From: Sulfurisoma sp. | Lineage (GTDB): Bacteria; Pseudomonadota; Gammaproteobacteria; Burkholderiales; Rhodocyclaceae | Assembly: GCA_030691075.1 (NCBI GenBank) | Contig: JAUYFI010000030.1 | Coordinates: 53,621 to 117,620, forward strand | Length of the DNA: 64,000 nucleotides | Direction: 5' to 3' | Shown here: piece by piece, positions 1-64,000 of the stretch | How positions within the stretch are numbered: the first letter of the stretch is position 1 | How the letters are laid out: every line of letters begins with the position of its first letter | The notes under the pieces: generated by a model | The model's database searches: none | The model's input: the letters and a program-made list of their open reading frames with translations, nothing else | What the model was told of the DNA's origin: nothing | Translations under genes and position numbers: made by a program

Positions 1-162
1 AGGCGATGGTTGGCGACGTACCGCGCGACCGGGGGTTGTTTCCGCTACGCTCGGGGAGGCGGGAAGGATGATCACTTCCACATCCTTCGCGGTAAATGAA
101 TCAGGTAGATAGACAGTCAGCACTTTGTTCTCGACGTGAACCATTTGGCGCACCGCTTCCAT
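1..162 (-). CDS. Antitoxin-like protein, partial (3' end outside window)
   Basis: This open frame is missing from the ORF track because it has no stop inside the window. It starts at an ATG preceded by a GGAGG-type ribosome binding site seven bases upstream, and runs 54 codons without a stop to base 1. The protein begins MEAVRQMVHVENKVLTVYLP and continues with a short segment ending VEVIILPASP. That layout, with a beta-strand-rich N-terminus and an 'EVIVLP'-like stretch, is what I know from small antitoxins paired with PIN toxins, but no DNA-binding motif can be proven from 54 residues. It lies 52 bases downstream of ileS, where lspA is normally found in betaproteobacteria, so it may be an inserted toxin-antitoxin gene. 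The function is an inference. Confidence 0.5.
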   Translation of the reverse strand, partial: MEAVRQMVHVENKVLTVYLPDSFTAKDVEVIILPASPSVAETTPGRAVRRQPSP

Positions 163-214
163 GCTCAACCTCCTCCGTATTCGGGCTGACTCATCATAAG
201 CCGCCAACCGCAGT

Positions 215-3040
215 TCAGGCAATCCCACGCGCCTCGCCCGCCTCGAACAGGTTGCTGGCGCAACGGCCGCAGAGTTCGGGATGTTCGCCGGCCTGATCGT
301 GCTGACCAACATCCGCGCGCCAGTGCCAGCAGCGCGCGCACTTCGCATGCGGGCTCGGGGTGACGGTAATCGCCGTGTCGCCAGCGCGCCCCGCAGGAAG
401 TACCCCTGGGGTGCCAACTTTCTTCAGAATTACCTTCGAGCAGATCAGCACGAACTTGAGATCGTCGCCGAGCGAGGCCAGCAGGTCGTGGGTTTCGTCC
501 GCGGCGTTGATCTCGACTTCGGCTTGCAGCGAGGAGCCGATGCCGCCCGCGCTGCGCACATCCTCGATCTTCTTCATGACGTCGCCGCGCACGGCACGGA
601 TGCCCTGCCACCGTGTCGCCAGCGCCGACTTTTCGGCAAGCTCGGGCAAGGTGTGCCAGGTCGTCAGCATCACGCTCTCGCCGCCATTGATCCGGGTGAT
701 CTCCTCGGCGGTGAAGGAGAGAATCGGCGCCATCAGCGTGGTGAGGCTCTGCACGATGTGCCACAGCGCGCTTTGCGCCGAGCGGCGCGCGCGCGAATCG
801 GCGGCCGCGGTGTAGAGGCGGTCCTTGAGGATGTCGAGGTAGAAGGCGCCGAGATCCTCGGAACAGAAATTTTGCAGCGCCTGAACGATCTTGTGAAACT
901 CGTAGCGGTCGTAGGCGGCGAGACAGGTGGACTGCAACTCGTGCGTCATGGCCAGCGCGTAGCGGTCGACCTCCAGCCATTGTTCGACCGGCAGCATCTG
1001 GGTCTTCGCGTCGAAATCGGCCGTGTTGGCGAGCAGAAACTTGAGGGTGTTGCGCAGGCGGCGATAGACCTCGACCACGCGGTCGAGAATCTCTTTGGAG
1101 ATGGTCAGCTCGCCCGAGTAGTCGGTGGCCGCCACCCACAGGCGCAGGATCTCGGCGCCGAGCGTGTCGGACACCTGCTGCGGCGCGACGACGTTGCCCT
1201 TGGACTTGGACATCTTCATGCCCTTGCCGTCGACAACGAAGCCGTGCGTCAGCAGCCCCTTGTAGGGCGCGCGGCCGTCGATGGCGCAACCGGTGAGGAG
1301 CGACGAGTGGAACCAGCCGCGATGCTGGTCGGAACCTTCGAGGTAGAGATCGGCCGGGTAGGCGCAATCGGCCTCGTGCGAGCCACGCAATACGGACCAG
1401 TGCGTGGTGCCCGAGTCGAACCAGACGTCGAGGGTGTCGCTCATCTTGTCGTGGTTCGCCGCATCGTCGCCGAGCAGATCTCTGGCGTCGAGCGCGAACC
1501 AGGCTTCGATGCCGCCGGCATCCACGCGCTTCGCCACGTCCTCGATCAATTCGAGCGTGCGCGGATGCGGCTCGCCCGTTTCCTTGTGCAGAAAGAAGGG
1601 AATCGGCACGCCCCAGTTGCGCTGGCGCGAGACGCACCAGTCCGGGCGATTGGCGATCATGGCGTGCAGCCGCGCCTTGCCCCACGAGGGAAAGAACTCG
1701 GTGGCCTCGATGGCGGCGAGCGCGGCAGTACGCAGCGTCTCGCCTTCGCTCGGCTGGCGATCCATTCCCACGAACCACTGCGTGGTGGCGCGGTAGATGA
1801 TCGGCGTCTTGTGGCGCCAGCAATGCATGTAGCTGTGGACGATCTCGCCGCTGGCCATGAGGCAGCCGACTTCGGCCAGTTTGGCGACGATCTCGGGGTT
1901 GGCCTTCCACACGTTGAGGCCGCCGAAAAACGGCAGACTCTCGGCGAAGCGGCCGTTGCCCTGCACGGGGGTGAGGATATCGTCGTTCTTCATGCCGGCG
2001 CGGCGGCAGGAATCAAAGTCCTCGACGCCGTAGGCCGGCGCGCTGTGCACGACGCCGGTGCCGGTATCGAGGGTGACGTAGTCGCCGAGGAAGACGGTCG
2101 AGGCACGGTCATAGAACGGGTGGCGGAAGACCATGCGATCGAGCGCGATGCCGCGCGCGGCACCGAGTACCTTGCCTTCGAGTCCGTAACGCTCGAGCGC
2201 GGAGGCACGCAGTTCCGCGGCGAGGATCAGCAGACCCTTCGTCGTATCGACCAGTTCATAGACGAACTCGGGATGGACGTTGAGCGCCTGATTGCCGGGA
2301 ATGGTCCAGGGCGTCGTGGTCCAGATCACGGCGTAGGCGGTCTTCTCCGGCAGCGCGTCCAAGCCGAAGGCGCCGGCCAGACGGCCGCGCTCGGCGGCGT
2401 CGAGCGCGAAAGCGACATCGATGGCCGGCGATTTCTTGTCGGCATATTCCACCTCGGCCTCGGCCAGCGCCGAGCCGCAGTCGAAGCACCAGTTGACGGG
2501 CTTCAGCCCCTTGAACAGGTAGCCGCGCCGGTACATCTCGCCGAGAGCGCGAATCTCGTCAGCCTCGGTGCGATATTCCATCGTCTTGTAGGGGCGATCC
2601 CAGTCGCCGAGCACGCCGAGACGAATGAAGTCCTTCTTCTGCCGCTCGATCTGCTCCTGGGCATAGGTGCGGCAGTGCGCGCGCGCCTGGTCGGCGGGCA
2701 GGTGCTTGCCGTGGGTCTTCTCGATCTGGTGCTCGATGGGCAGGCCGTGGCAGTCCCAGCCGGGAATGTAGGGCGCGTCGAAGCCGGCCAGGGTCTTCGA
2801 GCGGACGATGATGTCCTTGAGGATCTTGTTCACCGCGTGGCCGATGTGAATGTCGCCGTTGGCGTAGGGCGGGCCATCGTGCAGCACGAAGCGCGGGCGG
2901 CCCCTGGCGGCCTCGCGGATACGCTGGTAGAGCTGCTTTTGCTGCCACTCGGCGATCCAGCCCGGCTCGCGCTTGGCGAGGTCGCCCCGCATCGGGAACG
3001 GCGTGTCGGGCATGTTGAGGGTCTTGCGGTAATCGGCCAT
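215..3040 (-). CDS. ileS: Isoleucyl-tRNA synthetase
   Basis: Class I aminoacyl-tRNA synthetase that charges tRNA-Ile in the cytoplasm. The 941-residue protein has the usual bacterial length. The HIGH signature is seen as HIGH in '[11 protein letters not shown]' near residue 70, the KMSKS loop is intact near residue 605, and the C-terminus carries the zinc-ribbon cysteines CARC and CGRC. The start at [20 protein letters not shown] matches the family. The gene sits ten bases behind ribF on the same strand, the usual ribF-ileS order. Unusually, two copies of element A lie inside the reading frame: a short copy near residues 803-810 (EKSALATR) and a long copy near residues 873-889, just before the zinc ribbon, read as [17 protein letters not shown]. 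Both keep the frame. Confidence 0.98.
372..422 (+). repeat. Element A, long form (51 bp), inside ileS
   Basis: Shares both ends of the short element (GCCGTGTCGCCAGCG at the left, GTGCCAACTTTC at the right), with a 27-bp internal module between them. The module contains GCAGGAAGTACCCC and can fold as GCGCCCC pairing with GGGGTGC. One substitution (A for G) lies in the right arm. It is antisense to ileS and adds 17 codons in the variable linker ahead of the zinc ribbon. Confidence 0.9.
610..633 (+). repeat. Element A, short form, inside ileS
   Basis: Contains the invariant core CGCCAGCGCCGACTTTT behind CCGTGT. It is antisense to ileS and read there as EKSALATR, in the helical region near residue 805. 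Confidence 0.88.
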
Positions 3041-3049
3041 GGCGTTGCT

Positions 3050-3982
3050 CTAATTGCCTTCGAAATAATTGCGGATGTCTTTCACGTCGCGGCCGATCTG
3101 GGCCGTGAGATCGTCGAGCGAATCGAACTTCATCTCGTCGCGCATCTTGTGCAGGAAATGCACGGTGATGTGCGAACCGTAGATCTCGCGATTGAAATCG
3201 AACAGATTCACTTCCAGAACCGGCTTGAGCCCCTGGCCCAGCGTGGGACGCACGCCGAGGCTGGCCGCGCCCGGCAGGTGGCGCTTGTCGAGGCCCGATA
3301 CGGTGACGGCGAAGACGCCGCTGAGCGGCAGGCGCTTGCGCTTCAACTGGATGTTGGCGGTCGGCCAGCCGATGCGGCGGCCGATCTTGTCGCCATGCAC
3401 GACGCGGCCGGCGATGCAGTAGGGGTGACCGAGGAGCTGAGCCGCGTGCTCGAGATTGCCCGCGGCCAGCGCCTCGCGCACGGCGGAACTGGAGACGCGC
3501 TCGTCCATGACCTCGACGGTGTGCATGGCCTCGACGCCGAAGCCGTGCGCCTGCCCGGCCGAGGCGAGCATGGCGAAATCGCCGGCGCGACCCTTGCCGA
3601 AGCGGAAGTCGTCACCGACGATGAGGTGCCGAACGCCAAGCCCGCGCACCAGGATATGTTCGATGAATTCCTCGGCGGGCAGCGCGGCCACCCGCCGCGA
3701 GAAGTGGCAGACGTAGGCGCGATCGACGCCGCAGCCGTCGAGCAGTTGCAGTTTTTCGCGCAGGCTGGTGAGGCGGGCCGGCGCCTGTTCCGGCGCGAAC
3801 AGTTCGCGCGGATGCGGCTCGAAGGTCATCACCGTGGTCGGCAGGCCGAGTTCGGCGCCGCGCGCGGCCAGGCGCTCGAGCATGGCGCGATGGCCCAGGT
3901 GCAGGCCATCGAAATTGCCGATGGTGAGCACGGTGGGCTGGACGTGAGTGGCTGCTTCGGGAACCCTGCGAAAGACCAGCAT
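3050..3982 (-). CDS. ribF: Bifunctional riboflavin kinase / FAD synthetase
   Basis: Makes FMN from riboflavin and then FAD from FMN in the cytoplasm. The 310-residue length is typical. The N-terminal nucleotidyltransferase domain shows the TIGNFDGLHLGH motif (residues about 20-31) and a later SSSAVREAL segment. The C-terminal flavokinase domain shows GWPTAN and a conserved region ending near IRNYFEGN. The gene precedes ileS on the same strand with a nine-base gap, so the two are probably cotranscribed. FAD supply is relevant to the flavoproteins QmoA, QmoB and AprA in this window, but that is only a general link. Confidence 0.97.
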   Translation of the reverse strand: MLVFRRVPEAATHVQPTVLTIGNFDGLHLGHRAMLERLAARGAELGLPTTVMTFEPHPRELFAPEQAPARLTSLREKLQLLDGCGVDRAYVCHFSRRVAALPAEEFIEHILVRGLGVRHLIVGDDFRFGKGRAGDFAMLASAGQAHGFGVEAMHTVEVMDERVSSSAVREALAAGNLEHAAQLLGHPYCIAGRVVHGDKIGRRIGWPTANIQLKRKRLPLSGVFAVTVSGLDKRHLPGAASLGVRPTLGQGLKPVLEVNLFDFNREIYGSHITVHFLHKMRDEMKFDSLDDLTAQIGRDVKDIRNYFEGN

Positions 3983-4021
3983 TGCCGCCTTGTTTCCGTT
4001 CGGAAAAAGGGGCGAATTATA

Positions 4022-5302
4022 TCAGTCGAGCTTGGCTAATTTTGACTTCGCCAGCGGTGGATTCCGGGCGAAATAACCCTTGATGCCGCGCAGGATCGCC
4101 TCGGCCATCTTGTCCTGGTAATCCTCGTCGGTCAGCCGCTTTTCCTCTTCGGGATTGGAGATGAAGGCGGTCTCGACCAGGATCGAGGGAATGTCCGGCG
4201 CCTTTAGCACGGCGAAGCCGGCCTGCTCGACGTGGCCCTTGTGCAGGGCGTTGATGCCGCCGAGTTCGCCGAGAACGGCCTTGCCGAGTTTCAGGCTGTC
4301 GTTGAGCGTCGCGGTCTGCGACAGGTCGAGCAGCGTGCGCGCCAGGTGCGGATCCTTGACGCCAATGTTCACGCCGCCGATGAGGTCGGCCGAGTTTTCC
4401 TTGTTGGCCAGCCAGCGCGCGGCCGAACTCGACGCGCCGTTTTCCGACAGCACGAATACCGAGGAGCCGCGCGCGGTGGGCTTGATGAAAGCGTCGGCAT
4501 GCACCGAGACGAAGAGATCGGCCTGCACCCGCCGCGCCTTGCCGACGCGCTGGTGTAGCGGGATAAAGAAGTCGCCGTCGCGCGTAAGCAGAGAGCGCAT
4601 GTTGGGCTGGGCGTCGATCTTTTCCTTGAGGCGGCGCGCGATGGAAAGCGTGACCTCCTTCTCCTTCGCCCCGCCGCGGCCGATGGCGCCCGGATCCTCG
4701 CCGCCGTGGCCGGGGTCGAGAACGATGGTGACCATGCGGGTGATCTCGGGCTTGTCCGCGGGCTTGTCGCGACTCGCCGGGCGCGGTTCGTTCTTCGGCT
4801 CGCTCTTTTCCAGCAACGCCATCAGCGGGTCGATCTCCCGCGCCGGATAAAGGTCGAGCACCAGGCGATGGCCGTATTCGCCGATGGGCTTGAGGGTGAA
4901 CACCTGCGGCTTGATCTCGCCCTTGAGTTCGATTACCAGCCGCACCACGCCCGGCTTGTTGCGGCCGGCGCGGATCAGCTTGATGTAGGGGTCGGTTTCG
5001 GAAATCTTGTCCGGCAGGCTCTGCAGCACGGTGTTGAACTCGACGCCCTCGAGGTCGACGACGAGACGCTCGGGGTCCTTCACCAGCAGATGCGAAAAGC
5101 GGATCGCCTGGTCGTGTTCGAGGGTGACGCGGGTGTAGTCCTTCGCCGGCCAGACGCGCACACCGAGAATTCCGGCAGCGGCCGGCGTGGCGCCAGCGCC
5201 GACTTTTGCAACTGACAGCGTCAGGCTGGCGGCAGCGAACTTGAGGACGGCGCGGCGGGAAACGGAAAATTCGTCAGCGAATTTTTCAGGCGCGCGAGAC
5301 AC
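4022..5302 (-). CDS. amiC: N-acetylmuramoyl-L-alanine amidase, AmiC-like, Tat-exported
   Basis: Periplasmic zinc amidase that cuts septal peptidoglycan during cell separation. The N-terminus carries a twin-arginine signal, SRRAVLKF (residues 15-22), followed by a hydrophobic run. Residues about 50-150 form the AMIN domain (VRVWPAKDYTRVTLEHD). The C-terminal Amidase_3 domain has VLDPGHGGEDPGAIG, a conserved H in SVHADAF, and ILVETAFISNPEEE. Element A sits at residues 33-40 (KVGAGATP), exactly between the hydrophobic run and the likely cleavage region, so the repeat has become part of the signal peptide. The gene overlaps the 3' end of tsaE by about 80 bases, and the tsaE-amidase neighbourhood is common in proteobacteria. 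Confidence 0.93.
   Translation of the reverse strand: MSRAPEKFADEFSVSRRAVLKFAAASLTLSVAKVGAGATPAAAGILGVRVWPAKDYTRVTLEHDQAIRFSHLLVKDPERLVVDLEGVEFNTVLQSLPDKISETDPYIKLIRAGRNKPGVVRLVIELKGEIKPQVFTLKPIGEYGHRLVLDLYPAREIDPLMALLEKSEPKNEPRPASRDKPADKPEITRMVTIVLDPGHGGEDPGAIGRGGAKEKEVTLSIARRLKEKIDAQPNMRSLLTRDGDFFIPLHQRVGKARRVQADLFVSVHADAFIKPTARGSSVFVLSENGASSSAARWLANKENSADLIGGVNIGVKDPHLARTLLDLSQTATLNDSLKLGKAVLGELGGINALHKGHVEQAGFAVLKAPDIPSILVETAFISNPEEEKRLTDEDYQDKMAEAILRGIKGYFARNPPLAKSKLAKLD
5184..5207 (+). repeat. Element A, short form, inside the amidase Tat signal region
   Basis: GGCGTGG followed by the invariant core CGCCAGCGCCGACTTTT. It is antisense to amiC and is read as KVGAGATP in the protein. Confidence 0.88.
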
Positions 5303-5745
5303 TGCTCACCCCGTGTTCCGTGGGCCGCGACAGCAACACGGCGGCCCGCGCCGACATGTTCCAGCACGAACGCGACATCGGCTGCAGGCAAATAGGGCGC
5401 GGCGCGGTCCGGCCACTCGACCACGCAAACGCCCTGCTCGTCGAAGTATTCGTCCAGCCCTGCATCCAGATATTCCTCAGGCCGACTGAACCTATAAAAA
5501 TCAAAGTGATACAAGTCTAACCCAGAAACAGGGTGAACTTCAACCAGGGTGTAGGTGGGGCTTTTGACCGGCCCGGTGTCGCCCAGCGCCCGCAGCAGGC
5601 CGCGCACCAGCGTGGTCTTGCCGGCGCCGAGGTCGCCTTCCAGCCAGATGACGAGGCCCGGCGCAACGGCTTGCGCCAGCGCGGCGCCCAGCGCCAGCGT
5701 CGCCGCCTCGTCGGAAAGCTCTAACGTAAGATGCTCGGCATGCAT
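5221..5745 (-). CDS. tsaE: tRNA threonylcarbamoyladenosine biosynthesis ATPase TsaE
   Basis: ATPase partner of TsaD and TsaB in making t6A at position 37 of ANN-decoding tRNAs. The real gene is the 3' part of a much longer open frame in the track; homology starts at MHAEHLTLELSDEAATLALG. The Walker A motif is GDLGAGKTTLVRGLLRALG, followed by SPTYTLVE and the conserved LYHFDFYR segment. At 174 residues it is slightly longer than usual because of a low-complexity C-terminal tail (PAAPSSSSLPPA). The start codon interlocks with that of queG on the other strand within the palindrome ATGCAT. It lies directly upstream of the amidase gene, which it overlaps. Confidence 0.92.
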   Translation of the reverse strand: MHAEHLTLELSDEAATLALGAALAQAVAPGLVIWLEGDLGAGKTTLVRGLLRALGDTGPVKSPTYTLVEVHPVSGLDLYHFDFYRFSRPEEYLDAGLDEYFDEQGVCVVEWPDRAAPYLPAADVAFVLEHVGAGRRVAVAAHGTRGEQCLARLKNSLTNFPFPAAPSSSSLPPA

Positions 5746-6807
5746 GACTGGTCGGCACTCAAGGACAAAATAAAAGGCTGGGGCCGGGAACTCGGCTTCG
5801 ATGCCATCGGCATTGCCGGCACCGACCTGGGCGACGCGGAGGCGGGACTGAACGACTGGCTCGCCGCCGGCTGCCACGGCGAGATGGATTATATGGCCGC
5901 GCATGGCACCAAGCGTTCGCGACCCGCCGAACTGGTGCCGGGCACGCAGGCGGTGATCATGGGACGCATGAATTACCGTCCCGCCAGCGCCGATTTTTCT
6001 GGCGATGCCACGCAGGGAACCGTTTCGCGCTACGCGCTGGGCCGCGACTACCACAAGCTGCTGCGCGCGCGGCTGCAGAAGCTGGCCGACCGCATCGTCG
6101 ATGAAATCGGCGAGTTCGGCTATCGCGTCTTCACCGATTCGGCGCCGGTGATGGAAGTGGCACTGGCGAGGAACGCCGGCCTCGGCTGGCGCGGCAAGCA
6201 CACCCTGCTGCTGTCGCGCGAAGCCGGCTCGTGGTTTTTTCTCGGCGAAATCTTCGTGGCTTTGCCGCTGCCACCCGATGCGCCGACCACCGACCATTGT
6301 GGCACCTGCCGTGCCTGTCTCGACGCCTGCCCGACCGCTGCATTCACAGCGCCCTACCGCCTCGACGCACGTCGCTGTATTTCCTATCTGACCATCGAAC
6401 TCAAGGGCGCGATCCCCACCGCCCTGCGGTCGCTGCTCGGCAACCATATCCACGGCTGCGACGACTGCCAGTCCGTGTGCCCATGGAACCGCGAGGCACC
6501 ACTGACGCGCGAGGTGGACTTCCTGCCGCGCCACGGCCTCGATGTCGCGACGCTGCTCGAACTGTTCGCGTGGGACGCAGCGACGTTCAACGAGAAGCTG
6601 GCCGGCAGCCCCATCCGCCGCATTGGCCATGAGCGCTGGCTGCGCAACATCGCGGTCGCATTGGGCAATGTCCCTGCAACCACTGAAATCATCGCCGCGC
6701 TCGAGTCGCGGAACGACCACGCTTCGGCACTGGTGCGCGAGCACGTCGCCTGGGCTTTGGTGCAACAAAGAATCGGACTCGGTGGTTTGAAACGGACTGT
6801 TCCGTAG
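5731..6807 (+). CDS. queG: Epoxyqueuosine reductase
   Basis: Cobalamin- and iron-sulfur-dependent enzyme that catalyses the last step of queuosine synthesis on tRNA. Two ferredoxin-type [4Fe-4S] motifs are visible, CGTCRACLDACPTAAF and CDDCQSVCPWNR, and the segment SRYALGRDYHKLLRARL is typical of the family. The 358-residue length is normal. The start is either the ATG at the listed position or the ATG nine bases later; the second overlaps the tsaE start codon. Element A lies in the sense direction at residues about 82-90, where it encodes RPASADF between a conserved tyrosine and the SRYALGRDYH segment. The gene is divergent from tsaE. Confidence 0.95.
   Translation: MLGMHDWSALKDKIKGWGRELGFDAIGIAGTDLGDAEAGLNDWLAAGCHGEMDYMAAHGTKRSRPAELVPGTQAVIMGRMNYRPASADFSGDATQGTVSRYALGRDYHKLLRARLQKLADRIVDEIGEFGYRVFTDSAPVMEVALARNAGLGWRGKHTLLLSREAGSWFFLGEIFVALPLPPDAPTTDHCGTCRACLDACPTAAFTAPYRLDARRCISYLTIELKGAIPTALRSLLGNHIHGCDDCQSVCPWNREAPLTREVDFLPRHGLDVATLLELFAWDAATFNEKLAGSPIRRIGHERWLRNIAVALGNVPATTEIIAALESRNDHASALVREHVAWALVQQRIGLGGLKRTVP
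5975..5998 (+). repeat. Element A, short form, inside queG (sense)
   Basis: ACCGTCCCGCCAGCGCCGAT followed by TTTT; the one core change is C to T in GACTTT. It is read as YRPASADFS in QueG. Confidence 0.85.
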
Positions 6808-6819
6808 TCCGCCACGTTC

Positions 6820-7398
6820 TCAGGCGGGAGAAAGTACCGTCACTTGCGTCCGGTTCAACAGCTTCCTGAAATCGGTGTCGAAAGTCACGAGGTGCTCGCC
6901 GAGTTGAATCACGCATGCCGCCAGCCAGGCATCGGGAATGCTGTTGGCCACCAGTTTCCTCTCCAGGCATGACTGGCGAAAAATCGGCCACTCGGCGCCC
7001 AGAGAAGGCACGTCGATGCCCGGTACACCAAGGAGCGCATCGAGAAAATTCATGGCATCGGCCACGGGCGTCGGCTGCACGAAGATTTTCGGGTTGGTCA
7101 CCAGCCTGAGAAAACTGGCGACCACCATGGGCATCAACCTCAGGCTTGCGCCGTCGGCTGCATCCAGCATGGCCTTGTTGCTGCCGGGCTCCAAGCCGGC
7201 CACCAAACCGCCCCGACCCTTGAAGACGGGGAGCTTGAGCTTGCCTGCCTTGGCTGCGGGGCGAGAGGAACGCAGGCGGAGTTGCAAGCCTTCCTCGATC
7301 AATCGTGTCAGGCTGGTTCGCTGCCGCGCAGCCAGCGCCTTGGCATTGGCATTGGCATTGGCAACCAGAGAATCGTTGAGGTCAAGGGTAGTTTTCAT
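6820..7398 (-). pseudogene. VapB-VapC deletion fusion (antitoxin joined to the C-terminal part of a PIN toxin)
   Basis: The 192-residue frame starts MKTTLDLNDSLVANANANAK and has the features of a VapB-type antitoxin to about residue 83, ending GSNKAMLDAADG. It then continues without a stop into VASFLRLVTNPKIFVQPTP and IPDAWLAACVIQLGEHLVTFDTDFRKL, which is the C-terminal two thirds of a PIN-domain toxin. The N-terminal part of the toxin, which in the family carries the first catalytic aspartate (a DVNVLL-like segment) and the early helices, is absent. The simplest reading is a deletion of roughly 140 bases that fused two adjacent genes and removed toxin activity. The later PIN acidic residues in TFDTDF are still present. 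The start is supported by the antitoxin-like N-terminus. Confidence 0.75.
7340..7363 (+). repeat. Tandem hexamer TTGGCA x4
   Basis: Four perfect head-to-tail copies of TTGGCA inside the antitoxin-like part of the fused gene, read as NANANAK on the minus strand. A unit of six bases keeps the frame when copy number changes. Confidence 0.9.
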
Positions 7399-7466
7399 AA
7401 TTTTACGATACAGATTTCTGTATCCTTGGTCAATCAACCGCGTTCGACCAGCCGACCCGAATGGCC

Positions 7467-8312
7467 TTACTCCCCCGTGGCGATCGGCCGCGCCGGATCG
7501 GCGCACCATTCGCTCCACGAGCCGACGTAGAGCTGCGAGCCCGCCAGCCCCGCCACGTCCATCGCCAGCAGGTTGTGGCAGGCGGTCACGCCGGAACCGC
7601 ACTGCTGGATCACGCTCTGCGGCTCGCGCCCTTTGATCACCGCATCGAACTCGTCGCGCAGTTCCTCGGCCGACTTGAAGAAGCAGCCCGCGTCGTCGAG
7701 GTTGTCGAAGTAGAAGCGGTTCACCGCACCGGGGATATGGCCGCCGACCGGGTCGAGGTTTTCCTCCTCGCCGCTGAATCGCTCGGGCGCGCGGGCGTCG
7801 AGGATCAGGACACGGCGATCGTCGAGGCGTTCCAGCACGTCGTCGGCACCGAACGGCACGACGCCGGGACGGATGACGAAGGGCGCCGGCGGATAGCTCG
7901 GCACCTCGGTCTGGAACTCGCGCTTGCCGCGTCGCCAGCACGGCACGCCGCCGTCGAGCACCGCGACCTTCGCGTGTCCCACCCAGCGCAGCATCCACCA
8001 CAAGCGGGAAGCGAAGACGCTGCCCTCGTTGTCGTAAGCCACCACCTGGGTATCCGGACCGACGCCGCAGGCCGCCATCTTCGCGGCGAAGGCTTCCTTG
8101 GTCGGAAGCGGATGACGGCCGTTGCTTCCGGTCTTCTCGCCCGAGAGATCGCGGTCGAGATGCAGGAACAGCGCGCCGGGAATGTGGCCCTTGGCGTAGG
8201 CCTTCTCGCCGTAGCCGGTGTCCTGCAGGTCGTGGCGGCAGTCGAAGATGCGCCAGTTCGAGTCGTTCAGATGCGCGGCGAGTTCGTCACCGCTGACCAG
8301 CGTCGCGCTCAT
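7467..8312 (-). CDS. sseA: Sulfurtransferase of the 3-mercaptopyruvate / thiosulfate type (two rhodanese domains)
   Basis: Moves sulfane sulfur from a donor such as 3-mercaptopyruvate or thiosulfate to an acceptor through a cysteine persulfide. There are two rhodanese domains: the N-terminal one contains WRIFDCRHDL and AYAKGHIPGA, and the C-terminal one contains LILDARAPERFSG and the active-site loop CGSGVTAC with the catalytic cysteine near residue 238. A CGSGVT loop is typical of mercaptopyruvate sulfurtransferases. The start is the ATG that overlaps the stop of the SpoIIAA-like gene by four bases (ATGA), which implies translational coupling. With TusA and DsrE2 elsewhere in the window it could take part in sulfur trafficking, but that is an inference. 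Confidence 0.9.
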   Translation of the reverse strand: MSATLVSGDELAAHLNDSNWRIFDCRHDLQDTGYGEKAYAKGHIPGALFLHLDRDLSGEKTGSNGRHPLPTKEAFAAKMAACGVGPDTQVVAYDNEGSVFASRLWWMLRWVGHAKVAVLDGGVPCWRRGKREFQTEVPSYPPAPFVIRPGVVPFGADDVLERLDDRRVLILDARAPERFSGEEENLDPVGGHIPGAVNRFYFDNLDDAGCFFKSAEELRDEFDAVIKGREPQSVIQQCGSGVTACHNLLAMDVAGLAGSQLYVGSWSEWCADPARPIATGE

Positions 8313-8662
8313 GCGGGCAGGCCATCCAGCCAGGCGCGGGCATCTTCGACGTCGTGGAAGACGCGCAGGTCGGCGGCGACGAACACCTGCGACAGCCACG
8401 CGCTCCAGGCGATCCATTCGCTGTCGGTGACGACGGCGATGCGGTTGAAGTCGTCGCCGTGCGTGCGCGAGAACTTGATTTCCTCCCACGCCATGTCGAC
8501 GGTGAAGTCGGCCATTTCGGTGAGATCGAAGAGCAGGTTGACCGGCCCCTCGAACTTGACCTTGAACTGGACCAGTTCCTCGAATTCCTTGAAATCCGCC
8601 AGCGTGAATTCGCCGAGAACGGCGACCGAGACCTGGCTGTCGCGATAGTCTATGGTGATCAT
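8309..8662 (-). CDS. SpoIIAA/STAS-like protein
   Basis: A 117-residue soluble protein with the SpoIIAA-like (STAS_2) layout: beta strands at MITIDYRDSQVSVAVLGEFT, then VNLLFDLTEM, then RIAVVTDSEW, and a final helix AWLDGL. Members of this group are small, often stand-alone proteins thought to bind lipids or regulators, without a proven reaction. I use the internal ATG, because the upstream MPNHERETQ adds unlikely residues and the internal ATG has a GGGAAA-type ribosome site at good spacing. It overlaps sseA by four bases and is probably translated with it. Confidence 0.75.
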   Translation of the reverse strand: MITIDYRDSQVSVAVLGEFTLADFKEFEELVQFKVKFEGPVNLLFDLTEMADFTVDMAWEEIKFSRTHGDDFNRIAVVTDSEWIAWSAWLSQVFVAADLRVFHDVEDARAWLDGLPA

Positions 8663-8695
8663 TTGTGTTTCCCTTTCATGATTCGGCAATATAGC

Positions 8696-8999
8696 TCAAT
8701 CCGTGCCGGCCGGTGCCACGCGGGATACCCGCGTCGCCGCGACGCCGCCGGCGACGATGAGCGCGATGCCAAGCCAGGTCGGCCACGGCAGCGACTCGCC
8801 CCACGGCCACAGGCCGAACAGGCTGGAGAAAATCACCGTGGTATAGGCGAGACTGGCCGCAGCCATGGTGCTGCCGCGTTTGTAGGCAGAACACCAACTC
8901 GGCCGCCGAGAAGCTGGTGGCGGCGAGCTTGACGCAGACCCCCATCGCGGCGAGCTGCAGGCTCGCCGCGAGCATCCCGAGGGAGGGCATGAACCGCAT
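8696..8999 (-). pseudogene. EamA/DMT-family transporter remnant
   Basis: Two pieces of an EamA (drug/metabolite transporter) protein are visible in different frames on the minus strand. The N-terminal piece reads MLAASLQLAAMGVCVKLAAT and SFSAAELVF. The C-terminal piece reads ASLAYTTVIFSSLFGLWPWG and WLGIALIVAGGVAATRV. Some 200 or more residues of the middle are missing and a frameshift separates the ends near base 8880. The complete family has ten membrane helices and about 290 residues, so this is a dead remnant produced by an internal deletion. Three bases upstream of the C-terminal stop nothing continues the frame. Confidence 0.75.
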
Positions 9000-9141
9000 G
9001 ATCGGGGCTGCCCGATCATCACTCCTGAAGGGCGGCGCGGCGCGCTATCGTCGCACGCGCCTTGCGCCGGATGGTAGCCGACAGGAGAACACACCGGGAA
9101 GCCCCAGGAACAATGGCCGCCGGAAAAACATGGAGACATAT

Positions 9142-9165
9142 GCCGTACCGCCAGCACCGACTTTT
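9142..9165 (+). repeat. Element A, short form, non-coding copy
   Basis: GCCGTACCGCCAGCACCGAC followed by TTTT. It has one core change (A for G) and lies in the spacer between the EamA remnant and a small acidic gene. Confidence 0.82.
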
Positions 9166-9245
9166 CGCGATGCTCCCTTACGCCTCCTCTACCGATCTAT
9201 CCTTCCCGAGAATAATTCGTCCAACCCAATCACGAGGAGCATGCC

Positions 9246-9389
9246 ATGAGCGACTACGACGAGTACGATGCCTACCAAGACGAGGTGATGCGCGAGATTC
9301 GCGAGGAGGCAATGGACTACGCCACCAACGTGCAGCGCTCGGAGGAGGGTGGGTGGTTTTATTCGGATGACGATGGGGAATGCGAGTGA
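9246..9389 (+). CDS. Small acidic hypothetical protein (47 aa)
   Basis: A frame too short for the ORF track. It starts at an ATG preceded by AGGAG and ends at TGA, giving MSDYDEYDAYQDEVMREIRE and a C-terminus with FYSDDDGECE. The protein is very acidic and rich in tyrosine near the start. I do not recognise a family. The good ribosome site and strong composition bias favour a real gene, although it lies among degraded genes. Confidence 0.4.
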   Translation: MSDYDEYDAYQDEVMREIREEAMDYATNVQRSEEGGWFYSDDDGECE

Positions 9390-9399
9390 GCGAAATTGA

Positions 9400-9887
9400 T
9401 TGCAGCGATGTGATTTTCTGCGCCTGATGCCAAAAGCAGATTACATGGTGGTCGCTCAGGAATTCATGACTGATGCATTGGCACTCGATATGACCGACCT
9501 CGCGCAGGTAAGCCATTTCACCGGCTGGATGCAACAACGCCTGCCGTTCTTGAGAGTCTCAATGGATGGCAGCGAAGCAGTGCATCTAGTCCGGGGGGGG
9601 GGACACGCGCAATCGTGATTTTCGCCCTGGTTGGCGAGTTTCTCAGCAACGCCCTAAAGTATGCCTCCGTGGATCAACCAATCTCCCTGGAAATAAAGGT
9701 CGGCGAAAATGGGCTCGAAATTTCCTGTCGTAACGTTGTGAATCCGGCATCCGCCATTCCTGTTCTAGGCGGGAAAACCGGGCTGTCGTTTATCCATGAA
9801 GTCTGCAAGCTGATTGGTGCCGAATTCGACGTGCCCGGCATAATAAATAACATGCTCGTTCTACGTGCGCTGCTGCCGATAAAATAG
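9400..9887 (+). pseudogene. Histidine-kinase-like ATPase gene, frame broken at a G10 tract
   Basis: Two overlapping frames together make one protein-like sequence. The first ends VHLVRGGGHAQS. The second contains VIFALVGEFLSNALKYASVD, which resembles the N-box of HATPase domains, and ends GLSFIHEVCKLIGAEFDVPG and VLRALLPIK. The break falls in a run of ten G residues (9593-9602). With 8 or 11 G residues the upstream frame would read straight into the ATPase domain. This could be phase variation, decay or an assembly error. The N-terminal part lacks an obvious phosphoacceptor histidine motif. The gene sits 50 bases ahead of the MntA-HepT pair. Confidence 0.6.
9593..9602 (+). repeat. Homopolymer G10 tract
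   Basis: Ten consecutive G residues inside the broken ATPase gene; a change of +1 or -2 restores the frame. Such tracts are prone to slippage. Confidence 0.85.
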
Positions 9888-9938
9888 CCACATCACAAAG
9901 CGCACATTTTCTCGGAATGTATGTCGGAAGGAGTCACC

Positions 9939-10262
9939 ATGCTCGACGAACATGCCATAAATGAAGCAGCGAAGCGCTTGGCGCGGGCGGCGCGGCAGCC
10001 TGCGCGAATCATTCTCTTCGGCTCCTACGCCCGGGGGAGTGCCGATGATTCCTCTGACCTTGATTTACTGGTGGTCGAAGATTCGCTTGATGACAAGGCT
10101 CGCGAATACATGCGCTTGAGGGACGCCCTTGGCGACCTGCCCACGGGTGTCGACTTGCTGTTGCTGTCACGCGGTGATTACGAACGGCGTAGCCAAGTCA
10201 AGGGCACCATGCCGTATCGCGCTCTTACCGAAGGCCGCGTTCTCTATGACGCCACAACTTGA
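9939..10262 (+). CDS. mntA: Minimal nucleotidyltransferase, MntA-type antitoxin
   Basis: Small MNT-fold protein of the kind that adds nucleotides to, and so silences, a partner HEPN toxin. The nucleotidyltransferase signature is visible as GSYARGSADDSSDLDLLV, giving the G-S and D-x-D residues, with a third acidic position in GVDLLLL. I choose the internal ATG at MLDEHAINEAAKRLARAARQ because an AAGGAG ribosome site lies six to seven bases ahead; the track's start would add six residues. The stop lies 17 bases inside hepT, so the two are translated together. Length (107 residues) fits the family. Confidence 0.85.
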   Translation: MLDEHAINEAAKRLARAARQPARIILFGSYARGSADDSSDLDLLVVEDSLDDKAREYMRLRDALGDLPTGVDLLLLSRGDYERRSQVKGTMPYRALTEGRVLYDATT

Positions 10263-10650
10263 GGAAGCGTTGCGCCTGCTACGGCTGGCGCAACGCGACT
10301 GCGAGGTACTCGAGATTCTCGCCGAGACCGGCGACAAAACCCACGCGGCGGCCGGCTTCCATGCACAGCAGGCCGTGGAAAAGGCATTGAAGGCTCTTTT
10401 ATGCGCGCACGATGTCGATTTTCCCCGCACACATGACCTCGAGGGGCTACTCAAACGACTGGCCGGGACGGGAGACACACCGCCGACCCCGGTTCAAAAG
10501 CTGCGTGCGCTGACACCATATGCCGTCGACTTTCGCTACGACGACGAACCAGTTCGCCTACTTGCCACTGGCGAGATGCGCGCAATCGTCGATGAGGTCA
10601 TTGGTTTTGTGGCCGATCGACTGGAACTACGGCAGGAGAATGACTCATGA
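10246..10650 (+). CDS. hepT: HEPN-domain toxin, HepT-like
   Basis: Helical HEPN protein, 134 residues, partner of the MNT gene just upstream. The family signature AGFHAQQAVEKALKALL is followed by FPRTHDLEGLLKRL, which holds the Arg and His residues expected for RNA cleavage in this group. The start is the ATG inside the 3' end of mntA (MTPQLEEALRLLRLAQRDCE). Its own stop codon overlaps the start of the next gene by four bases (ATGA), so three genes appear coupled. HepT toxins of this class are ribonucleases kept in check by nucleotide transfer from the MNT partner; activity here is inferred. Confidence 0.85.
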   Translation: MTPQLEEALRLLRLAQRDCEVLEILAETGDKTHAAAGFHAQQAVEKALKALLCAHDVDFPRTHDLEGLLKRLAGTGDTPPTPVQKLRALTPYAVDFRYDDEPVRLLATGEMRAIVDEVIGFVADRLELRQENDS

Positions 10651-10952
10651 GGGTGTTGTGGGTGGAGGATTTCGGAGGTGACGCCGTTCCAGAGAATCTG
10701 CTGAACGTAATCTTTAAAGGAGTGCTGTCACCCGAACGAAGAAATGCACTGGCAGACACTCAAAATCTGAAAAAGAGACTACTCCCCAAAGGCTTCGGTG
10801 CTTGGCGCCAGTGGTATGCCACTCAACCCGATACCGATGAAATAGAGATCGATATCTACCGATACTTGTCCGATTTTGAACCCGAGTTTAAGAAGCGCCA
10901 TCGAATCCGCATACATGGAAGCGTGGCAGGCCAAGGTCGCCCATCTGCCTGA
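10647..10952 (+). pseudogene. Receiver-like protein, truncated
   Basis: The 101-residue frame begins MRVLWVEDFGGDAVPENLLN, which looks like the first strand of a receiver-like domain with acidic residues. The expected phosphoacceptor strand (a DxxL-type segment about 45 residues later) is not found. The C-terminus HGSVAGQGRPSA looks like out-of-frame sequence. In the next frame, bases 10915-10983 read MEAWQAKVAHLPEWLKAVWV and stop at a TGA whose last base begins element A. I read this as a gene shortened by deletion and frameshift. It is coupled to hepT by an ATGA overlap, so it may once have been the third gene of a toxin-antitoxin operon. Confidence 0.5.
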
Positions 10953-10982
10953 ATGGCTCAAGGCTGTCTGGGTGCGTATCTG

Positions 10983-11006
10983 AAAAGTCGGCGCTGGCGA
11001 CACGGC
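10983..11006 (-). repeat. Element A, short form, upstream of the NUDIX gene
   Basis: Reads AAAAGTCGGCGCTGGCGACA then CGGC on the plus strand. The TGA at 10981-10983 closes the preceding frame, sharing its final A with the element. One of only two copies in this orientation. Confidence 0.88.
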
Positions 11007-11016
11007 ATAACTGACC

Positions 11017-12690
11017 ATGGCACGTCGCGATAACCCTTCGCTTGCCCATGCGCTCGAAGTCGCAGGCCGTCATCTTCCTCTCCATGCCGAGGAAGGCACG
11101 CTGCGCGAGGCGCTGGCCGAGGGCGACCTGATCGCGGCCTTCGTCAAGGCTGGCCTGAACGCGGACGCGGCGGTACTGCTGGTAGCTCTGTTACGTCGCC
11201 AGTTCGAGGCGCTCGCCCTGCTCGACCGCGTCGAACTGGCCGCCGGGCGCTGGGCCTTCGTTTCTTTCCCCGCTGCGCTGCTCGGCCATTCGCTGCTGGA
11301 ATCCCTGGCGACGCCGGGTCAGACGATGCTGCCGCCCGAATATTGGGAGCAGGGCGACCACCGGCCGGCGGAGGTGAAGGAGGAGCAGCGTCGTCTGTTG
11401 CATCGAATCGAAAGCGAGCGCCTGCGGCAGAACCCAGCGGCGCGGCCGGTGCGCGTAGTTCATGTCGCTTGGGCGGTGATTCGCCTCGGTCAGCGCTTTC
11501 TGCTCCATCACCGCGAGGATCGCGACCGGCCGGGGGAGAAATCCCACGTGCTTCCTGGCGGACGCTTGAACCCGGGCGATCTGCCCGCCGCTGTCCTGGC
11601 ACAGGGGCTAGGCCTATTGCGGCAGCTGGCTGTGGTCGATTCACCGCTGGCCGACGTTCACCTGGACACGACACTGATCCGCGAACTAACCGAGGAGCTC
11701 GGCCTACGCCACGGCGCTGACTACCAATTCGCGCGCTGGCAGCGCCTGCCGCCGTTTCGCCAGGTTGCCGGCGCCGGCAACCGGCATGCCTATACCGAAT
11801 ATGCTTTCCAGCTTTACACGCTGCGCCTGACGCCGGCGGGCGAGGTGCACCTGCTCGAGCGCGAGGCGGAAACGGATACGCTGGCCTGGTTTTCCGCCGA
11901 GGAGCTGTCCGCCCCGCGCCGCGCGGACGGCACCTCCGCCTATGTCGATGCCCTGCACGCGGCCTGGGGCGCCGACGTCGCTCGGCAGTTGGAGAGCGTG
12001 CCGGACTCCGCCGCCACGACCTGGGCGATTACCGGCGAAACGCGGATGATCGACCTGCCCGCCGCGCTCGGCGTGCCGATAGTGCAGGGCAAGACGGGCA
12101 AGGAGAAACCAGTATCGCCAACCATTGCCGAGGCCGAATGGCAATTGCTGACGCTGCTGGGCTGGCATGCGCGCGGCTTCGCCATTCGCGCAGGAGATTC
12201 GCTGCGCCTCCTCGGCGGTGGCTGGGCGCGTCTTGCCGACGACCAAGCACAGAAGGCGGCACACGCCCTGTTCGCCACGTTGCAAGGCACGGACCTGCCT
12301 CTGCTCGAGATGCGCGACGCGCATTACCTGCGCTTGTCCATCGAGCCGGGGCTGGTGATGTTCGGCCCCGAACTGTTCGCTTATGCGCTCGACGATGCGG
12401 GGAGCGACGGCGGCATGCTGCGGTTGGAGCGGAATTCGGTCGCCACACCGTGGGGCGATCTGTCGGGCGAGACGCTTGCCAAGCCAATCAAGCGCAATAC
12501 CCTGCTCATCTTGCAGGCGCTGGAACGCTGCGAATATCCCGAATCGGTTTCCGGCGTCAACGCCGCTTCCTGGGAGAAGAACCTGCGCGACCAGATCCTG
12601 CCAGCCGTGCAGCAGATCGGCCTGCGCAAGTTGTGGGTAACCGAGAGCAAGTCGGTCACGCTGGCGGCGGGCGTGCGTCGCCTCCGGTAG
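11017..12690 (+). CDS. NUDIX-domain protein with long C-terminal extension
   Basis: A 557-residue protein. Residues about 140-330 form a NUDIX fold: VVHVAWAVIRLGQRFLLHHR, then HVLPGGRLNPGD, then the catalytic helix RELTEELGL near residue 222. The two halves of the NUDIX box lie about 40 residues apart instead of about 13, so the box carries an insertion, but the REx2EE core is intact. N-terminal residues 1-140 are helical and unrecognised. Residues 350-557 look like a DNA- or ligand-binding region and are also unrecognised, ending WVTESKSVTLAAGVRRLR. NUDIX enzymes cleave nucleoside-diphosphate derivatives; the substrate is unknown. No clear ribosome site precedes the ATG, which lies ten bases after element A. 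Confidence 0.65.
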   Translation: MARRDNPSLAHALEVAGRHLPLHAEEGTLREALAEGDLIAAFVKAGLNADAAVLLVALLRRQFEALALLDRVELAAGRWAFVSFPAALLGHSLLESLATPGQTMLPPEYWEQGDHRPAEVKEEQRRLLHRIESERLRQNPAARPVRVVHVAWAVIRLGQRFLLHHREDRDRPGEKSHVLPGGRLNPGDLPAAVLAQGLGLLRQLAVVDSPLADVHLDTTLIRELTEELGLRHGADYQFARWQRLPPFRQVAGAGNRHAYTEYAFQLYTLRLTPAGEVHLLEREAETDTLAWFSAEELSAPRRADGTSAYVDALHAAWGADVARQLESVPDSAATTWAITGETRMIDLPAALGVPIVQGKTGKEKPVSPTIAEAEWQLLTLLGWHARGFAIRAGDSLRLLGGGWARLADDQAQKAAHALFATLQGTDLPLLEMRDAHYLRLSIEPGLVMFGPELFAYALDDAGSDGGMLRLERNSVATPWGDLSGETLAKPIKRNTLLILQALERCEYPESVSGVNAASWEKNLRDQILPAVQQIGLRKLWVTESKSVTLAAGVRRLR

Positions 12691-12773
12691 TACTCCTCTA
12701 CCGATTCCGACTGCGGTCGCATAGTTCGTCCCGTACATCGCGGTAGGTTGCGATGGGTTCTCGGGAAGGCACC

Positions 12774-13013
12774 ATGAACGTTGCGCTCGGTCATTTCGAT
12801 TTCGGCCCGCTGATCTACGGCGTCATCATGTTCCTCGGCATACTGGTGATGTGGTGGAAGCTGACGCGCGGCCACTGGCTGAGCCTCGTCATCGACATTG
12901 CGGTGTTCGCGCTGGTGTTCAAGCTGCACGGCGGCACCATGGCCGGCGGCTTCGCGGCGATGGTCGCGGCCCTGCTGGCGGGGATGCTCCTGCCGCTGAT
13001 GCTGCGCCGATAG
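12774..13013 (+). CDS. Small membrane protein (79 aa)
   Basis: Starts at MNVALGHFDFGPLIYGVIMF; I prefer this ATG to the upstream one because GGGAAGG lies at good spacing. Three hydrophobic segments are likely, at about residues 10-27, 34-50 and 56-75, ending GMLLPLMLRR. I do not recognise the family. It is followed eight bases later by the PcfJ-like gene, so the two may be one transcript. Confidence 0.55.
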   Translation: MNVALGHFDFGPLIYGVIMFLGILVMWWKLTRGHWLSLVIDIAVFALVFKLHGGTMAGGFAAMVAALLAGMLLPLMLRR

Positions 13014-13021
13014 GGTTGTCC

Positions 13022-14005
13022 ATGCCCATCCACGCCCAGCTTCCCGCCTGGCTCGATCTGCCCCAACGCCCGGATGGCGTCGATCTCGGCCTGCTCAAGT
13101 CGATTTTGGCGTCGCGCGGCGTCAATGCGCGCGGCTGGCGTCTGTACCTCGACTACGGCGACGCGATCTTCGATGCGCTGGGGCGGCCATGGGTAGATGT
13201 CGATTGGCCGTTTCGCAGCGGTCCCAATGCCATCGCCTTCCTGCGCCTGCTGGCTGCGTGCGAAATGGACGTGCTGCCGCCGGTGGAACTGGTGCAGTCG
13301 ATGGTGGCCTGGCATGTGCCCTCCGACCAGATCGACGCGATTCCGCCGCAGTTCTTCCGCGCGGCGTGGAAGGGGTGCATCACGGCGACTTACGACCCAG
13401 CGGTCTATTTCCCGATCTGGCTAGGCGAACATATCGTGCCGGTGGCGCAGTGGTATTTCGATACCCGGCAGCACCAAGAGCCCAATCTGCCGCTGCTCAA
13501 GGCGGGTTGGCGTCCGCTGAGCCAGCGCTACGCGTCCTGCGCCGGGTTTCACGCCAGGGCCAGGGAGACGGACGAATGGGCCGTGCCGGTTCGATCGGTC
13601 GAGTATGACGGCCTGCGCTTTGTCGCGCTGGCCTCGGCCGCCGATCTCAAGACCGAAGGGGCGGCGATGCGGCATTGCATCGCCGGCTACGACGGCATCT
13701 GCCGCGAGTCGTCGCTGCGCGCCTACTCGGTGCGCCATCGCAAAAGCGGCACGCGGCTGGCGACACTGACGGTGGCGCACGCGCCCGGGACGGGTGGCTG
13801 GCGGCTGGATGAGATCAAGGGGCCGGAGAACGCCGCGGTCGATGAGTACATCGTGCGCGCCACCCATGCCCTGCTGGTCAGCCTGGACGAAGCAACGGCG
13901 GGCGACCCGGCATTCCGCGAATTCTTGCGGACCCTGCAGAGTCGAGCCGTCAAGCTCGACGAACTGTTCGGATTCGAGGATGATTTCCGCGGATGCCCGC
14001 TTTGA
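13022..14005 (+). CDS. PcfJ-domain-like protein
   Basis: A 327-residue soluble protein. Its C-terminal half holds the segment LKTEGAAMRHCIAGYDGICR, which matches the short conserved 'MxHCV..Y' block that I associate with PcfJ-like proteins of conjugative elements, followed by RLATLTVAHAPGTGGWRLDE and IKGPENA. The N-terminal half is helical (LLKSILASRGVNARGWRLYL). PcfJ-like proteins are widespread in mobile elements and their reaction is not known. The start is chosen by the short gap behind the membrane protein gene and by the N-terminus MPIHAQLPAWLDLP. Assignment rests on one motif and is moderate. Confidence 0.5.
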   Translation: MPIHAQLPAWLDLPQRPDGVDLGLLKSILASRGVNARGWRLYLDYGDAIFDALGRPWVDVDWPFRSGPNAIAFLRLLAACEMDVLPPVELVQSMVAWHVPSDQIDAIPPQFFRAAWKGCITATYDPAVYFPIWLGEHIVPVAQWYFDTRQHQEPNLPLLKAGWRPLSQRYASCAGFHARARETDEWAVPVRSVEYDGLRFVALASAADLKTEGAAMRHCIAGYDGICRESSLRAYSVRHRKSGTRLATLTVAHAPGTGGWRLDEIKGPENAAVDEYIVRATHALLVSLDEATAGDPAFREFLRTLQSRAVKLDELFGFEDDFRGCPL

Positions 14006-14015
14006 GAAATGCGCC

Positions 14016-14942
14016 ATGATGGTGCCACTGCAACGCGATGCCTCGGCGCGCCAGCGTAGCCGCCGCCTCTACGACGAACTCGGCTTCGCACTTTCCCGTC
14101 TCGAACGCGATGCGCTGGCCGGCTGGGGCCGGCGCTCCGGCGGACGCCTGCTGCTGCTCACGGGCCGCCGCGTCGGCGGGCTGGCGAAGCTGGCAAGCCT
14201 GCTTGCCCGGGCTGGTGGCGGCGAGCTGCTGGGCCTGCTGGAGGCGTATCGCCAGCGCCGACTTTCCGGGCACGTCGGCGATCGCAGCGCGGCGGCCATC
14301 GACGGCACGCTGGCCATCGGACGCGAGGGCAAGCGCATGGTGGCGGGCGTGGCGCGCGCCCTCGCGCGCGACCCGAAGGCCAATGCCCCGGCAGTGCTCG
14401 GTGCCCTGCTTGGCTTCGGTGCCGGCTCGGGCGGGCTGGACGGCAATGGCGGCCTGCCCGACCTCGACCTGCTGGCCGGCATCGGCGCCCACCGCTCGCC
14501 GCTGACGCACACCCTCGTCGCCGGCATCGTCGTCGAGGGCCTGCTGCTGGCGCTGGCCGATCTCGCCGCCGAAGTGCATGGCCGCCTGCCGGTCGACCAC
14601 GATCCGCTGTGGGATGCTCTGGCGAAGATCGGCCGCCCGTTGACGATCAACCTCGCCATCGGCACCAGCGCCGGCCTGGCTTACCATCTGCTGGTCGATG
14701 CCCTGGTGCAGCCGGGCGCCTACCACGGCCTGCCGATCAAGATGCCAATGGAAGCACATCAGGCCGGGCTGGCTATCAACGGCCTGGCAGAGGGCGCCGA
14801 TGCGGCTGCGCGGGCGAAGCGGCATCGGCCGGTGGAGATTGTGCAGGGCGGGGTGCCAGAGAAGTCGGCAGGGAGAAAGACCGTCGATGCAGTCGCAGGC
14901 TTGGCATCGCGATTGACTGCACGATTCGGAAGGGCATCATGA
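14016..14942 (+). CDS. Hypothetical protein with hydrophobic central region
   Basis: A 308-residue protein starting MMVPLQRDASARQRSRRLYD. A glycine-rich segment (LGALLGFGAGSGGLDGNGGL) is followed by GAHRSPLTHTLVAGIVVEGL, which recalls the 'HRxxTHS' signature of YdjM/LexA-associated membrane hydrolases, then LAYHLLVDALVQPGAYHGLP with further histidines. Histidines and an aspartate in hydrophobic helices would fit a metal-dependent membrane enzyme, but I cannot assign one. Element A lies at residues 76-84 and is read YRQRRLSG. The start lies ten bases after the PcfJ-like gene. Confidence 0.55.
   Translation: MMVPLQRDASARQRSRRLYDELGFALSRLERDALAGWGRRSGGRLLLLTGRRVGGLAKLASLLARAGGGELLGLLEAYRQRRLSGHVGDRSAAAIDGTLAIGREGKRMVAGVARALARDPKANAPAVLGALLGFGAGSGGLDGNGGLPDLDLLAGIGAHRSPLTHTLVAGIVVEGLLLALADLAAEVHGRLPVDHDPLWDALAKIGRPLTINLAIGTSAGLAYHLLVDALVQPGAYHGLPIKMPMEAHQAGLAINGLAEGADAAARAKRHRPVEIVQGGVPEKSAGRKTVDAVAGLASRLTARFGRAS
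14243..14266 (+). repeat. Element A, short form, inside the 308-aa hypothetical gene (sense)
   Basis: GGCGTAT followed by the core CGCCAGCGCCGACTTTC. It is read YRQRRLSG. Confidence 0.88.
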
Positions 14943-14979
14943 AACGCTCGATACGCAGCCCGGAGATTGGGGAATCGCC

Positions 14980-15531
14980 ATGATGCTCTTCCGATACTTC
15001 TGCTCCACCTGTCACGCGAGCGGCAACGACTCATATGTCGGCTCCCGCTTCGAGTACGTCTTGCCGGACGGGCGGGCAACCGATGCGCCGACGGATATTG
15101 GCTGGTGCCACGACTGCCGCGGCTTGCGGCCGATCGAGACGCTGGCACGGGATCATTGGGCCGGAATGATCCGGTTGGTCGGAAAGCGATTGACCTCGAT
15201 CGCGTTGAAGCGCCGGCTGCTGCGATCATCGCTGATGACCTACGAGGAAGACTGGGGCGACGACAAGCCCTATGCCATGCCGCTCGAGCCCGATGTGCTG
15301 ACCGGCTGGCAGGAGCAGCTGGATCGTGCCCTGGCAGGCTTCGACTTTCTCGCGCTGCGCAAGAGCCCGCCCCATTGCATCGAATGTGGCGGTACGAACT
15401 TCGAGCGCTCGGGCTTCATGCACCCGGGCTGCGGCGGAAAATTCGAGCCGCAGGAGCGCGCGCATGTATTTTTCGGAGCGGGCGGGTATCCACGCCCGTT
15501 CCAGATGAATGTCGAAGGGGAGCTACTGTAG
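14980..15531 (+). CDS. Hypothetical protein with zinc-ribbon-like cysteine pairs
   Basis: A 183-residue protein starting [20 protein letters not shown]. Three CxxC-type pairs are visible: CSTC near residue 8, CHDC near residue 43, and CIECGG near residue 132. A further cysteine lies in HPGCGG. They could bind one or two zinc ions. I do not recognise the family. It is separated from the following ssb fragment by two bases, so both lie in the same degraded accessory stretch. Confidence 0.5.
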
Positions 15532-15533
15532 CC

Positions 15534-15690
15534 ATGGCATCCATCAACAAAGTCATCCTGATCGCCCATCTCGGCGCCGATCCCGAGCTCCGCGCTTTCG
15601 CCAACGGCGATGCCGTCTGCAACCCGCGGCTGGCCACCAGCGAGAAGTGGAAGGACAAGGCCAGCGGCGAAACGAAGGAAGAAAGTATAG
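15534..15690 (+). pseudogene. ssb: Single-stranded DNA-binding protein gene fragment
   Basis: Begins [20 protein letters not shown] and continues with a segment ending [19 protein letters not shown], which is the first third of bacterial SSB. After about residue 50 the similarity ends abruptly: the next residues, [18 protein letters not shown], are not SSB, and the TEWHRV block that should follow is missing. The frame remains open to 15824 but overlaps xseB, so this is a truncated copy rather than a working gene. A full copy must exist elsewhere in the chromosome. Confidence 0.7.
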
Positions 15691-15769
15691 CGAAATCGGC
15701 CCGAAAATTGACCAGATGGGGTCCGATAAGTTATTTTCACGTTCTTCGCACCACCGCCACCCTCCCCCG

Positions 15770-16021
15770 ATGCCCAAGCCCAAGGATTCCAAGGACCCGC
15801 CCGCCTCGTTCGAAGCGGCGCTGACCGAACTCGAATCCATCGTCCAGACCATGGAGCAGGGCAACGCGCCGCTCGAGGCGCAGCTGTCCGCCTACGAACG
15901 CGGCGCGGCGCTGCTGCGCCACTGCCAGGATGCCCTGACGAACGCCGAGCAGAAGATCCGCCTGCTCGAGGGCAACACCCTGCGCGACCTTGATCCTGCC
16001 GCCCCTTCCGGGGACGAATAG
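15770..16021 (+). CDS. xseB: Exodeoxyribonuclease VII small subunit
   Basis: Small helical subunit that joins XseA to form exonuclease VII, which degrades single-stranded DNA. The 83-residue protein shows the family core [20 protein letters not shown] and [20 protein letters not shown], then KIRLLEGN. The start is the ATG at [11 protein letters not shown]. The gene precedes ispA by eleven bases and dxs, the standard xseB-ispA-dxs order. Confidence 0.95.
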
Positions 16022-16032
16022 AACCCCATTCC

Positions 16033-16920
16033 ATGAATTTCGCCGACTGGATGTCCGCGGTACAGGACCGCACCGAAGCCGCTTTGGCGACGTTCCTGCC
16101 GCCCGCCGACGCGCTGCCGGGGCGCCTGCACGACGCCATGCGCTACGCCGTGCTCGGCGGCGGCAAGCGCGTGCGGCCCCTGCTCTGCCATGCCGCCGGC
16201 GCGGTGTTCGACGCCCCCGCCGCCGAGCTCGATCGCGCCGCCTGCGCCGTCGAACTGATCCACGGCTACTCGCTGGTGCATGACGACCTGCCCTGCATGG
16301 ACGACGACACCCTGCGCCGCGGCAAACCGACGGTGCATGTCGAATACGACGAGGCCACGGCATTGCTGGTCGGCGACGCGCTGCAATCGCTGGCCTTCCA
16401 GGTACTCGCGGAAACGCCGGAATCGCCGTCCCGCCAGCGCCGACTTTCTTCCATGATCGCCCTGCTCGCCCACGCCGCCGGCTCACGCGGCATGGCCGGC
16501 GGCCAGGCCATCGACCTCGCCGCCGTCGGCCGGACGCTGACCCTGGCGGAACTGGAGCAGATGCACATCCACAAGACCGGCGCGCTGATCCGCGCCGCCG
16601 TGCTGCTCGGCGCGCACTGCGGCAACGCCGATGCCGCGGCACTGACGAGCCTCACCCGTTACGCCAACCGCATCGGCCTGTTGTTCCAGGTCGTCGACGA
16701 CATTCTCGATGCCGAGGCCAGCACCGCCACACTGGGCAAAACCGCCGGCAAGGACGCCGCGCAGAACAAGCCGACCTACGTGACCCTGCTCGGCGCCACC
16801 CGTGCCAAGGCGCTGGCTGCCGAACTGCGCGACGATGCGATCAAAGCGCTGGCGCCGTTCGGCAATCGCGCCGATCACCTCGCCGGCCTCACCCGTTACA
16901 TCGTCGAACGCAGCTTCTGA
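16033..16920 (+). CDS. ispA: Farnesyl diphosphate synthase (geranyltranstransferase)
   Basis: Condenses isopentenyl diphosphate with dimethylallyl and geranyl diphosphate to make farnesyl diphosphate. The first aspartate-rich motif is [10 protein letters not shown] (near residue 85) and the second is DDILDAE. The 295-residue length is normal. Element A lies at residues about 131-139 in the sense direction, read [10 protein letters not shown] in a loop between helices ahead of [10 protein letters not shown]. The stop codon overlaps the dxs start by one base (TGATG), so translation of the two is coupled. Confidence 0.97.
16425..16448 (+). repeat. Element A, short form, inside ispA (sense)
   Basis: GCCGTCCCGCCAGCGCCGAC followed by TTTC. 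It is read SPSRQRRLS in the protein. Confidence 0.9.
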
Positions 16921-18764
16921 TGACCGCCTATCCCCTTCTCGACGCGATTCACGACCCGGCCGACCTGCGTCGCCTGGAACGCGCCGCCCTGCCGCAACTG
17001 GCCGAGGAACTGCGCGCCTTCCTGATCGAGTCGGTGGCGAAGACCGGCGGCCACCTGTCGTCGAATCTCGGCACCATCGAGCTGACCATTGCGCTGCACT
17101 ACGTCTTCGCCACGCCAGAGGACCGCCTGGTGTGGGACGTCGGCCACCAGACCTACGCCCACAAGGTGCTGACCGGGCGGCGCGCCGGCATGGCGCGGCT
17201 GCGCATGCAGGACGGCGTCTCCGGCTTTCCGCGCCGCGACGAGAGCCGCTATGACACGTTCGGCGTCGGCCATTCCTCGACCTCGATCTCGGCCGCGCTG
17301 GGCATGGCCGTGGCCGCCCGCAACAAGGGCGAGGAACGCCGCGTGGTCGCCATCATCGGCGACGGCGCCATGTCCGCCGGCCAGGCCTTCGAGGCACTCA
17401 ACAACGCCGGCGTGGTCGACGCCAACCTGCTGGTCATCCTCAACGACAACGACATGTCGATCTCGCCGCCGGTCGGCGCCCTCAACAAGTACCTCGCCCG
17501 GCTGCTGTCGGGTCGAACCTTCAACGCCGCGCGCCGCGCCGGCGAGAAGGTGCTGTCGGTGTCGCCCTCGCTGCTGGAAATCGCCAAGCGCGCCGAGGAG
17601 CATGTCAAGGGCATGTTCGTCCCCGGCACGCTGTTCGAGGAATTCGGCTTCAACTACATCGGCCCCATCGACGGCCACGACCTCGATTCGCTGGTGCCGA
17701 CGCTGGAAAACCTGCGCCAACTCACGGGCCCGCAGTTCCTGCACATCGTCACGAAGAAGGGCCAAGGCTACAAGCTGGCCGAGGCCGACCCAATTCTCTA
17801 CCACGGCGTGTCGAAATTCGACAGCAGCGACGGCATCCAGTCGGGCGGCGGCAAGCTCACCTACACCCAGGTGTTCGGCGACTGGCTGTGCGACATGGCA
17901 CGGGAGGACCCGCGCCTGGTCGGCATCACCCCGGCGATGCGCGAGGGTTCGGGCATGGTGCGCTTCGCCGAAGAATTCCCGCAGCGCTATCACGACGTCG
18001 GCATCGCCGAGCAGCACGCGCTGACCTTTGCCGCCGGCCTCGCCTGCGAGGGCATGAAGCCGGTGGTGGCGATCTATTCGACCTTCCTGCAGCGCGCCTA
18101 CGACCAGCTGATTCACGATATCGCCATCCAGAACCTGCCGGTGATGCTGGCGATAGACCGTGGCGGCCTGGTCGGCGCCGACGGCGCGACGCACCAGGGC
18201 GCCTTCGATCTCTCCTATCTGACCTGCATTCCCAACATGGTGGTGATGACGCCCGCCGACGAGGCCGAGTGCCGCCAGATGCTGACCACCGCCTTCCATA
18301 TCGACGGCCCGACCGCCGTGCGCTATCCGCGCGGCAGCGGTCCTGGCGTGGCGCCAGCGCCGACTTTCGACACGCTGACCGTGGGCACGGGCGAAGTTCG
18401 CCGCAGAGGGCGGCGCGTCGCCATCCTTGCCTTCGGCACCCTGCTGACGGCGGCGCTCGAAGCCGGCGAGCAGCTCGACGCGACCGTCGCCAACATGCGC
18501 TTCGTCAAGCCGCTCGACAACGAGTTGGTGCTGGAACTGGCGCGAACACACGAACTGCTGGTCAGCGTCGAGGAGAATGCCATCATCGGCGGCGCCGGCG
18601 CCGAGGTCGTGCGCTGCCTCGAGACCGCCGGCAGCCGCGCGCCGCTGCTGCGCCTCGGCCTGCCCGACAGCTTCATCGAGCACGGCGAACAAACCGCGAT
18701 GCTGGCGCAGCTCGGCCTCGATGCCGACGGCATCGCCCGAAGGATTCGCGAATTTAATAGTTGA
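16920..18764 (+). CDS. dxs: 1-deoxy-D-xylulose-5-phosphate synthase
   Basis: Thiamine diphosphate enzyme joining pyruvate and glyceraldehyde 3-phosphate, the first step of the MEP isoprenoid pathway. The protein has 614 residues. The ThDP-binding [18 protein letters not shown] is seen near residue 150, [19 protein letters not shown] near the N-terminus, and the transketolase pyrimidine domain has [20 protein letters not shown]. The C-terminal domain contains [20 protein letters not shown], where VAPAPTF is element A in the sense direction (residues about 476-483) at the junction into the last domain. It follows ispA directly. Confidence 0.98.
18345..18368 (+). repeat. Element A, short form, inside dxs (sense)
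   Basis: GGCGTGG followed by the core CGCCAGCGCCGACTTTC. It is read GVAPAPTF, in the linker to the C-terminal domain. Confidence 0.9.
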
Positions 18765-18851
18765 TTGATTTTGTCGGGATAGCTACCCTGTGCGGGCATG
18801 ACGCGTCGGCAATGATCGACGCGCACCCCCCAACCCCAGGAGCAACCCCGC

Positions 18852-19670
18852 ATGAATGCCAGAGACCCCATGATGATTCCCGACGTCCAAAGCAGCGCCG
18901 ATTCCCGCCAGTTGCCGATCAACAAGGTCGGCATCAAGTCCATCCGTCACCCGGTCAAGGTGCTGGACAAGAGCGGCGGCGTGCAGCACACCATCGCGAA
19001 CTTCGCCATGTACGTGGGTCTGCCGCACAACTTCAAGGGCACCCACATGTCGCGCTTCGTCGAGATCCTCAACAGTCGCGACAAGGAAATCTCGGTCGAG
19101 AGCTTCGAGGCCATGCTGCGCGAAATGGTGGTGAAGCTCGAGGCCGAGACCGGCATCATCGAGATGAGCTTCCCCTACTTCATCAACAAGGAAGCCCCTG
19201 TCTCCAAGGTCAAGAGCCTGATGGACTACGAAGTGACGTTCGTCGGCGAGATCCTCGAGGGCAACGTCTATCGCCAGACGATGAAGGTCGTGGTGCCGGC
19301 GACCAGCCTGTGTCCCTGCTCGAAGAAAATCTCCGACTACGGCGCGCACAACCAGCGCTCCCACATCACCGTCACCGCCACCACCAACGCCTTCCTCTGG
19401 ATCGAGGAACTGGTGCAGATGGTCGAGGCGCAGGCCTCCTGCGAAGTCTATGGCCTGCTCAAGCGCCCGGACGAGAAATATGTGACCGAGCGCGCCTACG
19501 ACAACCCGAAGTTCGTCGAGGACATGGTGCGCGACGTCGCCGGCGTGCTCAACGCCGATGCGCGCATCGATGCCTATGTGCTGGAATCGGAGAACTTCGA
19601 GTCCATCCACAACCACTCGGCCTACGCCCGCATCGAGCGCGACAAGCTCACCGAGCCGGTGCAACGCTAG
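18852..19670 (+). CDS. folE2: GTP cyclohydrolase FolE2 (type IB)
   Basis: Opens GTP to dihydroneopterin triphosphate, the first step of folate synthesis, using a metal other than strictly zinc. The family marker [19 protein letters not shown] is present near residue 155 with the catalytic cysteines, and [20 protein letters not shown] near residue 45 is typical. The 272-residue length is normal. The start at [12 protein letters not shown] has AGGAGC at good spacing. The stop meets the end of the convergent EAL gene with a four-base overlap. Confidence 0.95.
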
Positions 19671-21649
19671 ACCGACGGACCGTACGCGGCCTCGAAAGCC
19701 GACGCTTCCAGCGGCTTGGCGAACAGGTAGCCCTGCAGCTTGTGGCAGCCGATACCGCGGGTGAACTCCGCCTGCGCCTCGGTCTCCACGCCCTCCGCCA
19801 CCAGCGTTAGATCGAGGCCCTGCGCCAGCGCCGCGATGGCGCGGGCGATCGAGGCATCGACGGGATCGTGCGGCGCGTTGATGACGAAGGCGCGGTCGAT
19901 CTTGAGGATATCCACCGGCATCTGGCGCAACGACGCCAGCGATGAGTAGCCCTGGCCGAAATCGTCGATCGCCACGGCGACGCCCAGACTGCCCTTGAGT
20001 TCGCGCAGCAAGCCGGCGGCCTGATCCGGATTCAGGGCCAGGAACGTTTCCGTCACTTCGAGAATCAGCGCCGCCGCCGGCAGGCCCGATTCGGCCAGTG
20101 CCTCGCGAATGATCGCCGGCAGCCTGGGGTCGGTGAACTGCCGCGTGGACAGATTGACCGCCACCACGAACTCCGGCATGAAGCTTTGGCGCCAGCGTTG
20201 CGCCTGCTTGCACGCCTGGCGCAAAACGAAGGCGCCGACCTCGACGATCTGGCCGCTTTCCTCGAGTAGCGGAATGAACACCGTCGGCGACATCAGGCCG
20301 CGGTGCGGATGCCGCCACCGCACCAGCGCCTCCGCCGAGAGCAGTTGGCGCGTCCCGGCGTCGACCAGCGGCTGGTAGAAAACCTCGAATTCCTGGCGCT
20401 GCAAGGCTTCGCGCAGATCCGCCTGCAGTTGCAATCGCTCGGCCACGCCCTGCTCCAGCCCCGGCGTGTACAGAACCCAATGGCGCGCCCCCTGAGCCTT
20501 GGCCTGTCCCAGAGCTGCTTCGGCGTGCATCAGGAGCCCGGCCGGATCGCTCCCCCCGGACTCGGCCAGGTCGGCCCCCATCGCGACGTCGGCGACGATG
20601 TTCTGGCCCTCGAAGAGCAGCGGCGCGTCGAATTTCGCCAGGATTTCGCGTGCCAGGGGCGGAAGCATCTCCTCCGCCGAAACCGTCGCGTCCTCCTGCT
20701 TGAGCATCAGGGCGAAAGCATCGCCGGGGAGCCGGAACAAGCGGTGACCGGCATTCGGGAGCGTCGCCAGGCGGTCCGCCGTCTGACGCAGAACCGCGTC
20801 CGTGGCGCGGTGACCGTAGGCGGCGCTCACCTGCCGCAAATGCAGCAGGCCGACCACCAGCCAGCCGCGCCGGACGGCCGGCGCCACGGTGACGTCATGG
20901 CGTTGCCGCCGCGCCAGCACATCCAGCGCGACTTCGCGCACCGGCAAGCCCGTGACAGCGTCTTTCTCGCGCTGCGTTCGCTCCGCCCGGCGCAAGACAT
21001 GCAGGGCCACCGCGAAAATGACCAAACCGGCGAGATTGGCGATCGCCCAGACGCGACGCTCGTCCTGCTTGATCTCGGCGATCAGCGGCGTCACGTCCGT
21101 ATAGACCTCGAAGACCGCGTCCTGCGGCCCGTCCGCCCCGGGATTGGCCGGAACGTAAGCCTGCACGAGGTCGCGGTCCGCCACCAGCCCGCCATCGATG
21201 ACGCTGAATTGCTCGCGATGCACCAGTTCCGCCAACGCCTTGCCATTCAGCGCGGCGCGCACGCCAAGATTGCCGCCGTTATCCTCGCCGATCTGCTTCG
21301 CTTCGGTCGAGAACACCACCACGCCGCGCGGATCGTAGATCTTCACCTTGAGCACGCGCTGACCCTTGATCTGCGCCGCGACATCGCGCCCCAGGGCGGC
21401 GAGAAAATCGAGTTGCGGAATGGCCGTCGGCGGCAGCGTCGCGGCCCGCCGCACCGGCTTCAGGTAAAGCGGCCCTAGGGCGTTGGACAGGCTGGTCGCC
21501 ACCGCGATGCTGCGTTGCAGTTCGCGCTCGATCACCTCGCTGGTGGCGCTCTGCTTCCAGCCCCATGCCGTGAGCCAGGCGGCGCCGATCAGCAGGACGA
21601 AGAGGGCGGCGGCGGGAGTTCGATAGCGGCTGGTTTCCGGGGGGGTCAC
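19667..21649 (-). CDS. Membrane EAL-domain cyclic-di-GMP phosphodiesterase with degenerate GGDEF
   Basis: A 660-residue signalling protein. A membrane helix at about residues 12-30 and a second at about 205-225 enclose a periplasmic sensor region. The GGDEF domain is degenerate: the signature is [11 protein letters not shown], so it cannot make c-di-GMP. The C-terminal EAL domain looks active, with [41 protein letters not shown] and VAEGVET all present. It probably breaks down c-di-GMP under control of a periplasmic signal. The start [20 protein letters not shown] gives a proper first helix. Confidence 0.9.
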
Positions 21650-21766
21650 GGCGACACCTTGTCGCGTAAAACACAGCGGGCATTGTGGTGCATCGCTGGC
21701 GTAAACGCAAAGCGGAGCGGGGTTGCCGGCATCCCGGCAACCCCGCCTGGGGCAGGAGGCGGACGA

Positions 21767-22135
21767 TCAGCCCGCGGTTCTGGCCGTGAGCTTTTCCTTG
21801 ATGCGCGCCGACTTGCCCGAGCGGTTGCGCAGGTAGTAGAGCTTGGCGCGACGCACGTCGCCGCGACGCTTGACCTCGACGCTGGCGATCAGCGGCGAAT
21901 AGGTCTGGAAAGTGCGCTCGACGCCCTCGCCCGACGAAATCTTGCGCACGATGAAACTGGAGTTGAGGCCGCGGTTCTTCTTGGCGATGACCACGCCCTC
22001 GAAGGCCTGGACGCGCTTGCGCTCGCCTTCGACCACGTTCACGTTCACGATCACGGTGTCGCCGGGGGCGAACGCGGGAATGGTCTTGCCGAGGCGTTCG
22101 ATTTCCTCTTTTTCGATCTGATCAATCAGGTTCAT
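21767..22135 (-). CDS. rplS: 50S ribosomal protein L19
   Basis: Ribosomal protein at the 30S-50S interface. The 122 residues start [20 protein letters not shown], with [20 protein letters not shown] and [20 protein letters not shown]. It is last in the rpsP-rimM-trmD-rplS operon, 18 bases behind trmD. Confidence 0.98.
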
Positions 22136-22153
22136 GTCGTTTTTTCCTTCAAT

Positions 22154-22924
22154 TTAGTTACGACCGCAGAGCTCTTCGGCTTCGATCTCGCCGAGGAGTT
22201 GCGTTTCCTCCGCGCTCATCTGCTGCATGAGCGCCCGCTGCGCCAACAATTCCGGGCGACGCTTCCGGGTCCGCGCCAGCGACATTTTCAGTCGCCAGCG
22301 ACGGATGTTCTCGTGGTGGCCGGAGAGCAACACCTCCGGCGCCGGCATTCCTTCATACACCTCGGGCCGCGTGTAGTGCGGGCAATCCAGCAGCCCGGCA
22401 ACGAACGAATCCTCGACCGCCGAGGCGTCGTCGTTCAAAGCCCCCGGTAACTGCCTCACGCAGGCATCGATCAACGCCATCGCCGCGATCTCGCCGCCCG
22501 AAAGGACGAAATCGCCGATCGATATTTCTTCATCGACGCAGCGTTCGATCAAGCGCTCGTCAACCCCTTCATAACGCCCGCAGAGCAGAATCGCTCCCGG
22601 CGTTGCCGCCAGCCGCCGCACCCGCTCGTGCGTGAGCGGCGCGCCCTGCGGCGAGAGGTAAATCACCTTCGCTCCATCGTCGCCGCGCCCCATGCGGGCT
22701 ACGGCAATTGTCTGCTCCAGCGGCCCCGGCAGCATCACCATGCCCGGCCCGCCGCCATACGGCCGGTCATCGACCGTCCGGTGGTTGTCCTCCGTCCTGT
22801 CGCGCGGGTTCCAGCAATCCAGCCGCCACAACCCACGCTCCAGCGCCCGCCGCGTGATGCCCGACTGCGTCACCGCCGCGAACATCTCGGGAAACAGCGT
22901 GATCGCGTCGAAGCGCAGCATCAC
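22154..22924 (-). CDS. trmD: tRNA (guanine-N1)-methyltransferase
   Basis: Methylates G37 of tRNAs that read CNN codons, protecting against frameshifting. This SPOUT enzyme has 256 residues, with [13 protein letters not shown] at the N-terminus, [12 protein letters not shown] near residue 55, the knot segment [15 protein letters not shown] and [12 protein letters not shown]. It overlaps the end of rimM by four bases (ATGA), and rplS follows. Confidence 0.98.
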
Positions 22925-23430
22925 CAGTCTGCTTCCCAGTCGACGCGGATGACCTTATTGGAAACATCCACCTCGTTAATCACCTGCGCGATGAACGGCA
23001 GCAGGCGCTCCGTCTTGCCTTCGCGCACCACCAGCACGTCGTTGGCGCCGGTCTCGATCAGTTCGGCCACCGAGCCGAGCTTCACGCCCCGTGCATTCAC
23101 CACTTCCAGGCCGATCAGATCGGCCCAGTAATACTCGTCCTTCGCCGGCGGCGGCAGCGCCTCGTGCGGTACGGCAAAGTAGCTGCCGTCGATTGCCTCG
23201 GCCGCCGTGCGATCGTCGATGCCTCTCAGCTTCGCGACGAGACCCTTGCCATGTGGTTTCAGGCCTTCAAGCTCGTAGCGCTGCCACTCCGTGCCTTCGG
23301 CATCGCTGCCCAGCCACCAGGCAGGCATCGCCCGCCATACCGCCAGATCGTCCGCCATGCCCCCTATCGGGTTCAGCTTGATCCAGCCCTGCACGCCGAA
23401 CGGGGCGATCACTCGCCCCAAAACCACCAT
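22921..23430 (-). CDS. rimM: 16S rRNA processing protein RimM
   Basis: Assembly factor for the 30S head that binds S19. The 169 residues show [20 protein letters not shown] at the N-terminus and the PRC-barrel region with [16 protein letters not shown] and [13 protein letters not shown]. It lies between rpsP (eight-base gap) and trmD (four-base overlap). Confidence 0.97.
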
Positions 23431-23438
23431 GCCGCTGG

Positions 23439-23693
23439 TCAGGCAGCCGGCTTGACGGCGATCTGCTTGACGAGGCGGGCGGCGGTCGGCGACAACTGGG
23501 CGCCGACGCCCTGCCAGTAGGCCAGACGCTCGGCGTTGACCACCAAGCCCTGTTCGTTTTCGGCAGCCACTGGATTGTAGAAACCAATGCGCTCGACAAA
23601 GCGACCATCGCGGCGGTTGCGCGAGTCGGTCACCACCATGTTGTAGAAGGGGCGCTTTTTGGCGCCGCTGCGGGCAAGTCGAATGACGACCAT
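23439..23693 (-). CDS. rpsP: 30S ribosomal protein S16
   Basis: First gene of the rpsP-rimM-trmD-rplS operon. The 84 residues start [20 protein letters not shown] and contain RIGFYNPVA. The promoter should lie in the 127-base gap to pyrF, where I see no strong match. Confidence 0.98.
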
Positions 23694-23820
23694 GATGTAT
23701 CCCTTGAATTCGGAAAACGAGGTTTCGGCGAAGGCTAATGCACGCGTCAGCGGGCGTTACGCCAAAGCCAAAAAGCTGGCGATTATAACGGTTTCCCGCA
23801 GGAAAACAATCGGCGCCAAA

Positions 23821-24537
23821 TCAGCGGAACACTCCGGCGATGGTCGCCTGCACGGCCTCGGCCGCCGCGCGCGGGTCGGGTGCCTGGCGGATCGGGCGGC
23901 CGACCACGATGTAGTCGGCGCCGTTGTGGAAGGCCTGGGCCACGTCGACAGTGCGCTTCTGGTCATCCGCCGGCTTGTTTTCCACCGGGCGGATGCCCGG
24001 CGTAACCACCAGCAGCCGCTGCCCGAGCTCGTGCCGGATCATCGGCGCCTCGAGGCCCGAGGACACGATGCCATCCACTCCGGCCTCCAGCGCGCGGCGC
24101 GCGCGCGATAGCACCAGCTTGTCGACATCGCAGGCGAAGCCGAGATCGTCGAGGTCGCCGCGGTCGAGACTGGTCAGCACGGTCACGGCGAGAATCTTCA
24201 GTTCGCCCTTGTCGCGCACGGCCGCCTCCATGATCGCCTGGTTGCCATGGACGGTGGCAAAGGTCGCGCCGCTGCCGACCAGCGCGCGCACGGCGGAGCA
24301 CACGGTTTCCGGAACGTCGAAGAACTTGAGGTCGACGAAGACCTTCTTGCCCTGCGCCGTCAACCACTGCAGCAACTCGAAATAGCCGCCGGCCATGAAG
24401 AGTTCGAGGCCGATCTTGTAGAAGCTGACTGCATCGCCAAGCTGGATTACCAAGGCACGCGCGGCGGCGGCATCGGCGACGTCGAGCGCGACGATCAACC
24501 GATCGCGCACAGGAATGGGTTTGTCGGACAAGAACAT
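23821..24537 (-). CDS. pyrF: Orotidine 5'-phosphate decarboxylase
   Basis: Last step of UMP synthesis. The 238 residues begin with LIVALDVADAAAARALVIQL, and the active-site block is VFVDLKFFDVPETV (D-x-K-x-x-D variant). VTPGIRP and DYIVVGRPI near the C-terminus form the phosphate site. The group I length is typical. It is divergent from the PilZ-like gene. Confidence 0.96.
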   Translation of the reverse strand: MFLSDKPIPVRDRLIVALDVADAAAARALVIQLGDAVSFYKIGLELFMAGGYFELLQWLTAQGKKVFVDLKFFDVPETVCSAVRALVGSGATFATVHGNQAIMEAAVRDKGELKILAVTVLTSLDRGDLDDLGFACDVDKLVLSRARRALEAGVDGIVSSGLEAPMIRHELGQRLLVVTPGIRPVENKPADDQKRTVDVAQAFHNGADYIVVGRPIRQAPDPRAAAEAVQATIAGVFR

Positions 24538-24660
24538 GAAATTTCCTGATGTTCGGGATCATGAATTCTACTAGAATCGAACGCGCTTCCCGGGCGGAAG
24601 TCCCGCATGGACATTCGCTCCGGGTTCGCCTGAAAGCTGTTAAACGCTAGCACTCGCGCG

Positions 24661-26193
24661 ATGCCAAAATCGACCGACCCTACCGTTTCATCACCGGCCC
24701 TTGACAGTGCGCTTGCCTGGCTCGCCCAGCCGCCGGCGGAGGATCCGTTGCGCGACTTGGTGCCCTTGCGCAACCATCTCGCCGCGGTCGACGACATGGG
24801 CGTGGCGCCGCTGCATCTGCTGCGCATCCTCGAACTCGTCCAGCCGCGCGTCAATGTGGTCAATGCCGCGCTCAAGCCGCTTCTGCGCGAGGCCTCGTTG
24901 CCCGTCGACCGCCGGCTGCGGACAATCTCGCAGGGCTTGCTCGATGTCCATGGCGGCATTGTCGCCGCGTATGGCAAGGTGATGCGCGAAGCCGATTGCG
25001 AGCGTCTGCAGAGCCTGCACCGCAACCCGACATCGCTTGGTGCGCTGGCCATCGGCAACCTGGCGCAGCAGATGGAAGTGGCGCTGCTTATCTCTTCCCC
25101 TGCTCCGCCGGACATGTGGCGCACCGCCCAGGCGATCTACCACTGGACAATGACCGCAACTCCGCACGACAGCACTCTGCCGGAGGGCGCCAACGCCGTC
25201 CTGCGCCACTTCAAGACCATGCTGGCGCTGGCCGCGGCGCAGCCCGAGAGCTTCACGCCGGCCGAACTCGATTTCCTGCTGGCCTATCTGCGCGAGTTCG
25301 CCGACCAAGTCGAATTTGCCGAAGCGCTACCCGCCAGCAGCCAGACGGGAACCTGGTACTGGATCAATGAAAGCCGCGACCAGCCGCCCGGCGCCGTCGT
25401 CCGCCGCCCGCCCCCGGCCAGCGGGAGGAATGTGTGCTTCTCGTGCCGCGAACTCGGTCGTTCGGCGCTCGAGCACATGGAGCATCTCGGCGCCGGCGAA
25501 AGCCCGCAAACGCTGGGGCTGGACGAACGGGCCGCCAGCCCGGCGCTGCGCCAGGCGCTGCACCGCGCCGCCGGCCGCTGGGTATCCCCGCCGAAACGAC
25601 ATATGTCGCGTCGCGGCAGCAGCAGCCGCGTTCAGGTCTGCACCGACCTGCCGGCGCTGTGGCATCATCAGCGCGGGGACACGCGCCCCGTCGCAAATGC
25701 CACCGGCATCACATCGACCGACTGGATGATGCTGAACGAAAGCCCGGGCGGACTTGCCGTCATGCATGTGTCCGGCAATACCCACGGCATCATGGCCGGT
25801 TCCGCACTTGCGGTGCAGCCAGCCGCCAACAAGCCCTGGGGCCTCTGCCTGGTGCGCTGGGCGCGCAGCGACAATCCGGAACACCTCGAACTCGGGCTGG
25901 AGCTGGTTGCGCCAGCGGCCGAAGCCGTGCGACTGGTGCGGCACAACGGTGGTGGCAACTTACCGGAGGAAGCGGCGACAGCGGCTTTCCGTCTGCCCCC
26001 CCTGGCAGCCGCGCAACGCGGCGAGGCACTGCTGGCCGTACCAGGCATTCATCAGGCGGGGACGTTCACCCTCGTCAGCGAAAATACCGATCGCATCCAG
26101 CTCACCGAGTGCACGCCGGGCACCCTGCTGCTGCAAACCTCCAGCGTCGAACTGTTCGAGTTCACCCGCGACTTTTCACCTGCCGGCCACTAG
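24661..26193 (+). CDS. Hypothetical protein with C-terminal PilZ-like domain
   Basis: A 510-residue protein. Residues 1-230 are helical (DDMGVAPLHLLRILELVQPR) and unrecognised. From about residue 310 the pattern changes: KRHMSRRGSSSR supplies an RxxxR-type arginine pair, and LNESPGGLAVMHVSG supplies an N-x-S-x-x-G block, followed by GSALAVQPAANKPWGLCLVR and LELGLELVAPAAEAVRL. These are the c-di-GMP-binding features of PilZ domains, so it may be an effector for the EAL protein nearby, but overall similarity is weak. The 3' end overlaps the convergent yihY-type gene by 32 bases. Confidence 0.55.
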   Translation: MPKSTDPTVSSPALDSALAWLAQPPAEDPLRDLVPLRNHLAAVDDMGVAPLHLLRILELVQPRVNVVNAALKPLLREASLPVDRRLRTISQGLLDVHGGIVAAYGKVMREADCERLQSLHRNPTSLGALAIGNLAQQMEVALLISSPAPPDMWRTAQAIYHWTMTATPHDSTLPEGANAVLRHFKTMLALAAAQPESFTPAELDFLLAYLREFADQVEFAEALPASSQTGTWYWINESRDQPPGAVVRRPPPASGRNVCFSCRELGRSALEHMEHLGAGESPQTLGLDERAASPALRQALHRAAGRWVSPPKRHMSRRGSSSRVQVCTDLPALWHHQRGDTRPVANATGITSTDWMMLNESPGGLAVMHVSGNTHGIMAGSALAVQPAANKPWGLCLVRWARSDNPEHLELGLELVAPAAEAVRLVRHNGGGNLPEEAATAAFRLPPLAAAQRGEALLAVPGIHQAGTFTLVSENTDRIQLTECTPGTLLLQTSSVELFEFTRDFSPAGH

Positions 26194-27010
26194 ACCCCAA
26201 AACATGGGGCAGTTCCGCCGTTACCAGGGCACCGACGAGGATGATGCCCCATGAGGCGGAAAGCCAGATCAGGAAGACCGGCATCGCCGCGAAGGCGCCA
26301 TAGATCACCGTGTAGGTCGGCAGCTTCGCCACATACAGGCTGAACAATATCTGCATCAGGGTGAAGCCGGCGGCAGCCAGCAGCCCGCCAGTGACGGCGT
26401 GTGCCGGGCGTATCGGCCGGTTGGGCACGGCCCAATACACCAGCGCGAACAGCGCCGCCATGAACACGAAGGGGACGACCTTGAAGAACAGGGTGTTGAC
26501 CCACCGCGGCTCGTCCAGGAGACCGAACGACACGCTGGCGAGGTAGGTGATGGCAACGAGGCTGCCGCCGAACACCAGCGGCCCGACCAGCAGCGCGACG
26601 AGGTGCATGGCCAGACGCTTGAGCAAGGGCCGCGCTGCCTTGATCCTCCAGATGGCATTGAAGGCATGCTCAATGGTGAGCATCTGGATCAGCGCCGTGA
26701 CGCCTAGCAAAAGGCCGCCAATCAGCGTCACGCGTTCGGCGCGATGGGCGAACTGACCGACGTACTTGGCGATCACCGCGCCGGCCTTGTCCGGCAGCAG
26801 ATTGGTCAGCAGAAATTTTTCCAGCGCGGCGCCCAGCCCACTGCCGAACGGCAGGTTGGAGATGAGCACCGCGCCGACCGCGAACATCGGCACCAGGCCG
26901 AGCAGCGTGGCGAAAGAGAGGGCGGCGGCGGTCTGCGCGCAGCGCTCGGCATGAAAGCGGCGCACGACGCTGGCGACCAGGCGGAAGGGGGCGAGAATCC
27001 AGCGCATCAT
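26162..27010 (-). CDS. YihY/BrkB-family inner membrane protein
   Basis: Polytopic membrane protein of the YihY/virulence factor BrkB family, about 282 residues with six likely helices. Typical blocks are CAQTAAALSFATLLGLVPMF near the N-terminus, LIGGLLLGVTALIQMLTIEH and NAIWRI, and ILFSLYVAKLPTYTVIYGAF with AAMPVFLIWL near the end. The role is not proven. The track's start (MPPWGRPGGG) is encoded by element B, so I take the ATG at MMRWILAPFR, which sits at the edge of that repeat. The 3' end overlaps the convergent PilZ-like gene. Confidence 0.88.
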   Translation of the reverse strand: MMRWILAPFRLVASVVRRFHAERCAQTAAALSFATLLGLVPMFAVGAVLISNLPFGSGLGAALEKFLLTNLLPDKAGAVIAKYVGQFAHRAERVTLIGGLLLGVTALIQMLTIEHAFNAIWRIKAARPLLKRLAMHLVALLVGPLVFGGSLVAITYLASVSFGLLDEPRWVNTLFFKVVPFVFMAALFALVYWAVPNRPIRPAHAVTGGLLAAAGFTLMQILFSLYVAKLPTYTVIYGAFAAMPVFLIWLSASWGIILVGALVTAELPHVLGSSGRQVKSRG

Positions 27011-27128
27011 GCCTCCGCCGGGCCGTCCCCAAGGAGGCATGCGCGCCCCGTGGGGGGGCAGCGTCCGCGAGGGATACCGTCCCCGGCTGAGCCGGGGACA
27101 TAAGCCGGGTTTGCGAGCGTGGGGGCCA
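27005..27128 (-). repeat. Element B copy 1 (GC-rich hairpin repeat at the yihY-type start)
   Basis: The end next to the gene reads CATCATGCCTCCGCCGGGCC, then CGTCCCCAAGGAGGCATGCG. The far end reads GCGAGCGTGGGGGCCAT. The middle contains a perfect nine-base stem, GTCCCCGGC-TGA-GCCGGGGAC (27079-27099). It shares both ends with the copy at 60.9 kb. A TATAAT hexamer (27129-27134) abuts its far end, ahead of the DUF2069 gene. Confidence 0.8.
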
Positions 27129-27162
27129 TATAATCGCTTGCATTGTATCGAAAGGCTTGCCA

Positions 27163-27567
27163 GTGACGTCCCATCGCCGTGCCGCCAGCGCCGACTTTTT
27201 CCCCCGCGGCGCCCGACTCGCCAACCTCGCCGCCAGCGTCAGCCTGATCGCCCTGATCGCGCTGTGCCTGGCCTGGGAACTGCGGATCGCGCCGCTCAAG
27301 CCGGGGGGCTCGTGGCTGGTGCTGAAGACGCTGCCGCTGCTGGCGCCGCTGTTCGGCATCCTGCACGGTCGGCGTTACACCCACCAGTGGGCATCGCTGT
27401 TGATTCTCGCCTACCTCGGCGAAGGGCTGGTGCGCGCGACGACCGATAGCGGCCCGATGCGCGTGATGGCGGGCATCGAGGTGCTGCTGGCGACGGCTTT
27501 TTTTGCCGCCACCGTCGTTTACGCCCGGATCACCCGTCCGTCGGCGCGGGCTACAGCTGCGGATTGA
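27163..27567 (+). CDS. DUF2069 membrane protein
   Basis: Small inner-membrane protein with four likely helices, for example [20 protein letters not shown] and [16 protein letters not shown], then [20 protein letters not shown] and [20 protein letters not shown]. The layout matches DUF2069 proteins, whose role is unknown. I use the GTG that has GAAAGG seven bases upstream; the track uses a TTG two codons earlier. Element A lies at residues about 5-12, read RAASADFF, so the repeat forms most of the N-terminal tail ahead of the first helix. The 3' end overlaps leuA by 17 bases. Confidence 0.8.
27176..27199 (+). repeat. Element A, short form, in the 5' end of the DUF2069 gene (sense)
   Basis: GCCGTGCCGCCAGCGCCGAC followed by TTTT. 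It is read RAASADFF just before the first membrane helix. Confidence 0.9.
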
Positions 27568-29086
27568 GCCTCTCGCCCCCCGCGTGCAGCTTGTTGAGCG
27601 CGTTGATGTAGGCCTTGGCCGAGGCCACGACGATGTCGGTGTCGGCGCCCTGCCCATTGACGATGCGGCCGTCCTTCGATAGCCGCACCGTCACCTCGCC
27701 CTGGGCGTCGGTGCCGGTGGTGATGGCATTGACCGAGTAGAGCAGCAGGTCGGCGCCGCTGGGAACCACGTTTTCGATGGCCTTGAAGGTGGCGTCGACG
27801 GGACCGCTGCCGGACGATGCGCTCGGACGCTCCTCGCCTTCGACCGACAGGGTGAGCCTGGCCTGCGGCGCCTCGCCGGTTTCCGAATGGAACATGGACG
27901 ACACCAGGCGGATGTATTCGGGTGGGATACCGTCGTCGCCGACCAGCGCATAGATGTCCTCGTCGAAAATTTCGCGCTTCTTGTCGGCGAGTTCCTTGAA
28001 GCGGGCGAAGGCGGCGTTGAGCGCATCCTCGCTGGCCATGTCGATGCCGAGTTCCTTCAGCCGCGTCTTGAAGGCGTTGCGGCCCGAGAGCTTGCCGAGG
28101 GTGAGCTTGTTGGTGGTCCAGCCCACGTCCTCGGCGCGCATGATCTCGTAGGTCTCGCGGTGCTTGAGCACGCCGTCCTGGTGGATGCCGGACTCGTGGG
28201 CGAAGGCGTTGGCGCCGACCACGGCCTTGTTCGGCTGCACCGCGTAGCCGGTGATCTGCGACACCAGTTTCGATGCCTGGACGATCTGGGTGGCGTCGAT
28301 GCGCGTGTCGCAGTTAAAGAGATCGCCGCGCGTGCGCACGGCCATGACGATCTCTTCCATCGCCGCGTTGCCGGCGCGCTCGCCCAGGCCGTTGATGGTG
28401 CATTCGACCTGACGGGCGCCGTTCTGCACCGCGGCCAGCGAATTGGCCACGGCCATGCCCAGATCGTTGTGGCAGTGGGTGGACCAGATCGCCTTGTCGG
28501 CGTTTGGCACGCGCTCGCGCAAGGTCTTGAACAGTCCGCCCCAGACCGAGGGCAGGTTGTAGCCGACGGTGTCGGGAATGTTGACCGTGCGGGCGCCGGC
28601 ATCGATCACCGCCTCGAGCACGCGGCAGAGGAAATCGACTTCGGAGCGGCCGCCATCCTCGGGCGAGAACTCGATGTCGTCGGTGTATTGGCGCGCCCAC
28701 TGCACGGCCTTCACCGCCTGCTCCAGCACCTGATCGGGTTCCATCCGCAGCTTCATCTTCATGTGGATGGGACTGGTGGCGATGAAGGTGTGGATGCGGC
28801 CGGAATTGGCGGGCTTGATCGCCTCGCCGGCGCGGCGGATGTCGTTCTCGTTGGCGCGGGCCAGGCCGCAGACGGTGGAATCCTTGATGGCCTCGGCCAC
28901 GGCCTTGACCGCCTCGAAATCGCCGGGGGATGCCGCCGGAAAGCCGGCCTCGATCACATCGACCTTCATGCGTTCGAGTTGGCGCGCGATGCGCAGTTTC
29001 TCGTCCTTGGTCATGGACGCGCCCGGGCTCTGCTCGCCGTCGCGCAAGGTCGTGTCGAAAATCACCAAATGTTCTTTTGCCATCAT
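27551..29086 (-). CDS. leuA: 2-isopropylmalate synthase
   Basis: Condenses acetyl-CoA with 2-ketoisovalerate in the first committed step of leucine synthesis. The 511-residue protein shows [49 protein letters not shown] and the C-terminal leucine-binding regulatory domain from about residue 390. It is the last gene of the run ilvB-ilvH-ilvC-psd-pssA-leuA, all on this strand. Feedback inhibition by leucine is expected from the intact regulatory domain. Confidence 0.98.
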
Positions 29087-29166
29087 CGTCTCCCGTGTCT
29101 ACGGATAAGCATCCCGGGGGCTGGGGCCGCCCGGCGCGCGATACTCAAATTGCGGGGGTGGGTGTG

Positions 29167-29277
29167 CTAGCGCGCGCGGCGCAGCAGCGGCTCGCCCTTG
29201 GCGCGCAACACACGACGCGCCAGCAGGGTGCCGGAGAGAATCAGGAACAGGGCGGAAAAGAAGGTCATCGCGCTCAT
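29167..29277 (-). CDS. Putative 36-aa membrane miniprotein between pssA and leuA
   Basis: A frame below the track's length limit, reading MSAMTFFSALFLILSGTLLA and then RRVLRAKGEPLLRRAR. It is one hydrophobic helix followed by a basic tail, the form of a small single-pass membrane protein. It starts 19 bases after the pssA stop on the same strand. No family is recognised and chance cannot be excluded in GC-rich DNA. Confidence 0.35.
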   Translation of the reverse strand: MSAMTFFSALFLILSGTLLARRVLRAKGEPLLRRAR

Positions 29278-29296
29278 GAGTTTGACTATAGCCAGA

Positions 29297-30064
29297 TTAT
29301 TCGACGCGCGCAACAGGTTTGCGCCGCTTGGCCCACTGCCACGCCGTCATCACATAACCCGAGAGCGCGTAGCCGAGGAACAGCGCGAACAGCACGCCCG
29401 GCGGGTAGCTCGACACCAGCGCGAAGCCCAGCGCCACGGCCGCCACCATGACAAAGGGCACGCTTTTTCTCAGGTTGATGTCCTTGCCCGACCAGTAACG
29501 GATGTTGCTGACCATGGTGACGCCGGCGAAGATGGTCAGGACGCAGGCATACCAGCGCGCCTCCTCGCCGGTGAAACCGGCATCGAGCAGCACCCAGACC
29601 AGGCCGGCGATCAGCGCGGCGGCCGCCGGGCTCGGCATGCCCTGGAAATAGCGCTTGTCGACGACATCGAGGTTGGTGTTGAAGCGCGCCAGCCGCAGCG
29701 CGGCGCCGGCGCAGTAGATGAACGCGGCCGCCCAGCCGAGCTTGCCCATGCCGCGCAGCGCCCATTCGTAGATGACCAGCGCGGGGGCCGCGCCGAAGGA
29801 GACCATGTCGGAAAGCGAATCGTATTCGGCGCCGAAGGCGCTCTGCGTGCGCGTCAGGCGCGCCACGCGGCCGTCGAGGCCGTCGAACACCATGGCGATG
29901 AAAATGGCCACCGCCGCCAGCTCGAAGCGCTGGTTCATGGCCTGGACGATGGCGTAGAAGCCGGCGAACAGCGCCGCCGTGGTCAGCAGGTTGGGCAGGA
30001 TGTAGATTCCACGCCGGCGCAACTCGGGATTGAACAGCGTCTTGCGGGGGCGGTAGTCCGGCAT
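29297..30064 (-). CDS. pssA: CDP-diacylglycerol-serine O-phosphatidyltransferase
   Basis: Integral membrane enzyme that makes phosphatidylserine. The CDP-alcohol phosphotransferase signature is intact as DGLDGRVARLTRTQSAFGAE followed by YDSLSD. The real start is MPDYRPRKTLFNPELRRRGI, giving 255 residues; the longer track frame runs back into psd. It lies seven bases behind psd, so the two consecutive steps to phosphatidylethanolamine are encoded together. Confidence 0.95.
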   Translation of the reverse strand: MPDYRPRKTLFNPELRRRGIYILPNLLTTAALFAGFYAIVQAMNQRFELAAVAIFIAMVFDGLDGRVARLTRTQSAFGAEYDSLSDMVSFGAAPALVIYEWALRGMGKLGWAAAFIYCAGAALRLARFNTNLDVVDKRYFQGMPSPAAAALIAGLVWVLLDAGFTGEEARWYACVLTIFAGVTMVSNIRYWSGKDINLRKSVPFVMVAAVALGFALVSSYPPGVLFALFLGYALSGYVMTAWQWAKRRKPVARVE

Positions 30065-30071
30065 CGCTGAC

Positions 30072-30716
30072 CTACGGCAGTTCGGCGAGGATGGTACGGG
30101 TGGCGCCGACCTTGTCGCCGATGACCACCTTGACCCGCACGTCGGTCGGCAGGTAGAGATCGACGCGCGAGCCGAAGCGGATGAAGCCGTAGCGCTGGCC
30201 CCGCGCCAACTGCGCGCCAGCCTCGACGTAGCAGAGGATGCGCCGCGCGACGAGGCCCGCCACCTGCACGCAGGTGATGTCGTGTCCCGTTGTCGCACGG
30301 ATATGCAGTGCATTGCGCTCGTTCTCGGTCGAGGCCTTGTCGAGGTCGGCATTAACAAACTTGCCCGGGTGATACCAGCGCTGCTTCACCTCGCCATCGA
30401 CCGGGCTGCGGTTCGAGTGGACGTTGAAGACATTCATGAAGACGCTGATCTTGAGCGCATCGCGATTCAGCCACGGATCGCGCACCGGCTCGATGACGAC
30501 GATGCGGCCGTCGGCCGGCGACAGCACGCTCTTGCCATCGCCCGACACCTCGCGCGGCGGATCGCGGAAGAACTGCAGGACGAACAGCGCGATGATCCAC
30601 AGCGGCAAGGCCCAAACGAAGCCCGCCAGGGCGTGGGCGAGAACGGCAGCGACAACGGCACCGCCGAGGAAAGGCCAGCCTTCCTTGGCGATGATGGGGT
30701 GCGGATAATTGCTCAA
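30072..30716 (-). CDS. psd: Phosphatidylserine decarboxylase proenzyme
   Basis: Pyruvoyl enzyme that converts phosphatidylserine to phosphatidylethanolamine. The protein is the short type of about 214 residues, with [20 protein letters not shown] at the N-terminus, [15 protein letters not shown] in the middle, [14 protein letters not shown], and the self-cleavage site in [11 protein letters not shown]. Homologues start at about SNYPHPI, which favours a TTG start here, two bases after the ilvC stop. The alternative ATG at 30752 lies inside ilvC and adds [12 protein letters not shown]. The start is uncertain, the gene is not. Confidence 0.92.
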
Positions 30717-30717
30717 C

Positions 30718-31803
<1,086 letters not shown>

Positions 31804-32295
31804 TCAGGCCTTGAGAATGCGGTCGCCGCGGCCGACGCCGCAGACGCCGGTACGCACGGTCTCGAGCACCAGCGAGCCGTCGATGGCCGCGAGGAAGGCG
31901 TCGAGCTTGGCGCCGTTGCCGGTCAACTCGATGACGTAGGACGACTCGGTGACGTCGATGATGCGGCCGCGGAATATGTCGGCGACGCGCTTCATCTCCT
32001 CGCGATCCTTGCCGGTGGCGCGCACCTTGGCCAGCATCAGCTCGCGCTCGATGTGCGGCGCCTCGGACAGGTCGACCACCTTGACCACGTCGATCAGCTT
32101 GTTCAACTGCTTGGTGATCTGCTCGATGACATCGTCGGAGCCGATGCTGACGATGGTCATGCGCGACAGCGAGGCGTCCTCGGTCGGCGCCACGGTCAGC
32201 GACTCGATGTTGAATGCGCGGGCCGAAAACAGGCCGGCGACGCGGGACAGCGCGCCCGACTCGTTCTCGAGAAGAATGGAAATGATATGGCGCAT
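31804..32295 (-). CDS. ilvH: Acetolactate synthase small (regulatory) subunit
   Basis: ACT-domain subunit that gives valine feedback control to IlvB/I. The real gene starts MRHIISILLENESGALSRVA and has 163 residues; the longer track frame is an artefact running into ilvB. RAFNIESLTVAPTEDASLSR and RELMLAKVRA are typical. It lies two bases behind the large-subunit gene. Confidence 0.97.
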   Translation of the reverse strand: MRHIISILLENESGALSRVAGLFSARAFNIESLTVAPTEDASLSRMTIVSIGSDDVIEQITKQLNKLIDVVKVVDLSEAPHIERELMLAKVRATGKDREEMKRVADIFRGRIIDVTESSYVIELTGNGAKLDAFLAAIDGSLVLETVRTGVCGVGRGDRILKA

Positions 32296-32297
32296 GA

Positions 32298-34007
32298 TTA
32301 CAAATCCTCCGCCAGGATCATTTCCGACAGGCCCTTGCCCGCGGCCACCATGGGGAAGACGTTGGCGGTCTGATCGGTGAGGATGTCGAGGAAGACGAGT
32401 TCGTTCTTGTGCTTGACGAAGGCTTCTCTCAGAGCGCCTTCCACATCGGCCGGCTTCTCCACGCGGATGCCGACATGGCCGTAGGCCTCGGCCAGCTTGA
32501 CGAAATCGGGCAGGGCATCGACGTAGGATTCCGAATAACGGTTCCCGTGGAACATCTGCTGCCACTGCCGCACCATGCCGAGGTAGCGGTTGTTGAGGTT
32601 CACGATCTTGATCGGCAGGCGGTACTGCTTGCAGGTCGACAGTTCCTGGATGCACATCTGGATCGAGGCCTCTCCGGTGACGCAGGCCACCGTGGCCTTC
32701 GGATTGGCGAAACGCACGCCCATCGCCGCCGGCAGGCCGAAGCCCATGGTGCCCAGACCGCCGGAATTGATCCAGCGCCGCGGCTTGTCGAACTTGTAGT
32801 ACTGCGCCGCCCACATCTGATGCTGGCCGACATCCGACGTGACGAAGGCATCGCCGCCCGTCACTTCGTAGAGCTTCTCGATCACATACTGGGGCATGAT
32901 GAGATCGGTGCCCTGCGTGTACCGCAGCGAGTTCTTGCCGCGCCACTCGTCGATCTGCTTCCACCAGGACGCCAGGCCCTTGGCGTCGGGCTTGGCCGCG
33001 GCCGCCTCGAGCAGCTTGATGATTTCGTCGAGCACGTCGGGCAGGTTGCCGACGATGGGCACGTCCACTTTCACCCGCTTGGAGATCGACGAGGGATCGA
33101 TGTCGATGTGAATGATCTTGCGCGCCACCTCGCCGAAATGCGCGGTATTGCCGATGACGCGGTCATCGAAGCGGGCGCCGACCGCCAGCAGCACGTCGCA
33201 GTGCTGCATCGCCATGTTGGCTTCATAGGTGCCGTGCATGCCGAGCATGCCGAGGAACTGGCCGTCGGTCGCCGGATAGCCCCCCAGACCCATCAGCGTC
33301 TGGGTGATGGGGAAGCCGAGCATGCGCGTGACCTGGGTCAGCTTGTCCGACGCATCGGAGAGGATCACGCCGCCGCCGGCGTAGATCATCGGCCGTCTGG
33401 CCTCGAGCAGGAGCTGCACGGCCTTCTTGATCTGGCCCGAGTGCCCCTTGACCACGGGGTTGTAGGAGCGCATCGAAATCGACTTCGGATAATGGAAGTC
33501 GCACTTGTGCGTGGTGATGTCCTTCGGGATATCGACCAGCACCGGGCCCGGCCGGCCGCTCTTGGCCAGATAGAAGGCCTTCTTGAGGGTGACGGCGAGA
33601 TCCTTGACGTCCTTGACCAGGAAGTTGTGCTTGACGCAAGGCCGCGTAATGCCGACGGTATCGGCCTCCTGGAAGGCGTCCTGGCCGATGTAGGCGGTGG
33701 GCACCTGGCCGCTAATCACCACCAGCGGACTCGAATCCATGTAGGCGGTGGCGATGCCGGTCACCGCGTTGGTCACGCCGGGGCCGGAAGTGACCATGCA
33801 CACGCCCACCTTCCGCGATGAGCGCGAATAGGCATCGGCGGCGTGGACCGCCGCCTGCTCGTGGCGAACCAGGACGTGCTTGAACTGGTCCTGCTTGAAC
33901 AACTCGTCGTAGATATACAACACCGAGCCGCCGGGATAGCCGAAAACGAACTCGACCTTTTCTTCCTGGAGACACCTGATTACAATTTCCGCGCCAGTCA
34001 ACTGCAT
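32298..34007 (-). CDS. ilvB: Acetolactate synthase large (catalytic) subunit
   Basis: ThDP enzyme for the first common step of branched-chain amino acid synthesis. The 569-residue protein starts MQLTGAEIVIRCLQEEKVEF and shows VFGYPGGSVLYIYDELF, the catalytic glutamate in VRHEQAAVHAADAYSRSS, and the ThDP motif VTGEASIQMCIQELSTCKQY followed by IVNLNNRYLGMVRQWQQMF. I use the internal ATG because it matches the family start. It is the first gene of the run down to leuA. No attenuator peptide was seen upstream. Confidence 0.97.
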   Translation of the reverse strand: MQLTGAEIVIRCLQEEKVEFVFGYPGGSVLYIYDELFKQDQFKHVLVRHEQAAVHAADAYSRSSRKVGVCMVTSGPGVTNAVTGIATAYMDSSPLVVISGQVPTAYIGQDAFQEADTVGITRPCVKHNFLVKDVKDLAVTLKKAFYLAKSGRPGPVLVDIPKDITTHKCDFHYPKSISMRSYNPVVKGHSGQIKKAVQLLLEARRPMIYAGGGVILSDASDKLTQVTRMLGFPITQTLMGLGGYPATDGQFLGMLGMHGTYEANMAMQHCDVLLAVGARFDDRVIGNTAHFGEVARKIIHIDIDPSSISKRVKVDVPIVGNLPDVLDEIIKLLEAAAAKPDAKGLASWWKQIDEWRGKNSLRYTQGTDLIMPQYVIEKLYEVTGGDAFVTSDVGQHQMWAAQYYKFDKPRRWINSGGLGTMGFGLPAAMGVRFANPKATVACVTGEASIQMCIQELSTCKQYRLPIKIVNLNNRYLGMVRQWQQMFHGNRYSESYVDALPDFVKLAEAYGHVGIRVEKPADVEGALREAFVKHKNELVFLDILTDQTANVFPMVAAGKGLSEMILAEDL

Positions 34008-34081
34008 GGTTATTTCCGAAAACATCGGGCCGCGCCCGAAAACGTGTAACCATACTGGCTCGACCGCCTCAGGTCAAGGCG

Positions 34082-34102
34082 TTCGCGGCACATTCGCGGC
34101 AC
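34082..34102 (+). repeat. Direct repeat TTCGCGGCAC x2 ahead of the sigma factor gene
   Basis: Two perfect ten-base copies separated by one base (period 11) in the spacer between ilvB and the divergent sigma gene. One helical turn of spacing could suit a regulator, but no factor can be named. Confidence 0.45.
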
Positions 34103-34145
34103 GCAGGCCGGGCGTAAGCCCTTATCGAAACGAGGACTTTCACCG

Positions 34146-34709
34146 CTGGCTTCCCGCACCGAACTCTCCGATTTTCTCGCCGAAGTCGAGCGGCGCGCCT
34201 TCAAGCAGGCGCTCTACGCCGTTCGCGACGACGACGTGGCGCTCGACATCGTGCAGGATTCCATGATGAAGCTGGCTGAAAAATACGGCGACAAACCCGT
34301 GACCGAGTTGCCGATGCTGTTTCAGCGCATACTGCAAAACACCATCCGCGACTTTTATCGGCGGCAGAAGGTGCGTTCGACCTGGACCACCCTGTTTTCC
34401 TCGCTGACCCCCGCCGACGACGAGGACGCCGATCCGCTGGAAACTTTGCAGCACGAAGAGGGGTCGAAGGCCAAGGGGACACCCCAGGGACTTTTCGAGC
34501 AGTCGCAACTCCTTGGTCTGATTGAGAAAGAAATCGAGAAACTGCCGCCACGTCAACGCGAGGCCTTTCTGATGCGTTACTGGGAAGAGATGGACATCGC
34601 CGAAACGGCGGCCGCCATGGGATGCTCGGAAGGCAGCGTGAAAACGCATTGCTCCCGGGCAACGCATACATTGGCTGCCGCCCTCAAGGCAAAGGGCATC
34701 ACCTTATAG
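34146..34709 (+). CDS. ECF RNA polymerase sigma factor
   Basis: RpoE-like sigma factor of the group that precedes DUF3619 and DUF3106 genes in betaproteobacteria. The track begins at a GTG, but the same frame upstream encodes ASRTELSDFLAEVERRAFKQ and then ALYAVRDDD, which is the conserved start of region 2. The only initiation codon near a ribosome site (CGAGGA) is a CTG at 34146, giving 187 residues. Region 4 is clear: LPPRQREAFLMRYWEEMDIA, then GCSEGSVKTHCSRATHTLAA. Region 2 continues LDIVQDSMMKLAEKYG. The DUF3619 product is the candidate anti-sigma factor. Confidence 0.85.
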   Translation: MASRTELSDFLAEVERRAFKQALYAVRDDDVALDIVQDSMMKLAEKYGDKPVTELPMLFQRILQNTIRDFYRRQKVRSTWTTLFSSLTPADDEDADPLETLQHEEGSKAKGTPQGLFEQSQLLGLIEKEIEKLPPRQREAFLMRYWEEMDIAETAAAMGCSEGSVKTHCSRATHTLAAALKAKGITL

Positions 34710-34719
34710 GCATCACACC

Positions 34720-35103
34720 ATGAATCAGGAAACCGAATTCGGCTACAAGCTCCGCCAGGTTCTCAACCACGGCACGGAGCATTTCGACGGCGACATCGCG
34801 AAGCGTCTGCACGCGGCCCGTCAGGAAGCGCTGGCGCATCAGCATAGCGCCGTGCGTGGCGTGCAACTGGCCGGCATCAGCCATATTTTCGCGGATGCGG
34901 TGCTTGGCCATACGCGCGCGATTCTGGCCGCCCTTGCCCTGTTTGCGGGCGCCAGCGGCAGCTACCTCTGGCATCAATTTGAACAGGCGGCCGAAAACGA
35001 GGAGGTTGACAGCGCCCTGCTGGCCGACGACCTTCCCCCGGCCGCCTATCTCGACCACGGATTTCGCGCATGGCTAGAGCGTTCCTCGCAGTCGTCTCAA
35101 TAA
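34720..35103 (+). CDS. DUF3619 membrane protein (candidate anti-sigma factor)
   Basis: A 127-residue protein starting MNQETEFGYKLRQVLNHGTE. A soluble helical N-terminus is followed by one likely membrane helix (AILAALALFAGASGSYLW) and a short acidic C-terminal part, ending RAWLERSSQSSQ. This is the DUF3619 layout, usually encoded right behind an ECF sigma gene. Cytoplasmic N-terminus, one helix and the position suggest an anti-sigma role, which is an inference. It overlaps the DUF3106 gene by 34 bases. Confidence 0.8.
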   Translation: MNQETEFGYKLRQVLNHGTEHFDGDIAKRLHAARQEALAHQHSAVRGVQLAGISHIFADAVLGHTRAILAALALFAGASGSYLWHQFEQAAENEEVDSALLADDLPPAAYLDHGFRAWLERSSQSSQ

Positions 35104-35645
35104 CGCTCAGCCTGCTGCTGCCGCTTCCAGCAAACGCGGTCGTCTCGACGCTGACCCAACAGCCTTCCTGGGGCGAACTGACGCCACAGCAAAAGCAGAT
35201 ACTCGCGCCACTCGCCGGCGAATGGGACAAGCTTGAGGCCTGGCGCCGCAAGAAGTGGGTCGGCATCGCCCAGCGCTACCCGGCCATGAAGCCCGAGGAG
35301 CAGGCGCGCATCCAGCGCCGCATGAAGGATTGGGTCAAGCTCACGCCGGAGCAGCGCACCGCCGTGCGCGAACAATACAGGGATGTCAGGAAGGCAACGC
35401 CGGAGCAGAAGGAAGTGCTCAAGCAGAAGTGGCAGGAGTACAAGGAACTGCCCGAGGACGAGAAGACGCGTCTCAAGGCCCAGGCGGCCACCAAGCCCGT
35501 ACCGAAGAGCGTGGCCGGCAAGCCTCTGGCGCCCATTGCGTTGCCCCGCGCCGCGCCCGGAACAGCCGTGACCACGGCGCCGAGTCCGCCAGCCGCCACC
35601 CTCGCTCCGGCATCGGCGCCTCCCCCTGCCCCGCCGGCACAGTGA
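35070..35645 (+). CDS. DUF3106 periplasmic protein
   Basis: A secreted protein of 191 residues with a signal peptide (MARAFLAVVSITLSLLLPLP, cleavage after ANA). The mature part has repeated 'WxxLTPxQKxxL' units: SWGELTPQQKQILAPLAGEW, KDWVKLTPEQRTAV and KATPEQKEVLKQKWQEYKEL. The tail from about residue 150 is proline- and alanine-rich. This is the DUF3106 pattern; it may act as a periplasmic chaperone or sensor for the sigma system, in the manner of Spy/CpxP-like proteins, but that is a guess. Confidence 0.8.
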   Translation: MARAFLAVVSITLSLLLPLPANAVVSTLTQQPSWGELTPQQKQILAPLAGEWDKLEAWRRKKWVGIAQRYPAMKPEEQARIQRRMKDWVKLTPEQRTAVREQYRDVRKATPEQKEVLKQKWQEYKELPEDEKTRLKAQAATKPVPKSVAGKPLAPIALPRAAPGTAVTTAPSPPAATLAPASAPPPAPPAQ

Positions 35646-35664
35646 TCCGGCGCATTGCCTGGCC

Positions 35665-36084
35665 GTGACCGCCGCACCCCTGCCGGGCATCCGCCGGCGC
35701 CTGGCCAGTCTGCTCTACGAATCGCTGCTGCTGCTCGGCGTCTGGGCGGTCACCTTCATGCTGCCGCATATTGCGCTCGGGCTGGCCTTCGGCGTCACTC
35801 TGCCCGGCCCGGTGCTCTTCCTTCATGTCTTCGCCGTCTTCGGCGCCTACTTCGTCTGGTACTGGAGCCACGGCGGCCAAACCCTGGCCATGCAGACCTG
35901 GAAACTCCGGTTGCTGATGGCCGACGGCAGCCAACCGCCGCCCTCGCGCCTGCTGCTACGCTATGCGCTGACCTGGCCCAGCCTGCTGCTCTGCGGCGCG
36001 GGGCTGCTCTGGGCTCTGTTCGACCGCGACCGCCAGTTCCTCCACGACCGGCTGGCCGGCACGCGCATCGTGTTCAAGGGTTAA
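35665..36084 (+). CDS. RDD-family membrane protein
   Basis: A 139-residue protein with three likely membrane helices and the RDD-type pattern: GIRRRLASLLYESLLLLGVW at the N-terminus (an RR in place of the RD pair), SHGGQTLAMQTWKLRLLMAD in the middle, and FDRDRQFLHDRLAGTRIVF near the end. The function of the family is mostly unknown. It starts at GTG. The 3' end overlaps the convergent lptG by four bases. Confidence 0.85.
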   Translation: MTAAPLPGIRRRLASLLYESLLLLGVWAVTFMLPHIALGLAFGVTLPGPVLFLHVFAVFGAYFVWYWSHGGQTLAMQTWKLRLLMADGSQPPPSRLLLRYALTWPSLLLCGAGLLWALFDRDRQFLHDRLAGTRIVFKG

Positions 36085-37175
36085 CGCCGTTCCACCCACC
36101 AGATCATGGTCCACGCCGCAAGCAGGAACAGCGCGCTCGGGGTGACGGCCGCGACGACGGGAATCCAGCCGTTGATGACGCCGATGCTGGAAAAGAGCCC
36201 GTTGAGCAGATGGAAGGTGATGCCGAGCATGATGCCGGCGAAAACCTTCACGCTCACCGCGCCCATGCGGTCCTGCATGTAGGCGAAGGGCAGCGCCAGC
36301 ACCATCATCACCAGCACGGCCAGCGGATAGATCAGCTTCTTCCACAGCGCGATCTCGTAACGGTCGGTCTTCTGCCGGTTGTCGCCGAGATGGCGAATGT
36401 AGGAGTAGAGGCTGGCGATCGACATGCGCTCGGGGAACATCACCATCAGCACGGTCAGAATGTCCGGCGTCAGCGACGAACGCCACTGCTGCTCAGCGGC
36501 TCGGGCCACGCGGGCACGTTCGCCCTCGAACAGGGTCTGCACGACATTACCCAGTTGCCATCGGTTGGGAGCCACATAGCGGCCTGTTTCCGCCTCGCTG
36601 ATCGAGCGTAACTGGAAGCCGGCATCGAACTCGTAGATGCGCACCCCGCGCAGGCTCGCGTCCGGCAGCACCTCACGCACGTTGACGAAGGACAGTTCAT
36701 CCTTGACCCACAGTCCCGAGCGAAACTCCTGCGCCACCACCGAGGACAGCGCCTGCAGGCGCAACTGCTGCGCCTGACGTTCGGCTGGCGGCGCGATGAA
36801 CTCGCCAAAGATGAAGGTGACAACGGCAATCACGGCACCGATCTTCGCCAGCGTACGCAACAGGGCGCGCGTGGACAGGCCCGAAGCGCGCAATACCGTG
36901 ATCTCGGAATGGCGCGCCAGCAGCGTCAGCGCATAGAGCGTGCCGATCAGCACCGCGATGGGCATCAACTCATACACCCGTACCGGCACGGTCAGCGCGA
37001 CATAGGCCGCGACATGTCCCATGGTGTAACCACCGCGGCCGACGCTGGGCAATTCGTGAATCGCGTCGAAGAATCCGAACAGCCCGAGGAAGGCGGCAAG
37101 GATCAGGCCGGTCGCGGCATAGATCTCGCGCGCGAGGTAGCGCTCGAACACCTTGAAGCGCAGGGTCAGCGCCAT
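36081..37175 (-). CDS. lptG: LPS export ABC transporter permease LptG
   Basis: Inner-membrane permease that, with LptF and the ATPase LptB, pulls lipopolysaccharide from the inner membrane towards LptC and LptA. The 364-residue protein has six helices, three on each side of a periplasmic jellyroll domain; RFKVFERYLAREIYAATGLI forms the first coupling region. The start is the ATG at MALTLRFKVF. It overlaps the end of lptF by ten bases. Confidence 0.95.
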   Translation of the reverse strand: MALTLRFKVFERYLAREIYAATGLILAAFLGLFGFFDAIHELPSVGRGGYTMGHVAAYVALTVPVRVYELMPIAVLIGTLYALTLLARHSEITVLRASGLSTRALLRTLAKIGAVIAVVTFIFGEFIAPPAERQAQQLRLQALSSVVAQEFRSGLWVKDELSFVNVREVLPDASLRGVRIYEFDAGFQLRSISEAETGRYVAPNRWQLGNVVQTLFEGERARVARAAEQQWRSSLTPDILTVLMVMFPERMSIASLYSYIRHLGDNRQKTDRYEIALWKKLIYPLAVLVMMVLALPFAYMQDRMGAVSVKVFAGIMLGITFHLLNGLFSSIGVINGWIPVVAAVTPSALFLLAAWTMIWWVERR

Positions 37176-38245
37176 AGCCGCCCCCACGAGAAAACCATCA
37201 CCCGCCGCGAAAACAGCAGCAACAGGGCAAGGAACATGAACACATGCACCGCCCAGATGCCGACGGCAAAGCTCAGCTTGCCCTGGATCACCCAGGCCTG
37301 GCTCACGCTCAGCAGGTTGCTGTAGATCATGTAGGTCAGCAGCGCAAACACCAGGTTGTTGGTGCGGCCGCCGCGTGGATTGGCGAACGACAGCGGAATC
37401 GCCAGCAGGGCCAGGTTAAGGGCGGAGAGCGGGATGCCGATGCGCCAGACGAGTTCGGCCAGATAGTCGGGCTGGCCGTTCTTCAGCAACTCGAGCGTGG
37501 AAAGATGCTTCGGTGTCTTCTCGACGCCACGCATCTCGCGCGACTCCGTGCGGATGGCATAGCGGTCGAACTCCATCACGCGGTATTCCGTGGTGCCCGG
37601 CGTGCCCTCGTAGCGCCGTCCCTTGCCGAGGACGAGAAAGCGGTCGCCATTGGCATGGGTCTCGCTAAAGCCCTCGGCGGCGGCCATCACGCCAAGGCGG
37701 CCATGCTGCACCGAACTGATGAAGATATTCTTGACGCGGCCGTCCGCGCCGGCGGCGCCCTCGACGAAAAAGACGCGCTCGGCGTTACCCGATTCCTTGA
37801 ACGCACCAGGCGAGACGCGCGAGGCATCGTCGCGCTGATCCATGCGGTTGCGGTATTCCGCGCTCTTGTTCAGCGCCCACGGTGCAAGAACGAGGGAAAA
37901 GACCGCGATCACCGCCACCAGCGGCAACGCGAAGCGCAGCACCGGGCCGATCCAGGTCAGCAGCGAAACCCCGCTCGACAGCCAGACTGCCATTTCCGAG
38001 TCGCGATAGGCGCGCGACAGCGCAAGCAGCACCGAAACGAACAAGGTCAGCGACAGCAGGATCGGCAGGTAATTGAGGGCATTGAAGCCCAGCAGCGCCG
38101 CGACCGCCTCGGGAGCAATGGTACCGCCGGCCGCGTCGCCAAGCAGGCGGATCAACTGCGTGGTCAGCAGAATCGCGAAGAGCGCGACAAATACCGTGAC
38201 GGCGTTCTGGGTAAATTCACGCTGGGCGGCGCGCCGGAAGATCAT
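37166..38245 (-). CDS. lptF: LPS export ABC transporter permease LptF
   Basis: Partner of LptG. The gene is the 3' part of a longer track frame; the protein starts MIFRRAAQREFTQNAVTVFV and has 359 residues. Six helices and a central periplasmic domain (GNAERVFFVEGAAGADGRVK) fit LptF. The C-terminus shows ALLAIPLSFANPRGGRTNN. It lies ahead of lptG and is divergent from pepA; the pepA promoter -35 box lies seven bases from its start codon. Confidence 0.95.
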   Translation of the reverse strand: MIFRRAAQREFTQNAVTVFVALFAILLTTQLIRLLGDAAGGTIAPEAVAALLGFNALNYLPILLSLTLFVSVLLALSRAYRDSEMAVWLSSGVSLLTWIGPVLRFALPLVAVIAVFSLVLAPWALNKSAEYRNRMDQRDDASRVSPGAFKESGNAERVFFVEGAAGADGRVKNIFISSVQHGRLGVMAAAEGFSETHANGDRFLVLGKGRRYEGTPGTTEYRVMEFDRYAIRTESREMRGVEKTPKHLSTLELLKNGQPDYLAELVWRIGIPLSALNLALLAIPLSFANPRGGRTNNLVFALLTYMIYSNLLSVSQAWVIQGKLSFAVGIWAVHVFMFLALLLLFSRRVMVFSWGRLWR

Positions 38246-38252
38246 GCGGACT

Positions 38253-38282
38253 TTGACGTTTGGCAAAAAAACCGGAGATAAT
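38253..38282 (+). promoter_or_regulatory. Candidate sigma-70 promoter for pepA
   Basis: TTGACG (38253-38258), an 18-base spacer and GATAAT (38277-38282). It would start a leader of about 68 bases ahead of pepA. It is the best housekeeping-type promoter I found by eye. Confidence 0.55.
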
Positions 38283-38356
38283 GGCCCCAAGGCATTCATG
38301 CCCCGGAAAACAACGATTTCTCCGGATTCGAGACCACCCCAGCGAGGAAATAACCC

Positions 38357-39853
38357 GTGGAATTTAGCATAAAAAGCGGCAGCCCCGAGAAGCAGCGCAG
38401 CGCCTGCGTCGTCGTCGGCGTGTTCGAGCCGCGCAAGCTCTCCGTGCCCGCCGAGCTCATCGACAATGCGGCCCGCCAGTACCTGTCCGACCTGCTGCGG
38501 CGCGGCGACATGGAAGGCAAGGCCGGCTCGACGCTGCTGCTGCACAATGTGCCGGGCACCGAAGCCGACCGCGTGCTGCTGGTGGGCCTGGGCAAGGAAA
38601 AGGAATTTCGCGAGAAGGAATACCGCAACGCCATTGCCACCGCGATCCAGACCCTCAACGAAACCGGCGGTTTCGATGGCACGGTCTTCCTGACCGAGTT
38701 GCCGGTGAAGAAGCGCGACGTTGCCTGGCGGGTACGCCAGGCAACGATGGTGGCCCATGAGACGCTCTACCGTTTCGACCGGCTCAAGTCGAAGAAGGAC
38801 GACGTGCGCCGGCCGCTACGCAAGGTGACCTTCTGCGTCGAGCGCCGCTCCGATCTGGCCGCCGCCGAGGCTGCGCTGCTCCAGGGCGAGGCCATCGCCG
38901 CCGGCCAGGCACTGATGAAGGATATGTCCAACCTGCCCGCCAATTTCTGCACGCCGACCTATCTCGCCGAACAGGCGCGGGCCATGGCCGGGGAACTCGG
39001 CCTCGACGCCGAGGTGCTCGAGCGCGAGGACATGGAAAAGCTCGGCATGCATAGCCTGCTCTCGGTCGCGCGCGGCTCGCACCAGCCGCCGAAATTCATC
39101 GTGCTGCGCTACACGGGCGGCGAGACCGGGGACAAGCCCATAGTTCTTGTGGGCAAGGGCGTCACCTTCGACACCGGCGGCATTTCGCTCAAGCCCGCCC
39201 CCGAGATGGACGAGATGAAGTACGACATGTCCGGAGCGGCCAGCGTGATCGGCGCCATCAAGGCCGCCGCCATGATGAAGCTGCCGCTCAACGTCGTCGC
39301 TGTCATTCCCGCCACCGAGAACATGCCGGGCGGCCAGGCCACCCGGCCGGGCGATGTCGTCACCTCGATGTCGGGCCAGACCATCGAGATTCTCAATACC
39401 GACGCCGAGGGCCGGCTGATCCTCTGCGACGCACTGACCTACAGCGAACGTTTCGAGCCCGATTGCGTGGTCGACGTGGCCACGCTCACCGGCGCCTGCG
39501 TCATCGCGCTCGGCCATGTCGTCACCGGCCTCTTTGCCAACAACGACAGCCTGGCCCGCGAGCTGCTCGACGCCGGCCAGGAAGCCTACGACCGCGCCTG
39601 GCAGATGCCGTTGTGGGAGGATTACCAGGAGCAGTTGCACAGCAATTTCGCCGACATGGCCAACATCGGCGGCCGCCCCGGCGGCTCGATCACCGCAGCC
39701 TGTTTCCTCTCGCGCTTCGCCAAAAAATACCGCTGGGCGCACCTCGACATCGCCGGCACCGCTTGGCGCGGCGGCAAGAAGAAAGGCTCGACCGGGCGCC
39801 CGGTGCCCCTGCTCGCCCACTTCCTGATGGCGCGCGCGGGGATCGCGGATTAA
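38357..39853 (+). CDS. pepA: Leucyl aminopeptidase (cytosol aminopeptidase, M17)
   Basis: Hexameric two-metal aminopeptidase. The 498-residue protein has the M17 signature NTDAEGRL (39398-39421) and the metal ligands in [36 protein letters not shown] is the conserved catalytic lysine/aspartate region. In E. coli the same protein also binds DNA in carAB control and Xer recombination, but that cannot be judged here. It heads the pepA-holC-valS run. Confidence 0.98.
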
Positions 39854-39858
39854 GCAAC

Positions 39859-40281
39859 GTGACGCGCGTCCTTTTTCTCCATGGTGCGACCGACCGGCTG
39901 GCGGCGGCAGCGCGCTGGCTGGGTGAATCCGCAGCCACAAAACGGAACGTGGTGGTCTATGCGCCGCTCGCCGACACCGCCGAGCGCCTCGACCGCCTGC
40001 TGTGGACGCAGCTCGCCACCGGCTTCGTGCCGCATGCGCTCGCCGATTCGCCGCTCGCGGCCGAGTCGCCGATCGTCATCGCCAGCCAGCTCGACACCCT
40101 GCCCCACGACCGGACCCTGCTGAATCTCGGCGACGATGTTCCACCGGGTTTCTCGCGCTTCGAGGAACTGGTCGAGGTGGTCAGCGGCGAAGATGCCGTG
40201 CGCCTGCCGGCGCGCGACCGCTTCAAGTTCTACCGCGAACGCGGCTACGCCCCGGAGTCCCGGGAAATCGGGACGCAGTGA
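39859..40281 (+). CDS. holC: DNA polymerase III chi subunit
   Basis: Chi links the clamp loader to SSB on the lagging strand. The 140-residue protein starts at a GTG, reading TRVLFLHGATDRLAAAARWL, and contains RLDRLLWTQLATGFVPHALA and RFEELVEVVSGEDAVRLPAR, with RFKFYRERGY at the end. The start follows the pepA stop by five bases. The order pepA-holC-valS is usual in this class. Confidence 0.93.
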   Translation: MTRVLFLHGATDRLAAAARWLGESAATKRNVVVYAPLADTAERLDRLLWTQLATGFVPHALADSPLAAESPIVIASQLDTLPHDRTLLNLGDDVPPGFSRFEELVEVVSGEDAVRLPARDRFKFYRERGYAPESREIGTQ

Positions 40282-40285
40282 AGCC

Positions 40286-40747
40286 ATGACCGACAACATC
40301 ATCGACAAGGCGGATTCGCTGATGCGCCGCCATCGAGCCTTCGTCGCCGGCGAGGCGATGCCCGCCGACAGCCCAACCGCCGTCCCGCCAGCGCCGACTT
40401 TTTCGGCGGCCAGCACTGAAGCCGAGGCCGAGGACATTCCGCTGCTGACCGAAGTCGTGGCGGATGACGCTGGCGCGATGGGACTTCCGCCGCTGGCCGG
40501 TGGCACCGACATCGAAGTCCTGCTGCGCGAACGGCTGGCCGCCGCCCTGCCGCGGCAACGTGAGGTGCTGCGCCACGAACTGGCGCTCTGGCTCGACGAA
40601 CAGTTGCCGCAGATCGTCATGCGCGTGCTCGACGGCGTCACCGACCAGCTCGTCGCCCAGATCAATACCCAAGCCCGCATGGCGCTGCTGCCCAAGCTTC
40701 AAGCCGCGCTCGAAGCCGATAATTCAGGACTGAGTACCGAGGACTGA
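40286..40747 (+). CDS. Hypothetical protein between holC and valS (DUF2486-like)
   Basis: A 153-residue protein starting MTDNIIDKADSLMRRHRAFV. The middle is acidic (EAEAEDIPLLTEVV) and the C-terminal third is helical (LRHELALWLDEQLPQIVMRV). The position between holC and valS is where betaproteobacteria carry a short DUF2486-type protein, so I suggest that family, with low certainty. Element A lies at residues 32-39 and is read AVPPAPTF. The last codons, for LSTED, are made by a repeat that continues past the stop. Confidence 0.65.
   Translation: MTDNIIDKADSLMRRHRAFVAGEAMPADSPTAVPPAPTFSAASTEAEAEDIPLLTEVVADDAGAMGLPPLAGGTDIEVLLRERLAAALPRQREVLRHELALWLDEQLPQIVMRVLDGVTDQLVAQINTQARMALLPKLQAALEADNSGLSTED
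40379..40402 (+). repeat. Element A, short form, inside the holC-valS hypothetical gene (sense)
   Basis: GCCGTCCCGCCAGCGCCGAC followed by TTTT, the consensus form. It is read AVPPAPTF. Confidence 0.92.
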
Positions 40748-40813
40748 GTCCAAAACCCAACCCTCATCCCTCAGTCCTCATCCTCATCCCTCAGTCCTCA
40801 TCCCTCAGTCCTA
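40726..40813 (+). repeat. Tandem and inverted repeat between the hypothetical gene and valS
   Basis: Two direct copies of GGACTGAGT span the stop codon, followed by three copies of CCCTCAGTCCT and interspersed CCTCAT units. GGACTGAG is the inverse of CTCAGTCC, so either left copy can pair with any right copy to form a hairpin. Several alternative foldings are possible. Confidence 0.8.
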
Positions 40814-40819
40814 TCTTTT

Positions 40820-43609
40820 ATGGAACTTGCCAAGAGCTTTGAACCCGCCGCCATCGAGCGCCGCTGGTATCCCGAATGGGAGGCGCGCGGCTACTTCGCC
40901 GCCGGCCTCGACACCTCGAAATCCGACAACTTCTGCATCCTGCTGCCGCCGCCCAACGTCACCGGCACGCTGCACATGGGCCACGGCTTCAACCAGGCGA
41001 TCATGGATACGCTGACGCGTTACCACCGCATGCGCGGCGCCAACACGCTGTGGCAGCCGGGGACCGATCACGCCGGCATCGCCACCCAGATCGTCGTCGA
41101 GCGCCAGCTCGACGCGCAGGGCATCTCCCGCCACGACCTCGGCCGCGACAAGTTCCTCGAGAAGGTCTGGGAGTGGAAGGAATACTCGGGCGGCAGCATC
41201 ACCCGCCAGATGCGTCGCCTCGGCACCAGCCCGGACTGGACGCGCGAGCGCTTCACCATGGACGCCGGCCTGTCGAAGATCGTCACCGAGACCTTCGTCC
41301 GCTTGCACAAGGAAGGCTTGATCTACCGCGGCAAGCGGCTGGTCAACTGGGACCCGAAGCTGCTCACCGCCGTCTCCGACCTCGAGGTGGTCAGCGAGGA
41401 AGAGGACGGCTCGATGTGGGATATCCGCTATCCTTTCGCCGAGGGCGAAGGCGCGCTGATCGTCGCCACCACGCGCCCGGAAACGCTGCTCGGCGACGTC
41501 GCCGTGGCGGTGAACCCCGATGACGAACGCTACGCCCATCTCGTCGGCAGGCATGTCCGCCTGCCCCTGTGCGACCGCACCATTCCGATCATTGCCGACA
41601 GCTATGTCGACCGGGCGTTCGGCACCGGCTGCGTCAAGATCACGCCGGCGCACGATTTCAACGACTGGCAGGTCGGCCATCGCCACGGCTTGGCGCCGAT
41701 CTCGATCCTGACCCTCGATGCCCGCATCAACGAGCACGGCCCGGAAAAATATCGCGGCATGGACCGCTACGATGCCCGCAAGGCCATCGTCGCCGACCTC
41801 GAAGCCCTCGGCCTGCTCGCCTCGACCAAGCCGCACAAGCTGATGGTGCCGCGCGGCGACCGCACCGGCGTGGTGATCGAGCCGATGCTCACCGACCAGT
41901 GGTTCGTCGCCATGAGTAAACCGGCCGCCGACGGAAAAAGCATCGCCGGCAAAGCGCTGGAATGCGTCGCCTCGGGCGAGATCAGGTTCGTGCCCGAGCA
42001 GTGGGTCAACACCTACAACCAGTGGCTCAACAACATCCAGGACTGGTGCATCTCGCGCCAACTGTGGTGGGGCCACCAGATCCCGGCCTGGTATTCCGAC
42101 GACGGCCGCATCTATGTCGCGCACGACGAGACCGAGGCCTACGCGCAGGCGAAGCACGACGGCTACAGCGGCGGCCTCGAGCGCGACCCCGACGTGCTGG
42201 ACACTTGGTACTCCTCGGCCCTGTGGCCCTTCTCGACGCTGGACTGGACGCCTTCGTTCCCGGTCAAATCGAATCCGGCGCTCGACCTTTACCTGCCCTC
42301 GACGGTGCTGGTCACCGGCTTCGACATCATTTTCTTCTGGGTCGCCCGCATGGTGATGATGACCAAGCACATCACCGGCAGGATCCCCTTCAAGCACGTC
42401 TATGTCCATGGCCTGATCCGCGACGCGGAAGGGCAGAAGATGTCCAAGTCCAAGGGCAACGTGCTCGACCCCATCGACCTCATCGACGGCATCAGCCTCG
42501 ACGACCTGGTTGCCAAGCGCACAACCGGCCTCATGAACCCGAAGCAGGCCGAGCAGATCGCCCGGCGCACGCGCAAGGAATATCCGGAAGGCATCCCCGG
42601 CTTCGGCACCGACGCGCTGCGCTTCACCTTTCTTTCGCTGGCCAGCCCGGGTCGCGACATCAAGTTCGACATGAACCGCTGCGAGGGTTATCGCAACTTC
42701 TGCAACAAGCTGTGGAACGCCACGCGCTTCATGCTGATGAACTGCGAAGGCCAGGACGTCGGCCAGGACGACGACGCCGACTTCGACTACGGCGACGCCG
42801 ACCGCTGGATCGTTTCGCGCCTGCAACGCACCGAGGCCGAGGTGGCGAAGCATTTCGCCGACTACCGTTTCGACCTGCTGGCGCGGGCCATCTACGAATT
42901 CGTCTGGGACGAGTACTGCGACTGGTATCTCGAGCTGGCCAAGGTCAGTCTGCAGTCGGACAACGCCGCCCGCCAGCGCGCCACGCGACGCACGCTGGTG
43001 CGCGTGCTCGAGGCCACGCTCCGCCTGGCCCACCCGCTGATCCCGTTCATTACCGAGGAACTGTGGCAATCGGTTAGGGATCTGGCCGGGCGCCAGGGCG
43101 ACTCCATCATGCAGCAGGCCTACCCGGCGAGCGAGACGGCGCGCATCGACACGGGCGCCGAGGCCAGAATCCAGTTGCTCAAGGACATGGTCGGCGCCTG
43201 CCGTAGCTTGCGCGGTGAAATGAACATTCCCCCCGCGCAGAAGGTGCCGCTAGTCGGCGCCGGTGACACGGCAACCCTGGAGGCCGTCGGCCCCTACCTC
43301 GCCGCCCTGGCCAGGCTGACCGGGGTCGTGGCGGTGGAAACGCTGCCCGACACCGAAGCGCCCGTGCAGATCGTCGGCCAGTTCCGGCTGATGCTCAAGA
43401 TCGAGATCGATGTCGCGGCCGAACGCGAGCGGCTCGGCAAGGAACTGGCTCGTGTCGACGGCGAAATCGTCAAGGCCGAGAAAAAACTGGCGACGCCGAG
43501 CTTCGTCGACCGCGCACCCGCCGCGGTGGTGGCACAGGAGCGGGAACGGCTCGCCGGCTTCGGTGCGCTGCGCGAGAAGCTGGCCAGTCAGTTGCAGCGT
43601 CTGAAATGA
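40820..43609 (+). CDS. valS: Valyl-tRNA synthetase
   Basis: Class I synthetase that charges tRNA-Val. The 929-residue protein shows the HIGH block [20 protein letters not shown], the KMSKS loop in [20 protein letters not shown], and the C-terminal coiled-coil tRNA-binding arm ([20 protein letters not shown]). The start [20 protein letters not shown] is standard. A segment near residue 813 (VGAGDTA) resembles element A but is probably native sequence. A strong terminator follows the stop codon. Confidence 0.98.
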
Positions 43610-43610
43610 A

Positions 43611-43633
43611 TGAGGGCCCCACTGGGGCCCTCA
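43611..43633 (+). terminator. Rho-independent-type terminator after valS
   Basis: Perfect ten-base stem TGAGGGCCCC / GGGGCCCTCA with loop ACT, starting two bases after the valS stop. The following sequence TCTCTCGTCTTT is only partly T-rich. Confidence 0.75.
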
Positions 43634-43692
43634 TCTCTCGTCTTTGGCCTCCCGCCGCAATTTCGCCGAGGGGGCCCGTCACGGTGCTGTGC

Positions 43693-44565
43693 TTATTTCA
43701 CCCCGGCGACGTCTTCCATCATTTTCAGCGTCGCATCCGGATGGCCGCCGATGGCCATGAACTGTCCCATGGTCAGGGACGGGAAGGACAGCGCGGTGCG
43801 GAAACGGCCGTGCAGCGCCATTACCTTGCCGTCGACCACGAACACTTCCCACGGCAGCGTTGCGACATGCTCGGCGCCGTTGATCTTCCCGATCCAGTTG
43901 CCTTCGCCGTTCTCCTTGTCATTCTGGGCGACGCCGAAGACGGCGAGTTTCTTGTCGGCATAGACGAGTTCGTAGACCTTGCTCAGATTGCCGGCGCCCT
44001 TGGCTAGATTGTCGCGGACAGCCTTGACCGCGGCATCGAAGTTGCCATAGTCCCGCAGGGTGGAGCGGTCATCGAAGCGCTCCATGCCGAACATATAGCG
44101 GTAAGTCGGCAGGTCGTCGGCGTCGACTTCGCCGCCGAAGGGCTTGCCTGCGCCGAAGGTGGACTGGAGCTTGCCGGCGACCGCCTTGTAGGCGGCTTCC
44201 GCCTTGCCGTAGTTCTTGCGCAGATAGGCGCGACCCCAGTACTCCGGATTGGAGTAGGACACGGTGCCGTCTGACTTGACGCCGATGCGGATCGGAATGG
44301 CAACGACGGCCGTGCCGCCCATGGCCTTGAGCGCATCGGTGAACCCGCTGTCGGTCACCATGATCGCGCCGTGGCTGGGAATGCCCTGCGGCTGGTAACG
44401 ACCCACCACGGTGAATCCCGCAGCGGTCAGTTTCTGCTCGGCAGCCGCCATCGCGGCCTTGACGCCGCCACCGGCGACCTTGGCATCGGCGTAAACGAAG
44501 GGTTGCAGCGCCCAAGCGGAAAGCGCCGCGAACATCAGGGCAGTACCGGCAATAAAGCGTTTCAT
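43693..44565 (-). CDS. Periplasmic protein of unknown function
   Basis: A 290-residue protein with a signal peptide (MKRFIAGTALMFAALSAWAL, likely cleavage after AWA). The mature sequence starts QPFVYADAKVAGGGVKAAM. Two alpha-beta segments follow (KLTAAGFTVVGRYQPQGIPS and ALKAMGGTAVVAIPIRIGVK), then YWGRAYLRKNYGKAEAAYKA. No cofactor motif or conserved cysteine was seen. I do not recognise the family; the first part weakly recalls DUF302-type folds. It lies alone, with a terminator-like region on one side and the FadL terminator on the other. Confidence 0.6.
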   Translation of the reverse strand: MKRFIAGTALMFAALSAWALQPFVYADAKVAGGGVKAAMAAAEQKLTAAGFTVVGRYQPQGIPSHGAIMVTDSGFTDALKAMGGTAVVAIPIRIGVKSDGTVSYSNPEYWGRAYLRKNYGKAEAAYKAVAGKLQSTFGAGKPFGGEVDADDLPTYRYMFGMERFDDRSTLRDYGNFDAAVKAVRDNLAKGAGNLSKVYELVYADKKLAVFGVAQNDKENGEGNWIGKINGAEHVATLPWEVFVVDGKVMALHGRFRTALSFPSLTMGQFMAIGGHPDATLKMMEDVAGVK

Positions 44566-44613
44566 GGAGTCTCCTTTTGTTCAGTGAATGATTGTTTTCT
44601 TATGAAACAACGG

Positions 44614-44649
44614 CCGAAAAAAATCGGCGACGCATAATGCGTCGCCGAT
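44614..44649 (-). terminator. Terminator after the FadL-type gene
   Basis: A 13-base perfect stem ATCGGCGACGCAT / ATGCGTCGCCGAT around a single central base, followed on the minus strand by TTTTTTTCGG. It lies 24 bases after the stop of the outer membrane gene. Confidence 0.85.
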
Positions 44650-44673
44650 CCTAGCGTGGTTTACAGCACTCGG

Positions 44674-46143
44674 TTAGAAGCGCCGTGTAAACATCGCCTG
44701 CCAGTTGACCTGGCTGTGGCTGGTCGTGATGTTGCTCGCATTCTTGACACTGTTTTCCGGCGCCATGGTCACCGAGAAATCGACGTTCGAATCCTTGCTT
44801 ACCGCATAACCCAGGCCCGCCGTGTATTGATGGGTGATGATGGCGGGGAACAACGGGTTCATGAACTGCGAGTTCACCGGGTCGTTGGCGATGTTGGCGC
44901 CAAAACGCAGGGTCATCGCGTCGCTCATCTTGTACGAAGCGCCGATCTGGAACACATCCTGGTCGACCCAGTTCATGGGCGACGCCATATTCATGGCGCT
45001 ACCCGCAAACATGCCATCCGTCGCAATGAATTGCAGGCGGAATGTCTTCATGGTTTCAGACCACTTGATCAACTTGTAGTCGGCCACGATCTGCCACTGG
45101 CTGTTGGCCTGGTAAGAGATGCCGATGCCGTAGGTCTCGGGCCACTGGAAGTCGATGATCTTGTAGTTACCACTCACGCTCATCTGACTCAAACCACCCG
45201 TTCCGAGGGAAGCAGCTCCGGTGTTTGGACCGACTTTCACCTGCATATTCACCTTGCCGCTGCCGGTCATGTCCTTCAGATTGGTCTTGGCATGGTAAAC
45301 ACCGCCAACCGCCAGTTGCGGCGTCGCCTTCCAGGTAAATCCAACGTTGAAGGCCGTGCCCGTCGTCGTGGCCTTCTGTTTCATCTTGTTGGTGCCTTCG
45401 GAGACGTCGATGGCCATGTAATCAACGTCGTTAATGCAAGCACCGCCCAGCGCGGGAATACCGGCGCCAGTGCATGAGCCGCCCGGAGCATTATTGTTGA
45501 AAACACCAAACAAGCCGGTAATCATGCTTCCACCGACGACACCGCTAGCCACCATCCCCGAGAGCAAACTTCCGGACATCGGCTGGCGCATGTCCATGCC
45601 GCCCCAGAGATAGTCGAACGTGCCGGCAATGTTGAAGTTTTCCGTCACATCGAAACCCAGGGGAAACAGGATGCGGCCGATGCCGAGTTCGGTGCGCGCT
45701 TCCTGCCCGGAACCACCAGAGGTAGTCCCGATCATCGAGCTATATCCGCTGATAAACGAGCTCGTGCCGTATTCCGTTCCCATGCCGCCCTGCGCCATCA
45801 TGCCGACGCCCCAGGTAACGATGCCATCCTTGCGGGTATAGCCAACCGCCGGCATGTAATAGCCCGAGCCGTCCGAATGCTTCGACGTGCCGGGCATGCT
45901 GGAGTCGATGTTCGGATTCAGGTTGCCGATCGCCACGGCGAAACGGCTGGTGCCGCTCTTGATCAAGGTCAGCGTGGCGGGGTTGTTGATGAGACCCGCG
46001 TTGCCGTTGTCGTAGGCCATCGAGGCGCCACCCATGCCGGTGGCGACCGGGCCGTAGCCTTCCAGGTTCATGCCGTTGGTGGCGAAGGCCGGGCTGGCGA
46101 GGCCAGCAACGGTCAGCAGAGCAGCGATCTTCTTGAGCTTCAT
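44674..46143 (-). CDS. Outer membrane protein of the FadL/OmpP1/TodX family
   Basis: Beta-barrel channel for hydrophobic compounds. The 489-residue protein has a signal peptide (MKLKKIAALLTVAGLASPAF, cleavage after AFA) and a mature start NGMNLEGYGPVATGMGGASM, typical of the N-terminal hatch, followed by NAGLINNPATL. The C-terminus ends in a beta strand with a terminal phenylalanine (WQAMFTRRF). The substrate is unknown; family members carry fatty acids or aromatics. It lies next to dsrE2 on the same strand. Confidence 0.92.
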   Translation of the reverse strand: MKLKKIAALLTVAGLASPAFATNGMNLEGYGPVATGMGGASMAYDNGNAGLINNPATLTLIKSGTSRFAVAIGNLNPNIDSSMPGTSKHSDGSGYYMPAVGYTRKDGIVTWGVGMMAQGGMGTEYGTSSFISGYSSMIGTTSGGSGQEARTELGIGRILFPLGFDVTENFNIAGTFDYLWGGMDMRQPMSGSLLSGMVASGVVGGSMITGLFGVFNNNAPGGSCTGAGIPALGGACINDVDYMAIDVSEGTNKMKQKATTTGTAFNVGFTWKATPQLAVGGVYHAKTNLKDMTGSGKVNMQVKVGPNTGAASLGTGGLSQMSVSGNYKIIDFQWPETYGIGISYQANSQWQIVADYKLIKWSETMKTFRLQFIATDGMFAGSAMNMASPMNWVDQDVFQIGASYKMSDAMTLRFGANIANDPVNSQFMNPLFPAIITHQYTAGLGYAVSKDSNVDFSVTMAPENSVKNASNITTSHSQVNWQAMFTRRF

Positions 46144-46276
46144 CTATTTCTCCTCCCGCAACGCAGGGTACGTTGGATCAATGGGTTACAAACCAAACCT
46201 AAACTTACAACTCAGCCGCGATTTCCAGACTGAGGACTTTCCGAACTATAGTGGGGCGCATGCCCCGGTCGCAACA

Positions 46277-46301
46277 CAAAAAGTGCCCCATTCGGGGGCT
46301 C
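46277..46301 (-). terminator. Terminator after dsrE2
   Basis: On the minus strand AGCCCC-CGAAT-GGGGC is followed by ACTTTTTGTG, about 30 bases after the dsrE2 stop. Confidence 0.7.
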
Positions 46302-46329
46302 AGTTTGTTCATGTTGCGTCGATACAACA

Positions 46330-46932
46330 TCAGATGAAGAGCGTGACGTCGGCCGTTTGCGCAACGGGCAGGAATGAGGCAGCACCCACGAAGTCCATGC
46401 CATCGACGAAGTCTTCATGGTTGAAGCCGAACAACTCCACGGTCATCTGGCAGACGACGAACTTGACGCCGGCTTCTTGGGAGAGTTCGCGAAGTTCCTC
46501 GATCTTGGCCACGCCGTTGTTGGCGATGGTCTGCTGCATCAACTTGGTGGCGACCGTCTCGAAGCCCGGGATGCCGGCCTGAATCAGGTTGGGGATGTTC
46601 CAGTTGATGCTCTTGAACCAGTCCGGGCCGAAAGGCATTTTCATCGGCATGCCAGGGTTGCCCAGCGGGCTGATCTTCAGGTCGGAAACGTCCTTCTTGA
46701 CGAGATTGAGGCCGTAGAAGGTGAAGAAGATGGTGACATCCCAGCCCATCGCGGCGGCGGTCGAGGCGAGGATGAACGGCGGGTAGGCCCAGTCCAGCGT
46801 GCCCTTGGTGGCGATGATGGCCATCGAGGGGGTCTTGGCTTCCTGAATTTCCTGCAGCTTCTGCGGCAGGATCTCGTCGAGCCGCTGGCGGATCAGATCG
46901 TCGATGACGGCAATTTCGGGGGTGGCGCCCAT
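46330..46932 (-). CDS. dsrE2: DsrE2-type sulfur carrier protein (DsrE/DsrF-like)
   Basis: A 200-residue DsrE-fold protein. After a helical N-terminus it shows SMAIIATKGTLDWAYPPFIL and MGWDVTIFFTFYGLNLVKK, and the conserved cysteine lies at residue 161 in VVCQMTVELFGFNHEDF, matching the CxMxxxxxG block of DsrE2. DsrE2 proteins accept or hand over sulfane sulfur and are usually encoded beside tusA and a rhodanese in sulfur oxidisers. Here tusA lies 36 bases upstream on the same strand. Some DsrE2 proteins are membrane-associated; hydrophobic stretches here are moderate. Confidence 0.88.
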   Translation of the reverse strand: MGATPEIAVIDDLIRQRLDEILPQKLQEIQEAKTPSMAIIATKGTLDWAYPPFILASTAAAMGWDVTIFFTFYGLNLVKKDVSDLKISPLGNPGMPMKMPFGPDWFKSINWNIPNLIQAGIPGFETVATKLMQQTIANNGVAKIEELRELSQEAGVKFVVCQMTVELFGFNHEDFVDGMDFVGAASFLPVAQTADVTLFI

Positions 46933-46968
46933 GCTGTTCTCCTCCTTGGTAATTATCGTTGTCGCTGC

Positions 46969-47196
46969 TTACTTGCGCTTGATGAAGAACTCGAATTCCT
47001 TGTTCTTCTCGGCGCTGGAGAGCAGCTCGTTGCCGGTCTGCTTGGCGAAGGCCTGGAAATCCTTGACGGAGCCCGGGTCGGTGGCCAGGATGCGCAGCGT
47101 CTGGCCCGGGGTCAGTTCGGTCAGTGCCTTCTTGGCGCGCAGAATAGGCAGCGGGCAGTTGAGGCCGCGGGCGTCGAGTTCTTTGTCGAAATTCAT
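46969..47196 (-). CDS. tusA: TusA sulfurtransferase
   Basis: Small sulfur carrier, 75 residues, with the active-site motif CPLP at residues 14-17 in LDARGLNCPLPILRAKKAL and the conserved LRILATDPGSVKDFQAFAKQ. In sulfur oxidisers TusA passes sulfane sulfur between rhodanese, DsrE-type proteins and the oxidising complexes, as well as serving tRNA thiolation. It heads the tusA-dsrE2 pair. Confidence 0.95.
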   Translation of the reverse strand: MNFDKELDARGLNCPLPILRAKKALTELTPGQTLRILATDPGSVKDFQAFAKQTGNELLSSAEKNKEFEFFIKRK

Positions 47197-47358
47197 TTCG
47201 TTTCCTCGCAGAGTGTGAGTTGTGGGTGAAGGGTAAAATGATCGGGTATCAAGAAAGAGCGCTGCGGCAGGTCGGCACCCGGGAAATTAAGTACGCGATG
47301 ATATTCCGAGGCGGCCGGCCTTAGCAACCCTCATCGCTGCTGCAATGCAACAGCCGGG

Positions 47359-48342
47359 TCAGCCAATACCTTGGTAATAGAGATTCTGCGGATGGTTGGC
47401 CTGGGCGAAGAAGAACCAGCGCTCGGCCATCAGGCCGAGATACTGCACCATGAAGGCGAACAGCATGAGTTCCAGCGCCCCGGCGCCGGTGAATCCCGTG
47501 GCGAGCAGCAGCGCCGGGACGACGAAGGCCAGCAGCAGGAAAAGCCACTTGAGCGAGCGCAGGAATCCGGCGCTCTTGCCGTGGAAGAACTCGCGGGTGT
47601 TGAAGGAACCGCCCATGAAGCCCTGCGCCTTCTGCACGATCCTGGGATGCTTGATGCCAATGGCCGTTTGCAGCGTGGATTTCGGTTTCAAACGGGCGTT
47701 GCGGATCAGCGACGCGACACGACTGACCAGACCAAGCAGGGTGAGGACTGCGGCCCAGCCGGCGAAGAAGCGCACCAGGTCGGGCGCGGCAACGGCGGCG
47801 AACACGGTGGCGAGCGTGAAGCCGGAGGCGCCGCCGAGCAGGATGTAGTTGATGACGGTCAGCGGCGAATGCCATTCGCGCAGGAAACGCAGGCAGGCGT
47901 AGATCATGGCGGTGCAGACATAGAGCGCGAAGGCGAGCACGGTGCCGACGACGCCGAGCACGACGGTGAGATCGATGGCGATGTTGCCGGGCAGCGTGGC
48001 CAGCACCGGCTTGAAGTCGAAGAGGTGCGCGACGCCGTAAAGGAACACCGTACCCATGAACGCCGGCAGCACGATCACCTCGCGCGACAGCCACGAGGTG
48101 CGCCATTGCGTCGCCGAGCGCCAGGCGCGCTCGGGGCGGCCGAGGTGGAAAAACGACGCAATCAGGCCGCCGATCAGGAACAACAGGGCGACGATGCTGC
48201 CATGGGCGTAAAAGGCGTGGCTGTCCTGCTTCGGCAACAAATCGAACAGGGCGTAGGACTGGGCGGTGAACAACGCGAGGAACAGGCCCTGGCCGACGCC
48301 GATGAGCGTGGTGAGAAAGATGACGGAGAACGCGGGATGCAT
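47359..48342 (-). CDS. soeC: Sulfite dehydrogenase membrane anchor SoeC (DmsC-type)
   Basis: Quinone-linked membrane anchor of the cytoplasmic molybdoenzyme SoeABC. The 327-residue protein has about eight helices and starts MHPAFSVIFLTTLIGVGQGL, with FLIGGLIASFFHLGRPERAW, a block typical of DmsC-like anchors. The subunit would pass electrons from SoeB to quinone. It is the third gene of the run soeA-soeB-soeC; a 164-base gap with a GC-rich hairpin separates it from soeB. The soe assignment comes from gene content and the sulfur genes around it. Confidence 0.88.
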   Translation of the reverse strand: MHPAFSVIFLTTLIGVGQGLFLALFTAQSYALFDLLPKQDSHAFYAHGSIVALLFLIGGLIASFFHLGRPERAWRSATQWRTSWLSREVIVLPAFMGTVFLYGVAHLFDFKPVLATLPGNIAIDLTVVLGVVGTVLAFALYVCTAMIYACLRFLREWHSPLTVINYILLGGASGFTLATVFAAVAAPDLVRFFAGWAAVLTLLGLVSRVASLIRNARLKPKSTLQTAIGIKHPRIVQKAQGFMGGSFNTREFFHGKSAGFLRSLKWLFLLLAFVVPALLLATGFTGAGALELMLFAFMVQYLGLMAERWFFFAQANHPQNLYYQGIG

Positions 48343-48412
48343 GGTTTATTTAGCGAGAAATAACGGGATTGGGTGCCGAGTAAGCAAACGAGCGCAGCGA
48401 GCAAATCAGTCG

Positions 48413-48430
48413 CCTCCCCGCGAGGGGAGG
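48413..48430 (-). repeat. GC-rich hairpin in the soeB-soeC gap
   Basis: CCTCCCC-GCGA-GGGGAGG, a perfect seven-base stem, followed by ATGGGAGGGG. It lies between two genes of one operon and could reduce readthrough into soeC or stabilise the upstream message. Confidence 0.6.
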
Positions 48431-48506
48431 ATGGGAGGGGCGGGCGTCTGTTGCCTTTAACGATTTCATGGCACGGGCGTGGTCTTGGCGACCATGTAAG
48501 TTGGGC

Positions 48507-49238
48507 TTACCAGGAGGTGACGTCGTCGAGCGAGGGCTCGGACTTGCCGGGCTTGGGCAGCAGGCCGTCGATCTTGAGGGGATTGTCGGCGCGCTCGATC
48601 TCATCGACGCGCAGGCGCAGCTTGGTCTTGCGCCGCGGCAGGTAGTGGTTGGCCGGACTGGTGCCCCACTCCGGCATCAACTGGTAGCCACCGGATTCAC
48701 GGATGGCATGGCTGACCTCGGACTCCGGGTCATGGATATCGCCGTAGAGGCGCGCGCCGGTCGGACAGGCGCGCACGCAAGCGGGGCGGCGCTCCTCTTC
48801 CGTCATGTCCGGATCGTAGAGGCGGTCGACGCAGAGGGTGCATTTCTTCATCACCTTCTGCGACTCGTCGAACTCGCGCGCGCCGTAGGGGCAGGCCCAC
48901 GAGCAGTACTTGCAGCCGATGCACTTGTCGTAATTGACAAGGACGATGCCGTCCTCCTTGCGCTTGTAGGAAGCGCCCGTCGGACACACCGGCACGCAGG
49001 GCGGATCCTCGCAATGCAGGCAGGATTTCGGGAAGTGCACCGTTTCCGTATTGGGAAACTCGCCGACCTCGAAAGTCTGCACGCGGTTGAAGAAGGTTCC
49101 GGTCGGGTCCTTGCCGTAGGGATTCTGGTCCACCATCGGGCCGGCCTCGCCGGAGGTGTTCCATTCCTTGCAGTTGGTGACGCAGGCCTGGCAGCCAACG
49201 CAGACGTTGAGGTCGATTACGAGAGCGAGTTGGGTCAT
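48507..49238 (-). CDS. soeB: Sulfite dehydrogenase iron-sulfur subunit SoeB
   Basis: Electron-transfer subunit with four [4Fe-4S] clusters. The four cysteine groups are CVGCQACVTNCKEWNT, CLHCEDPPCVPVCPTGASY, CIGCKYCSWACPYGAREFD and CTLCVDRLYD with RPACVRACPTGARLYGDI. The 243-residue length is normal for this group. The start overlaps the soeA stop by four bases (ATGA), so the two are translated together. It passes electrons from the molybdenum site of SoeA to SoeC. Confidence 0.93.
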   Translation of the reverse strand: MTQLALVIDLNVCVGCQACVTNCKEWNTSGEAGPMVDQNPYGKDPTGTFFNRVQTFEVGEFPNTETVHFPKSCLHCEDPPCVPVCPTGASYKRKEDGIVLVNYDKCIGCKYCSWACPYGAREFDESQKVMKKCTLCVDRLYDPDMTEEERRPACVRACPTGARLYGDIHDPESEVSHAIRESGGYQLMPEWGTSPANHYLPRRKTKLRLRVDEIERADNPLKIDGLLPKPGKSEPSLDDVTSW

Positions 49239-52120
49239 TTGTTCTTGCCAGCGAAGAAGTTCCAGACGCTCTTGCGCTCGGACTGGCCGGGATAAGGCTT
49301 CAGCGGCTCGAACTGCGGCGAAGTGACCGCCGTCTCGCCAGCGCCGACTTTATAGATCCGCACGCGCACGTCGTACCACGCGGCCTGCCCGGTGATCGGA
49401 TCGGAATTGGAAATATTGCCCGGCCCGGCCTTGTCCACGCTGGCCGGCAGTTCCTCGGAGATCAGGTGGTTGAGCAGGAAGCCGCGTTGCGACTCGTTGG
49501 CATCCGGCGTCAGGTTCCAGGCACCCGCCGCCTTGCCGATGGCGTTCCAGGTCCACACCGTGCCCGGCTCGACCGCCTCGGAATGGCGGGCCATGCAGCG
49601 CACCTTGCCCCACTGCGATTCGACCCAGATCCAGTCGCCGTCCTCGATGCCGGCGACGCGGGCGGTATGGCTGTTCACGTAAAGGTAATTGTGGGTGTGG
49701 ATCTGCCGCAACCAGGCGTTCTGCGAATCCCACGAGTGGTACATCGCCATCGGCCGCTGGGTCACGGCGCACAGCGGGTACTTGTGCTTGTCGGAGGCCT
49801 GGCTCTCCAGCGTCTCATAGTAGAAGGGCAGCGGGTCGAAATAGGTCTCGACGCGTTTCTTCAGGTGCTCCGGCGGCTTGCGCGTGAGCCCCTTGCCCTG
49901 CGCCGCCGTGCGGAACTTTTGCAGCACCTCGGAGTAGATGTGGATCAGGATCGGTTCGGCGTAGCGCGTGATGCGGCTGCGCTGCGACCATTCGAGGTAG
50001 CCCTTGTTCCAGTTGCGCATGTACTGGTAGCTCTTGGGCAGTTCGTAGTGGAAGACGCAGTCGTTCTTGGCGTACATCTCCCACTGGTTTGGGTTCGGTT
50101 CCCCGCGGAGTGATTTTTCGCCACCCTTGCCGCGCCAACCGGCGAGGAAGCCGATGCCCGAGCCGGGCTCGGTCTCGTAGTTGACGATGAAGTCCGGGTA
50201 GTCGCGGTACTTGCGACTGCCGTCCTTGTTCACGAACACCGGCAGCTTGAGGCGGGTGCCGAGTTCGATCAGCACTTCCTGGAAGGGCTTGCATTCGCCC
50301 GTCACTGGCACCACCGGGATGCGCACGGAATCGACCGGGCCGTCGAACTCGGAAATCGGCCGATCGAGAATCGACATGACATCGTGGCGCTCGAGGTAGG
50401 TGGTATCCGGCAGCACCAGGTCGGCAAAGGCCGTCATCTCGGACTGGAATGCGTCGCAAACGACGAGGAAGGGAATCTTGTATTCGCCATCCTCGCCCTT
50501 GTCGTTGAGCATCTTGCGGACCTCGACGGCGTTCATGGTCGAGTTCCACGACATGTTGGCCATGAAGATCAGCAGGGTGTCGATGCTGTAGGGATCGCCG
50601 CGCCAGGCGTTGGTGATGACGTTGTGCATCAGGCCGTGCACCGACAGCGGGTACTCCCAGGAGAAACCCTTGTCGATGCGCACCGGCTTGCCCTGCTCGT
50701 CGACAAACAGATCGTCGGGGTCGGAGGGCCAGCCCAGCGCCATGCCGTCGAGCGGGTGATTCGGCTTGACCGCCAGCGGCGTGTTCGGCGTGCGGGCGCA
50801 GGGCGGGATCGGCCGCGGGAACGGCACCTTGTGGCGAAAACCGCCCGGCCGGTCGATGGTGCCGAGCAGCGACATCAGGATAGCCAGCGCGCGGATGGTC
50901 TGGAATCCGTTGGAGTGCGCGGCCAAGCCGCGCATGGCGTGGAACGAAACCGGATTGCCGGTGACGCTGTCGTGCTCGACGCCCCAGGAGTCGGTCCAGG
51001 AGATCGGCAGCTCGATGCGCTGATCGCGGGCGGTAACGCCCATTTCGCGCGCCAGGCGGCGGATGGTGTCGGCGGATATGCCGGTGATGCCGGCGGCCCA
51101 GTCGGCCGTGTAATTCTCGACGCGCTCCTTCAGCAACTGGAACGAAGGCTTGACCGGCGTGCCGTCACGCAGCGTGAACTCGCCGAACAGGTAAGGGTCG
51201 GCTCCGGCCTGATGGGTGACGACGGCCTTGTCGGTATTGCGGTCCCACCACAGCTTGTCCTGCGGGTCGTAGCAGGCTTCCTCTTCCGGCACCTCGGTGC
51301 GCAGGAACATGCCGAACTCGTCGCTGGCCGCATCGACGTTCACCAGTTGGCCGGCGTTGGAATACCTGACCAGGAAGTCGCGGTCGTAAAGGCCGAGCGC
51401 GATGATTTCGTGGATGATGGCCAGCAGCAGCGCGCCGTCGGTGCCGGGACGGATGGGCACCCATTCGTCGGCGATCGCCGAATAACCGGTGCGCACCGGG
51501 TTGATCGAAATGAAGCGGCCGCCGTCGCGCTTGAACTTGCCCAGCGCCATCTTGAGCGGATTGGAATGATGGTCCTCGGCGGTGCCGATCATCACGAAAA
51601 GTTTCGACCGATCCAGGTCGGGACCGCCAAACTCCCAGAAGGAGCCGCCGATGGTGTAGATCATGCCGGCGGCCATGTTGACCGAGCAGAAGCCGCCATG
51701 CGCCGCATAGTTGGGCGTGCCGAACTGGCGGGCGAAGAGGCCGGTCAGCGCCTGCATCTGGTCGCGACCGGTGAACAGCGCGAACTTCTTCGGGTCGGTG
51801 GCGCGGATTTTGGCCAAGCGCTCGGACAGGATGGTGAACGCCTCTTCCCAGCTGATCGGTTCGAACTCGCCCAGACCGCGATCCGAACCAGCCTTGCGCC
51901 GCAACGGCCGCGTCAGCCGCGCCGGCGAATACTGCTTCATGATGCCCGAGCTGCCCTTGGCGCAGATCACCCCCTTGTTGAGCGGGTGGTCGGGGTTGCC
52001 GTCGATGTAGCGGATCTGCCCATCGCGCAGATGCACGCGTATGCCGCAGCGGCAGGCGCACATGTAGCAGGTGGTCTTCTTGATCTCCGTGACCGGAGCG
52101 GGTGCGGGGGATGCTTGCAT
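49235..52120 (-). CDS. soeA: Sulfite dehydrogenase molybdopterin subunit SoeA
   Basis: Catalytic subunit of the DMSO-reductase family, thought to oxidise sulfite to sulfate on the cytoplasmic side. The 961-residue protein begins with a [4Fe-4S] binding group CYMCACRCG with the fourth ligand in KGVICAKGSSG, and has no twin-arginine signal, which fits a cytoplasmic enzyme. The molybdopterin-guanine-dinucleotide domains follow (GRDQMQALTGLFARQFGTPN, then LFVMIGTAEDHHSNPLKMAL) and the C-terminal domain contains YLYVNSHTARVAGIEDGDWI. Element A lies near residues 924-931, read KVGAGETA, in the last beta region. A perfect FNR-type box lies upstream. Other enzymes of the family (for example polysulfide reductases) cannot be fully excluded. 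Confidence 0.9.
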   Translation of the reverse strand: MQASPAPAPVTEIKKTTCYMCACRCGIRVHLRDGQIRYIDGNPDHPLNKGVICAKGSSGIMKQYSPARLTRPLRRKAGSDRGLGEFEPISWEEAFTILSERLAKIRATDPKKFALFTGRDQMQALTGLFARQFGTPNYAAHGGFCSVNMAAGMIYTIGGSFWEFGGPDLDRSKLFVMIGTAEDHHSNPLKMALGKFKRDGGRFISINPVRTGYSAIADEWVPIRPGTDGALLLAIIHEIIALGLYDRDFLVRYSNAGQLVNVDAASDEFGMFLRTEVPEEEACYDPQDKLWWDRNTDKAVVTHQAGADPYLFGEFTLRDGTPVKPSFQLLKERVENYTADWAAGITGISADTIRRLAREMGVTARDQRIELPISWTDSWGVEHDSVTGNPVSFHAMRGLAAHSNGFQTIRALAILMSLLGTIDRPGGFRHKVPFPRPIPPCARTPNTPLAVKPNHPLDGMALGWPSDPDDLFVDEQGKPVRIDKGFSWEYPLSVHGLMHNVITNAWRGDPYSIDTLLIFMANMSWNSTMNAVEVRKMLNDKGEDGEYKIPFLVVCDAFQSEMTAFADLVLPDTTYLERHDVMSILDRPISEFDGPVDSVRIPVVPVTGECKPFQEVLIELGTRLKLPVFVNKDGSRKYRDYPDFIVNYETEPGSGIGFLAGWRGKGGEKSLRGEPNPNQWEMYAKNDCVFHYELPKSYQYMRNWNKGYLEWSQRSRITRYAEPILIHIYSEVLQKFRTAAQGKGLTRKPPEHLKKRVETYFDPLPFYYETLESQASDKHKYPLCAVTQRPMAMYHSWDSQNAWLRQIHTHNYLYVNSHTARVAGIEDGDWIWVESQWGKVRCMARHSEAVEPGTVWTWNAIGKAAGAWNLTPDANESQRGFLLNHLISEELPASVDKAGPGNISNSDPITGQAAWYDVRVRIYKVGAGETAVTSPQFEPLKPYPGQSERKSVWNFFAGKNK
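49329..49352 (+). repeat. Element A, short form, inside soeA
   Basis: GCCGTCTCGCCAGCGCCGAC followed by TTTA. It is antisense to soeA and read KVGAGETA near the C-terminus. Confidence 0.9.
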
Positions 52121-52169
52121 GGGGGGCGGGCAAACGGTAAATTAGAACTTGGCGATATTCTGACAAAAT

Positions 52170-52183
52170 TTGATCCAAATCAA
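52170..52183. promoter_or_regulatory. FNR/ANR-type box between soeA and its divergent neighbour
   Basis: TTGATCCAAATCAA is a perfect match to the TTGAT-N4-ATCAA consensus of FNR-family regulators. It lies 50 bases before the soeA start codon and 71 bases before the start of the divergent gene, so it could control both. Confidence 0.75.
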
Positions 52184-52253
52184 CAAGGGGAAAGTTTTTA
52201 TTTCCGAATAAACTCCCCCATCCCCTTGCGCCAACAAGGAAAGAGGCCAACAC

Positions 52254-52670
52254 ATGAGCACAAACATTCCCGACTTCAACGAACAGGAAAAACGCCTGAT
52301 CAGCCAGACCCTGCGCGAACGCTATGGCATGGACGTGCCGATCGAGGTCGCCGATGCCGAGTTGATGCTCGATCAACTCACCGAAGCGCTCGATACCTGC
52401 CCGACCGTGATCTGGGAGCAACGCGGCGCCCACTTCGTCGTGTTCAAGACCGGCGATAACCGATTCCGCTGCCAGTTCTACTATACCGAAACCCAGCAGT
52501 TCGGCACCGGCAAGGACGAGTATGACAGCCTCGGTGACTGCATCATCACCCTCCTGCAAGTGCAATCCGACCACGAACGCGAGAAGGCCGGCATGCGCTC
52601 GGGCATGAACGCCGTCGACTTCAGCAAGGCCAACGATGGCGAGGAATACTACGGCCCGCTGATCGTCTGA
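52254..52670 (+). CDS. Conserved-looking hypothetical protein divergent from soeA
   Basis: A 138-residue soluble acidic protein starting MSTNIPDFNEQEKRLISQTL. It contains WEQRGAHFVVFKTGDNRFRC and FYYTETQQFGTGKDEYDSLG, and ends EEYYGPLIV. No cofactor motif is visible and I do not recognise the family. A good AAGGAAAGAGG ribosome site lies ahead of the ATG. It shares the regulatory region with soeA and is followed by two genes on the same strand, so a link with sulfite oxidation or redox state is plausible but not shown. Confidence 0.6.
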   Translation: MSTNIPDFNEQEKRLISQTLRERYGMDVPIEVADAELMLDQLTEALDTCPTVIWEQRGAHFVVFKTGDNRFRCQFYYTETQQFGTGKDEYDSLGDCIITLLQVQSDHEREKAGMRSGMNAVDFSKANDGEEYYGPLIV

Positions 52671-52674
52671 TCCG

Positions 52675-52881
52675 ATGACCCTCGACCGCGCCCGCGAACT
52701 GCTGGCCCGCCAGGTCAGCTTCGGCGGCGGCTACCAGCGCAACGGCGCCCGCCTGATTCTGGCCGAGGTGACACGCGATCACGGCCAGCAGGCTGTCGAT
52801 GGCCTGATTGCCGAGTTGCAGCTGGACACGACCTTTGGCTTTGCCCTCGGCGAGCACTTCACCACTCCGGGAATGAAATGA
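52675..52881 (+). CDS. Small hypothetical protein (68 aa)
   Basis: Starts MTLDRARELLARQVSFGGGY four bases after the previous stop and ends FALGEHFTTPGMK. It is helical, with the segment LILAEVTRDHGQQAVDGLIA. No family is recognised. The stop overlaps the start of the phosphoesterase gene by four bases (ATGA), so three genes appear to form one unit. Confidence 0.55.
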   Translation: MTLDRARELLARQVSFGGGYQRNGARLILAEVTRDHGQQAVDGLIAELQLDTTFGFALGEHFTTPGMK

Positions 52882-53393
52882 AAATCTGCATCGTTTCCGA
52901 CAGCCATGATCGCGCCCAGCACCTTTCGGCCGCGGTCGCCGAAGCCAAAACCCTGGGCGCCGAGGCCGTCATCCACTGCGGCGACATCATCGGCGGCAAC
53001 ACCCTCCGCGCTTCGCTCAAACTCGGCCTGCCGATGCACGTGGTCCATGGCAACAACCTCGGCGACCCCGTGGCCATCGGCCGCCTCGCCTGCAATTCCG
53101 ACTCGTTGCTGCACTATCACGGCCACGACGCCGGCATCAGCCTCGGCGGTCGCCGCATATTCATCACCCACTATCCGCACCTCGGCCGCGGCATGGCCTG
53201 CACCGGCGACTACGACGTGGTCTGCTGCGGCCACAGCCACGAGGCACTGATCACCCAGGAGCCCAACGTGACCGGCGGCAAGACCTGGCTGGTCAATCCG
53301 GGTACCGTCGCCGGCATCGCCGGCGCACCGGCGACGTGGATACTCGGCGACCTCGATGCCATGACCTTCGAGCTCTGCCGGACACCGACCTGA
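52878..53393 (+). CDS. Metallophosphoesterase, YfcE/MJ0936-type
   Basis: Two-metal phosphodiesterase of the calcineurin-like superfamily. All five metal-binding motifs are visible in the 171 residues: CIVSDSHD, VIHCGDIIGG, VVHGNNLGD, IFITHYPHLG and VVCCGHSHEAL. The small size and lack of extra domains fit the YfcE/MJ0936 group, whose natural substrates are unclear. It is the third gene of the unit that is divergent from soeA. Its stop codon TGA shares the last A with the long copy of element A. Confidence 0.88.
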   Translation: MKICIVSDSHDRAQHLSAAVAEAKTLGAEAVIHCGDIIGGNTLRASLKLGLPMHVVHGNNLGDPVAIGRLACNSDSLLHYHGHDAGISLGGRRIFITHYPHLGRGMACTGDYDVVCCGHSHEALITQEPNVTGGKTWLVNPGTVAGIAGAPATWILGDLDAMTFELCRTPT

Positions 53394-53443
53394 AAAGTCG
53401 GCACCCCAAGGGTACTTCCTGCGGGGCGCGCTGGCGGGACGGC
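53393..53443 (-). repeat. Element A, long form (51 bp), at the phosphoesterase stop codon
   Basis: On the plus strand it reads AAAAGTCGGCACCCCAAGGG, then TACTTCCTGCGGGGCGCGCT, then GGCGGGACGGC. It has the same 27-bp hairpin module as the copy in ileS, with a single difference in the loop-side stem. It starts at the last base of the stop codon. Confidence 0.9.
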
Positions 53444-53497
53444 GCGGATCGCATCCAGCGCCGCCGGCAACCCGCCAATTCGCTCAAATTTACGAGG

Positions 53498-53513
53498 CCT
53501 ATTGGTCAATAGG
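53498..53513 (+). promoter_or_regulatory. Palindrome with T-run upstream of qmoA
   Basis: CCTATTGGTCAATAGG is a perfect seven-base inverted repeat followed by AATTTTTTAG. It could be a weak terminator for the phosphoesterase unit or a regulator site for qmoA, whose start lies about 108 bases further on. Confidence 0.5.
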
Positions 53514-53620
53514 AATTTTTTAGCAAAATCTTGATTTCAGCCGGTTTGCCCGCAGAAGCCCGAGAGTAGAATCGCCGCGTTCATCCTGAACACCCGAACA
53601 CTCTTCATCGGAGGCTCGAT

Positions 53621-54907
53621 GTGACGGCTTCAATCGCAACAGGCCAGACGATCCTTGTCGTCGGCGGCGGCATCTCCGGCATGACCGCGGCCCTGGAAGC
53701 CGCTGAATGCGGCAAGCAGGTAATCCTGGTCGAAAAGACCCCCACGCTCGGCGGTCGCACCGCCCAGCTCTATCGCTACTTCCCCAAGATGTGCCACCCG
53801 ACCTGCGGGCTGGAGATCAACTTGAGGCGCCTCAAGGGCAACCCCAACGTGCGCGTGATGACCCTGACCGAAGTCACCGCGGTGGCCGGCAGTCGCGGCA
53901 ACTACGCCGTGACGCTCAAGGTTGCGCCGCGCCACGTCACCGAGAACTGCACCGCCTGCGGCGACTGCGGCAAGGCTGTGACCAGCGAAATCGCCGACGC
54001 CTACAACTACGGCCTGGGCAAGGTCAAGGCGGCCTACCTGCCGCACGCGATGGCCTATCCGCAACGCTACGTCATCGACCCGTCGATCGCCGGCACGGCC
54101 GAGGGCGAAGCCGCCAAGGCCGCCTGCAAGTACGGCGCGGTCGATCTCGGCATGCAGGAAGAGACCGTCCAGCTCAACGTCGGCGCCGTGGTCTGGGCGA
54201 CCGGCTGGCGTCCCTACGACGCCAACAAGATCCAGCCCTACGGCTACGATCGTTACGCCAACGTGATCACCAGCGTCGAGTTCGAACGCCTGGCCGATCC
54301 GCACGGGCCCACCGGGGGCAAGATCCTGCGTCCCGGCGATGGCAAGGAAGCGAAGAACATCGCCTTCATCCAGTGCGCCGGCTCGCGCGACGAGAACCAT
54401 CTGCGCCACTGCTCGCGCATCTGCTGCATGGCCTCGCTCAAGCAGACCCAGTATGTGCGTGAAGCCTGGGGCGACGAAGGCAAGTCGACGATCTACTACA
54501 TCGACATCCGCGCCATCGACCGCTTCGAGGACTTCTACCAGATGGTGCAGAAGGACGCGACCGTCAGCTTCGTCAAGTCCAAGGTCGCCCGCATCGCGGA
54601 GAACAAGGACAACGGCAATCCGGTACTGCACGGCGTCGACACCGAGGGCTACCACCGCTACGCCACCGAGCACGACCTCGTCGTTCTCGCGGTCGGCATG
54701 GAGCCGGAAGTGACGGGAGTGAAACTGCCGGACGACATCATCCTCGACTCCTCGAACTTCATCGAGGGCTCCAGGGACGGCGGCATGATCGGCGCCGGCG
54801 CCGCCTCCAGCCCGCTCGACGTCAACCGCGCGGTGCAAAGCGCCACGGCCGCTTCCCTGCGGGCAATCCAGGTCATTCACAAGAATGCCGCCACGGAGAA
54901 TGCATAA
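53621..54907 (+). CDS. qmoA: QmoA, HdrA-like flavoprotein of the quinone-interacting oxidoreductase
   Basis: HdrA-related FAD protein that works with AprBA in APS formation from sulfite. The 428-residue protein has an N-terminal dinucleotide motif ILVVGGGISGMTAALEAAEC and the following YFPKMCHPTCGLEINL, and cysteine groups in ENCTACGDCGKAV and IQCAGSRDENHLRHCSRICC. It starts at GTG with GGAGG nine to ten bases upstream; an earlier ATG is followed at once by a stop. Two bases separate it from qmoB. It probably transfers electrons from AprBA towards the quinone pool. Confidence 0.93.
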   Translation: MTASIATGQTILVVGGGISGMTAALEAAECGKQVILVEKTPTLGGRTAQLYRYFPKMCHPTCGLEINLRRLKGNPNVRVMTLTEVTAVAGSRGNYAVTLKVAPRHVTENCTACGDCGKAVTSEIADAYNYGLGKVKAAYLPHAMAYPQRYVIDPSIAGTAEGEAAKAACKYGAVDLGMQEETVQLNVGAVVWATGWRPYDANKIQPYGYDRYANVITSVEFERLADPHGPTGGKILRPGDGKEAKNIAFIQCAGSRDENHLRHCSRICCMASLKQTQYVREAWGDEGKSTIYYIDIRAIDRFEDFYQMVQKDATVSFVKSKVARIAENKDNGNPVLHGVDTEGYHRYATEHDLVVLAVGMEPEVTGVKLPDDIILDSSNFIEGSRDGGMIGAGAASSPLDVNRAVQSATAASLRAIQVIHKNAATENA

Positions 54908-54909
54908 CC

Positions 54910-57159
54910 ATGGCTGATAATAAATTTGCTGCGTACATCTGTTCCGGCTGCGGCCTCGGCGACAAGCTCGACGTTGGTTCGCTGGAGAAAATCGCCCAGA
55001 AAGAGGGCAAGATGACGGTGGTCAAGAATCATCCCTTCCTCTGCTCAGCCTCCGGCGTGCAGATGATCAAGGACGACATCGCCAATGAGGGTGTCACCCA
55101 CCTGTGCATCGCCGCCTGCTCGCGTCGCGCCAAGACCGAGGCCTTCAACTTCCCGACGGCAGCCGTCTCCCGCACCAATCTGCGCGAGGGCGTGCTCTGG
55201 GTCGTGGCCGAAGGCTCCGACCATGACGAGGTCCGCCAGGAAATGGCCGAGGACTACGTCCGCATGGGCTGCGCCGAAGTCAAGAAAATGAAGCTGCCCG
55301 AGGGCAACCCCAACCGCGATCAGGCGCAGAACAAGCGCATCCTGGTCGTCGGCGGCGGCATGTCCGGCATGACGGCGGCACTGGCCGCTGCCGAAGCCGG
55401 CTACGAGGCGGTGCTGGTCGAGAAGACCGGCGCGCTCGGTGGCTTCGCCGCGAACCTGTGGAAGCGCGTGCCTTTCAGCAGCCCCTACGCCGAGCCCCAG
55501 GCCACCGGCGTCGAGGAGATGGTCGCCAAGGTCACGGGCAACACCAGGATCAAGCTGCATCTGAACACGACGGTCGCCGAGACCGGTGGCGCGCCCGGCC
55601 GCTTCACCGTGAAACTGGCACGGGAATCCGGCGCCGTCAGCGACGAGACCGTCGGCGCCATCGTCCAGGCCAGCGGCTTCACTCCCTACGACATGGCCAA
55701 GCTGCCCGAACTCGGCGGCGGCCAGGCCAACGTGGTCGACCAGGCCGGGCTCGAAGCCCTCGCCAAAACGGCCAACGGCGGCGCCATCAAGCGCGCCGAC
55801 GGCAAGATCGTTACGTCGGTGGTGTTCGTGCAGTGCGCCGGCCAGCGCGACGACACCGGCACCCACCTCTCCTACTGCTCTGGCCATTGCTGTGCCACCA
55901 GCATCAAGCAGGCGATGTACTTCAAGGACGCCAACCCCGACGTCGACACCGTGGTCATGTACACCGACCTGCGCGTGCCGGGCATGGGCGAGGACTTCTA
56001 TCGCAGCGCCCAGCAGAAGGGCGTGATCTTCACCAAGGGCAAGGCCTCCAAGGTCACCGGCGGTGATTCGTGCAAGGTCGAGTTTTCGGATTTGATCCTC
56101 GACGAGCAGACCTCGGTCGACGCCGATCTGGTGGTGCTCGCCACCGGCCAGGTCGCCAACGCCGGCGTCAATCTGGACGCCTGGACCGAGGTCAACACCG
56201 CGGCCGAGGGCGGCAACGAGGAAGCCAAGGTCAAGCGGTCCGGGATGAAGACGATTTCCGTCCTCAACCTCAACTACCGCCAGGGCCCGGACATGCCGCA
56301 GTTCAAGCATGGCTTCGCCGACTCGCACTTCATCTGCTTCCCCTACGAAACGCGCCGCACCGGCATCTACGCCGCCGGCCCGACGCGGCGGCCGATGGAC
56401 ATGCTGCAGGCGACCGAGGACGCCACCGGCGCCGCGATGAAGGCGATCCAGGCCGTCGAGAACGCCGCGCAGGGCCGCGCCGCCCATCCGCGCGCCTGGG
56501 ATCTGTCGTTCCCGAGCGCCCGCCTCGAAGGCTGCACCCAGTGCAAGCGCTGCACGGTGGAATGCCCGTTCGGCGCCATCGACGAAGACGAAAAGCGCTT
56601 CCCCGTGTTCAACGAACAGCGCTGCCGCCGCTGCGGCACCTGCATGGGCGCCTGCCCGGTGCGCGTGATCTCCTTCGAGAACTACTCCTGCGACACCGTC
56701 GGCAGCCAGATCAAGGCCGTCAATGTGCCGGACGAGGACGAGGAGAAGCCGCGCATCCTGATTCTCGCCTGCGAGAACGACGCCTACCCGGCGCTCGACA
56801 TGGCCGGCGTCCAGCGCCTCAGCTACTCGGCCTACGTCCGCGCCATTCCCGTGCGCTGTCTCGGCTCGGTGAACACCATCTGGATCACCGACGCCCTCAA
56901 CGGCGGCTACGACGGCGTGATGATGATGGGCTGCAAGAAGGGCGACGACTACCAGTGCCACTTCGTCAAGGGCTCGGAGATGGCCCACTACCGCATGAGC
57001 AAGATCGGCGACACCCTGAAGCAGATGGGCATCGAGCCCGAGCGGGTGGTGACGGAGGAAGTCGCCATTACCGACAATGCGCGCGTGGCCAAGCTGATCA
57101 ATGACTATGCCGCCCAGATCAACGATCTCGGCCCCTCGCCCATGAAGGGCTTTGGTTGA
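54910..57159 (+). CDS. qmoB: QmoB, HdrA-like flavoprotein with ferredoxin and MvhD-like domains
   Basis: A 749-residue HdrA-type protein. The N-terminal part has CSGCGLGDKLDVGSLEK, then the FAD motif ILVVGGGMSGMTAALAAAEA near residue 145. Two ferredoxin clusters follow, CTQCKRCTVECPFGAID and CRRCGTCMGACPVRVISF. The C-terminal MvhD/FrhD-like region contains RILILACENDAYPALDMAGV, MMMGCKKGDDYQCHF and a conserved ending. This domain order is that of QmoB, which bridges QmoA to the quinone-reactive part. Here that last part is an HdrCB pair, encoded next. Confidence 0.93.
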   Translation: MADNKFAAYICSGCGLGDKLDVGSLEKIAQKEGKMTVVKNHPFLCSASGVQMIKDDIANEGVTHLCIAACSRRAKTEAFNFPTAAVSRTNLREGVLWVVAEGSDHDEVRQEMAEDYVRMGCAEVKKMKLPEGNPNRDQAQNKRILVVGGGMSGMTAALAAAEAGYEAVLVEKTGALGGFAANLWKRVPFSSPYAEPQATGVEEMVAKVTGNTRIKLHLNTTVAETGGAPGRFTVKLARESGAVSDETVGAIVQASGFTPYDMAKLPELGGGQANVVDQAGLEALAKTANGGAIKRADGKIVTSVVFVQCAGQRDDTGTHLSYCSGHCCATSIKQAMYFKDANPDVDTVVMYTDLRVPGMGEDFYRSAQQKGVIFTKGKASKVTGGDSCKVEFSDLILDEQTSVDADLVVLATGQVANAGVNLDAWTEVNTAAEGGNEEAKVKRSGMKTISVLNLNYRQGPDMPQFKHGFADSHFICFPYETRRTGIYAAGPTRRPMDMLQATEDATGAAMKAIQAVENAAQGRAAHPRAWDLSFPSARLEGCTQCKRCTVECPFGAIDEDEKRFPVFNEQRCRRCGTCMGACPVRVISFENYSCDTVGSQIKAVNVPDEDEEKPRILILACENDAYPALDMAGVQRLSYSAYVRAIPVRCLGSVNTIWITDALNGGYDGVMMMGCKKGDDYQCHFVKGSEMAHYRMSKIGDTLKQMGIEPERVVTEEVAITDNARVAKLINDYAAQINDLGPSPMKGFG

Positions 57160-57179
57160 GATAGAGGAGCTTGACAACA

Positions 57180-57803
57180 ATGAGCGATCTGAACACCCAG
57201 GCCGTCGCGCGCTACAAGAACAACTTCCTCAGGGAAGTCGAGGAGCGAGTCGAAGAAGGCGACATGGTCAAGATGTGCATGCAGTGCGGCGTCTGCGCCG
57301 GCTCCTGCCCGCTCGGCCCCCACTGGCAGCATTCGCCGCAGAAGATATTCATGATGATCCGTGCCGGCAAGCGCGAGGAAGTCCTGACGTCGGACTCGAT
57401 GTGGATGTGCACTTCCTGCTACAACTGCATCGTGCGCTGCCCGCGCCAGTTGCCGATCACCCACATCATGCATGGCCTGGCCAACTACGCCCACCGTCTC
57501 GGCATCGCCCCCAAGGGCCAGCCGACGCGCGAGTTTGCGAAAACCTTCTGGAACAACCTGATCAAGAAGGGGCGGGTCAACGAGCTGACGCTCACCCTGG
57601 CGCACTACTTCGCCAACGGCATCGGCCCCGGCATCCAGATCGCGCTGAACATGCAGAAGATCGGCCTGGGCATGGTGCTGGCCGGGCGGCTGAACCCGAT
57701 GGAGATCTTCGGCGGCCACAGCGTCAAGGACCTCAATGGTTTCCACGCCGTGCTGGCCAAGGCGAAGGAAATCGAAGATCGCAAGAAGGGCTTTTCCGCT
57801 TAA
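57180..57803 (+). CDS. hdrC: HdrC-like iron-sulfur protein of the Qmo complex
   Basis: A 207-residue soluble protein with two [4Fe-4S] motifs, CMQCGVCAGSCPLGPHWQHS and CTSCYNCIVRCPRQLPITHI. It matches HdrC but not full-length QmoC: there is no C-terminal cytochrome b-type membrane domain. I use the ATG at MSDLNTQAVARYKNNFLREV, ten bases after GAGGAG; the track start is a TTG one base from that site. It follows qmoB by 20 bases and precedes hdrB by 17. Confidence 0.9.
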   Translation: MSDLNTQAVARYKNNFLREVEERVEEGDMVKMCMQCGVCAGSCPLGPHWQHSPQKIFMMIRAGKREEVLTSDSMWMCTSCYNCIVRCPRQLPITHIMHGLANYAHRLGIAPKGQPTREFAKTFWNNLIKKGRVNELTLTLAHYFANGIGPGIQIALNMQKIGLGMVLAGRLNPMEIFGGHSVKDLNGFHAVLAKAKEIEDRKKGFSA

Positions 57804-57820
57804 GCCCGACGGAGAGAAAA

Positions 57821-58720
57821 ATGGCGAAAAAGGAATACGCGTTCTACCCCGGTTGTTCGTCGCAGGCCAAGTCCTCCGCCGCCAACTACCTGACCTCGGT
57901 CAACACGATGTGCGACAAGCTCGACATCAAGCTGACCGAGATCCCCGACTGGAACTGCTGCGGCGCCTCCATCGGCTATGCCGAGGGCGGCGAGCTGCCG
58001 CGCCTGGCGATCAATGCCCGCAACTTCGCCCTGGCCGAGCAGCACCTGCCGGGCAAGGACATCGTGGCCACCTGCGCCGCCTGCTGGCTGGGCGCGCGCG
58101 AGACCAAGGAGCGCCTCGACCACACTTCGCAGTTGATGAAGGAGACCAACGAGGCGCTCGCCGCCGCCGGTCTCAAGTACGAAGGCAAGGTCAACATTCG
58201 CCACATGGTCGAGGTACTGATCGAGGATCTCGGCTACGACGCCATCAAGGCGCCAGTGGTCAAGCCGCTCGAGGGTCTCAAGATCGCCGGCTACGTCGGC
58301 TGCCAAACCAACCGCCCCTTCGGCATCGACGGCGAATCTTTCGAAAATCCCAAGTATCTCGACAAGTTCATCGAGGTGCTGGGTGGCGAGCCGATCGAAA
58401 AGTACGAACAGAAGGTGGCCTGCTGCGGCGGCGCACTGGCTTTCTCCGAGCCCGAGAAGTCGCAGAAGCAGATCCGCGATATCGTCGAGTCGGCGCTCGA
58501 TCACCAGGCCGAGTTGATCGTCACGCCCTGCCCGCTGTGCCAGGCCAACGTCGAGGTTTACCAGTCCGAGATCAACCGCAAGAACGGCACCAAGTTCGCC
58601 GTGCCGGTGGTGTATTACTCGCAGCTGATGGCCGTGGCCTACGGCAGCAGCGCCAAGGATGCCGGCCTCAACGGCCAGCTGATCCGCACCGAGGCGCTCG
58701 AAAAGATCGCCAACAGGTAA
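57821..58720 (+). CDS. hdrB: HdrB-like protein with two CCG domains
   Basis: A 299-residue protein with two cysteine-rich CCG domains: PDWNCCGASIGY with CAACW, and KVACCGGALAFSEPEKSQKQ with TPCPLCQANVEVY. In methanogens this subunit carries the unusual non-cubane iron-sulfur clusters that cut the heterodisulfide. In sulfur oxidisers with QmoAB it is thought to replace QmoC together with HdrC and link the complex to quinone or another thiol partner. The start is MAKKEYAFYPGCSSQAKSSA, with GGAGAG ahead. It ends the qmoA-qmoB-hdrC-hdrB operon. Confidence 0.92.
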   Translation: MAKKEYAFYPGCSSQAKSSAANYLTSVNTMCDKLDIKLTEIPDWNCCGASIGYAEGGELPRLAINARNFALAEQHLPGKDIVATCAACWLGARETKERLDHTSQLMKETNEALAAAGLKYEGKVNIRHMVEVLIEDLGYDAIKAPVVKPLEGLKIAGYVGCQTNRPFGIDGESFENPKYLDKFIEVLGGEPIEKYEQKVACCGGALAFSEPEKSQKQIRDIVESALDHQAELIVTPCPLCQANVEVYQSEINRKNGTKFAVPVVYYSQLMAVAYGSSAKDAGLNGQLIRTEALEKIANR

Positions 58721-58734
58721 GCCGGGGTATGACA

Positions 58735-58812
58735 CCCCCCACGCTCACTTCGTTCGCTGCCCCCGCAGGGGGCGCTGCCCCCGCAGGGGGCGCTGCCTCC
58801 TTCGGGGCGGCC
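58735..58812 (+). repeat. Element B-like copy with two tandem 18-bp hairpin units
   Basis: CCCCCCACGCTCACTTCGTT is followed by two head-to-tail copies of GCTGCCCCCGCAGGGGGC (58756-58773 and 58774-58791), then GCTGCCTCCTTCGGGGCGGC. It shares the CCCCACGCTC end and GGGGCGGCC end with element B. Each unit can fold as GCCCCC-GCA-GGGGGC. It lies between hdrB and the CBS gene. Confidence 0.8.
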
Positions 58813-58827
58813 CTTCAGGAGACATCC

Positions 58828-59457
58828 ATGGAAAAGTCCGCCTACAAGGCGCTGCCGATGCAGATCATCAAGGAGGGCACCAGCTACCTGCCCCCCGGCG
58901 GCGGCGTGCCGCGCCTGGTGAAAATGGACTCGCCGGCCGTGACAGTCATGACCGACCTCTGTCAGGTGCCGGCGGCAACCATCCGCGCCGATGCCACGGC
59001 AGCCCAGGCCAGCCAGGCGATGATCGCCCGCGGCGTGCGCCTGCTGCTGGTGGTCGATGCGGCGGGCTTCGTCGAGGGTGTCCTCACCGCGCGCGACACC
59101 ATGGGCGAAAAGCCGGTCAAGTTGCTCGAGGAAAAGGGCGGAAAGCACGACGACTTGCGCGTCGCCGACCTGATGACGCCACGCGACAGGATCGAGGCGC
59201 TCGAAATGGCCGCCGTGCTCAAGTCCATGGTCGGCCACGTCGTCACCACCCTGCGCGAATCCGCGCGCCAGCACGCGCTGGTGATCGACCGCGACCCGAT
59301 CAACGGCGAGGAGCGCATTCGCGGGGTGTTCTCGGCCACGCAAATTGCCCGCCAGCTCGGCATCTCGATCCAGACTTTCGAGGTCGCCAGCACCTTCGCC
59401 GCCATCGAATCGGGCCTGGAACGCTGGGGTTTCGGCAAGCAGGTCACGCAGCGCTGA
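58828..59457 (+). CDS. CBS-domain protein
   Basis: A 209-residue soluble protein starting MEKSAYKALPMQIIKEGTSY, with AGGAG nine bases upstream. It contains a pair of CBS motifs: ATAAQASQAMIARGVRLLLV followed by EGVLTARD, and VGHVVTTLRESARQHALVID followed by RIRGVFSATQIARQL. CBS pairs bind adenine nucleotides, which would include AMP released or used by APS chemistry. Being next to the Qmo-Hdr operon, it could sense the adenylate state for this pathway. That role is an inference. Confidence 0.8.
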   Translation: MEKSAYKALPMQIIKEGTSYLPPGGGVPRLVKMDSPAVTVMTDLCQVPAATIRADATAAQASQAMIARGVRLLLVVDAAGFVEGVLTARDTMGEKPVKLLEEKGGKHDDLRVADLMTPRDRIEALEMAAVLKSMVGHVVTTLRESARQHALVIDRDPINGEERIRGVFSATQIARQLGISIQTFEVASTFAAIESGLERWGFGKQVTQR

Positions 59458-59512
59458 ACCAGCGCCGTCCGGTCAGATCAAGGCGCCCGCGGGCGCCATT
59501 TTTTTCATCATC

Positions 59513-59536
59513 GCCGTCCCGCCAGCGCCGACTTTT
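59513..59536 (+). repeat. Element A, short form, at the histidine kinase stop codon
   Basis: GCCGTCCCGCCAGCGCCGAC followed by TTTT, the consensus form. Its T-rich end lies against the kinase gene on the other strand and shares a base with the TAA stop. Confidence 0.92.
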
Positions 59537-60861
59537 TAGTTTCTGGCTCCGGTTTCCAGCGGTAGCCGCACGCAGGCGATGGTGCCGCCGTCCGGTCGTC
59601 GCGTCAGGTCCACCGACCAGCCGTTGGCGCTGGCGAGTTGGCGCACGATGGCCAGGCCGAGGCCGCTACCGCCGGTGCGACTGCTGCGCGAGGGCTCCAG
59701 CCGATAGAAGGGCCGGAACACCGCTTCGCGCTCCGCTTCCGGGATGCCCGGACCGCGATCCATTACACGAATCTCGACCCGGTCGTCGGCCATGCGGTAT
59801 TCGATATCGATCGCCTGCCCGGCGCCATAGCGCACGGCGTTGTCGACCAGATTGGACAGGATGCGCCTGAGCGCCAGCGGTCGCACACACAGGCGGCAGT
59901 CGGGGCCGTGGTGACCACGGATTTCCACTCCGGCGTGCGAAAACTGGCCGACAACCTCGGCAAGCAATTCGCACAGATCGACCTCGGCGCTGTCTTGTTC
60001 GGAAAAATCGCGGCTCACCTCCAGGCAGCGGGCGATCAGCTCGTTCATGCCCTCGACGTCGCGCAGCACGCGGTCGAGGAGTTCCGGGTCGGGTTTTTCC
60101 GAGATCATTCCCAGCGCCAGCTGGATGCGCGTGAGCGGCGTGCGCAGGTCGTGTGAAATGCCCGCCAGCAGGGTGGTGCGATTGGCCAGCAGTTCCTCGA
60201 CCTGTTCCCCCATCCGATTGAACTCGCGCGCCAGCGTGGCAAGCTCGGCCGGGCCGGCTTCCGGCAGCGGTTCGAGGCGCAGGCCCTGGCCGATGCGCAT
60301 GGTCGCCGCCGACAGGCGCGACAGCGGTGCGATCAGCCGGTGGGCCAGCCAGGCCGAGGTGATCAGGGTCACCAGGGCGCCGACCGACAGGATGAGCATC
60401 AGGGCGAGCGACGGCTGCACCGCAACCCGGCTGGCGGGGAAACCGACGCGCACCGTGGCGCCGGCCGCCGGCAGGTCGGCCCAGTACCATGACTCGCCAT
60501 TCTCGGCGCGGCTGGCGCGCAGCGTGACGGGCTGGCCGCTGCGCGCGCTCAGAGCGGACTCGAGCAGATGGAAATAGGGCAGCAGGCTGGTGAACCCGGA
60601 CACTTCGTGCAGCGGGTCCTGCACCCGCAGGCGATGCAGGCGACCGATGCGCTCCTGCAGTTGCGGCCGCTCGGCGGCCGGGGCCGCGTGCCAGGCTTGC
60701 GCCGTTCCCAGCATCAGCGCCGCGAAATCGTCGGTGGCATCGCGGCCGAGCGGGGTCAGGGCGAAATACGTGATAACAGCGAGGGTGAAGACCTGGAACA
60801 CGAACGAAACCAGCGCAATGACCAGCGCGGTACGGCCGAACAGCGTGCGCGGGGCCATCAT
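59536..60861 (-). CDS. Sensor histidine kinase, EnvZ-like
   Basis: Membrane sensor with two helices (about residues 10-30 and 155-175) around a periplasmic region, then a HAMP linker (RLIAPLSRLSAATMRIGQGL), the phosphoacceptor block GISHDLRTPLTRIQLALG, an N-box LSNLVDNAVRYG, and the ATP lid DRGPGIPE with GSGLGLAIVRQLA. At about 441 residues it has the EnvZ layout. I take the ATG at MMAPRTLFGR because the track's extra residues MGRPGGG come from element B. It follows the response regulator gene on the same strand, with element B in the gap. Confidence 0.9.
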   Translation of the reverse strand: MMAPRTLFGRTALVIALVSFVFQVFTLAVITYFALTPLGRDATDDFAALMLGTAQAWHAAPAAERPQLQERIGRLHRLRVQDPLHEVSGFTSLLPYFHLLESALSARSGQPVTLRASRAENGESWYWADLPAAGATVRVGFPASRVAVQPSLALMLILSVGALVTLITSAWLAHRLIAPLSRLSAATMRIGQGLRLEPLPEAGPAELATLAREFNRMGEQVEELLANRTTLLAGISHDLRTPLTRIQLALGMISEKPDPELLDRVLRDVEGMNELIARCLEVSRDFSEQDSAEVDLCELLAEVVGQFSHAGVEIRGHHGPDCRLCVRPLALRRILSNLVDNAVRYGAGQAIDIEYRMADDRVEIRVMDRGPGIPEAEREAVFRPFYRLEPSRSSRTGGSGLGLAIVRQLASANGWSVDLTRRPDGGTIACVRLPLETGARN

Positions 60862-60958
60862 GCCGCCGCCGGGCCGTCCCAAGGCGGCATGCGCGGCTTG
60901 CCCCCTCTGGGGGTGGGGGGCAGCGAGCCGGTTCTAAGGCGAGCGTGGGGGGCCATCA
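60856..60958 (-). repeat. Element B copy between response regulator and kinase genes
   Basis: From the kinase side it reads CATCATGCCGCCGCCGGGCC, then GTCCCAAGGCGGCATGCGCG. Its far end is GCGAGCGTGGGGGGCCATCA, which includes the response regulator stop codon. The first end is nearly identical to the copy at 27.0 kb. It fills the whole gap between the two genes. Confidence 0.8.
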
Positions 60959-61675
60959 TCCCGCGCGCGTGCCGCCCGGCGAAAACAGATAACCCTCGCC
61001 CCAGACGGTGCGGAGGTACACCGGGTGTCCCGGATCGGCCTCGATCTTGCGACGCAGGCGGGTGACCCGCACATCGACCATGCGGTCAAAGGGCCCGCGC
61101 TCGTAACCCTTGAGCAGTTCGACCAGGGCATCGCGGCTCAGCACCCGGTCCGGATGGTCGAGCAGCACCTTGAGCAGAGAGAACTCCGCGCCCGACAGTT
61201 CGACTTCCGCCCCATTGCGCATCAAACGGTGCGCTTCGATATCGACCTCGAAAGGACCGAAGTGGCGAAAGCGGCCCGGGGCCGCGGGCGGGCGCCGCCG
61301 CCGCAGCACGGCGGTCACGCGCGCCAGCAGTTCGCGGTGGCTGAATGGCTTGGGCAGGTAGTCGTCGGCGCCGACCTCCAGGCCGACGATGCGGTCGACC
61401 TCCTCGCCACGCGCCGAAAGCATGATGATGGCCGGCGATCCCTCGGCACTGAGCGACCGCGCCAGCACCAAGCCATCCTCCCCCGGCAGCATGACATCGA
61501 GCAGGATCAGGTCGACCGGATGGGTGGCAAGGTGATGCTTCATCGCGGTGCCTTCCGCCACCGCCGCGGCGTCGAAACCGTTGTCCGAGAGATAGCGCAC
61601 CAACAACTCGCGCAAACCCTCGTCGTCATCGACCACCAATATGCGGCCGCGGCATTCAGCCATGGCTTTATTCAT
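60956..61675 (-). CDS. Response regulator, OmpR family
   Basis: A protein of about 240 residues. The receiver domain shows RILVVDDDEGLRELLVRYLS, the phosphoacceptor in DLILLDVMLPGEDG, and KPFSHRELLARV. The winged-helix output domain contains LSGAEFSLLKVLLDHPDRVL and RTVWGEGYLFSPGG. The start is the ATG at MNKAMAECRGRIL or the one four codons later; the track's upstream residues (MLRGGGSCYRLF) are unlikely. It is divergent from the cytochrome gene and upstream of its kinase. Confidence 0.93.
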   Translation of the reverse strand: MNKAMAECRGRILVVDDDEGLRELLVRYLSDNGFDAAAVAEGTAMKHHLATHPVDLILLDVMLPGEDGLVLARSLSAEGSPAIIMLSARGEEVDRIVGLEVGADDYLPKPFSHRELLARVTAVLRRRRPPAAPGRFRHFGPFEVDIEAHRLMRNGAEVELSGAEFSLLKVLLDHPDRVLSRDALVELLKGYERGPFDRMVDVRVTRLRRKIEADPGHPVYLRTVWGEGYLFSPGGTRAG

Positions 61676-61741
61676 TTCCTGAAACAACCTGTAACAACTG
61701 CCGCCCCCTCGCAACACGCCGGAAATCGCTTCGCCCTACCC

Positions 61742-61770
61742 TGCGACAAGCTTCCGACCGATCTGTCGCA
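61742..61770. promoter_or_regulatory. Inverted repeat between the response regulator and cytochrome genes
   Basis: TGCGACA (61742-61748) and TGTCGCA (61764-61770) form a perfect seven-base dyad 15 bases apart. It lies 67 bases upstream of the response regulator start and 88 bases upstream of the cytochrome start, so it is a candidate regulator site. The centre-to-centre spacing is 22, about two helical turns. Confidence 0.45.
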
Positions 61771-61857
61771 AAAGTATCACAAGCGGGCAGGGAGGATAAC
61801 GGAATCGCCTGCCACATTTGCCGCGGTCAGACTTTTTATTGAAAGAAGGGGAATTCC

Positions 61858-62481
61858 ATGTCCATGAAACAATCGTTTGTTGCAGCCGTTGCCGCCATCG
61901 CCGTCCTCGGCGCCACCGCGGTCGGTTCGGTCTTTGCGGCCGAAGAAGCCAAGGCGCCCGCCAATGGTCACAAGTACCCCAGCATCGAGAAGACGTCGGC
62001 GGATGCCCCCAAGCAGTTCAAGATGAGCAAGGAATTCATGGGGCAGGTGCAAAAGCTGCCGCCGGAGTTCGTGCAGCAGTTCAAGAAGATGACGGCCAAG
62101 CATACCCGCTACAGCGAGGAAGCCACGGCGCGTCAGGTGATGATGGAGTTGCTCTCCGACGTCCAGTGCGTGACGGCGGGACTGATGGTCGAGAACGGCG
62201 AGATGGCCGCCGACTGCGCGATTCGCGCCTCCCGCCACCGCTGGCCGAAGGGGCATCTGCTGGCCTACGTGAAGCTCGATCAGATCAACGTCGACTCGCT
62301 CTCCGCGCTGCCGAAGGTCAACGAGACGGTCGAGGGCGGCCTGGAGCGCACGGCCGAGTTCGCCATCAAGAAGGATTTCGTCAGCGCCGGCGCCGAAATG
62401 GGCAAGGTGCTGAGTGGTTGCTCGACCTGCCACAGCCTGTTCCGCTTCGGCAAGGGCGAGTCTCCCCACATCGTCGAATAG
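61858..62481 (+). CDS. Periplasmic monohaem c-type cytochrome
   Basis: A 207-residue protein with a signal peptide (MSMKQSFVAAVAAIAVLGAT, likely cleavage after VFA). One haem-binding motif, CSTCH, lies near the C-terminus in LSGCSTCHSLFRFGKGESPH. The region before it is helical and contains two further cysteines (DVQCVTAG and AADCAIRA), which could form a disulfide. The family is not recognised; it is not a standard small cytochrome c, because the haem motif is terminal. It is divergent from the OmpR-type regulator and may be its target. A GGGG ribosome site precedes the ATG. Confidence 0.8.
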   Translation: MSMKQSFVAAVAAIAVLGATAVGSVFAAEEAKAPANGHKYPSIEKTSADAPKQFKMSKEFMGQVQKLPPEFVQQFKKMTAKHTRYSEEATARQVMMELLSDVQCVTAGLMVENGEMAADCAIRASRHRWPKGHLLAYVKLDQINVDSLSALPKVNETVEGGLERTAEFAIKKDFVSAGAEMGKVLSGCSTCHSLFRFGKGESPHIVE

Positions 62482-62546
62482 GCCCCGACTGGGCTGGGGG
62501 CGGCGTCGTTCACGAGACTGACGCGCGGCCTACGCACCCATGCAAA

Positions 62547-62573
62547 AGGCGCCCACCGGCGCCTGTTTTTTTG
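62547..62573 (+). terminator. Rho-independent terminator after the cytochrome gene
   Basis: AGGCGCC-CACC-GGCGCCT, a perfect seven-base stem, followed by GTTTTTTTT. It lies 66 bases after the stop codon. Confidence 0.9.
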
Positions 62574-62632
62574 CCGATCGGGCCGTCAGGCGGCGAATGT
62601 CCGCACCTTGCGCGGCAGTCTCGCCATGTCGC

Positions 62633-63583
62633 TCAGTCGCGCGCGCAGCTGGCGCCGTCGTCGTCGCAGACGCCGAGGCCGGAGTCTTCCTCGTTAAAGC
62701 CTTCCCTGGCCATGTCCTCGTCCAGCTTGGCGCGCTTCTCGGCGGCCTCGCGCTCGATCTCGACCTGGCGCCCCTTCCAGCTTTCCAGCCGCGCCTTGGC
62801 GGCTTCCTCGTTGAGCGCGATGCTCTGCTCGCCAAAAAGCACCTGCCGGAGGAAGCGGAAGGCGAACTGCATCAATTCGACGTCGTCGGCGAGGATCAGG
62901 GTGCGCTCGTCATCGGTCATGGTGAACAGCTTGGCAAACGCCTCGCTCTCGACGAAGCTATGGAAGGTATCGACGTCGTAGCAGGCCATGAAGAACAGCT
63001 GGCGGCTCTTGAGCGAGGGGGCGCCAATGGTGGGGCCGGAGGATTTCTTCTTCAGCACCAGCTGGCGCCAGCCGCGGGCCAGTTCGTCGTATTCCGGCAA
63101 GCCCTGTTCCTTGCGGTAGTCGTCGACGCTGATGCTGCGCGCCACCTCGTGGCCCTTGCAGTGATCTTCCTTGACGATGGCATAGGACTGGCGATCGACG
63201 TATTCGTCCTGGCGGCGCATCGACAGCAGGGCCACCGGGTAGTAGCGGCAGGCGGTCGGGCGATCCGCGTAGACGCCACAGCCCTCGGGCTGCATGAAGC
63301 GGCAGGCCGTGCCATTTTCGATGGGACGCAGCTTGACCCCGGCCATGCCGTCCTTTTCCATCTCGTAGGGCACGGTGTAGTCGCGCAGGAACTCGGTGGA
63401 AGTGGTTTCCAGCCGCTTCTTGAGGCGAACGATGTCGTAGGGCGTCAGCGAAATGTCGATGTTGGAACAGCAGGCGTTCCAGCAGGAAATGCCCTTGTGG
63501 CAGGAGAACTGGATCTGGTGGTCGCCCTCGACCATGGTCGGGACGACGGGGCTTTGCGGAAACGGAACGTCGGGCTGGGACAT
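62633..63583 (-). CDS. YkgJ-type cysteine-cluster protein (metal-binding)
   Basis: A 316-residue protein of the YkgJ/UPF0153 group. The N-terminal cysteine cluster is FSCHKGISCWNACCSNIDIS, and further cysteines lie in ENGTACRFMQPEGCGVYADR with PTACRYYP. Together they give the CxxxxxxCxxxCC and C..C..C pattern that binds iron-sulfur or zinc in this group, some members of which are related to flagellin N-methylase. The C-terminal part is helical and charged. I take the ATG at MSQPDVPFPQSP, which has GAGGTG ahead. It lies downstream of aprA on the same strand, beyond the terminator. Confidence 0.8.
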   Translation of the reverse strand: MSQPDVPFPQSPVVPTMVEGDHQIQFSCHKGISCWNACCSNIDISLTPYDIVRLKKRLETTSTEFLRDYTVPYEMEKDGMAGVKLRPIENGTACRFMQPEGCGVYADRPTACRYYPVALLSMRRQDEYVDRQSYAIVKEDHCKGHEVARSISVDDYRKEQGLPEYDELARGWRQLVLKKKSSGPTIGAPSLKSRQLFFMACYDVDTFHSFVESEAFAKLFTMTDDERTLILADDVELMQFAFRFLRQVLFGEQSIALNEEAAKARLESWKGRQVEIEREAAEKRAKLDEDMAREGFNEEDSGLGVCDDDGASCARD

Positions 63584-63659
63584 CTCACACCTCTTTGAAT
63601 CGAACCTGGTTGGCGAAGATGCCACAGCTTGTGGCCTCTTTGCAAACAAGGCTTTGTTG

Positions 63660-63705
63660 CCTCAAAAAGAAAAACCGGACGCCCCAGTACGACGGGACGT
63701 CCGGT
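63660..63705 (-). terminator. Terminator after aprA
   Basis: On the minus strand ACCGGACG and CGTCCGGT form an eight-base stem, with an inner CCC/GGG pair, followed by TTTTTCTTTTTG. It lies about 18 bases after the aprA stop. Confidence 0.85.
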
Positions 63706-63723
63706 CAGGATGCTGCTGGCAGC

Positions 63724-64000
63724 TTAGTGCGGCGCGGCAGCCTTGAACAGCTTGGACTTGTCGATCAGATCCACGTGGGCGCGCTTGAAGCAGGTCCACT
63801 GCTTGGACTTCTTGTCGTAGATCGAATTCACGAAGCAGTGCCAGTTCTTCTCGTCGACGAAGTTCTTGTCGGTGCGATAGTAGAAGCCGGGGTAACGGCT
63901 CTCTTCGCGGAACTGGATGTGCTTCATGTGGGCTTCGGCCGTCAGGATGCGATGGTAGTTTTCCCAGGCGCGCAGCAGTTCGTGCAGATCCTTCGCACGC
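63724..64000 (-). CDS. aprA: Adenylylsulfate reductase alpha subunit, C-terminal part
   Basis: The 3' end of aprA; the gene continues beyond the window. The visible 91 residues read in from the edge as AKDLHELLRAWENYHRILTA, then EAHMKHIQFREESRYPGFYY, and NWHCFVNSIYDKKSKQWTCF near the end, which is the conserved C-terminus of the FAD-containing alpha subunit. In sulfur oxidisers AprBA runs in reverse, forming APS from sulfite and AMP. It faces away from the qmo-hdr operon. The track begins at an internal methionine; the frame is open to base 64000. Confidence 0.93.
   Translation of the reverse strand, partial: RAKDLHELLRAWENYHRILTAEAHMKHIQFREESRYPGFYYRTDKNFVDEKNWHCFVNSIYDKKSKQWTCFKRAHVDLIDKSKLFKAAAPH

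What the first reader, a model, noticed from the sequence alone, without database searches (positions are those of the whole stretch)
372..59536. A dispersed mini-element (element A), 15 copies in 64 kb, ten of them inside protein-coding genes
The same sequence recurs at 372-422, 610-633, 5184-5207, 5975-5998, 9142-9165, 10983-11006, 14243-14266, 16425-16448, 18345-18368, 27176-27199, 31757-31780, 40379-40402, 49329-49352, 53393-53443 and 59513-59536. The core CGCCAGCGCCGACTTT is nearly invariant. Ten copies are in genes of unrelated function, including essential ones (ileS twice, ispA, dxs). One copy per about 4 kb is far above chance for 16 fixed bases. In-gene insertion resembles Rickettsia palindromic elements, but the sequence is different and I know of no described family with it.
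Basis: partly seen in the sequence, partly recalled or inferred. Interest (0 to 1): 0.92.

Follow-up and report, generated by a model that had tools for sequence, protein, structure and literature searches.

The report
Possible new DNA-uptake tag, not transposon
A 24-letter DNA word is repeated hundreds of times in these bacteria, evenly spread and written into genes by letter changes rather than by insertion, which is how the "self" tags for DNA uptake look in Neisseria and Haemophilus; if confirmed it would be the third bacterial family known to tag its own DNA this way.

Summary
The repeat is real. Thirteen short copies lie at the stated places (0.23 expected), plus two 51-bp copies. The host is an uncultured Rhodocyclaceae. 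Its genome holds 398 copies at up to 2 mismatches against 0 for the reversed control. Sister species and several related genera carry hundreds each; most relatives carry about none.

It is not an inserted mini-element. At orthologous sites lacking it, no clean 24-bp gap was seen; the best-aligned sites (ileS, ispH, a molybdopterin oxidoreductase) are ungapped and changed by substitution. Copies are more evenly spaced than random (CV 0.67 vs 0.96, 0 of 4000 simulations). They are about four times denser between genes than in genes, rarer in non-conserved genes, frame-biased, and differ by genus-level dialects. These match hallmarks of DNA uptake sequences, known only from Neisseriaceae and Pasteurellaceae (PMC12616744). 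Uptake itself is untested.

The two long copies differ: a 27-bp insert sits inside the motif. Inserts of 27, 24 and 21 bp recur there, in frame, even in IleS and IspH. No Y1/RAYT transposase was found in G000 or G001. How these inserts move is unknown.

The parts
372..422 (+). Long form (motif + 27-bp insert) in ileS
   Evidence: Reads GCCGTGTCGCCAGCG|CGCCCCGCAGGAAGTACCCCTGGGGTG|CCAACTTTC. G003 has the uninterrupted motif at the same ileS position, a clean 27-bp gap; G001 has a different insert there.
610..633 (+). Short motif in ileS, antisense to the gene
   Evidence: Exact core. Ungapped against IleRS orthologues. G003 carries a 27-bp insert inside this copy.
5184..5207 (+). Short motif near the N-terminal end of an AMIN/Amidase_3 gene
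   Evidence: shared at the same site by G001, G002 and L063, degenerate in G003.
5975..5998 (+). Short motif in queG (1 core mismatch)
   Evidence: region variable in relatives.
9142..9165 (+). Short motif, intergenic by my gene calls (1 core mismatch)
10983..11006 (-). Short motif, intergenic by my gene calls; the only short copy on the - strand
14243..14266 (+). Short motif inside a called gene
16425..16448 (+). Short motif in ispA (polyprenyl synthetase)
   Evidence: degenerate at the same site in G003 and G001.
18345..18368 (+). Short motif in dxs
   Evidence: shared by G001 and G002 (the latter in its CGCTAGCG dialect), 3 bp shorter and motif-free in L098.
27176..27199 (+). Short motif inside a called gene
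   Evidence: shared by G001 and G003.
31757..31780 (+). Short motif, intergenic
   Evidence: shared by G001 and G003.
40379..40402 (+). Short motif inside a called gene
   Evidence: shared by G001.
49329..49352 (+). Short motif in a molybdopterin oxidoreductase gene
   Evidence: Five relatives align without a gap and lack the motif (9-10 mismatches to it in G003 and G001): clearest case of gain by substitution.
53393..53443 (-). Long form (motif + 27-bp insert), intergenic
   Evidence: G001 has a short, T-dialect motif at this place.
59513..59536 (+). Short motif at the edge of a called gene

Best explanation
The 24-bp motif is a self-DNA recognition tag that works like the DNA uptake sequences of Neisseriaceae and Pasteurellaceae: a surface receptor of the competence / type IV pilus system would bind it on free DNA, so DNA carrying it is taken up more often. 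Because incoming DNA recombines with the chromosome, chance near-matches are converted step by step into the tag and lost tags are restored, giving hundreds of evenly spaced, length-neutral copies that drift into dialects between genera. Shown: abundance, in-place gain, even spacing, dialects, frame tolerance, avoidance of coding and of non-conserved genes. Inferred: that the motif is read during uptake, that the cells are competent, and the receptor. Secondarily, short inserts (27, 24 or 21 bp) have entered some copies; this is shown, their mechanism is unknown.
For: 398 copies at up to 2 mismatches vs 0 for the reversed control. Mismatch spectrum 35, 26, 6, 7, 6 copies with 0-4 mismatches in 454 kb, permuted patterns 0, 0, 0, 0.14, 0.9. 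In-place gain, no clean 24-bp gap, the mode proposed for uptake sequences (PMC1939737). Even spacing: pooled CV 0.67 vs 0.96, 0 of 4000 simulations; relatively even distribution is an expected result of uptake-driven accumulation (PMC7811141). Intergenic 5.0 vs coding 1.2 per 10 kb; G001 genes with a conserved G003 partner 1.64 vs 0.73 without; the same biases are reported for known uptake sequences (PMC7811141). Frame bias: 53, 31, 25, 20, 9 and 1 copies in the six frames. Dialects: CGCTAGCG in G002, TGCCGTCYCGCCAGCGCCGASTTT in G106, CGCCAGCGTCGACTTT in g70. No replication polarity in G106 (23 vs 34). ComEC in all 26 genomes tested; a minor-pilin cluster lies about 4-14 kb upstream of the window.
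Against: No uptake data exist. ComEC and a ComP_DUS-type pilin are equally present in motif-free relatives, so no gene found here tracks the motif. The motif carries 33-36 bits, more than the 9-12 nt motifs of known systems. Inverted pairs, reported as frequent in Neisseria genomes, are not found in own/G001/G003 (1 opposite-strand pair within 100 bp). At DNA level, density does not differ between aligned and unaligned sequence in G001 (1.81 vs 1.90). The motif is also in at least 120 viral stretches. Uptake does not explain the inserts.
Confidence: 0.6

Rival explanations
1. Binding site of a chromosome-organising or DNA-processing protein (nucleoid protein, segregation, recombination or repair site) that must occur every few kb.
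For: Even spacing, both strands, conserved positions and genus dialects would fit any needed protein site; also present in phages.
Against: No replication-strand polarity in G106, unlike polar sites such as KOPS or Chi. One species each of g2 and g20 nearly lack it (55 and 1 copies) while their congeners have hundreds, odd for a core chromosome function. Long information-rich sites placed inside conserved enzymes are costly for a binding site.
Confidence: 0.17
2. Motif copied in place by a template-directed replacement process (short-patch conversion from other copies or from incoming single-stranded DNA), with no uptake receptor involved.
For: Few intermediates between perfect copies and background; at 49329 nine of 26 bases differ from G003 within well-conserved flanks.
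Against: Does not by itself predict even spacing, scarcity in non-conserved genes, or dialects. Near-matches at orthologous sites (L098, L062, G003) look like stepwise intermediates.
Confidence: 0.1
3. A mobile mini-element inserted into genes, like Rickettsia palindromic elements or RAYT-mobilised REPs.
For: High copy number, near-identical copies; the 27-bp insert in the two long copies is a true insertion.
Against: Short copies add no length at well-aligned orthologous sites; no clean 24-bp gap, while the same method shows clean 27/24/21-bp gaps for the inserts. Not palindromic, no Y1_Tnp in G000 or G001, spacing more even than random.
Confidence: 0.05
4. A phage-derived regulatory element (leader or promoter-like sequence) that spread to hosts.
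For: Motif in at least 120 viral stretches, reversed control 0; 36 of 200 viral copies are followed by a ribosome-binding site and start codon by a loose pattern.
Against: Host copies are mostly inside genes in both orientations; 25 of 179 host copies have such a downstream start. No recognisable copies in cultured phages.
Confidence: 0.05

Closest known systems
DNA uptake sequence (DUS) of Neisseriaceae
   Same: Very many copies, both strands, in genes and between them, genus-level dialects, in-place evolution; another betaproteobacterial group. The motif begins GCCGTC(T/C), like DUS GCCGTCTGAA.
   Different: 24 bp rather than 10-12; lacks the essential CTG core; positions 6-7, where it would resemble DUS, are its most variable; no inverted pairs in own/G001/G003; receptor unknown; uptake untested.
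Uptake signal sequence (USS) of Pasteurellaceae
   Same: Relatively even spacing, avoidance of coding and newly acquired DNA, gain by point mutation, a long extended motif.
   Different: Unrelated sequence; lower density (one per about 5-8 kb against about 1 kb); uptake untested.
REP/BIME elements with RAYT (Y1) transposases
   Same: The 27-bp insert is a small palindrome-like element, strongly so in the G003 ileS copy (z -3.1); some g20 genomes hold 54-bp tandem arrays containing an inverted motif-like segment.
   Different: The motif is not palindromic and mostly intragenic; no Y1_Tnp in G000 or G001; 13 of the 14 palindromic inserts I recognised by eye lie inside the motif.
Rickettsia palindromic elements
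   Same: In-frame additions to essential proteins: the inserts lengthen IleS and IspH by 9 residues.
   Different: Far shorter and found almost only inside a pre-existing motif; the 24-bp motif itself is not an insertion.

Membership tests
DNA uptake sequences (DUS/USS) | Strong genome-wide over-representation on both strands | tested here: met
   203 + and 195 - copies, reversed control 0; top over-represented 12-mer in own and G106 samples.
DNA uptake sequences (DUS/USS) | Arises by substitution in place, not insertion | tested here: met
   precedent in PMC1939737.
DNA uptake sequences (DUS/USS) | Relatively even spacing | tested here: met
   expectation in PMC7811141.
DNA uptake sequences (DUS/USS) | Under-represented in coding sequence | tested here: met
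   1.22 vs 4.98 per 10 kb, with my own gene caller.
DNA uptake sequences (DUS/USS) | Under-represented in newly acquired DNA | tested here: inconclusive
   Gene-level 0.73 vs 1.64 per 10 kb, but the DNA-alignment test shows no difference; longest motif-free tracts contain polysaccharide-type genes as read by eye.
DNA uptake sequences (DUS/USS) | Dialects that follow phylogeny | tested here: met
   carriers form two supported clades on the IleRS tree, single origin not excluded. Congruence of each dialect with the tree was not tested in detail.
Neisseriaceae DUS | Essential core CTG | tested here: not met
   Not in the consensus; core requirement from PMC3630211 and PMC12616744.
Neisseriaceae DUS | Frequent inverted pairs at terminators | tested here: not met
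   1 opposite-strand pair within 100 bp among 257 copies in own/G001/G003, 0 in the G106 sample.
DNA uptake sequences (DUS/USS) | Competence and pilus machinery with a specific receptor | tested here: inconclusive
   ComEC and ComP_DUS-type pilin present but also in motif-free relatives.
DNA uptake sequences (DUS/USS) | Biased uptake of tagged DNA | not testable with these tools
   Needs an experiment.
REP/RAYT | Palindromic, extragenic unit | tested here: not met
REP/RAYT | RAYT/Y1_Tnp gene in the genome | tested here: not met
   None in G000 (89.6% complete) or G001 (98%); one or two in some other carriers.
Rickettsia palindromic elements | Adds residues to open reading frames | tested here: not met
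   Not for the 24-bp motif; true for the 27/24/21-bp inserts.

The most novel reading that the evidence does not exclude
A third, independently evolved DNA uptake sequence system in Rhodocyclaceae, with the longest and most information-rich tag known, shared by their phages, and itself the specific target of a family of 21-27-bp mini-inserts that lengthen essential proteins in frame.
Probability: 0.4. Interest if true: 0.88.

Novelty: new variant of a known kind. Interest (0 to 1): 0.76.

Why it matters
A 2025 paper states that only Neisseriaceae and Pasteurellaceae are known to discriminate self DNA at uptake (PMC12616744). A third case in uncultured environmental bacteria would show that tagging self DNA evolved repeatedly outside animal-associated bacteria, give a new receptor-motif pair to find, and predict that these MAG-only lineages are transformable, which would help to culture and study them. 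The inserts raise a second question: how pieces of 21-27 bp are placed precisely inside one motif.

Tried and rejected
Rfam scan and tRNA/tmRNA search of the window: nothing. Exact-string literature searches: nothing relevant. Cultured phages and plasmids: background matches only. Replication-strand bias: none in G106. Alternative dialects in motif-poor congeners: G271 shows no strong dispersed motif, G266 only other repeats. Folding: short motif and insert types A (own version), B, C and D are not significant; only the G003 ileS insert is, so palindromy is claimed for type-A-like inserts only and is weak. Poisson test of motif-free tracts: two of at least 40 kb against 0.5 expected, not convincing.

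Full report
OBSERVATION. Two further copies are long forms of 51 bp. The host is a Rhodocyclaceae: IleRS best matches are Rhodocyclaceae MAGs. Own genome (3.39 Mb draft): 398 copies of the 21-mer at up to 2 mismatches, reversed control 0. From 109 copies the conserved block is about 24-25 bp, GCCGT-S-Y-CGCCAGCGCCGACTTTT, and the flanks are random.

DISTRIBUTION. With up to 3 mismatches the three genus mates carry 309-562 copies, and genera g2, g9, g20, g63 and g88 carry about 400-800 in most species. Most other genera carry about none. One g2 species (G266, 55) and one g20 species (G271, 1) are exceptions. Across about 400 genomes of the order (up to 1 mismatch), only genomes of the own family exceed 4 copies. 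Named carriers reached through IleRS loci are all MAGs (L062, L063, L064, L098); genomes assigned to Azoarcus, Thauera, Zoogloea, Aromatoleum, Methyloversatilis and Sterolibacterium have 0-3. On an IleRS tree carriers fall in two supported groups; a single origin is not ruled out. Dialects: own GCCGTSYCGCCAGCGCCGACTTTT; G002 with CGCTAGCG; g20 TGCCGTCYCGCCAGCGCCGASTTT; g70 CGCCAGCGTCGACTTT.

NOT AN INSERTION. In ileS the short copy encodes [10 protein letters not shown], which aligns without gaps to the orthologues. In the molybdopterin oxidoreductase (49329) five relatives align ungapped and lack the motif. In IspH, 2-3 kb upstream of the window (C88:50538-51486), G003 has no motif, G001 has the short motif at the same length, and the own genome has the long form. 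Where a relative lacks the motif, net length differences are scattered and include no clean 24-bp motif gap, whereas the same procedure finds clean 27-, 24- and 21-bp gaps for the inserts. Some motif-lacking sites lie in poorly aligned, length-variable stretches and decide nothing.

UPTAKE-SEQUENCE HALLMARKS. (a) Mismatch spectrum peaks at 0-1 with few intermediates. (b) Spacing more even than random: G001 CV 0.71 (P 0.0013), C55 0.55 (0.0013), C114 0.49 (0.003), C88 0.82 (0.27), pooled 0.67 vs 0.96 with 0 of 4000 simulations. (c) Density 4.98 per 10 kb between genes, 1.22 in genes; G001 genes with a conserved G003 partner 1.64, without 0.73. (d) Reading frames: antisense 53/20/1, sense 31/25/9; the frames that would encode R- and W-rich peptides are nearly empty. 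(e) Motif columns are as or more conserved than the flanks (0.82-0.91 vs 0.80-0.84), a weak signal. (f) No replication polarity. Literature for (b) and (c): PMC7811141; for in-place evolution: PMC1939737; for dialects and inverted pairs: PMC3630211; for the restriction of known systems to two families: PMC12616744. Features not met: inverted pairs and the DUS CTG core. Not discriminating: ComEC and ComP_DUS-type pilins, present also in motif-free relatives. The gene calls behind (c) and (d) come from a simple codon-model caller written here.

INSERTS. Spacing between the motif halves shows one main class and peaks at +27, +24 and +21 bp (161 short; 11, 7 and 2). Type A (27 bp) reads CGCCCCG(C/A)AGGAAGTACCCYTGGGGTG; the exact-ended type A copies in G000, G001 and G003 all have the same length. 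Type B (24 bp) ends ...GGATACCGCTACGCATA; type C (21 bp) reads about AGCGCTCTGTGTCCCTCCGGG; type D is seen twice in C55. By eye, 13 of 14 recognisable type-A-like palindromes in 1.24 Mb lie inside a motif. They occur in genes (IleS, IspH gain 9 residues) and between genes. ileS site 372 holds type A in own, type B in G001 and no insert in G003; ileS site 610 holds an insert only in G003: independent insertions into the same sites. No Y1_Tnp in G000 or G001. No such insert class was found in 121 viral loci.

PHAGES. L287 encodes RecT-like and RecE-like proteins, a dUTPase and a phage-type repressor, so at least some are true phages. No recognisable copies in cultured phages or plasmids. Phages of a tagged host carrying tags would not contradict an uptake role (from general knowledge of Haemophilus phages; not checked here).

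VERDICT. The best-supported reading is an uptake-sequence-like self tag (0.6), with a chromosomal protein site as main rival. The inserts are real and unexplained.

Noticed in passing
L257, L271, L283, L292 and other viral loci: Some phage copies of the motif stand just downstream of attC-like GTTRRRY sequences, suggesting cassette-like gene units in these phages; 36 of 200 viral copies have a loose GTTRRN match within 25 bp upstream (11 of 179 in hosts).
   Followed up: partly
L256, L286, L292, L318, L271: Diverse phages share a motif copy beside a conserved gene end that reads like the C-terminus of a DNA methyltransferase (by eye).
   Followed up: no
own genome contigs C55, C114, C88, C12: A second dispersed repeat, CCGTTCGTGGTGAGCCTGTCGAACCAC-like, 27 copies of its 14-mer in 454 kb of the own genome; its 14-mers were not among the repeats listed for the G001 and G003 contigs.
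   Followed up: no
window 48389-48445, 58773-58830, 60850-60956: Three further repeated stretches with many copies in G001, G003, G004 or G011.
   Followed up: no
L141-L148 (G022): 54-bp tandem arrays of 2-5 units, each holding a motif and a degenerate inverted motif.
   Followed up: partly
C88:39573-49795 of the own genome, about 4-14 kb upstream of window position 1: Type IV minor-pilin genes (one a ComP_DUS-family match) and a large PilY1-like gene lie next to ispH, lspA and ileS: candidate place for a receptor.
   Followed up: partly
window, all short copies: 12 of 13 short copies are on the + strand although the genome-wide ratio is 203:195; neighbouring copies agree in strand slightly more often than not (103 vs 74).
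   Followed up: partly

Follow-up and report, generated by a model that had tools for sequence, protein, structure and literature searches.

The short region between soeA and its divergent neighbor holds a palindrome of the FNR type, which raises two questions: whether oxygen controls sulfite oxidation through this site, and in which direction. Many sulfur oxidizers have two parallel sulfite-oxidation routes, and the timing of each is poorly known. The window analyzed here is a 64-kb stretch (64,000 nucleotides) of a Sulfurisoma sp. assembly, and the features discussed are collected in Table 1. The soe genes carry, in one operon, the three components by which SoeABC is recognized: a molybdopterin subunit, a 4Fe-4S subunit and a membrane anchor. 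SoeA is 84% identical to its Thioalkalivibrio sulfidiphilus homologue and 96% identical to that of Sulfurisoma sediminicola BSN1 (G003). Its N-terminus (MQASPAPAPVTEIKKTTCYMC), read directly, has no Tat signal and is of the cytoplasmic type. Directly after soeC, and reading the same way, come dsrE2-like and tusA-like sulfur-carrier genes (window 46330-47196).

Table 1. Genes and putative regulatory elements around the soeA promoter (window coordinates)
Feature	Position	Strand	Families or basis
soeA, molybdopterin subunit of SoeABC sulfite dehydrogenase, 961 aa	49235..52120	-	PF00384/PF04879/PF01568
soeB, ferredoxin-like 4Fe-4S subunit	48507..49238	-	Fer4 families
soeC, DmsC/NrfD-like membrane anchor	47359..48342	-	PF04976
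Divergent gene, 138 aa	52254..52670	+	Beside soeA in many relatives
FNR-type box TTGATCCAAATCAA (TTGATTTGGATCAA read towards soeA)	52170..52183	.	Centre 52176.5
Palindromic operator TTATTCGGAAATAAAAA of the soeA promoter	52195..52211	-	Also before sat; in relatives before aprBA
Predicted -35 TTGTTG of soeA, overlapping the FNR box	52181..52186	-	TTG spacing in family promoters
Predicted -10 CAGAAT of soeA, start near 52150	52157..52162	-	Promoter comparison
TCTAAT, alternative -10 for class II activation	52141..52146	-	23 nt from box

An FNR-type box upstream of soeA

As originally predicted, TTGATCCAAATCAA occupies exactly positions 52170-52183, and it matches TTGAT-N4-ATCAA at 10 of the 10 fixed positions. 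It lies within the 133-bp gap that separates soeA (start 52120, minus strand) from the gene at 52254. In a pattern search it was the only perfect TTGAT-N4-ATCAA of the 64-kb window; the whole 3.39-Mb assembly has six. With the window (64% GC) taken as a first-order Markov chain, chance would supply 0.024 perfect boxes per 64 kb and about 1.25 per genome, and the Poisson probability of six or more per genome is about 0.002. A one-mismatch site at 51501 was set aside; it lies inside soeA, and such sites are as numerous as chance predicts.

The box is conserved in part of the genus and beyond it. Two congeners, S. sediminicola BSN1 and G001, carry it as TTGATCTGGATCAA at the same distance from soeA, with the arms and position kept and the N4 altered; the soeA promoter of a third, G002, has no box. 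Three of the five members of genus g66 have TTGATCCAGATCAA, TTGATGCAGATCAA and TTGATCCAGATTAA, and genus g42 has TTGACCTGGATCAA; these copies are perfect or have one mismatch and stand in the same register as the Sulfurisoma box. Throughout genera g1, g66 and g42, all soe boxes lie exactly 7 nt before a conserved AGAATAT core, and the arms are retained while the flanking bases vary between genera. Altogether, orthologous soeA promoters have the box in 7 of 10 members across the three genera. More than 60 further soeA upstream regions in the family are without it, and the close relatives G002, G163 and G272 do not have it. The carriers fall on separate branches of the soeA tree, with modest support, so the box has been gained or lost repeatedly.

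Such a pattern could be fortuitous, if the -35 region TTGTTGAT happened to precede ATCAA and had no regulatory effect. In box-free relatives the -35 TTGTTG does partly coincide with the left half of the box, and the box is missing from most soe promoters in the family. However, the low expectation per 64 kb, the occurrence of the box at one register in three genera on separate tree branches, and the recurrence of FNR boxes at sat/apr promoters (see below) make coincidence very unlikely. Because it is a perfect match of a kind seldom expected by chance, keeps one register in three genera and is accompanied by an FNR gene in the genome, the site at 52170-52183 is very likely a genuine FNR-type site that is lineage-specific. 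It would be a site of the ordinary kind in a new place, and what it can tell lies in its position.

Candidate regulators and their regulon

The original prediction called for an FNR-type regulator in the genome, and one is encoded on the same contig (C88, from about 15766). The protein scores 247.5 bits against a curated Fnr cut-off of 228 bits (NF008365), has intact ligand cysteines (a CSQCNLQELC cluster and a central Cys) and carries an ETVSR recognition helix (E..SR). A one-mismatch FNR box (C88:15709-15722) stands 43 bp before the predicted fnr start and suggests FNR autoregulation. A gene that is hemN-like by eye is divergent from fnr, with this box between the two (L233 1244-3513; G000, C88).

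About 1.6 kb after fnr on the same contig, a second protein of the CRP/FNR family has a PETLSR helix of the type that reads TTGAT. This DNR-like (nitric-oxide-type) protein could be the one that reads the soe box, in which case soe would track denitrification intermediates and not oxygen itself, and the nirS box has the same arms. The DNR label is our own reading, as no curated DNR model scored the protein above its cut-off. Moreover, the soe N4 sequences (TTGG, CTGG, CCAG) are closer to those of ccoN boxes than to those of nirS/nos boxes. Neither objection is strong, and we regard control by the DNR-like protein as quite unlikely.

The remaining perfect boxes of the genome are found upstream of nirS (cytochrome d1 domain) and ccoN, next to a universal stress protein gene and a DUF302 gene, and within an unrelated coding overlap. 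In the three congeners, boxes occur at ccoN, nosZ, a nos-region cytochrome, a SCO1-like gene and the divergent sat/aprBA region, and two of the three have the soe box. As read from these sites, the regulon is an ordinary FNR/DNR regulon to which soe and sat/apr are added. The proposal that the site suits an organism able to respire anaerobically is borne out by the presence of nirS and a cbb3 oxidase and by the anaerobic growth of S. sediminicola BSN1, the closest named relative (PMC6397845). With Fnr encoded and the box conserved, FNR-type, oxygen-dependent control of soe is plausible, and the oxygen link of soe is supported at the level of sequence.

The soe core promoter and the predicted sign of regulation

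Beside the box lies an element that the original prediction had missed. In much of the family, soe promoters share one order of elements: a TTAT-N5-AATAAAA operator, a TTG, 17-18 bp, NA[GC]AAT-AT and, further on, CTAAT. The 55 promoters compared were gathered by requiring the operator and NA[GC]AAT, which by itself accounts for part of the invariance of these two; the TTG played no role in the selection and stands 17 or 18 bp from NA[GC]AAT in 50 of the 55. The CAGAAT-type -10 is retained in box-carrying and box-free promoters. Furthermore, the distance from operator to -10 is the same in soe and sat/apr promoters, the latter of which have an unambiguous extended -10 (TGNTAGNCT). The TTG spacing and this shared distance place the core promoter of soeA under the box.

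Across Rhodocyclales relatives the operator occurs at soe and sat/apr promoters and almost nowhere else; it precedes sat in several relatives and aprBA in congeners. An exact search of 61 genomes returned 10 copies, six before soeA, one before sat, and one at the end of a contig, where a soeA gene probably starts. Allowing three mismatches, the present genome has it at soe, at sat and at one unrelated place only, and on this result a role as a general sulfur-assimilation site was rejected. Further loci are L055 1501-1517 (sat) and L186 and L243 (aprBA). In these searches the operator was not seen at assimilatory cysteine genes. From this distribution, the operator looks dedicated to sulfite oxidation, and it would be a more ancient regulatory element than the FNR box.

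If NA[GC]AAT is the -10, transcription would start near 52150 and the box would be centred near -26.5, on top of both the -35 element and the spacer. Of 23 FNR-activated promoters in E. coli, 19 have the site at -41.5 +/- 4, and FNR-repressed promoters have sites from upstream of the -35 to the start (PMC3688515). Repression is therefore predicted from the position of the box. This runs against the anaerobic induction of soe that the original prediction implied: the usual equation of an FNR box with anaerobic induction is not supported for soe, and anaerobic repression of soeABC is likelier than activation, the direction being one that we infer from promoter geometry.

Activation would call for a different start. 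FNR centred at about -42.5 would recruit RNA polymerase to a second promoter with TCTAAT as its -10, and soeABC would rise in anoxia. TCTAAT was the first candidate for the main -10, since the box then fits a class II arrangement; it was later demoted in view of the aligned family promoters, the spacing of the operator at sat/apr and the class II controls of the same genus. Downstream of the soe box, TTCTAA lies at 22 nt and TCTAAT at 23 nt; in Sulfurisoma and g42 the latter agrees with the consensus at 5 of 6 positions. CTAAT is conserved in 51 of the 55 promoters (it is lost in four), and FNR acts more often as an activator than as a repressor (PMC3688515, PMC5934665). However, within the genus a -10 (CATACT, TAGAGT, GATAAT, GACAAT) stands exactly 22 nt after the box at ccoN (in three of four species), at nosZ and at the nos-region cytochrome, and TCTAAT has a C at the critical -11. 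CTAAT is also conserved without any box, and G251 has CCTGAT despite a perfect box. Finally, a class II promoter needs no -35-like partner and none is seen, whereas the box covers a good TTG-18-CAGAAT core. Activation of this kind is unlikely, though it keeps more than a token share of our confidence.

The gene at 52254 was also proposed as a target of the box. Its product has family members of 35-88% identity beside soeA in relatives and matches nothing in Pfam, NCBIfam or PDB folds; an AlphaFold2 model (mean pLDDT 81) predicts a helix, five strands forming a sheet, and a helix. On this side no -10-like sequence stands at activation distance (GAATAA, GGATAA), as compared in three congeners. 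The idea that the box serves both soeA and the 52254 gene was dropped for lack of a -10 at class II distance.

The explanation that we favor, with about even confidence, is that a genuine FNR-type site was acquired inside the older soeABC promoter, and that binding of FNR in anoxia represses or damps the operon. In air, FNR would lose its iron-sulfur cluster and not bind, and the regulator of the upstream operator together with sigma-70 RNA polymerase would transcribe soeABC. Without oxygen, FNR would bind from about -33 to -20, covering the -35 element and the spacer, and on the core promoter it would repress or damp soeABC. The sequences show the site, its constant register in three genera, the regulator gene and, by comparison, the promoter layout; that FNR binds, where transcription starts and in which direction the effect goes are what we infer here. 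Several observations speak against this explanation. For instance, g42 has lost the -35 TTG at 18 bp, a loss that a merely repressed promoter should not need. TCTAAT, 23 nt after the box and one off class II spacing, makes a fair -10 in both Sulfurisoma and g42. The lack of the box in G002, G163 and G272 counts the same way, as do the Fnr proteins of Herbaspirillum, which are mostly activators (PMC5934665).

The sat-aprBA promoters and known systems

FNR boxes also occur 14-27 nt upstream of the operator at other sulfite-oxidation promoters: (i) at sat in G011, G032 and G013 (one mismatch); and (ii) at aprBA in G001, G002 and G003. They would lie at about -80 to -95 from the predicted starts, distances at which E. 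coli FNR sites belong mostly to repressed promoters, with few activated cases (PMC3688515). The sat-aprBA promoter of the present genome has the operator; an FNR box was sought there and none was found, the best match having three mismatches. Boxes are thus at soe only in this genome, at apr/sat only in G002, and at both in G001 and G003. FNR may act as a switch over one common operator, with anoxia repressing soeABC and supporting the ATP-yielding AprBA-Sat route, but we consider so broad a role rather unlikely.

The sat-aprBA genes of this genome have features of their own. They are co-directional here and divergent in the congeners, and Sat shares no more than about 50% identity with that of the three congeners (L055 1624-2829 against L186 1486-2676), although AprB reaches 94%, which suggests an exchange of the sat gene. 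A contig break interrupts aprA: the part for the C-terminus lies at the end of the window (63724-63999), and the beginning of the gene, preceded by sat and aprB, is found where contig C40 ends (G000, from 30116). The contig of the window and C40 are therefore probably neighbors.

No description of FNR control of soe was found in the part of the literature on SoeABC and FNR that was searched. With an FNR site at soeABC, boxes at aprBA/sat and a common operator in relatives, oxygen control of route choice becomes directly testable, and the cultured S. sediminicola is an organism in which it can be tested. The locus also illustrates that a box alone is insufficient, as its place relative to the core promoter suggests a sign opposite to the one usually assumed.

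Three known systems invite comparison. The operator resembles the CysB/LysR-type operators of cysteine regulons, in that it is a short A+T-rich palindrome (TTAT-N5-AATAA) just upstream of a promoter; it differs in that it occurs at soe and sat/apr and was not seen at assimilatory cysteine genes. The box shares with FNR/ANR-type sites, such as those of the E. coli FNR regulon (PMC3688515), an exact consensus, a true FNR in the genome and sister sites at cbb3 oxidase and denitrification genes. It differs in having an operon for sulfite oxidation as its target, and in its place on the predicted core promoter where -41.5 would be usual for activation. The operon itself is like the SoeABC of the Allochromatium vinosum type, which was surveyed along with S. 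sediminicola (PMC6397845): by its sequence, it has the same three-subunit layout and subunit domains, a SoeA without a Tat signal, and sulfur-carrier genes downstream.
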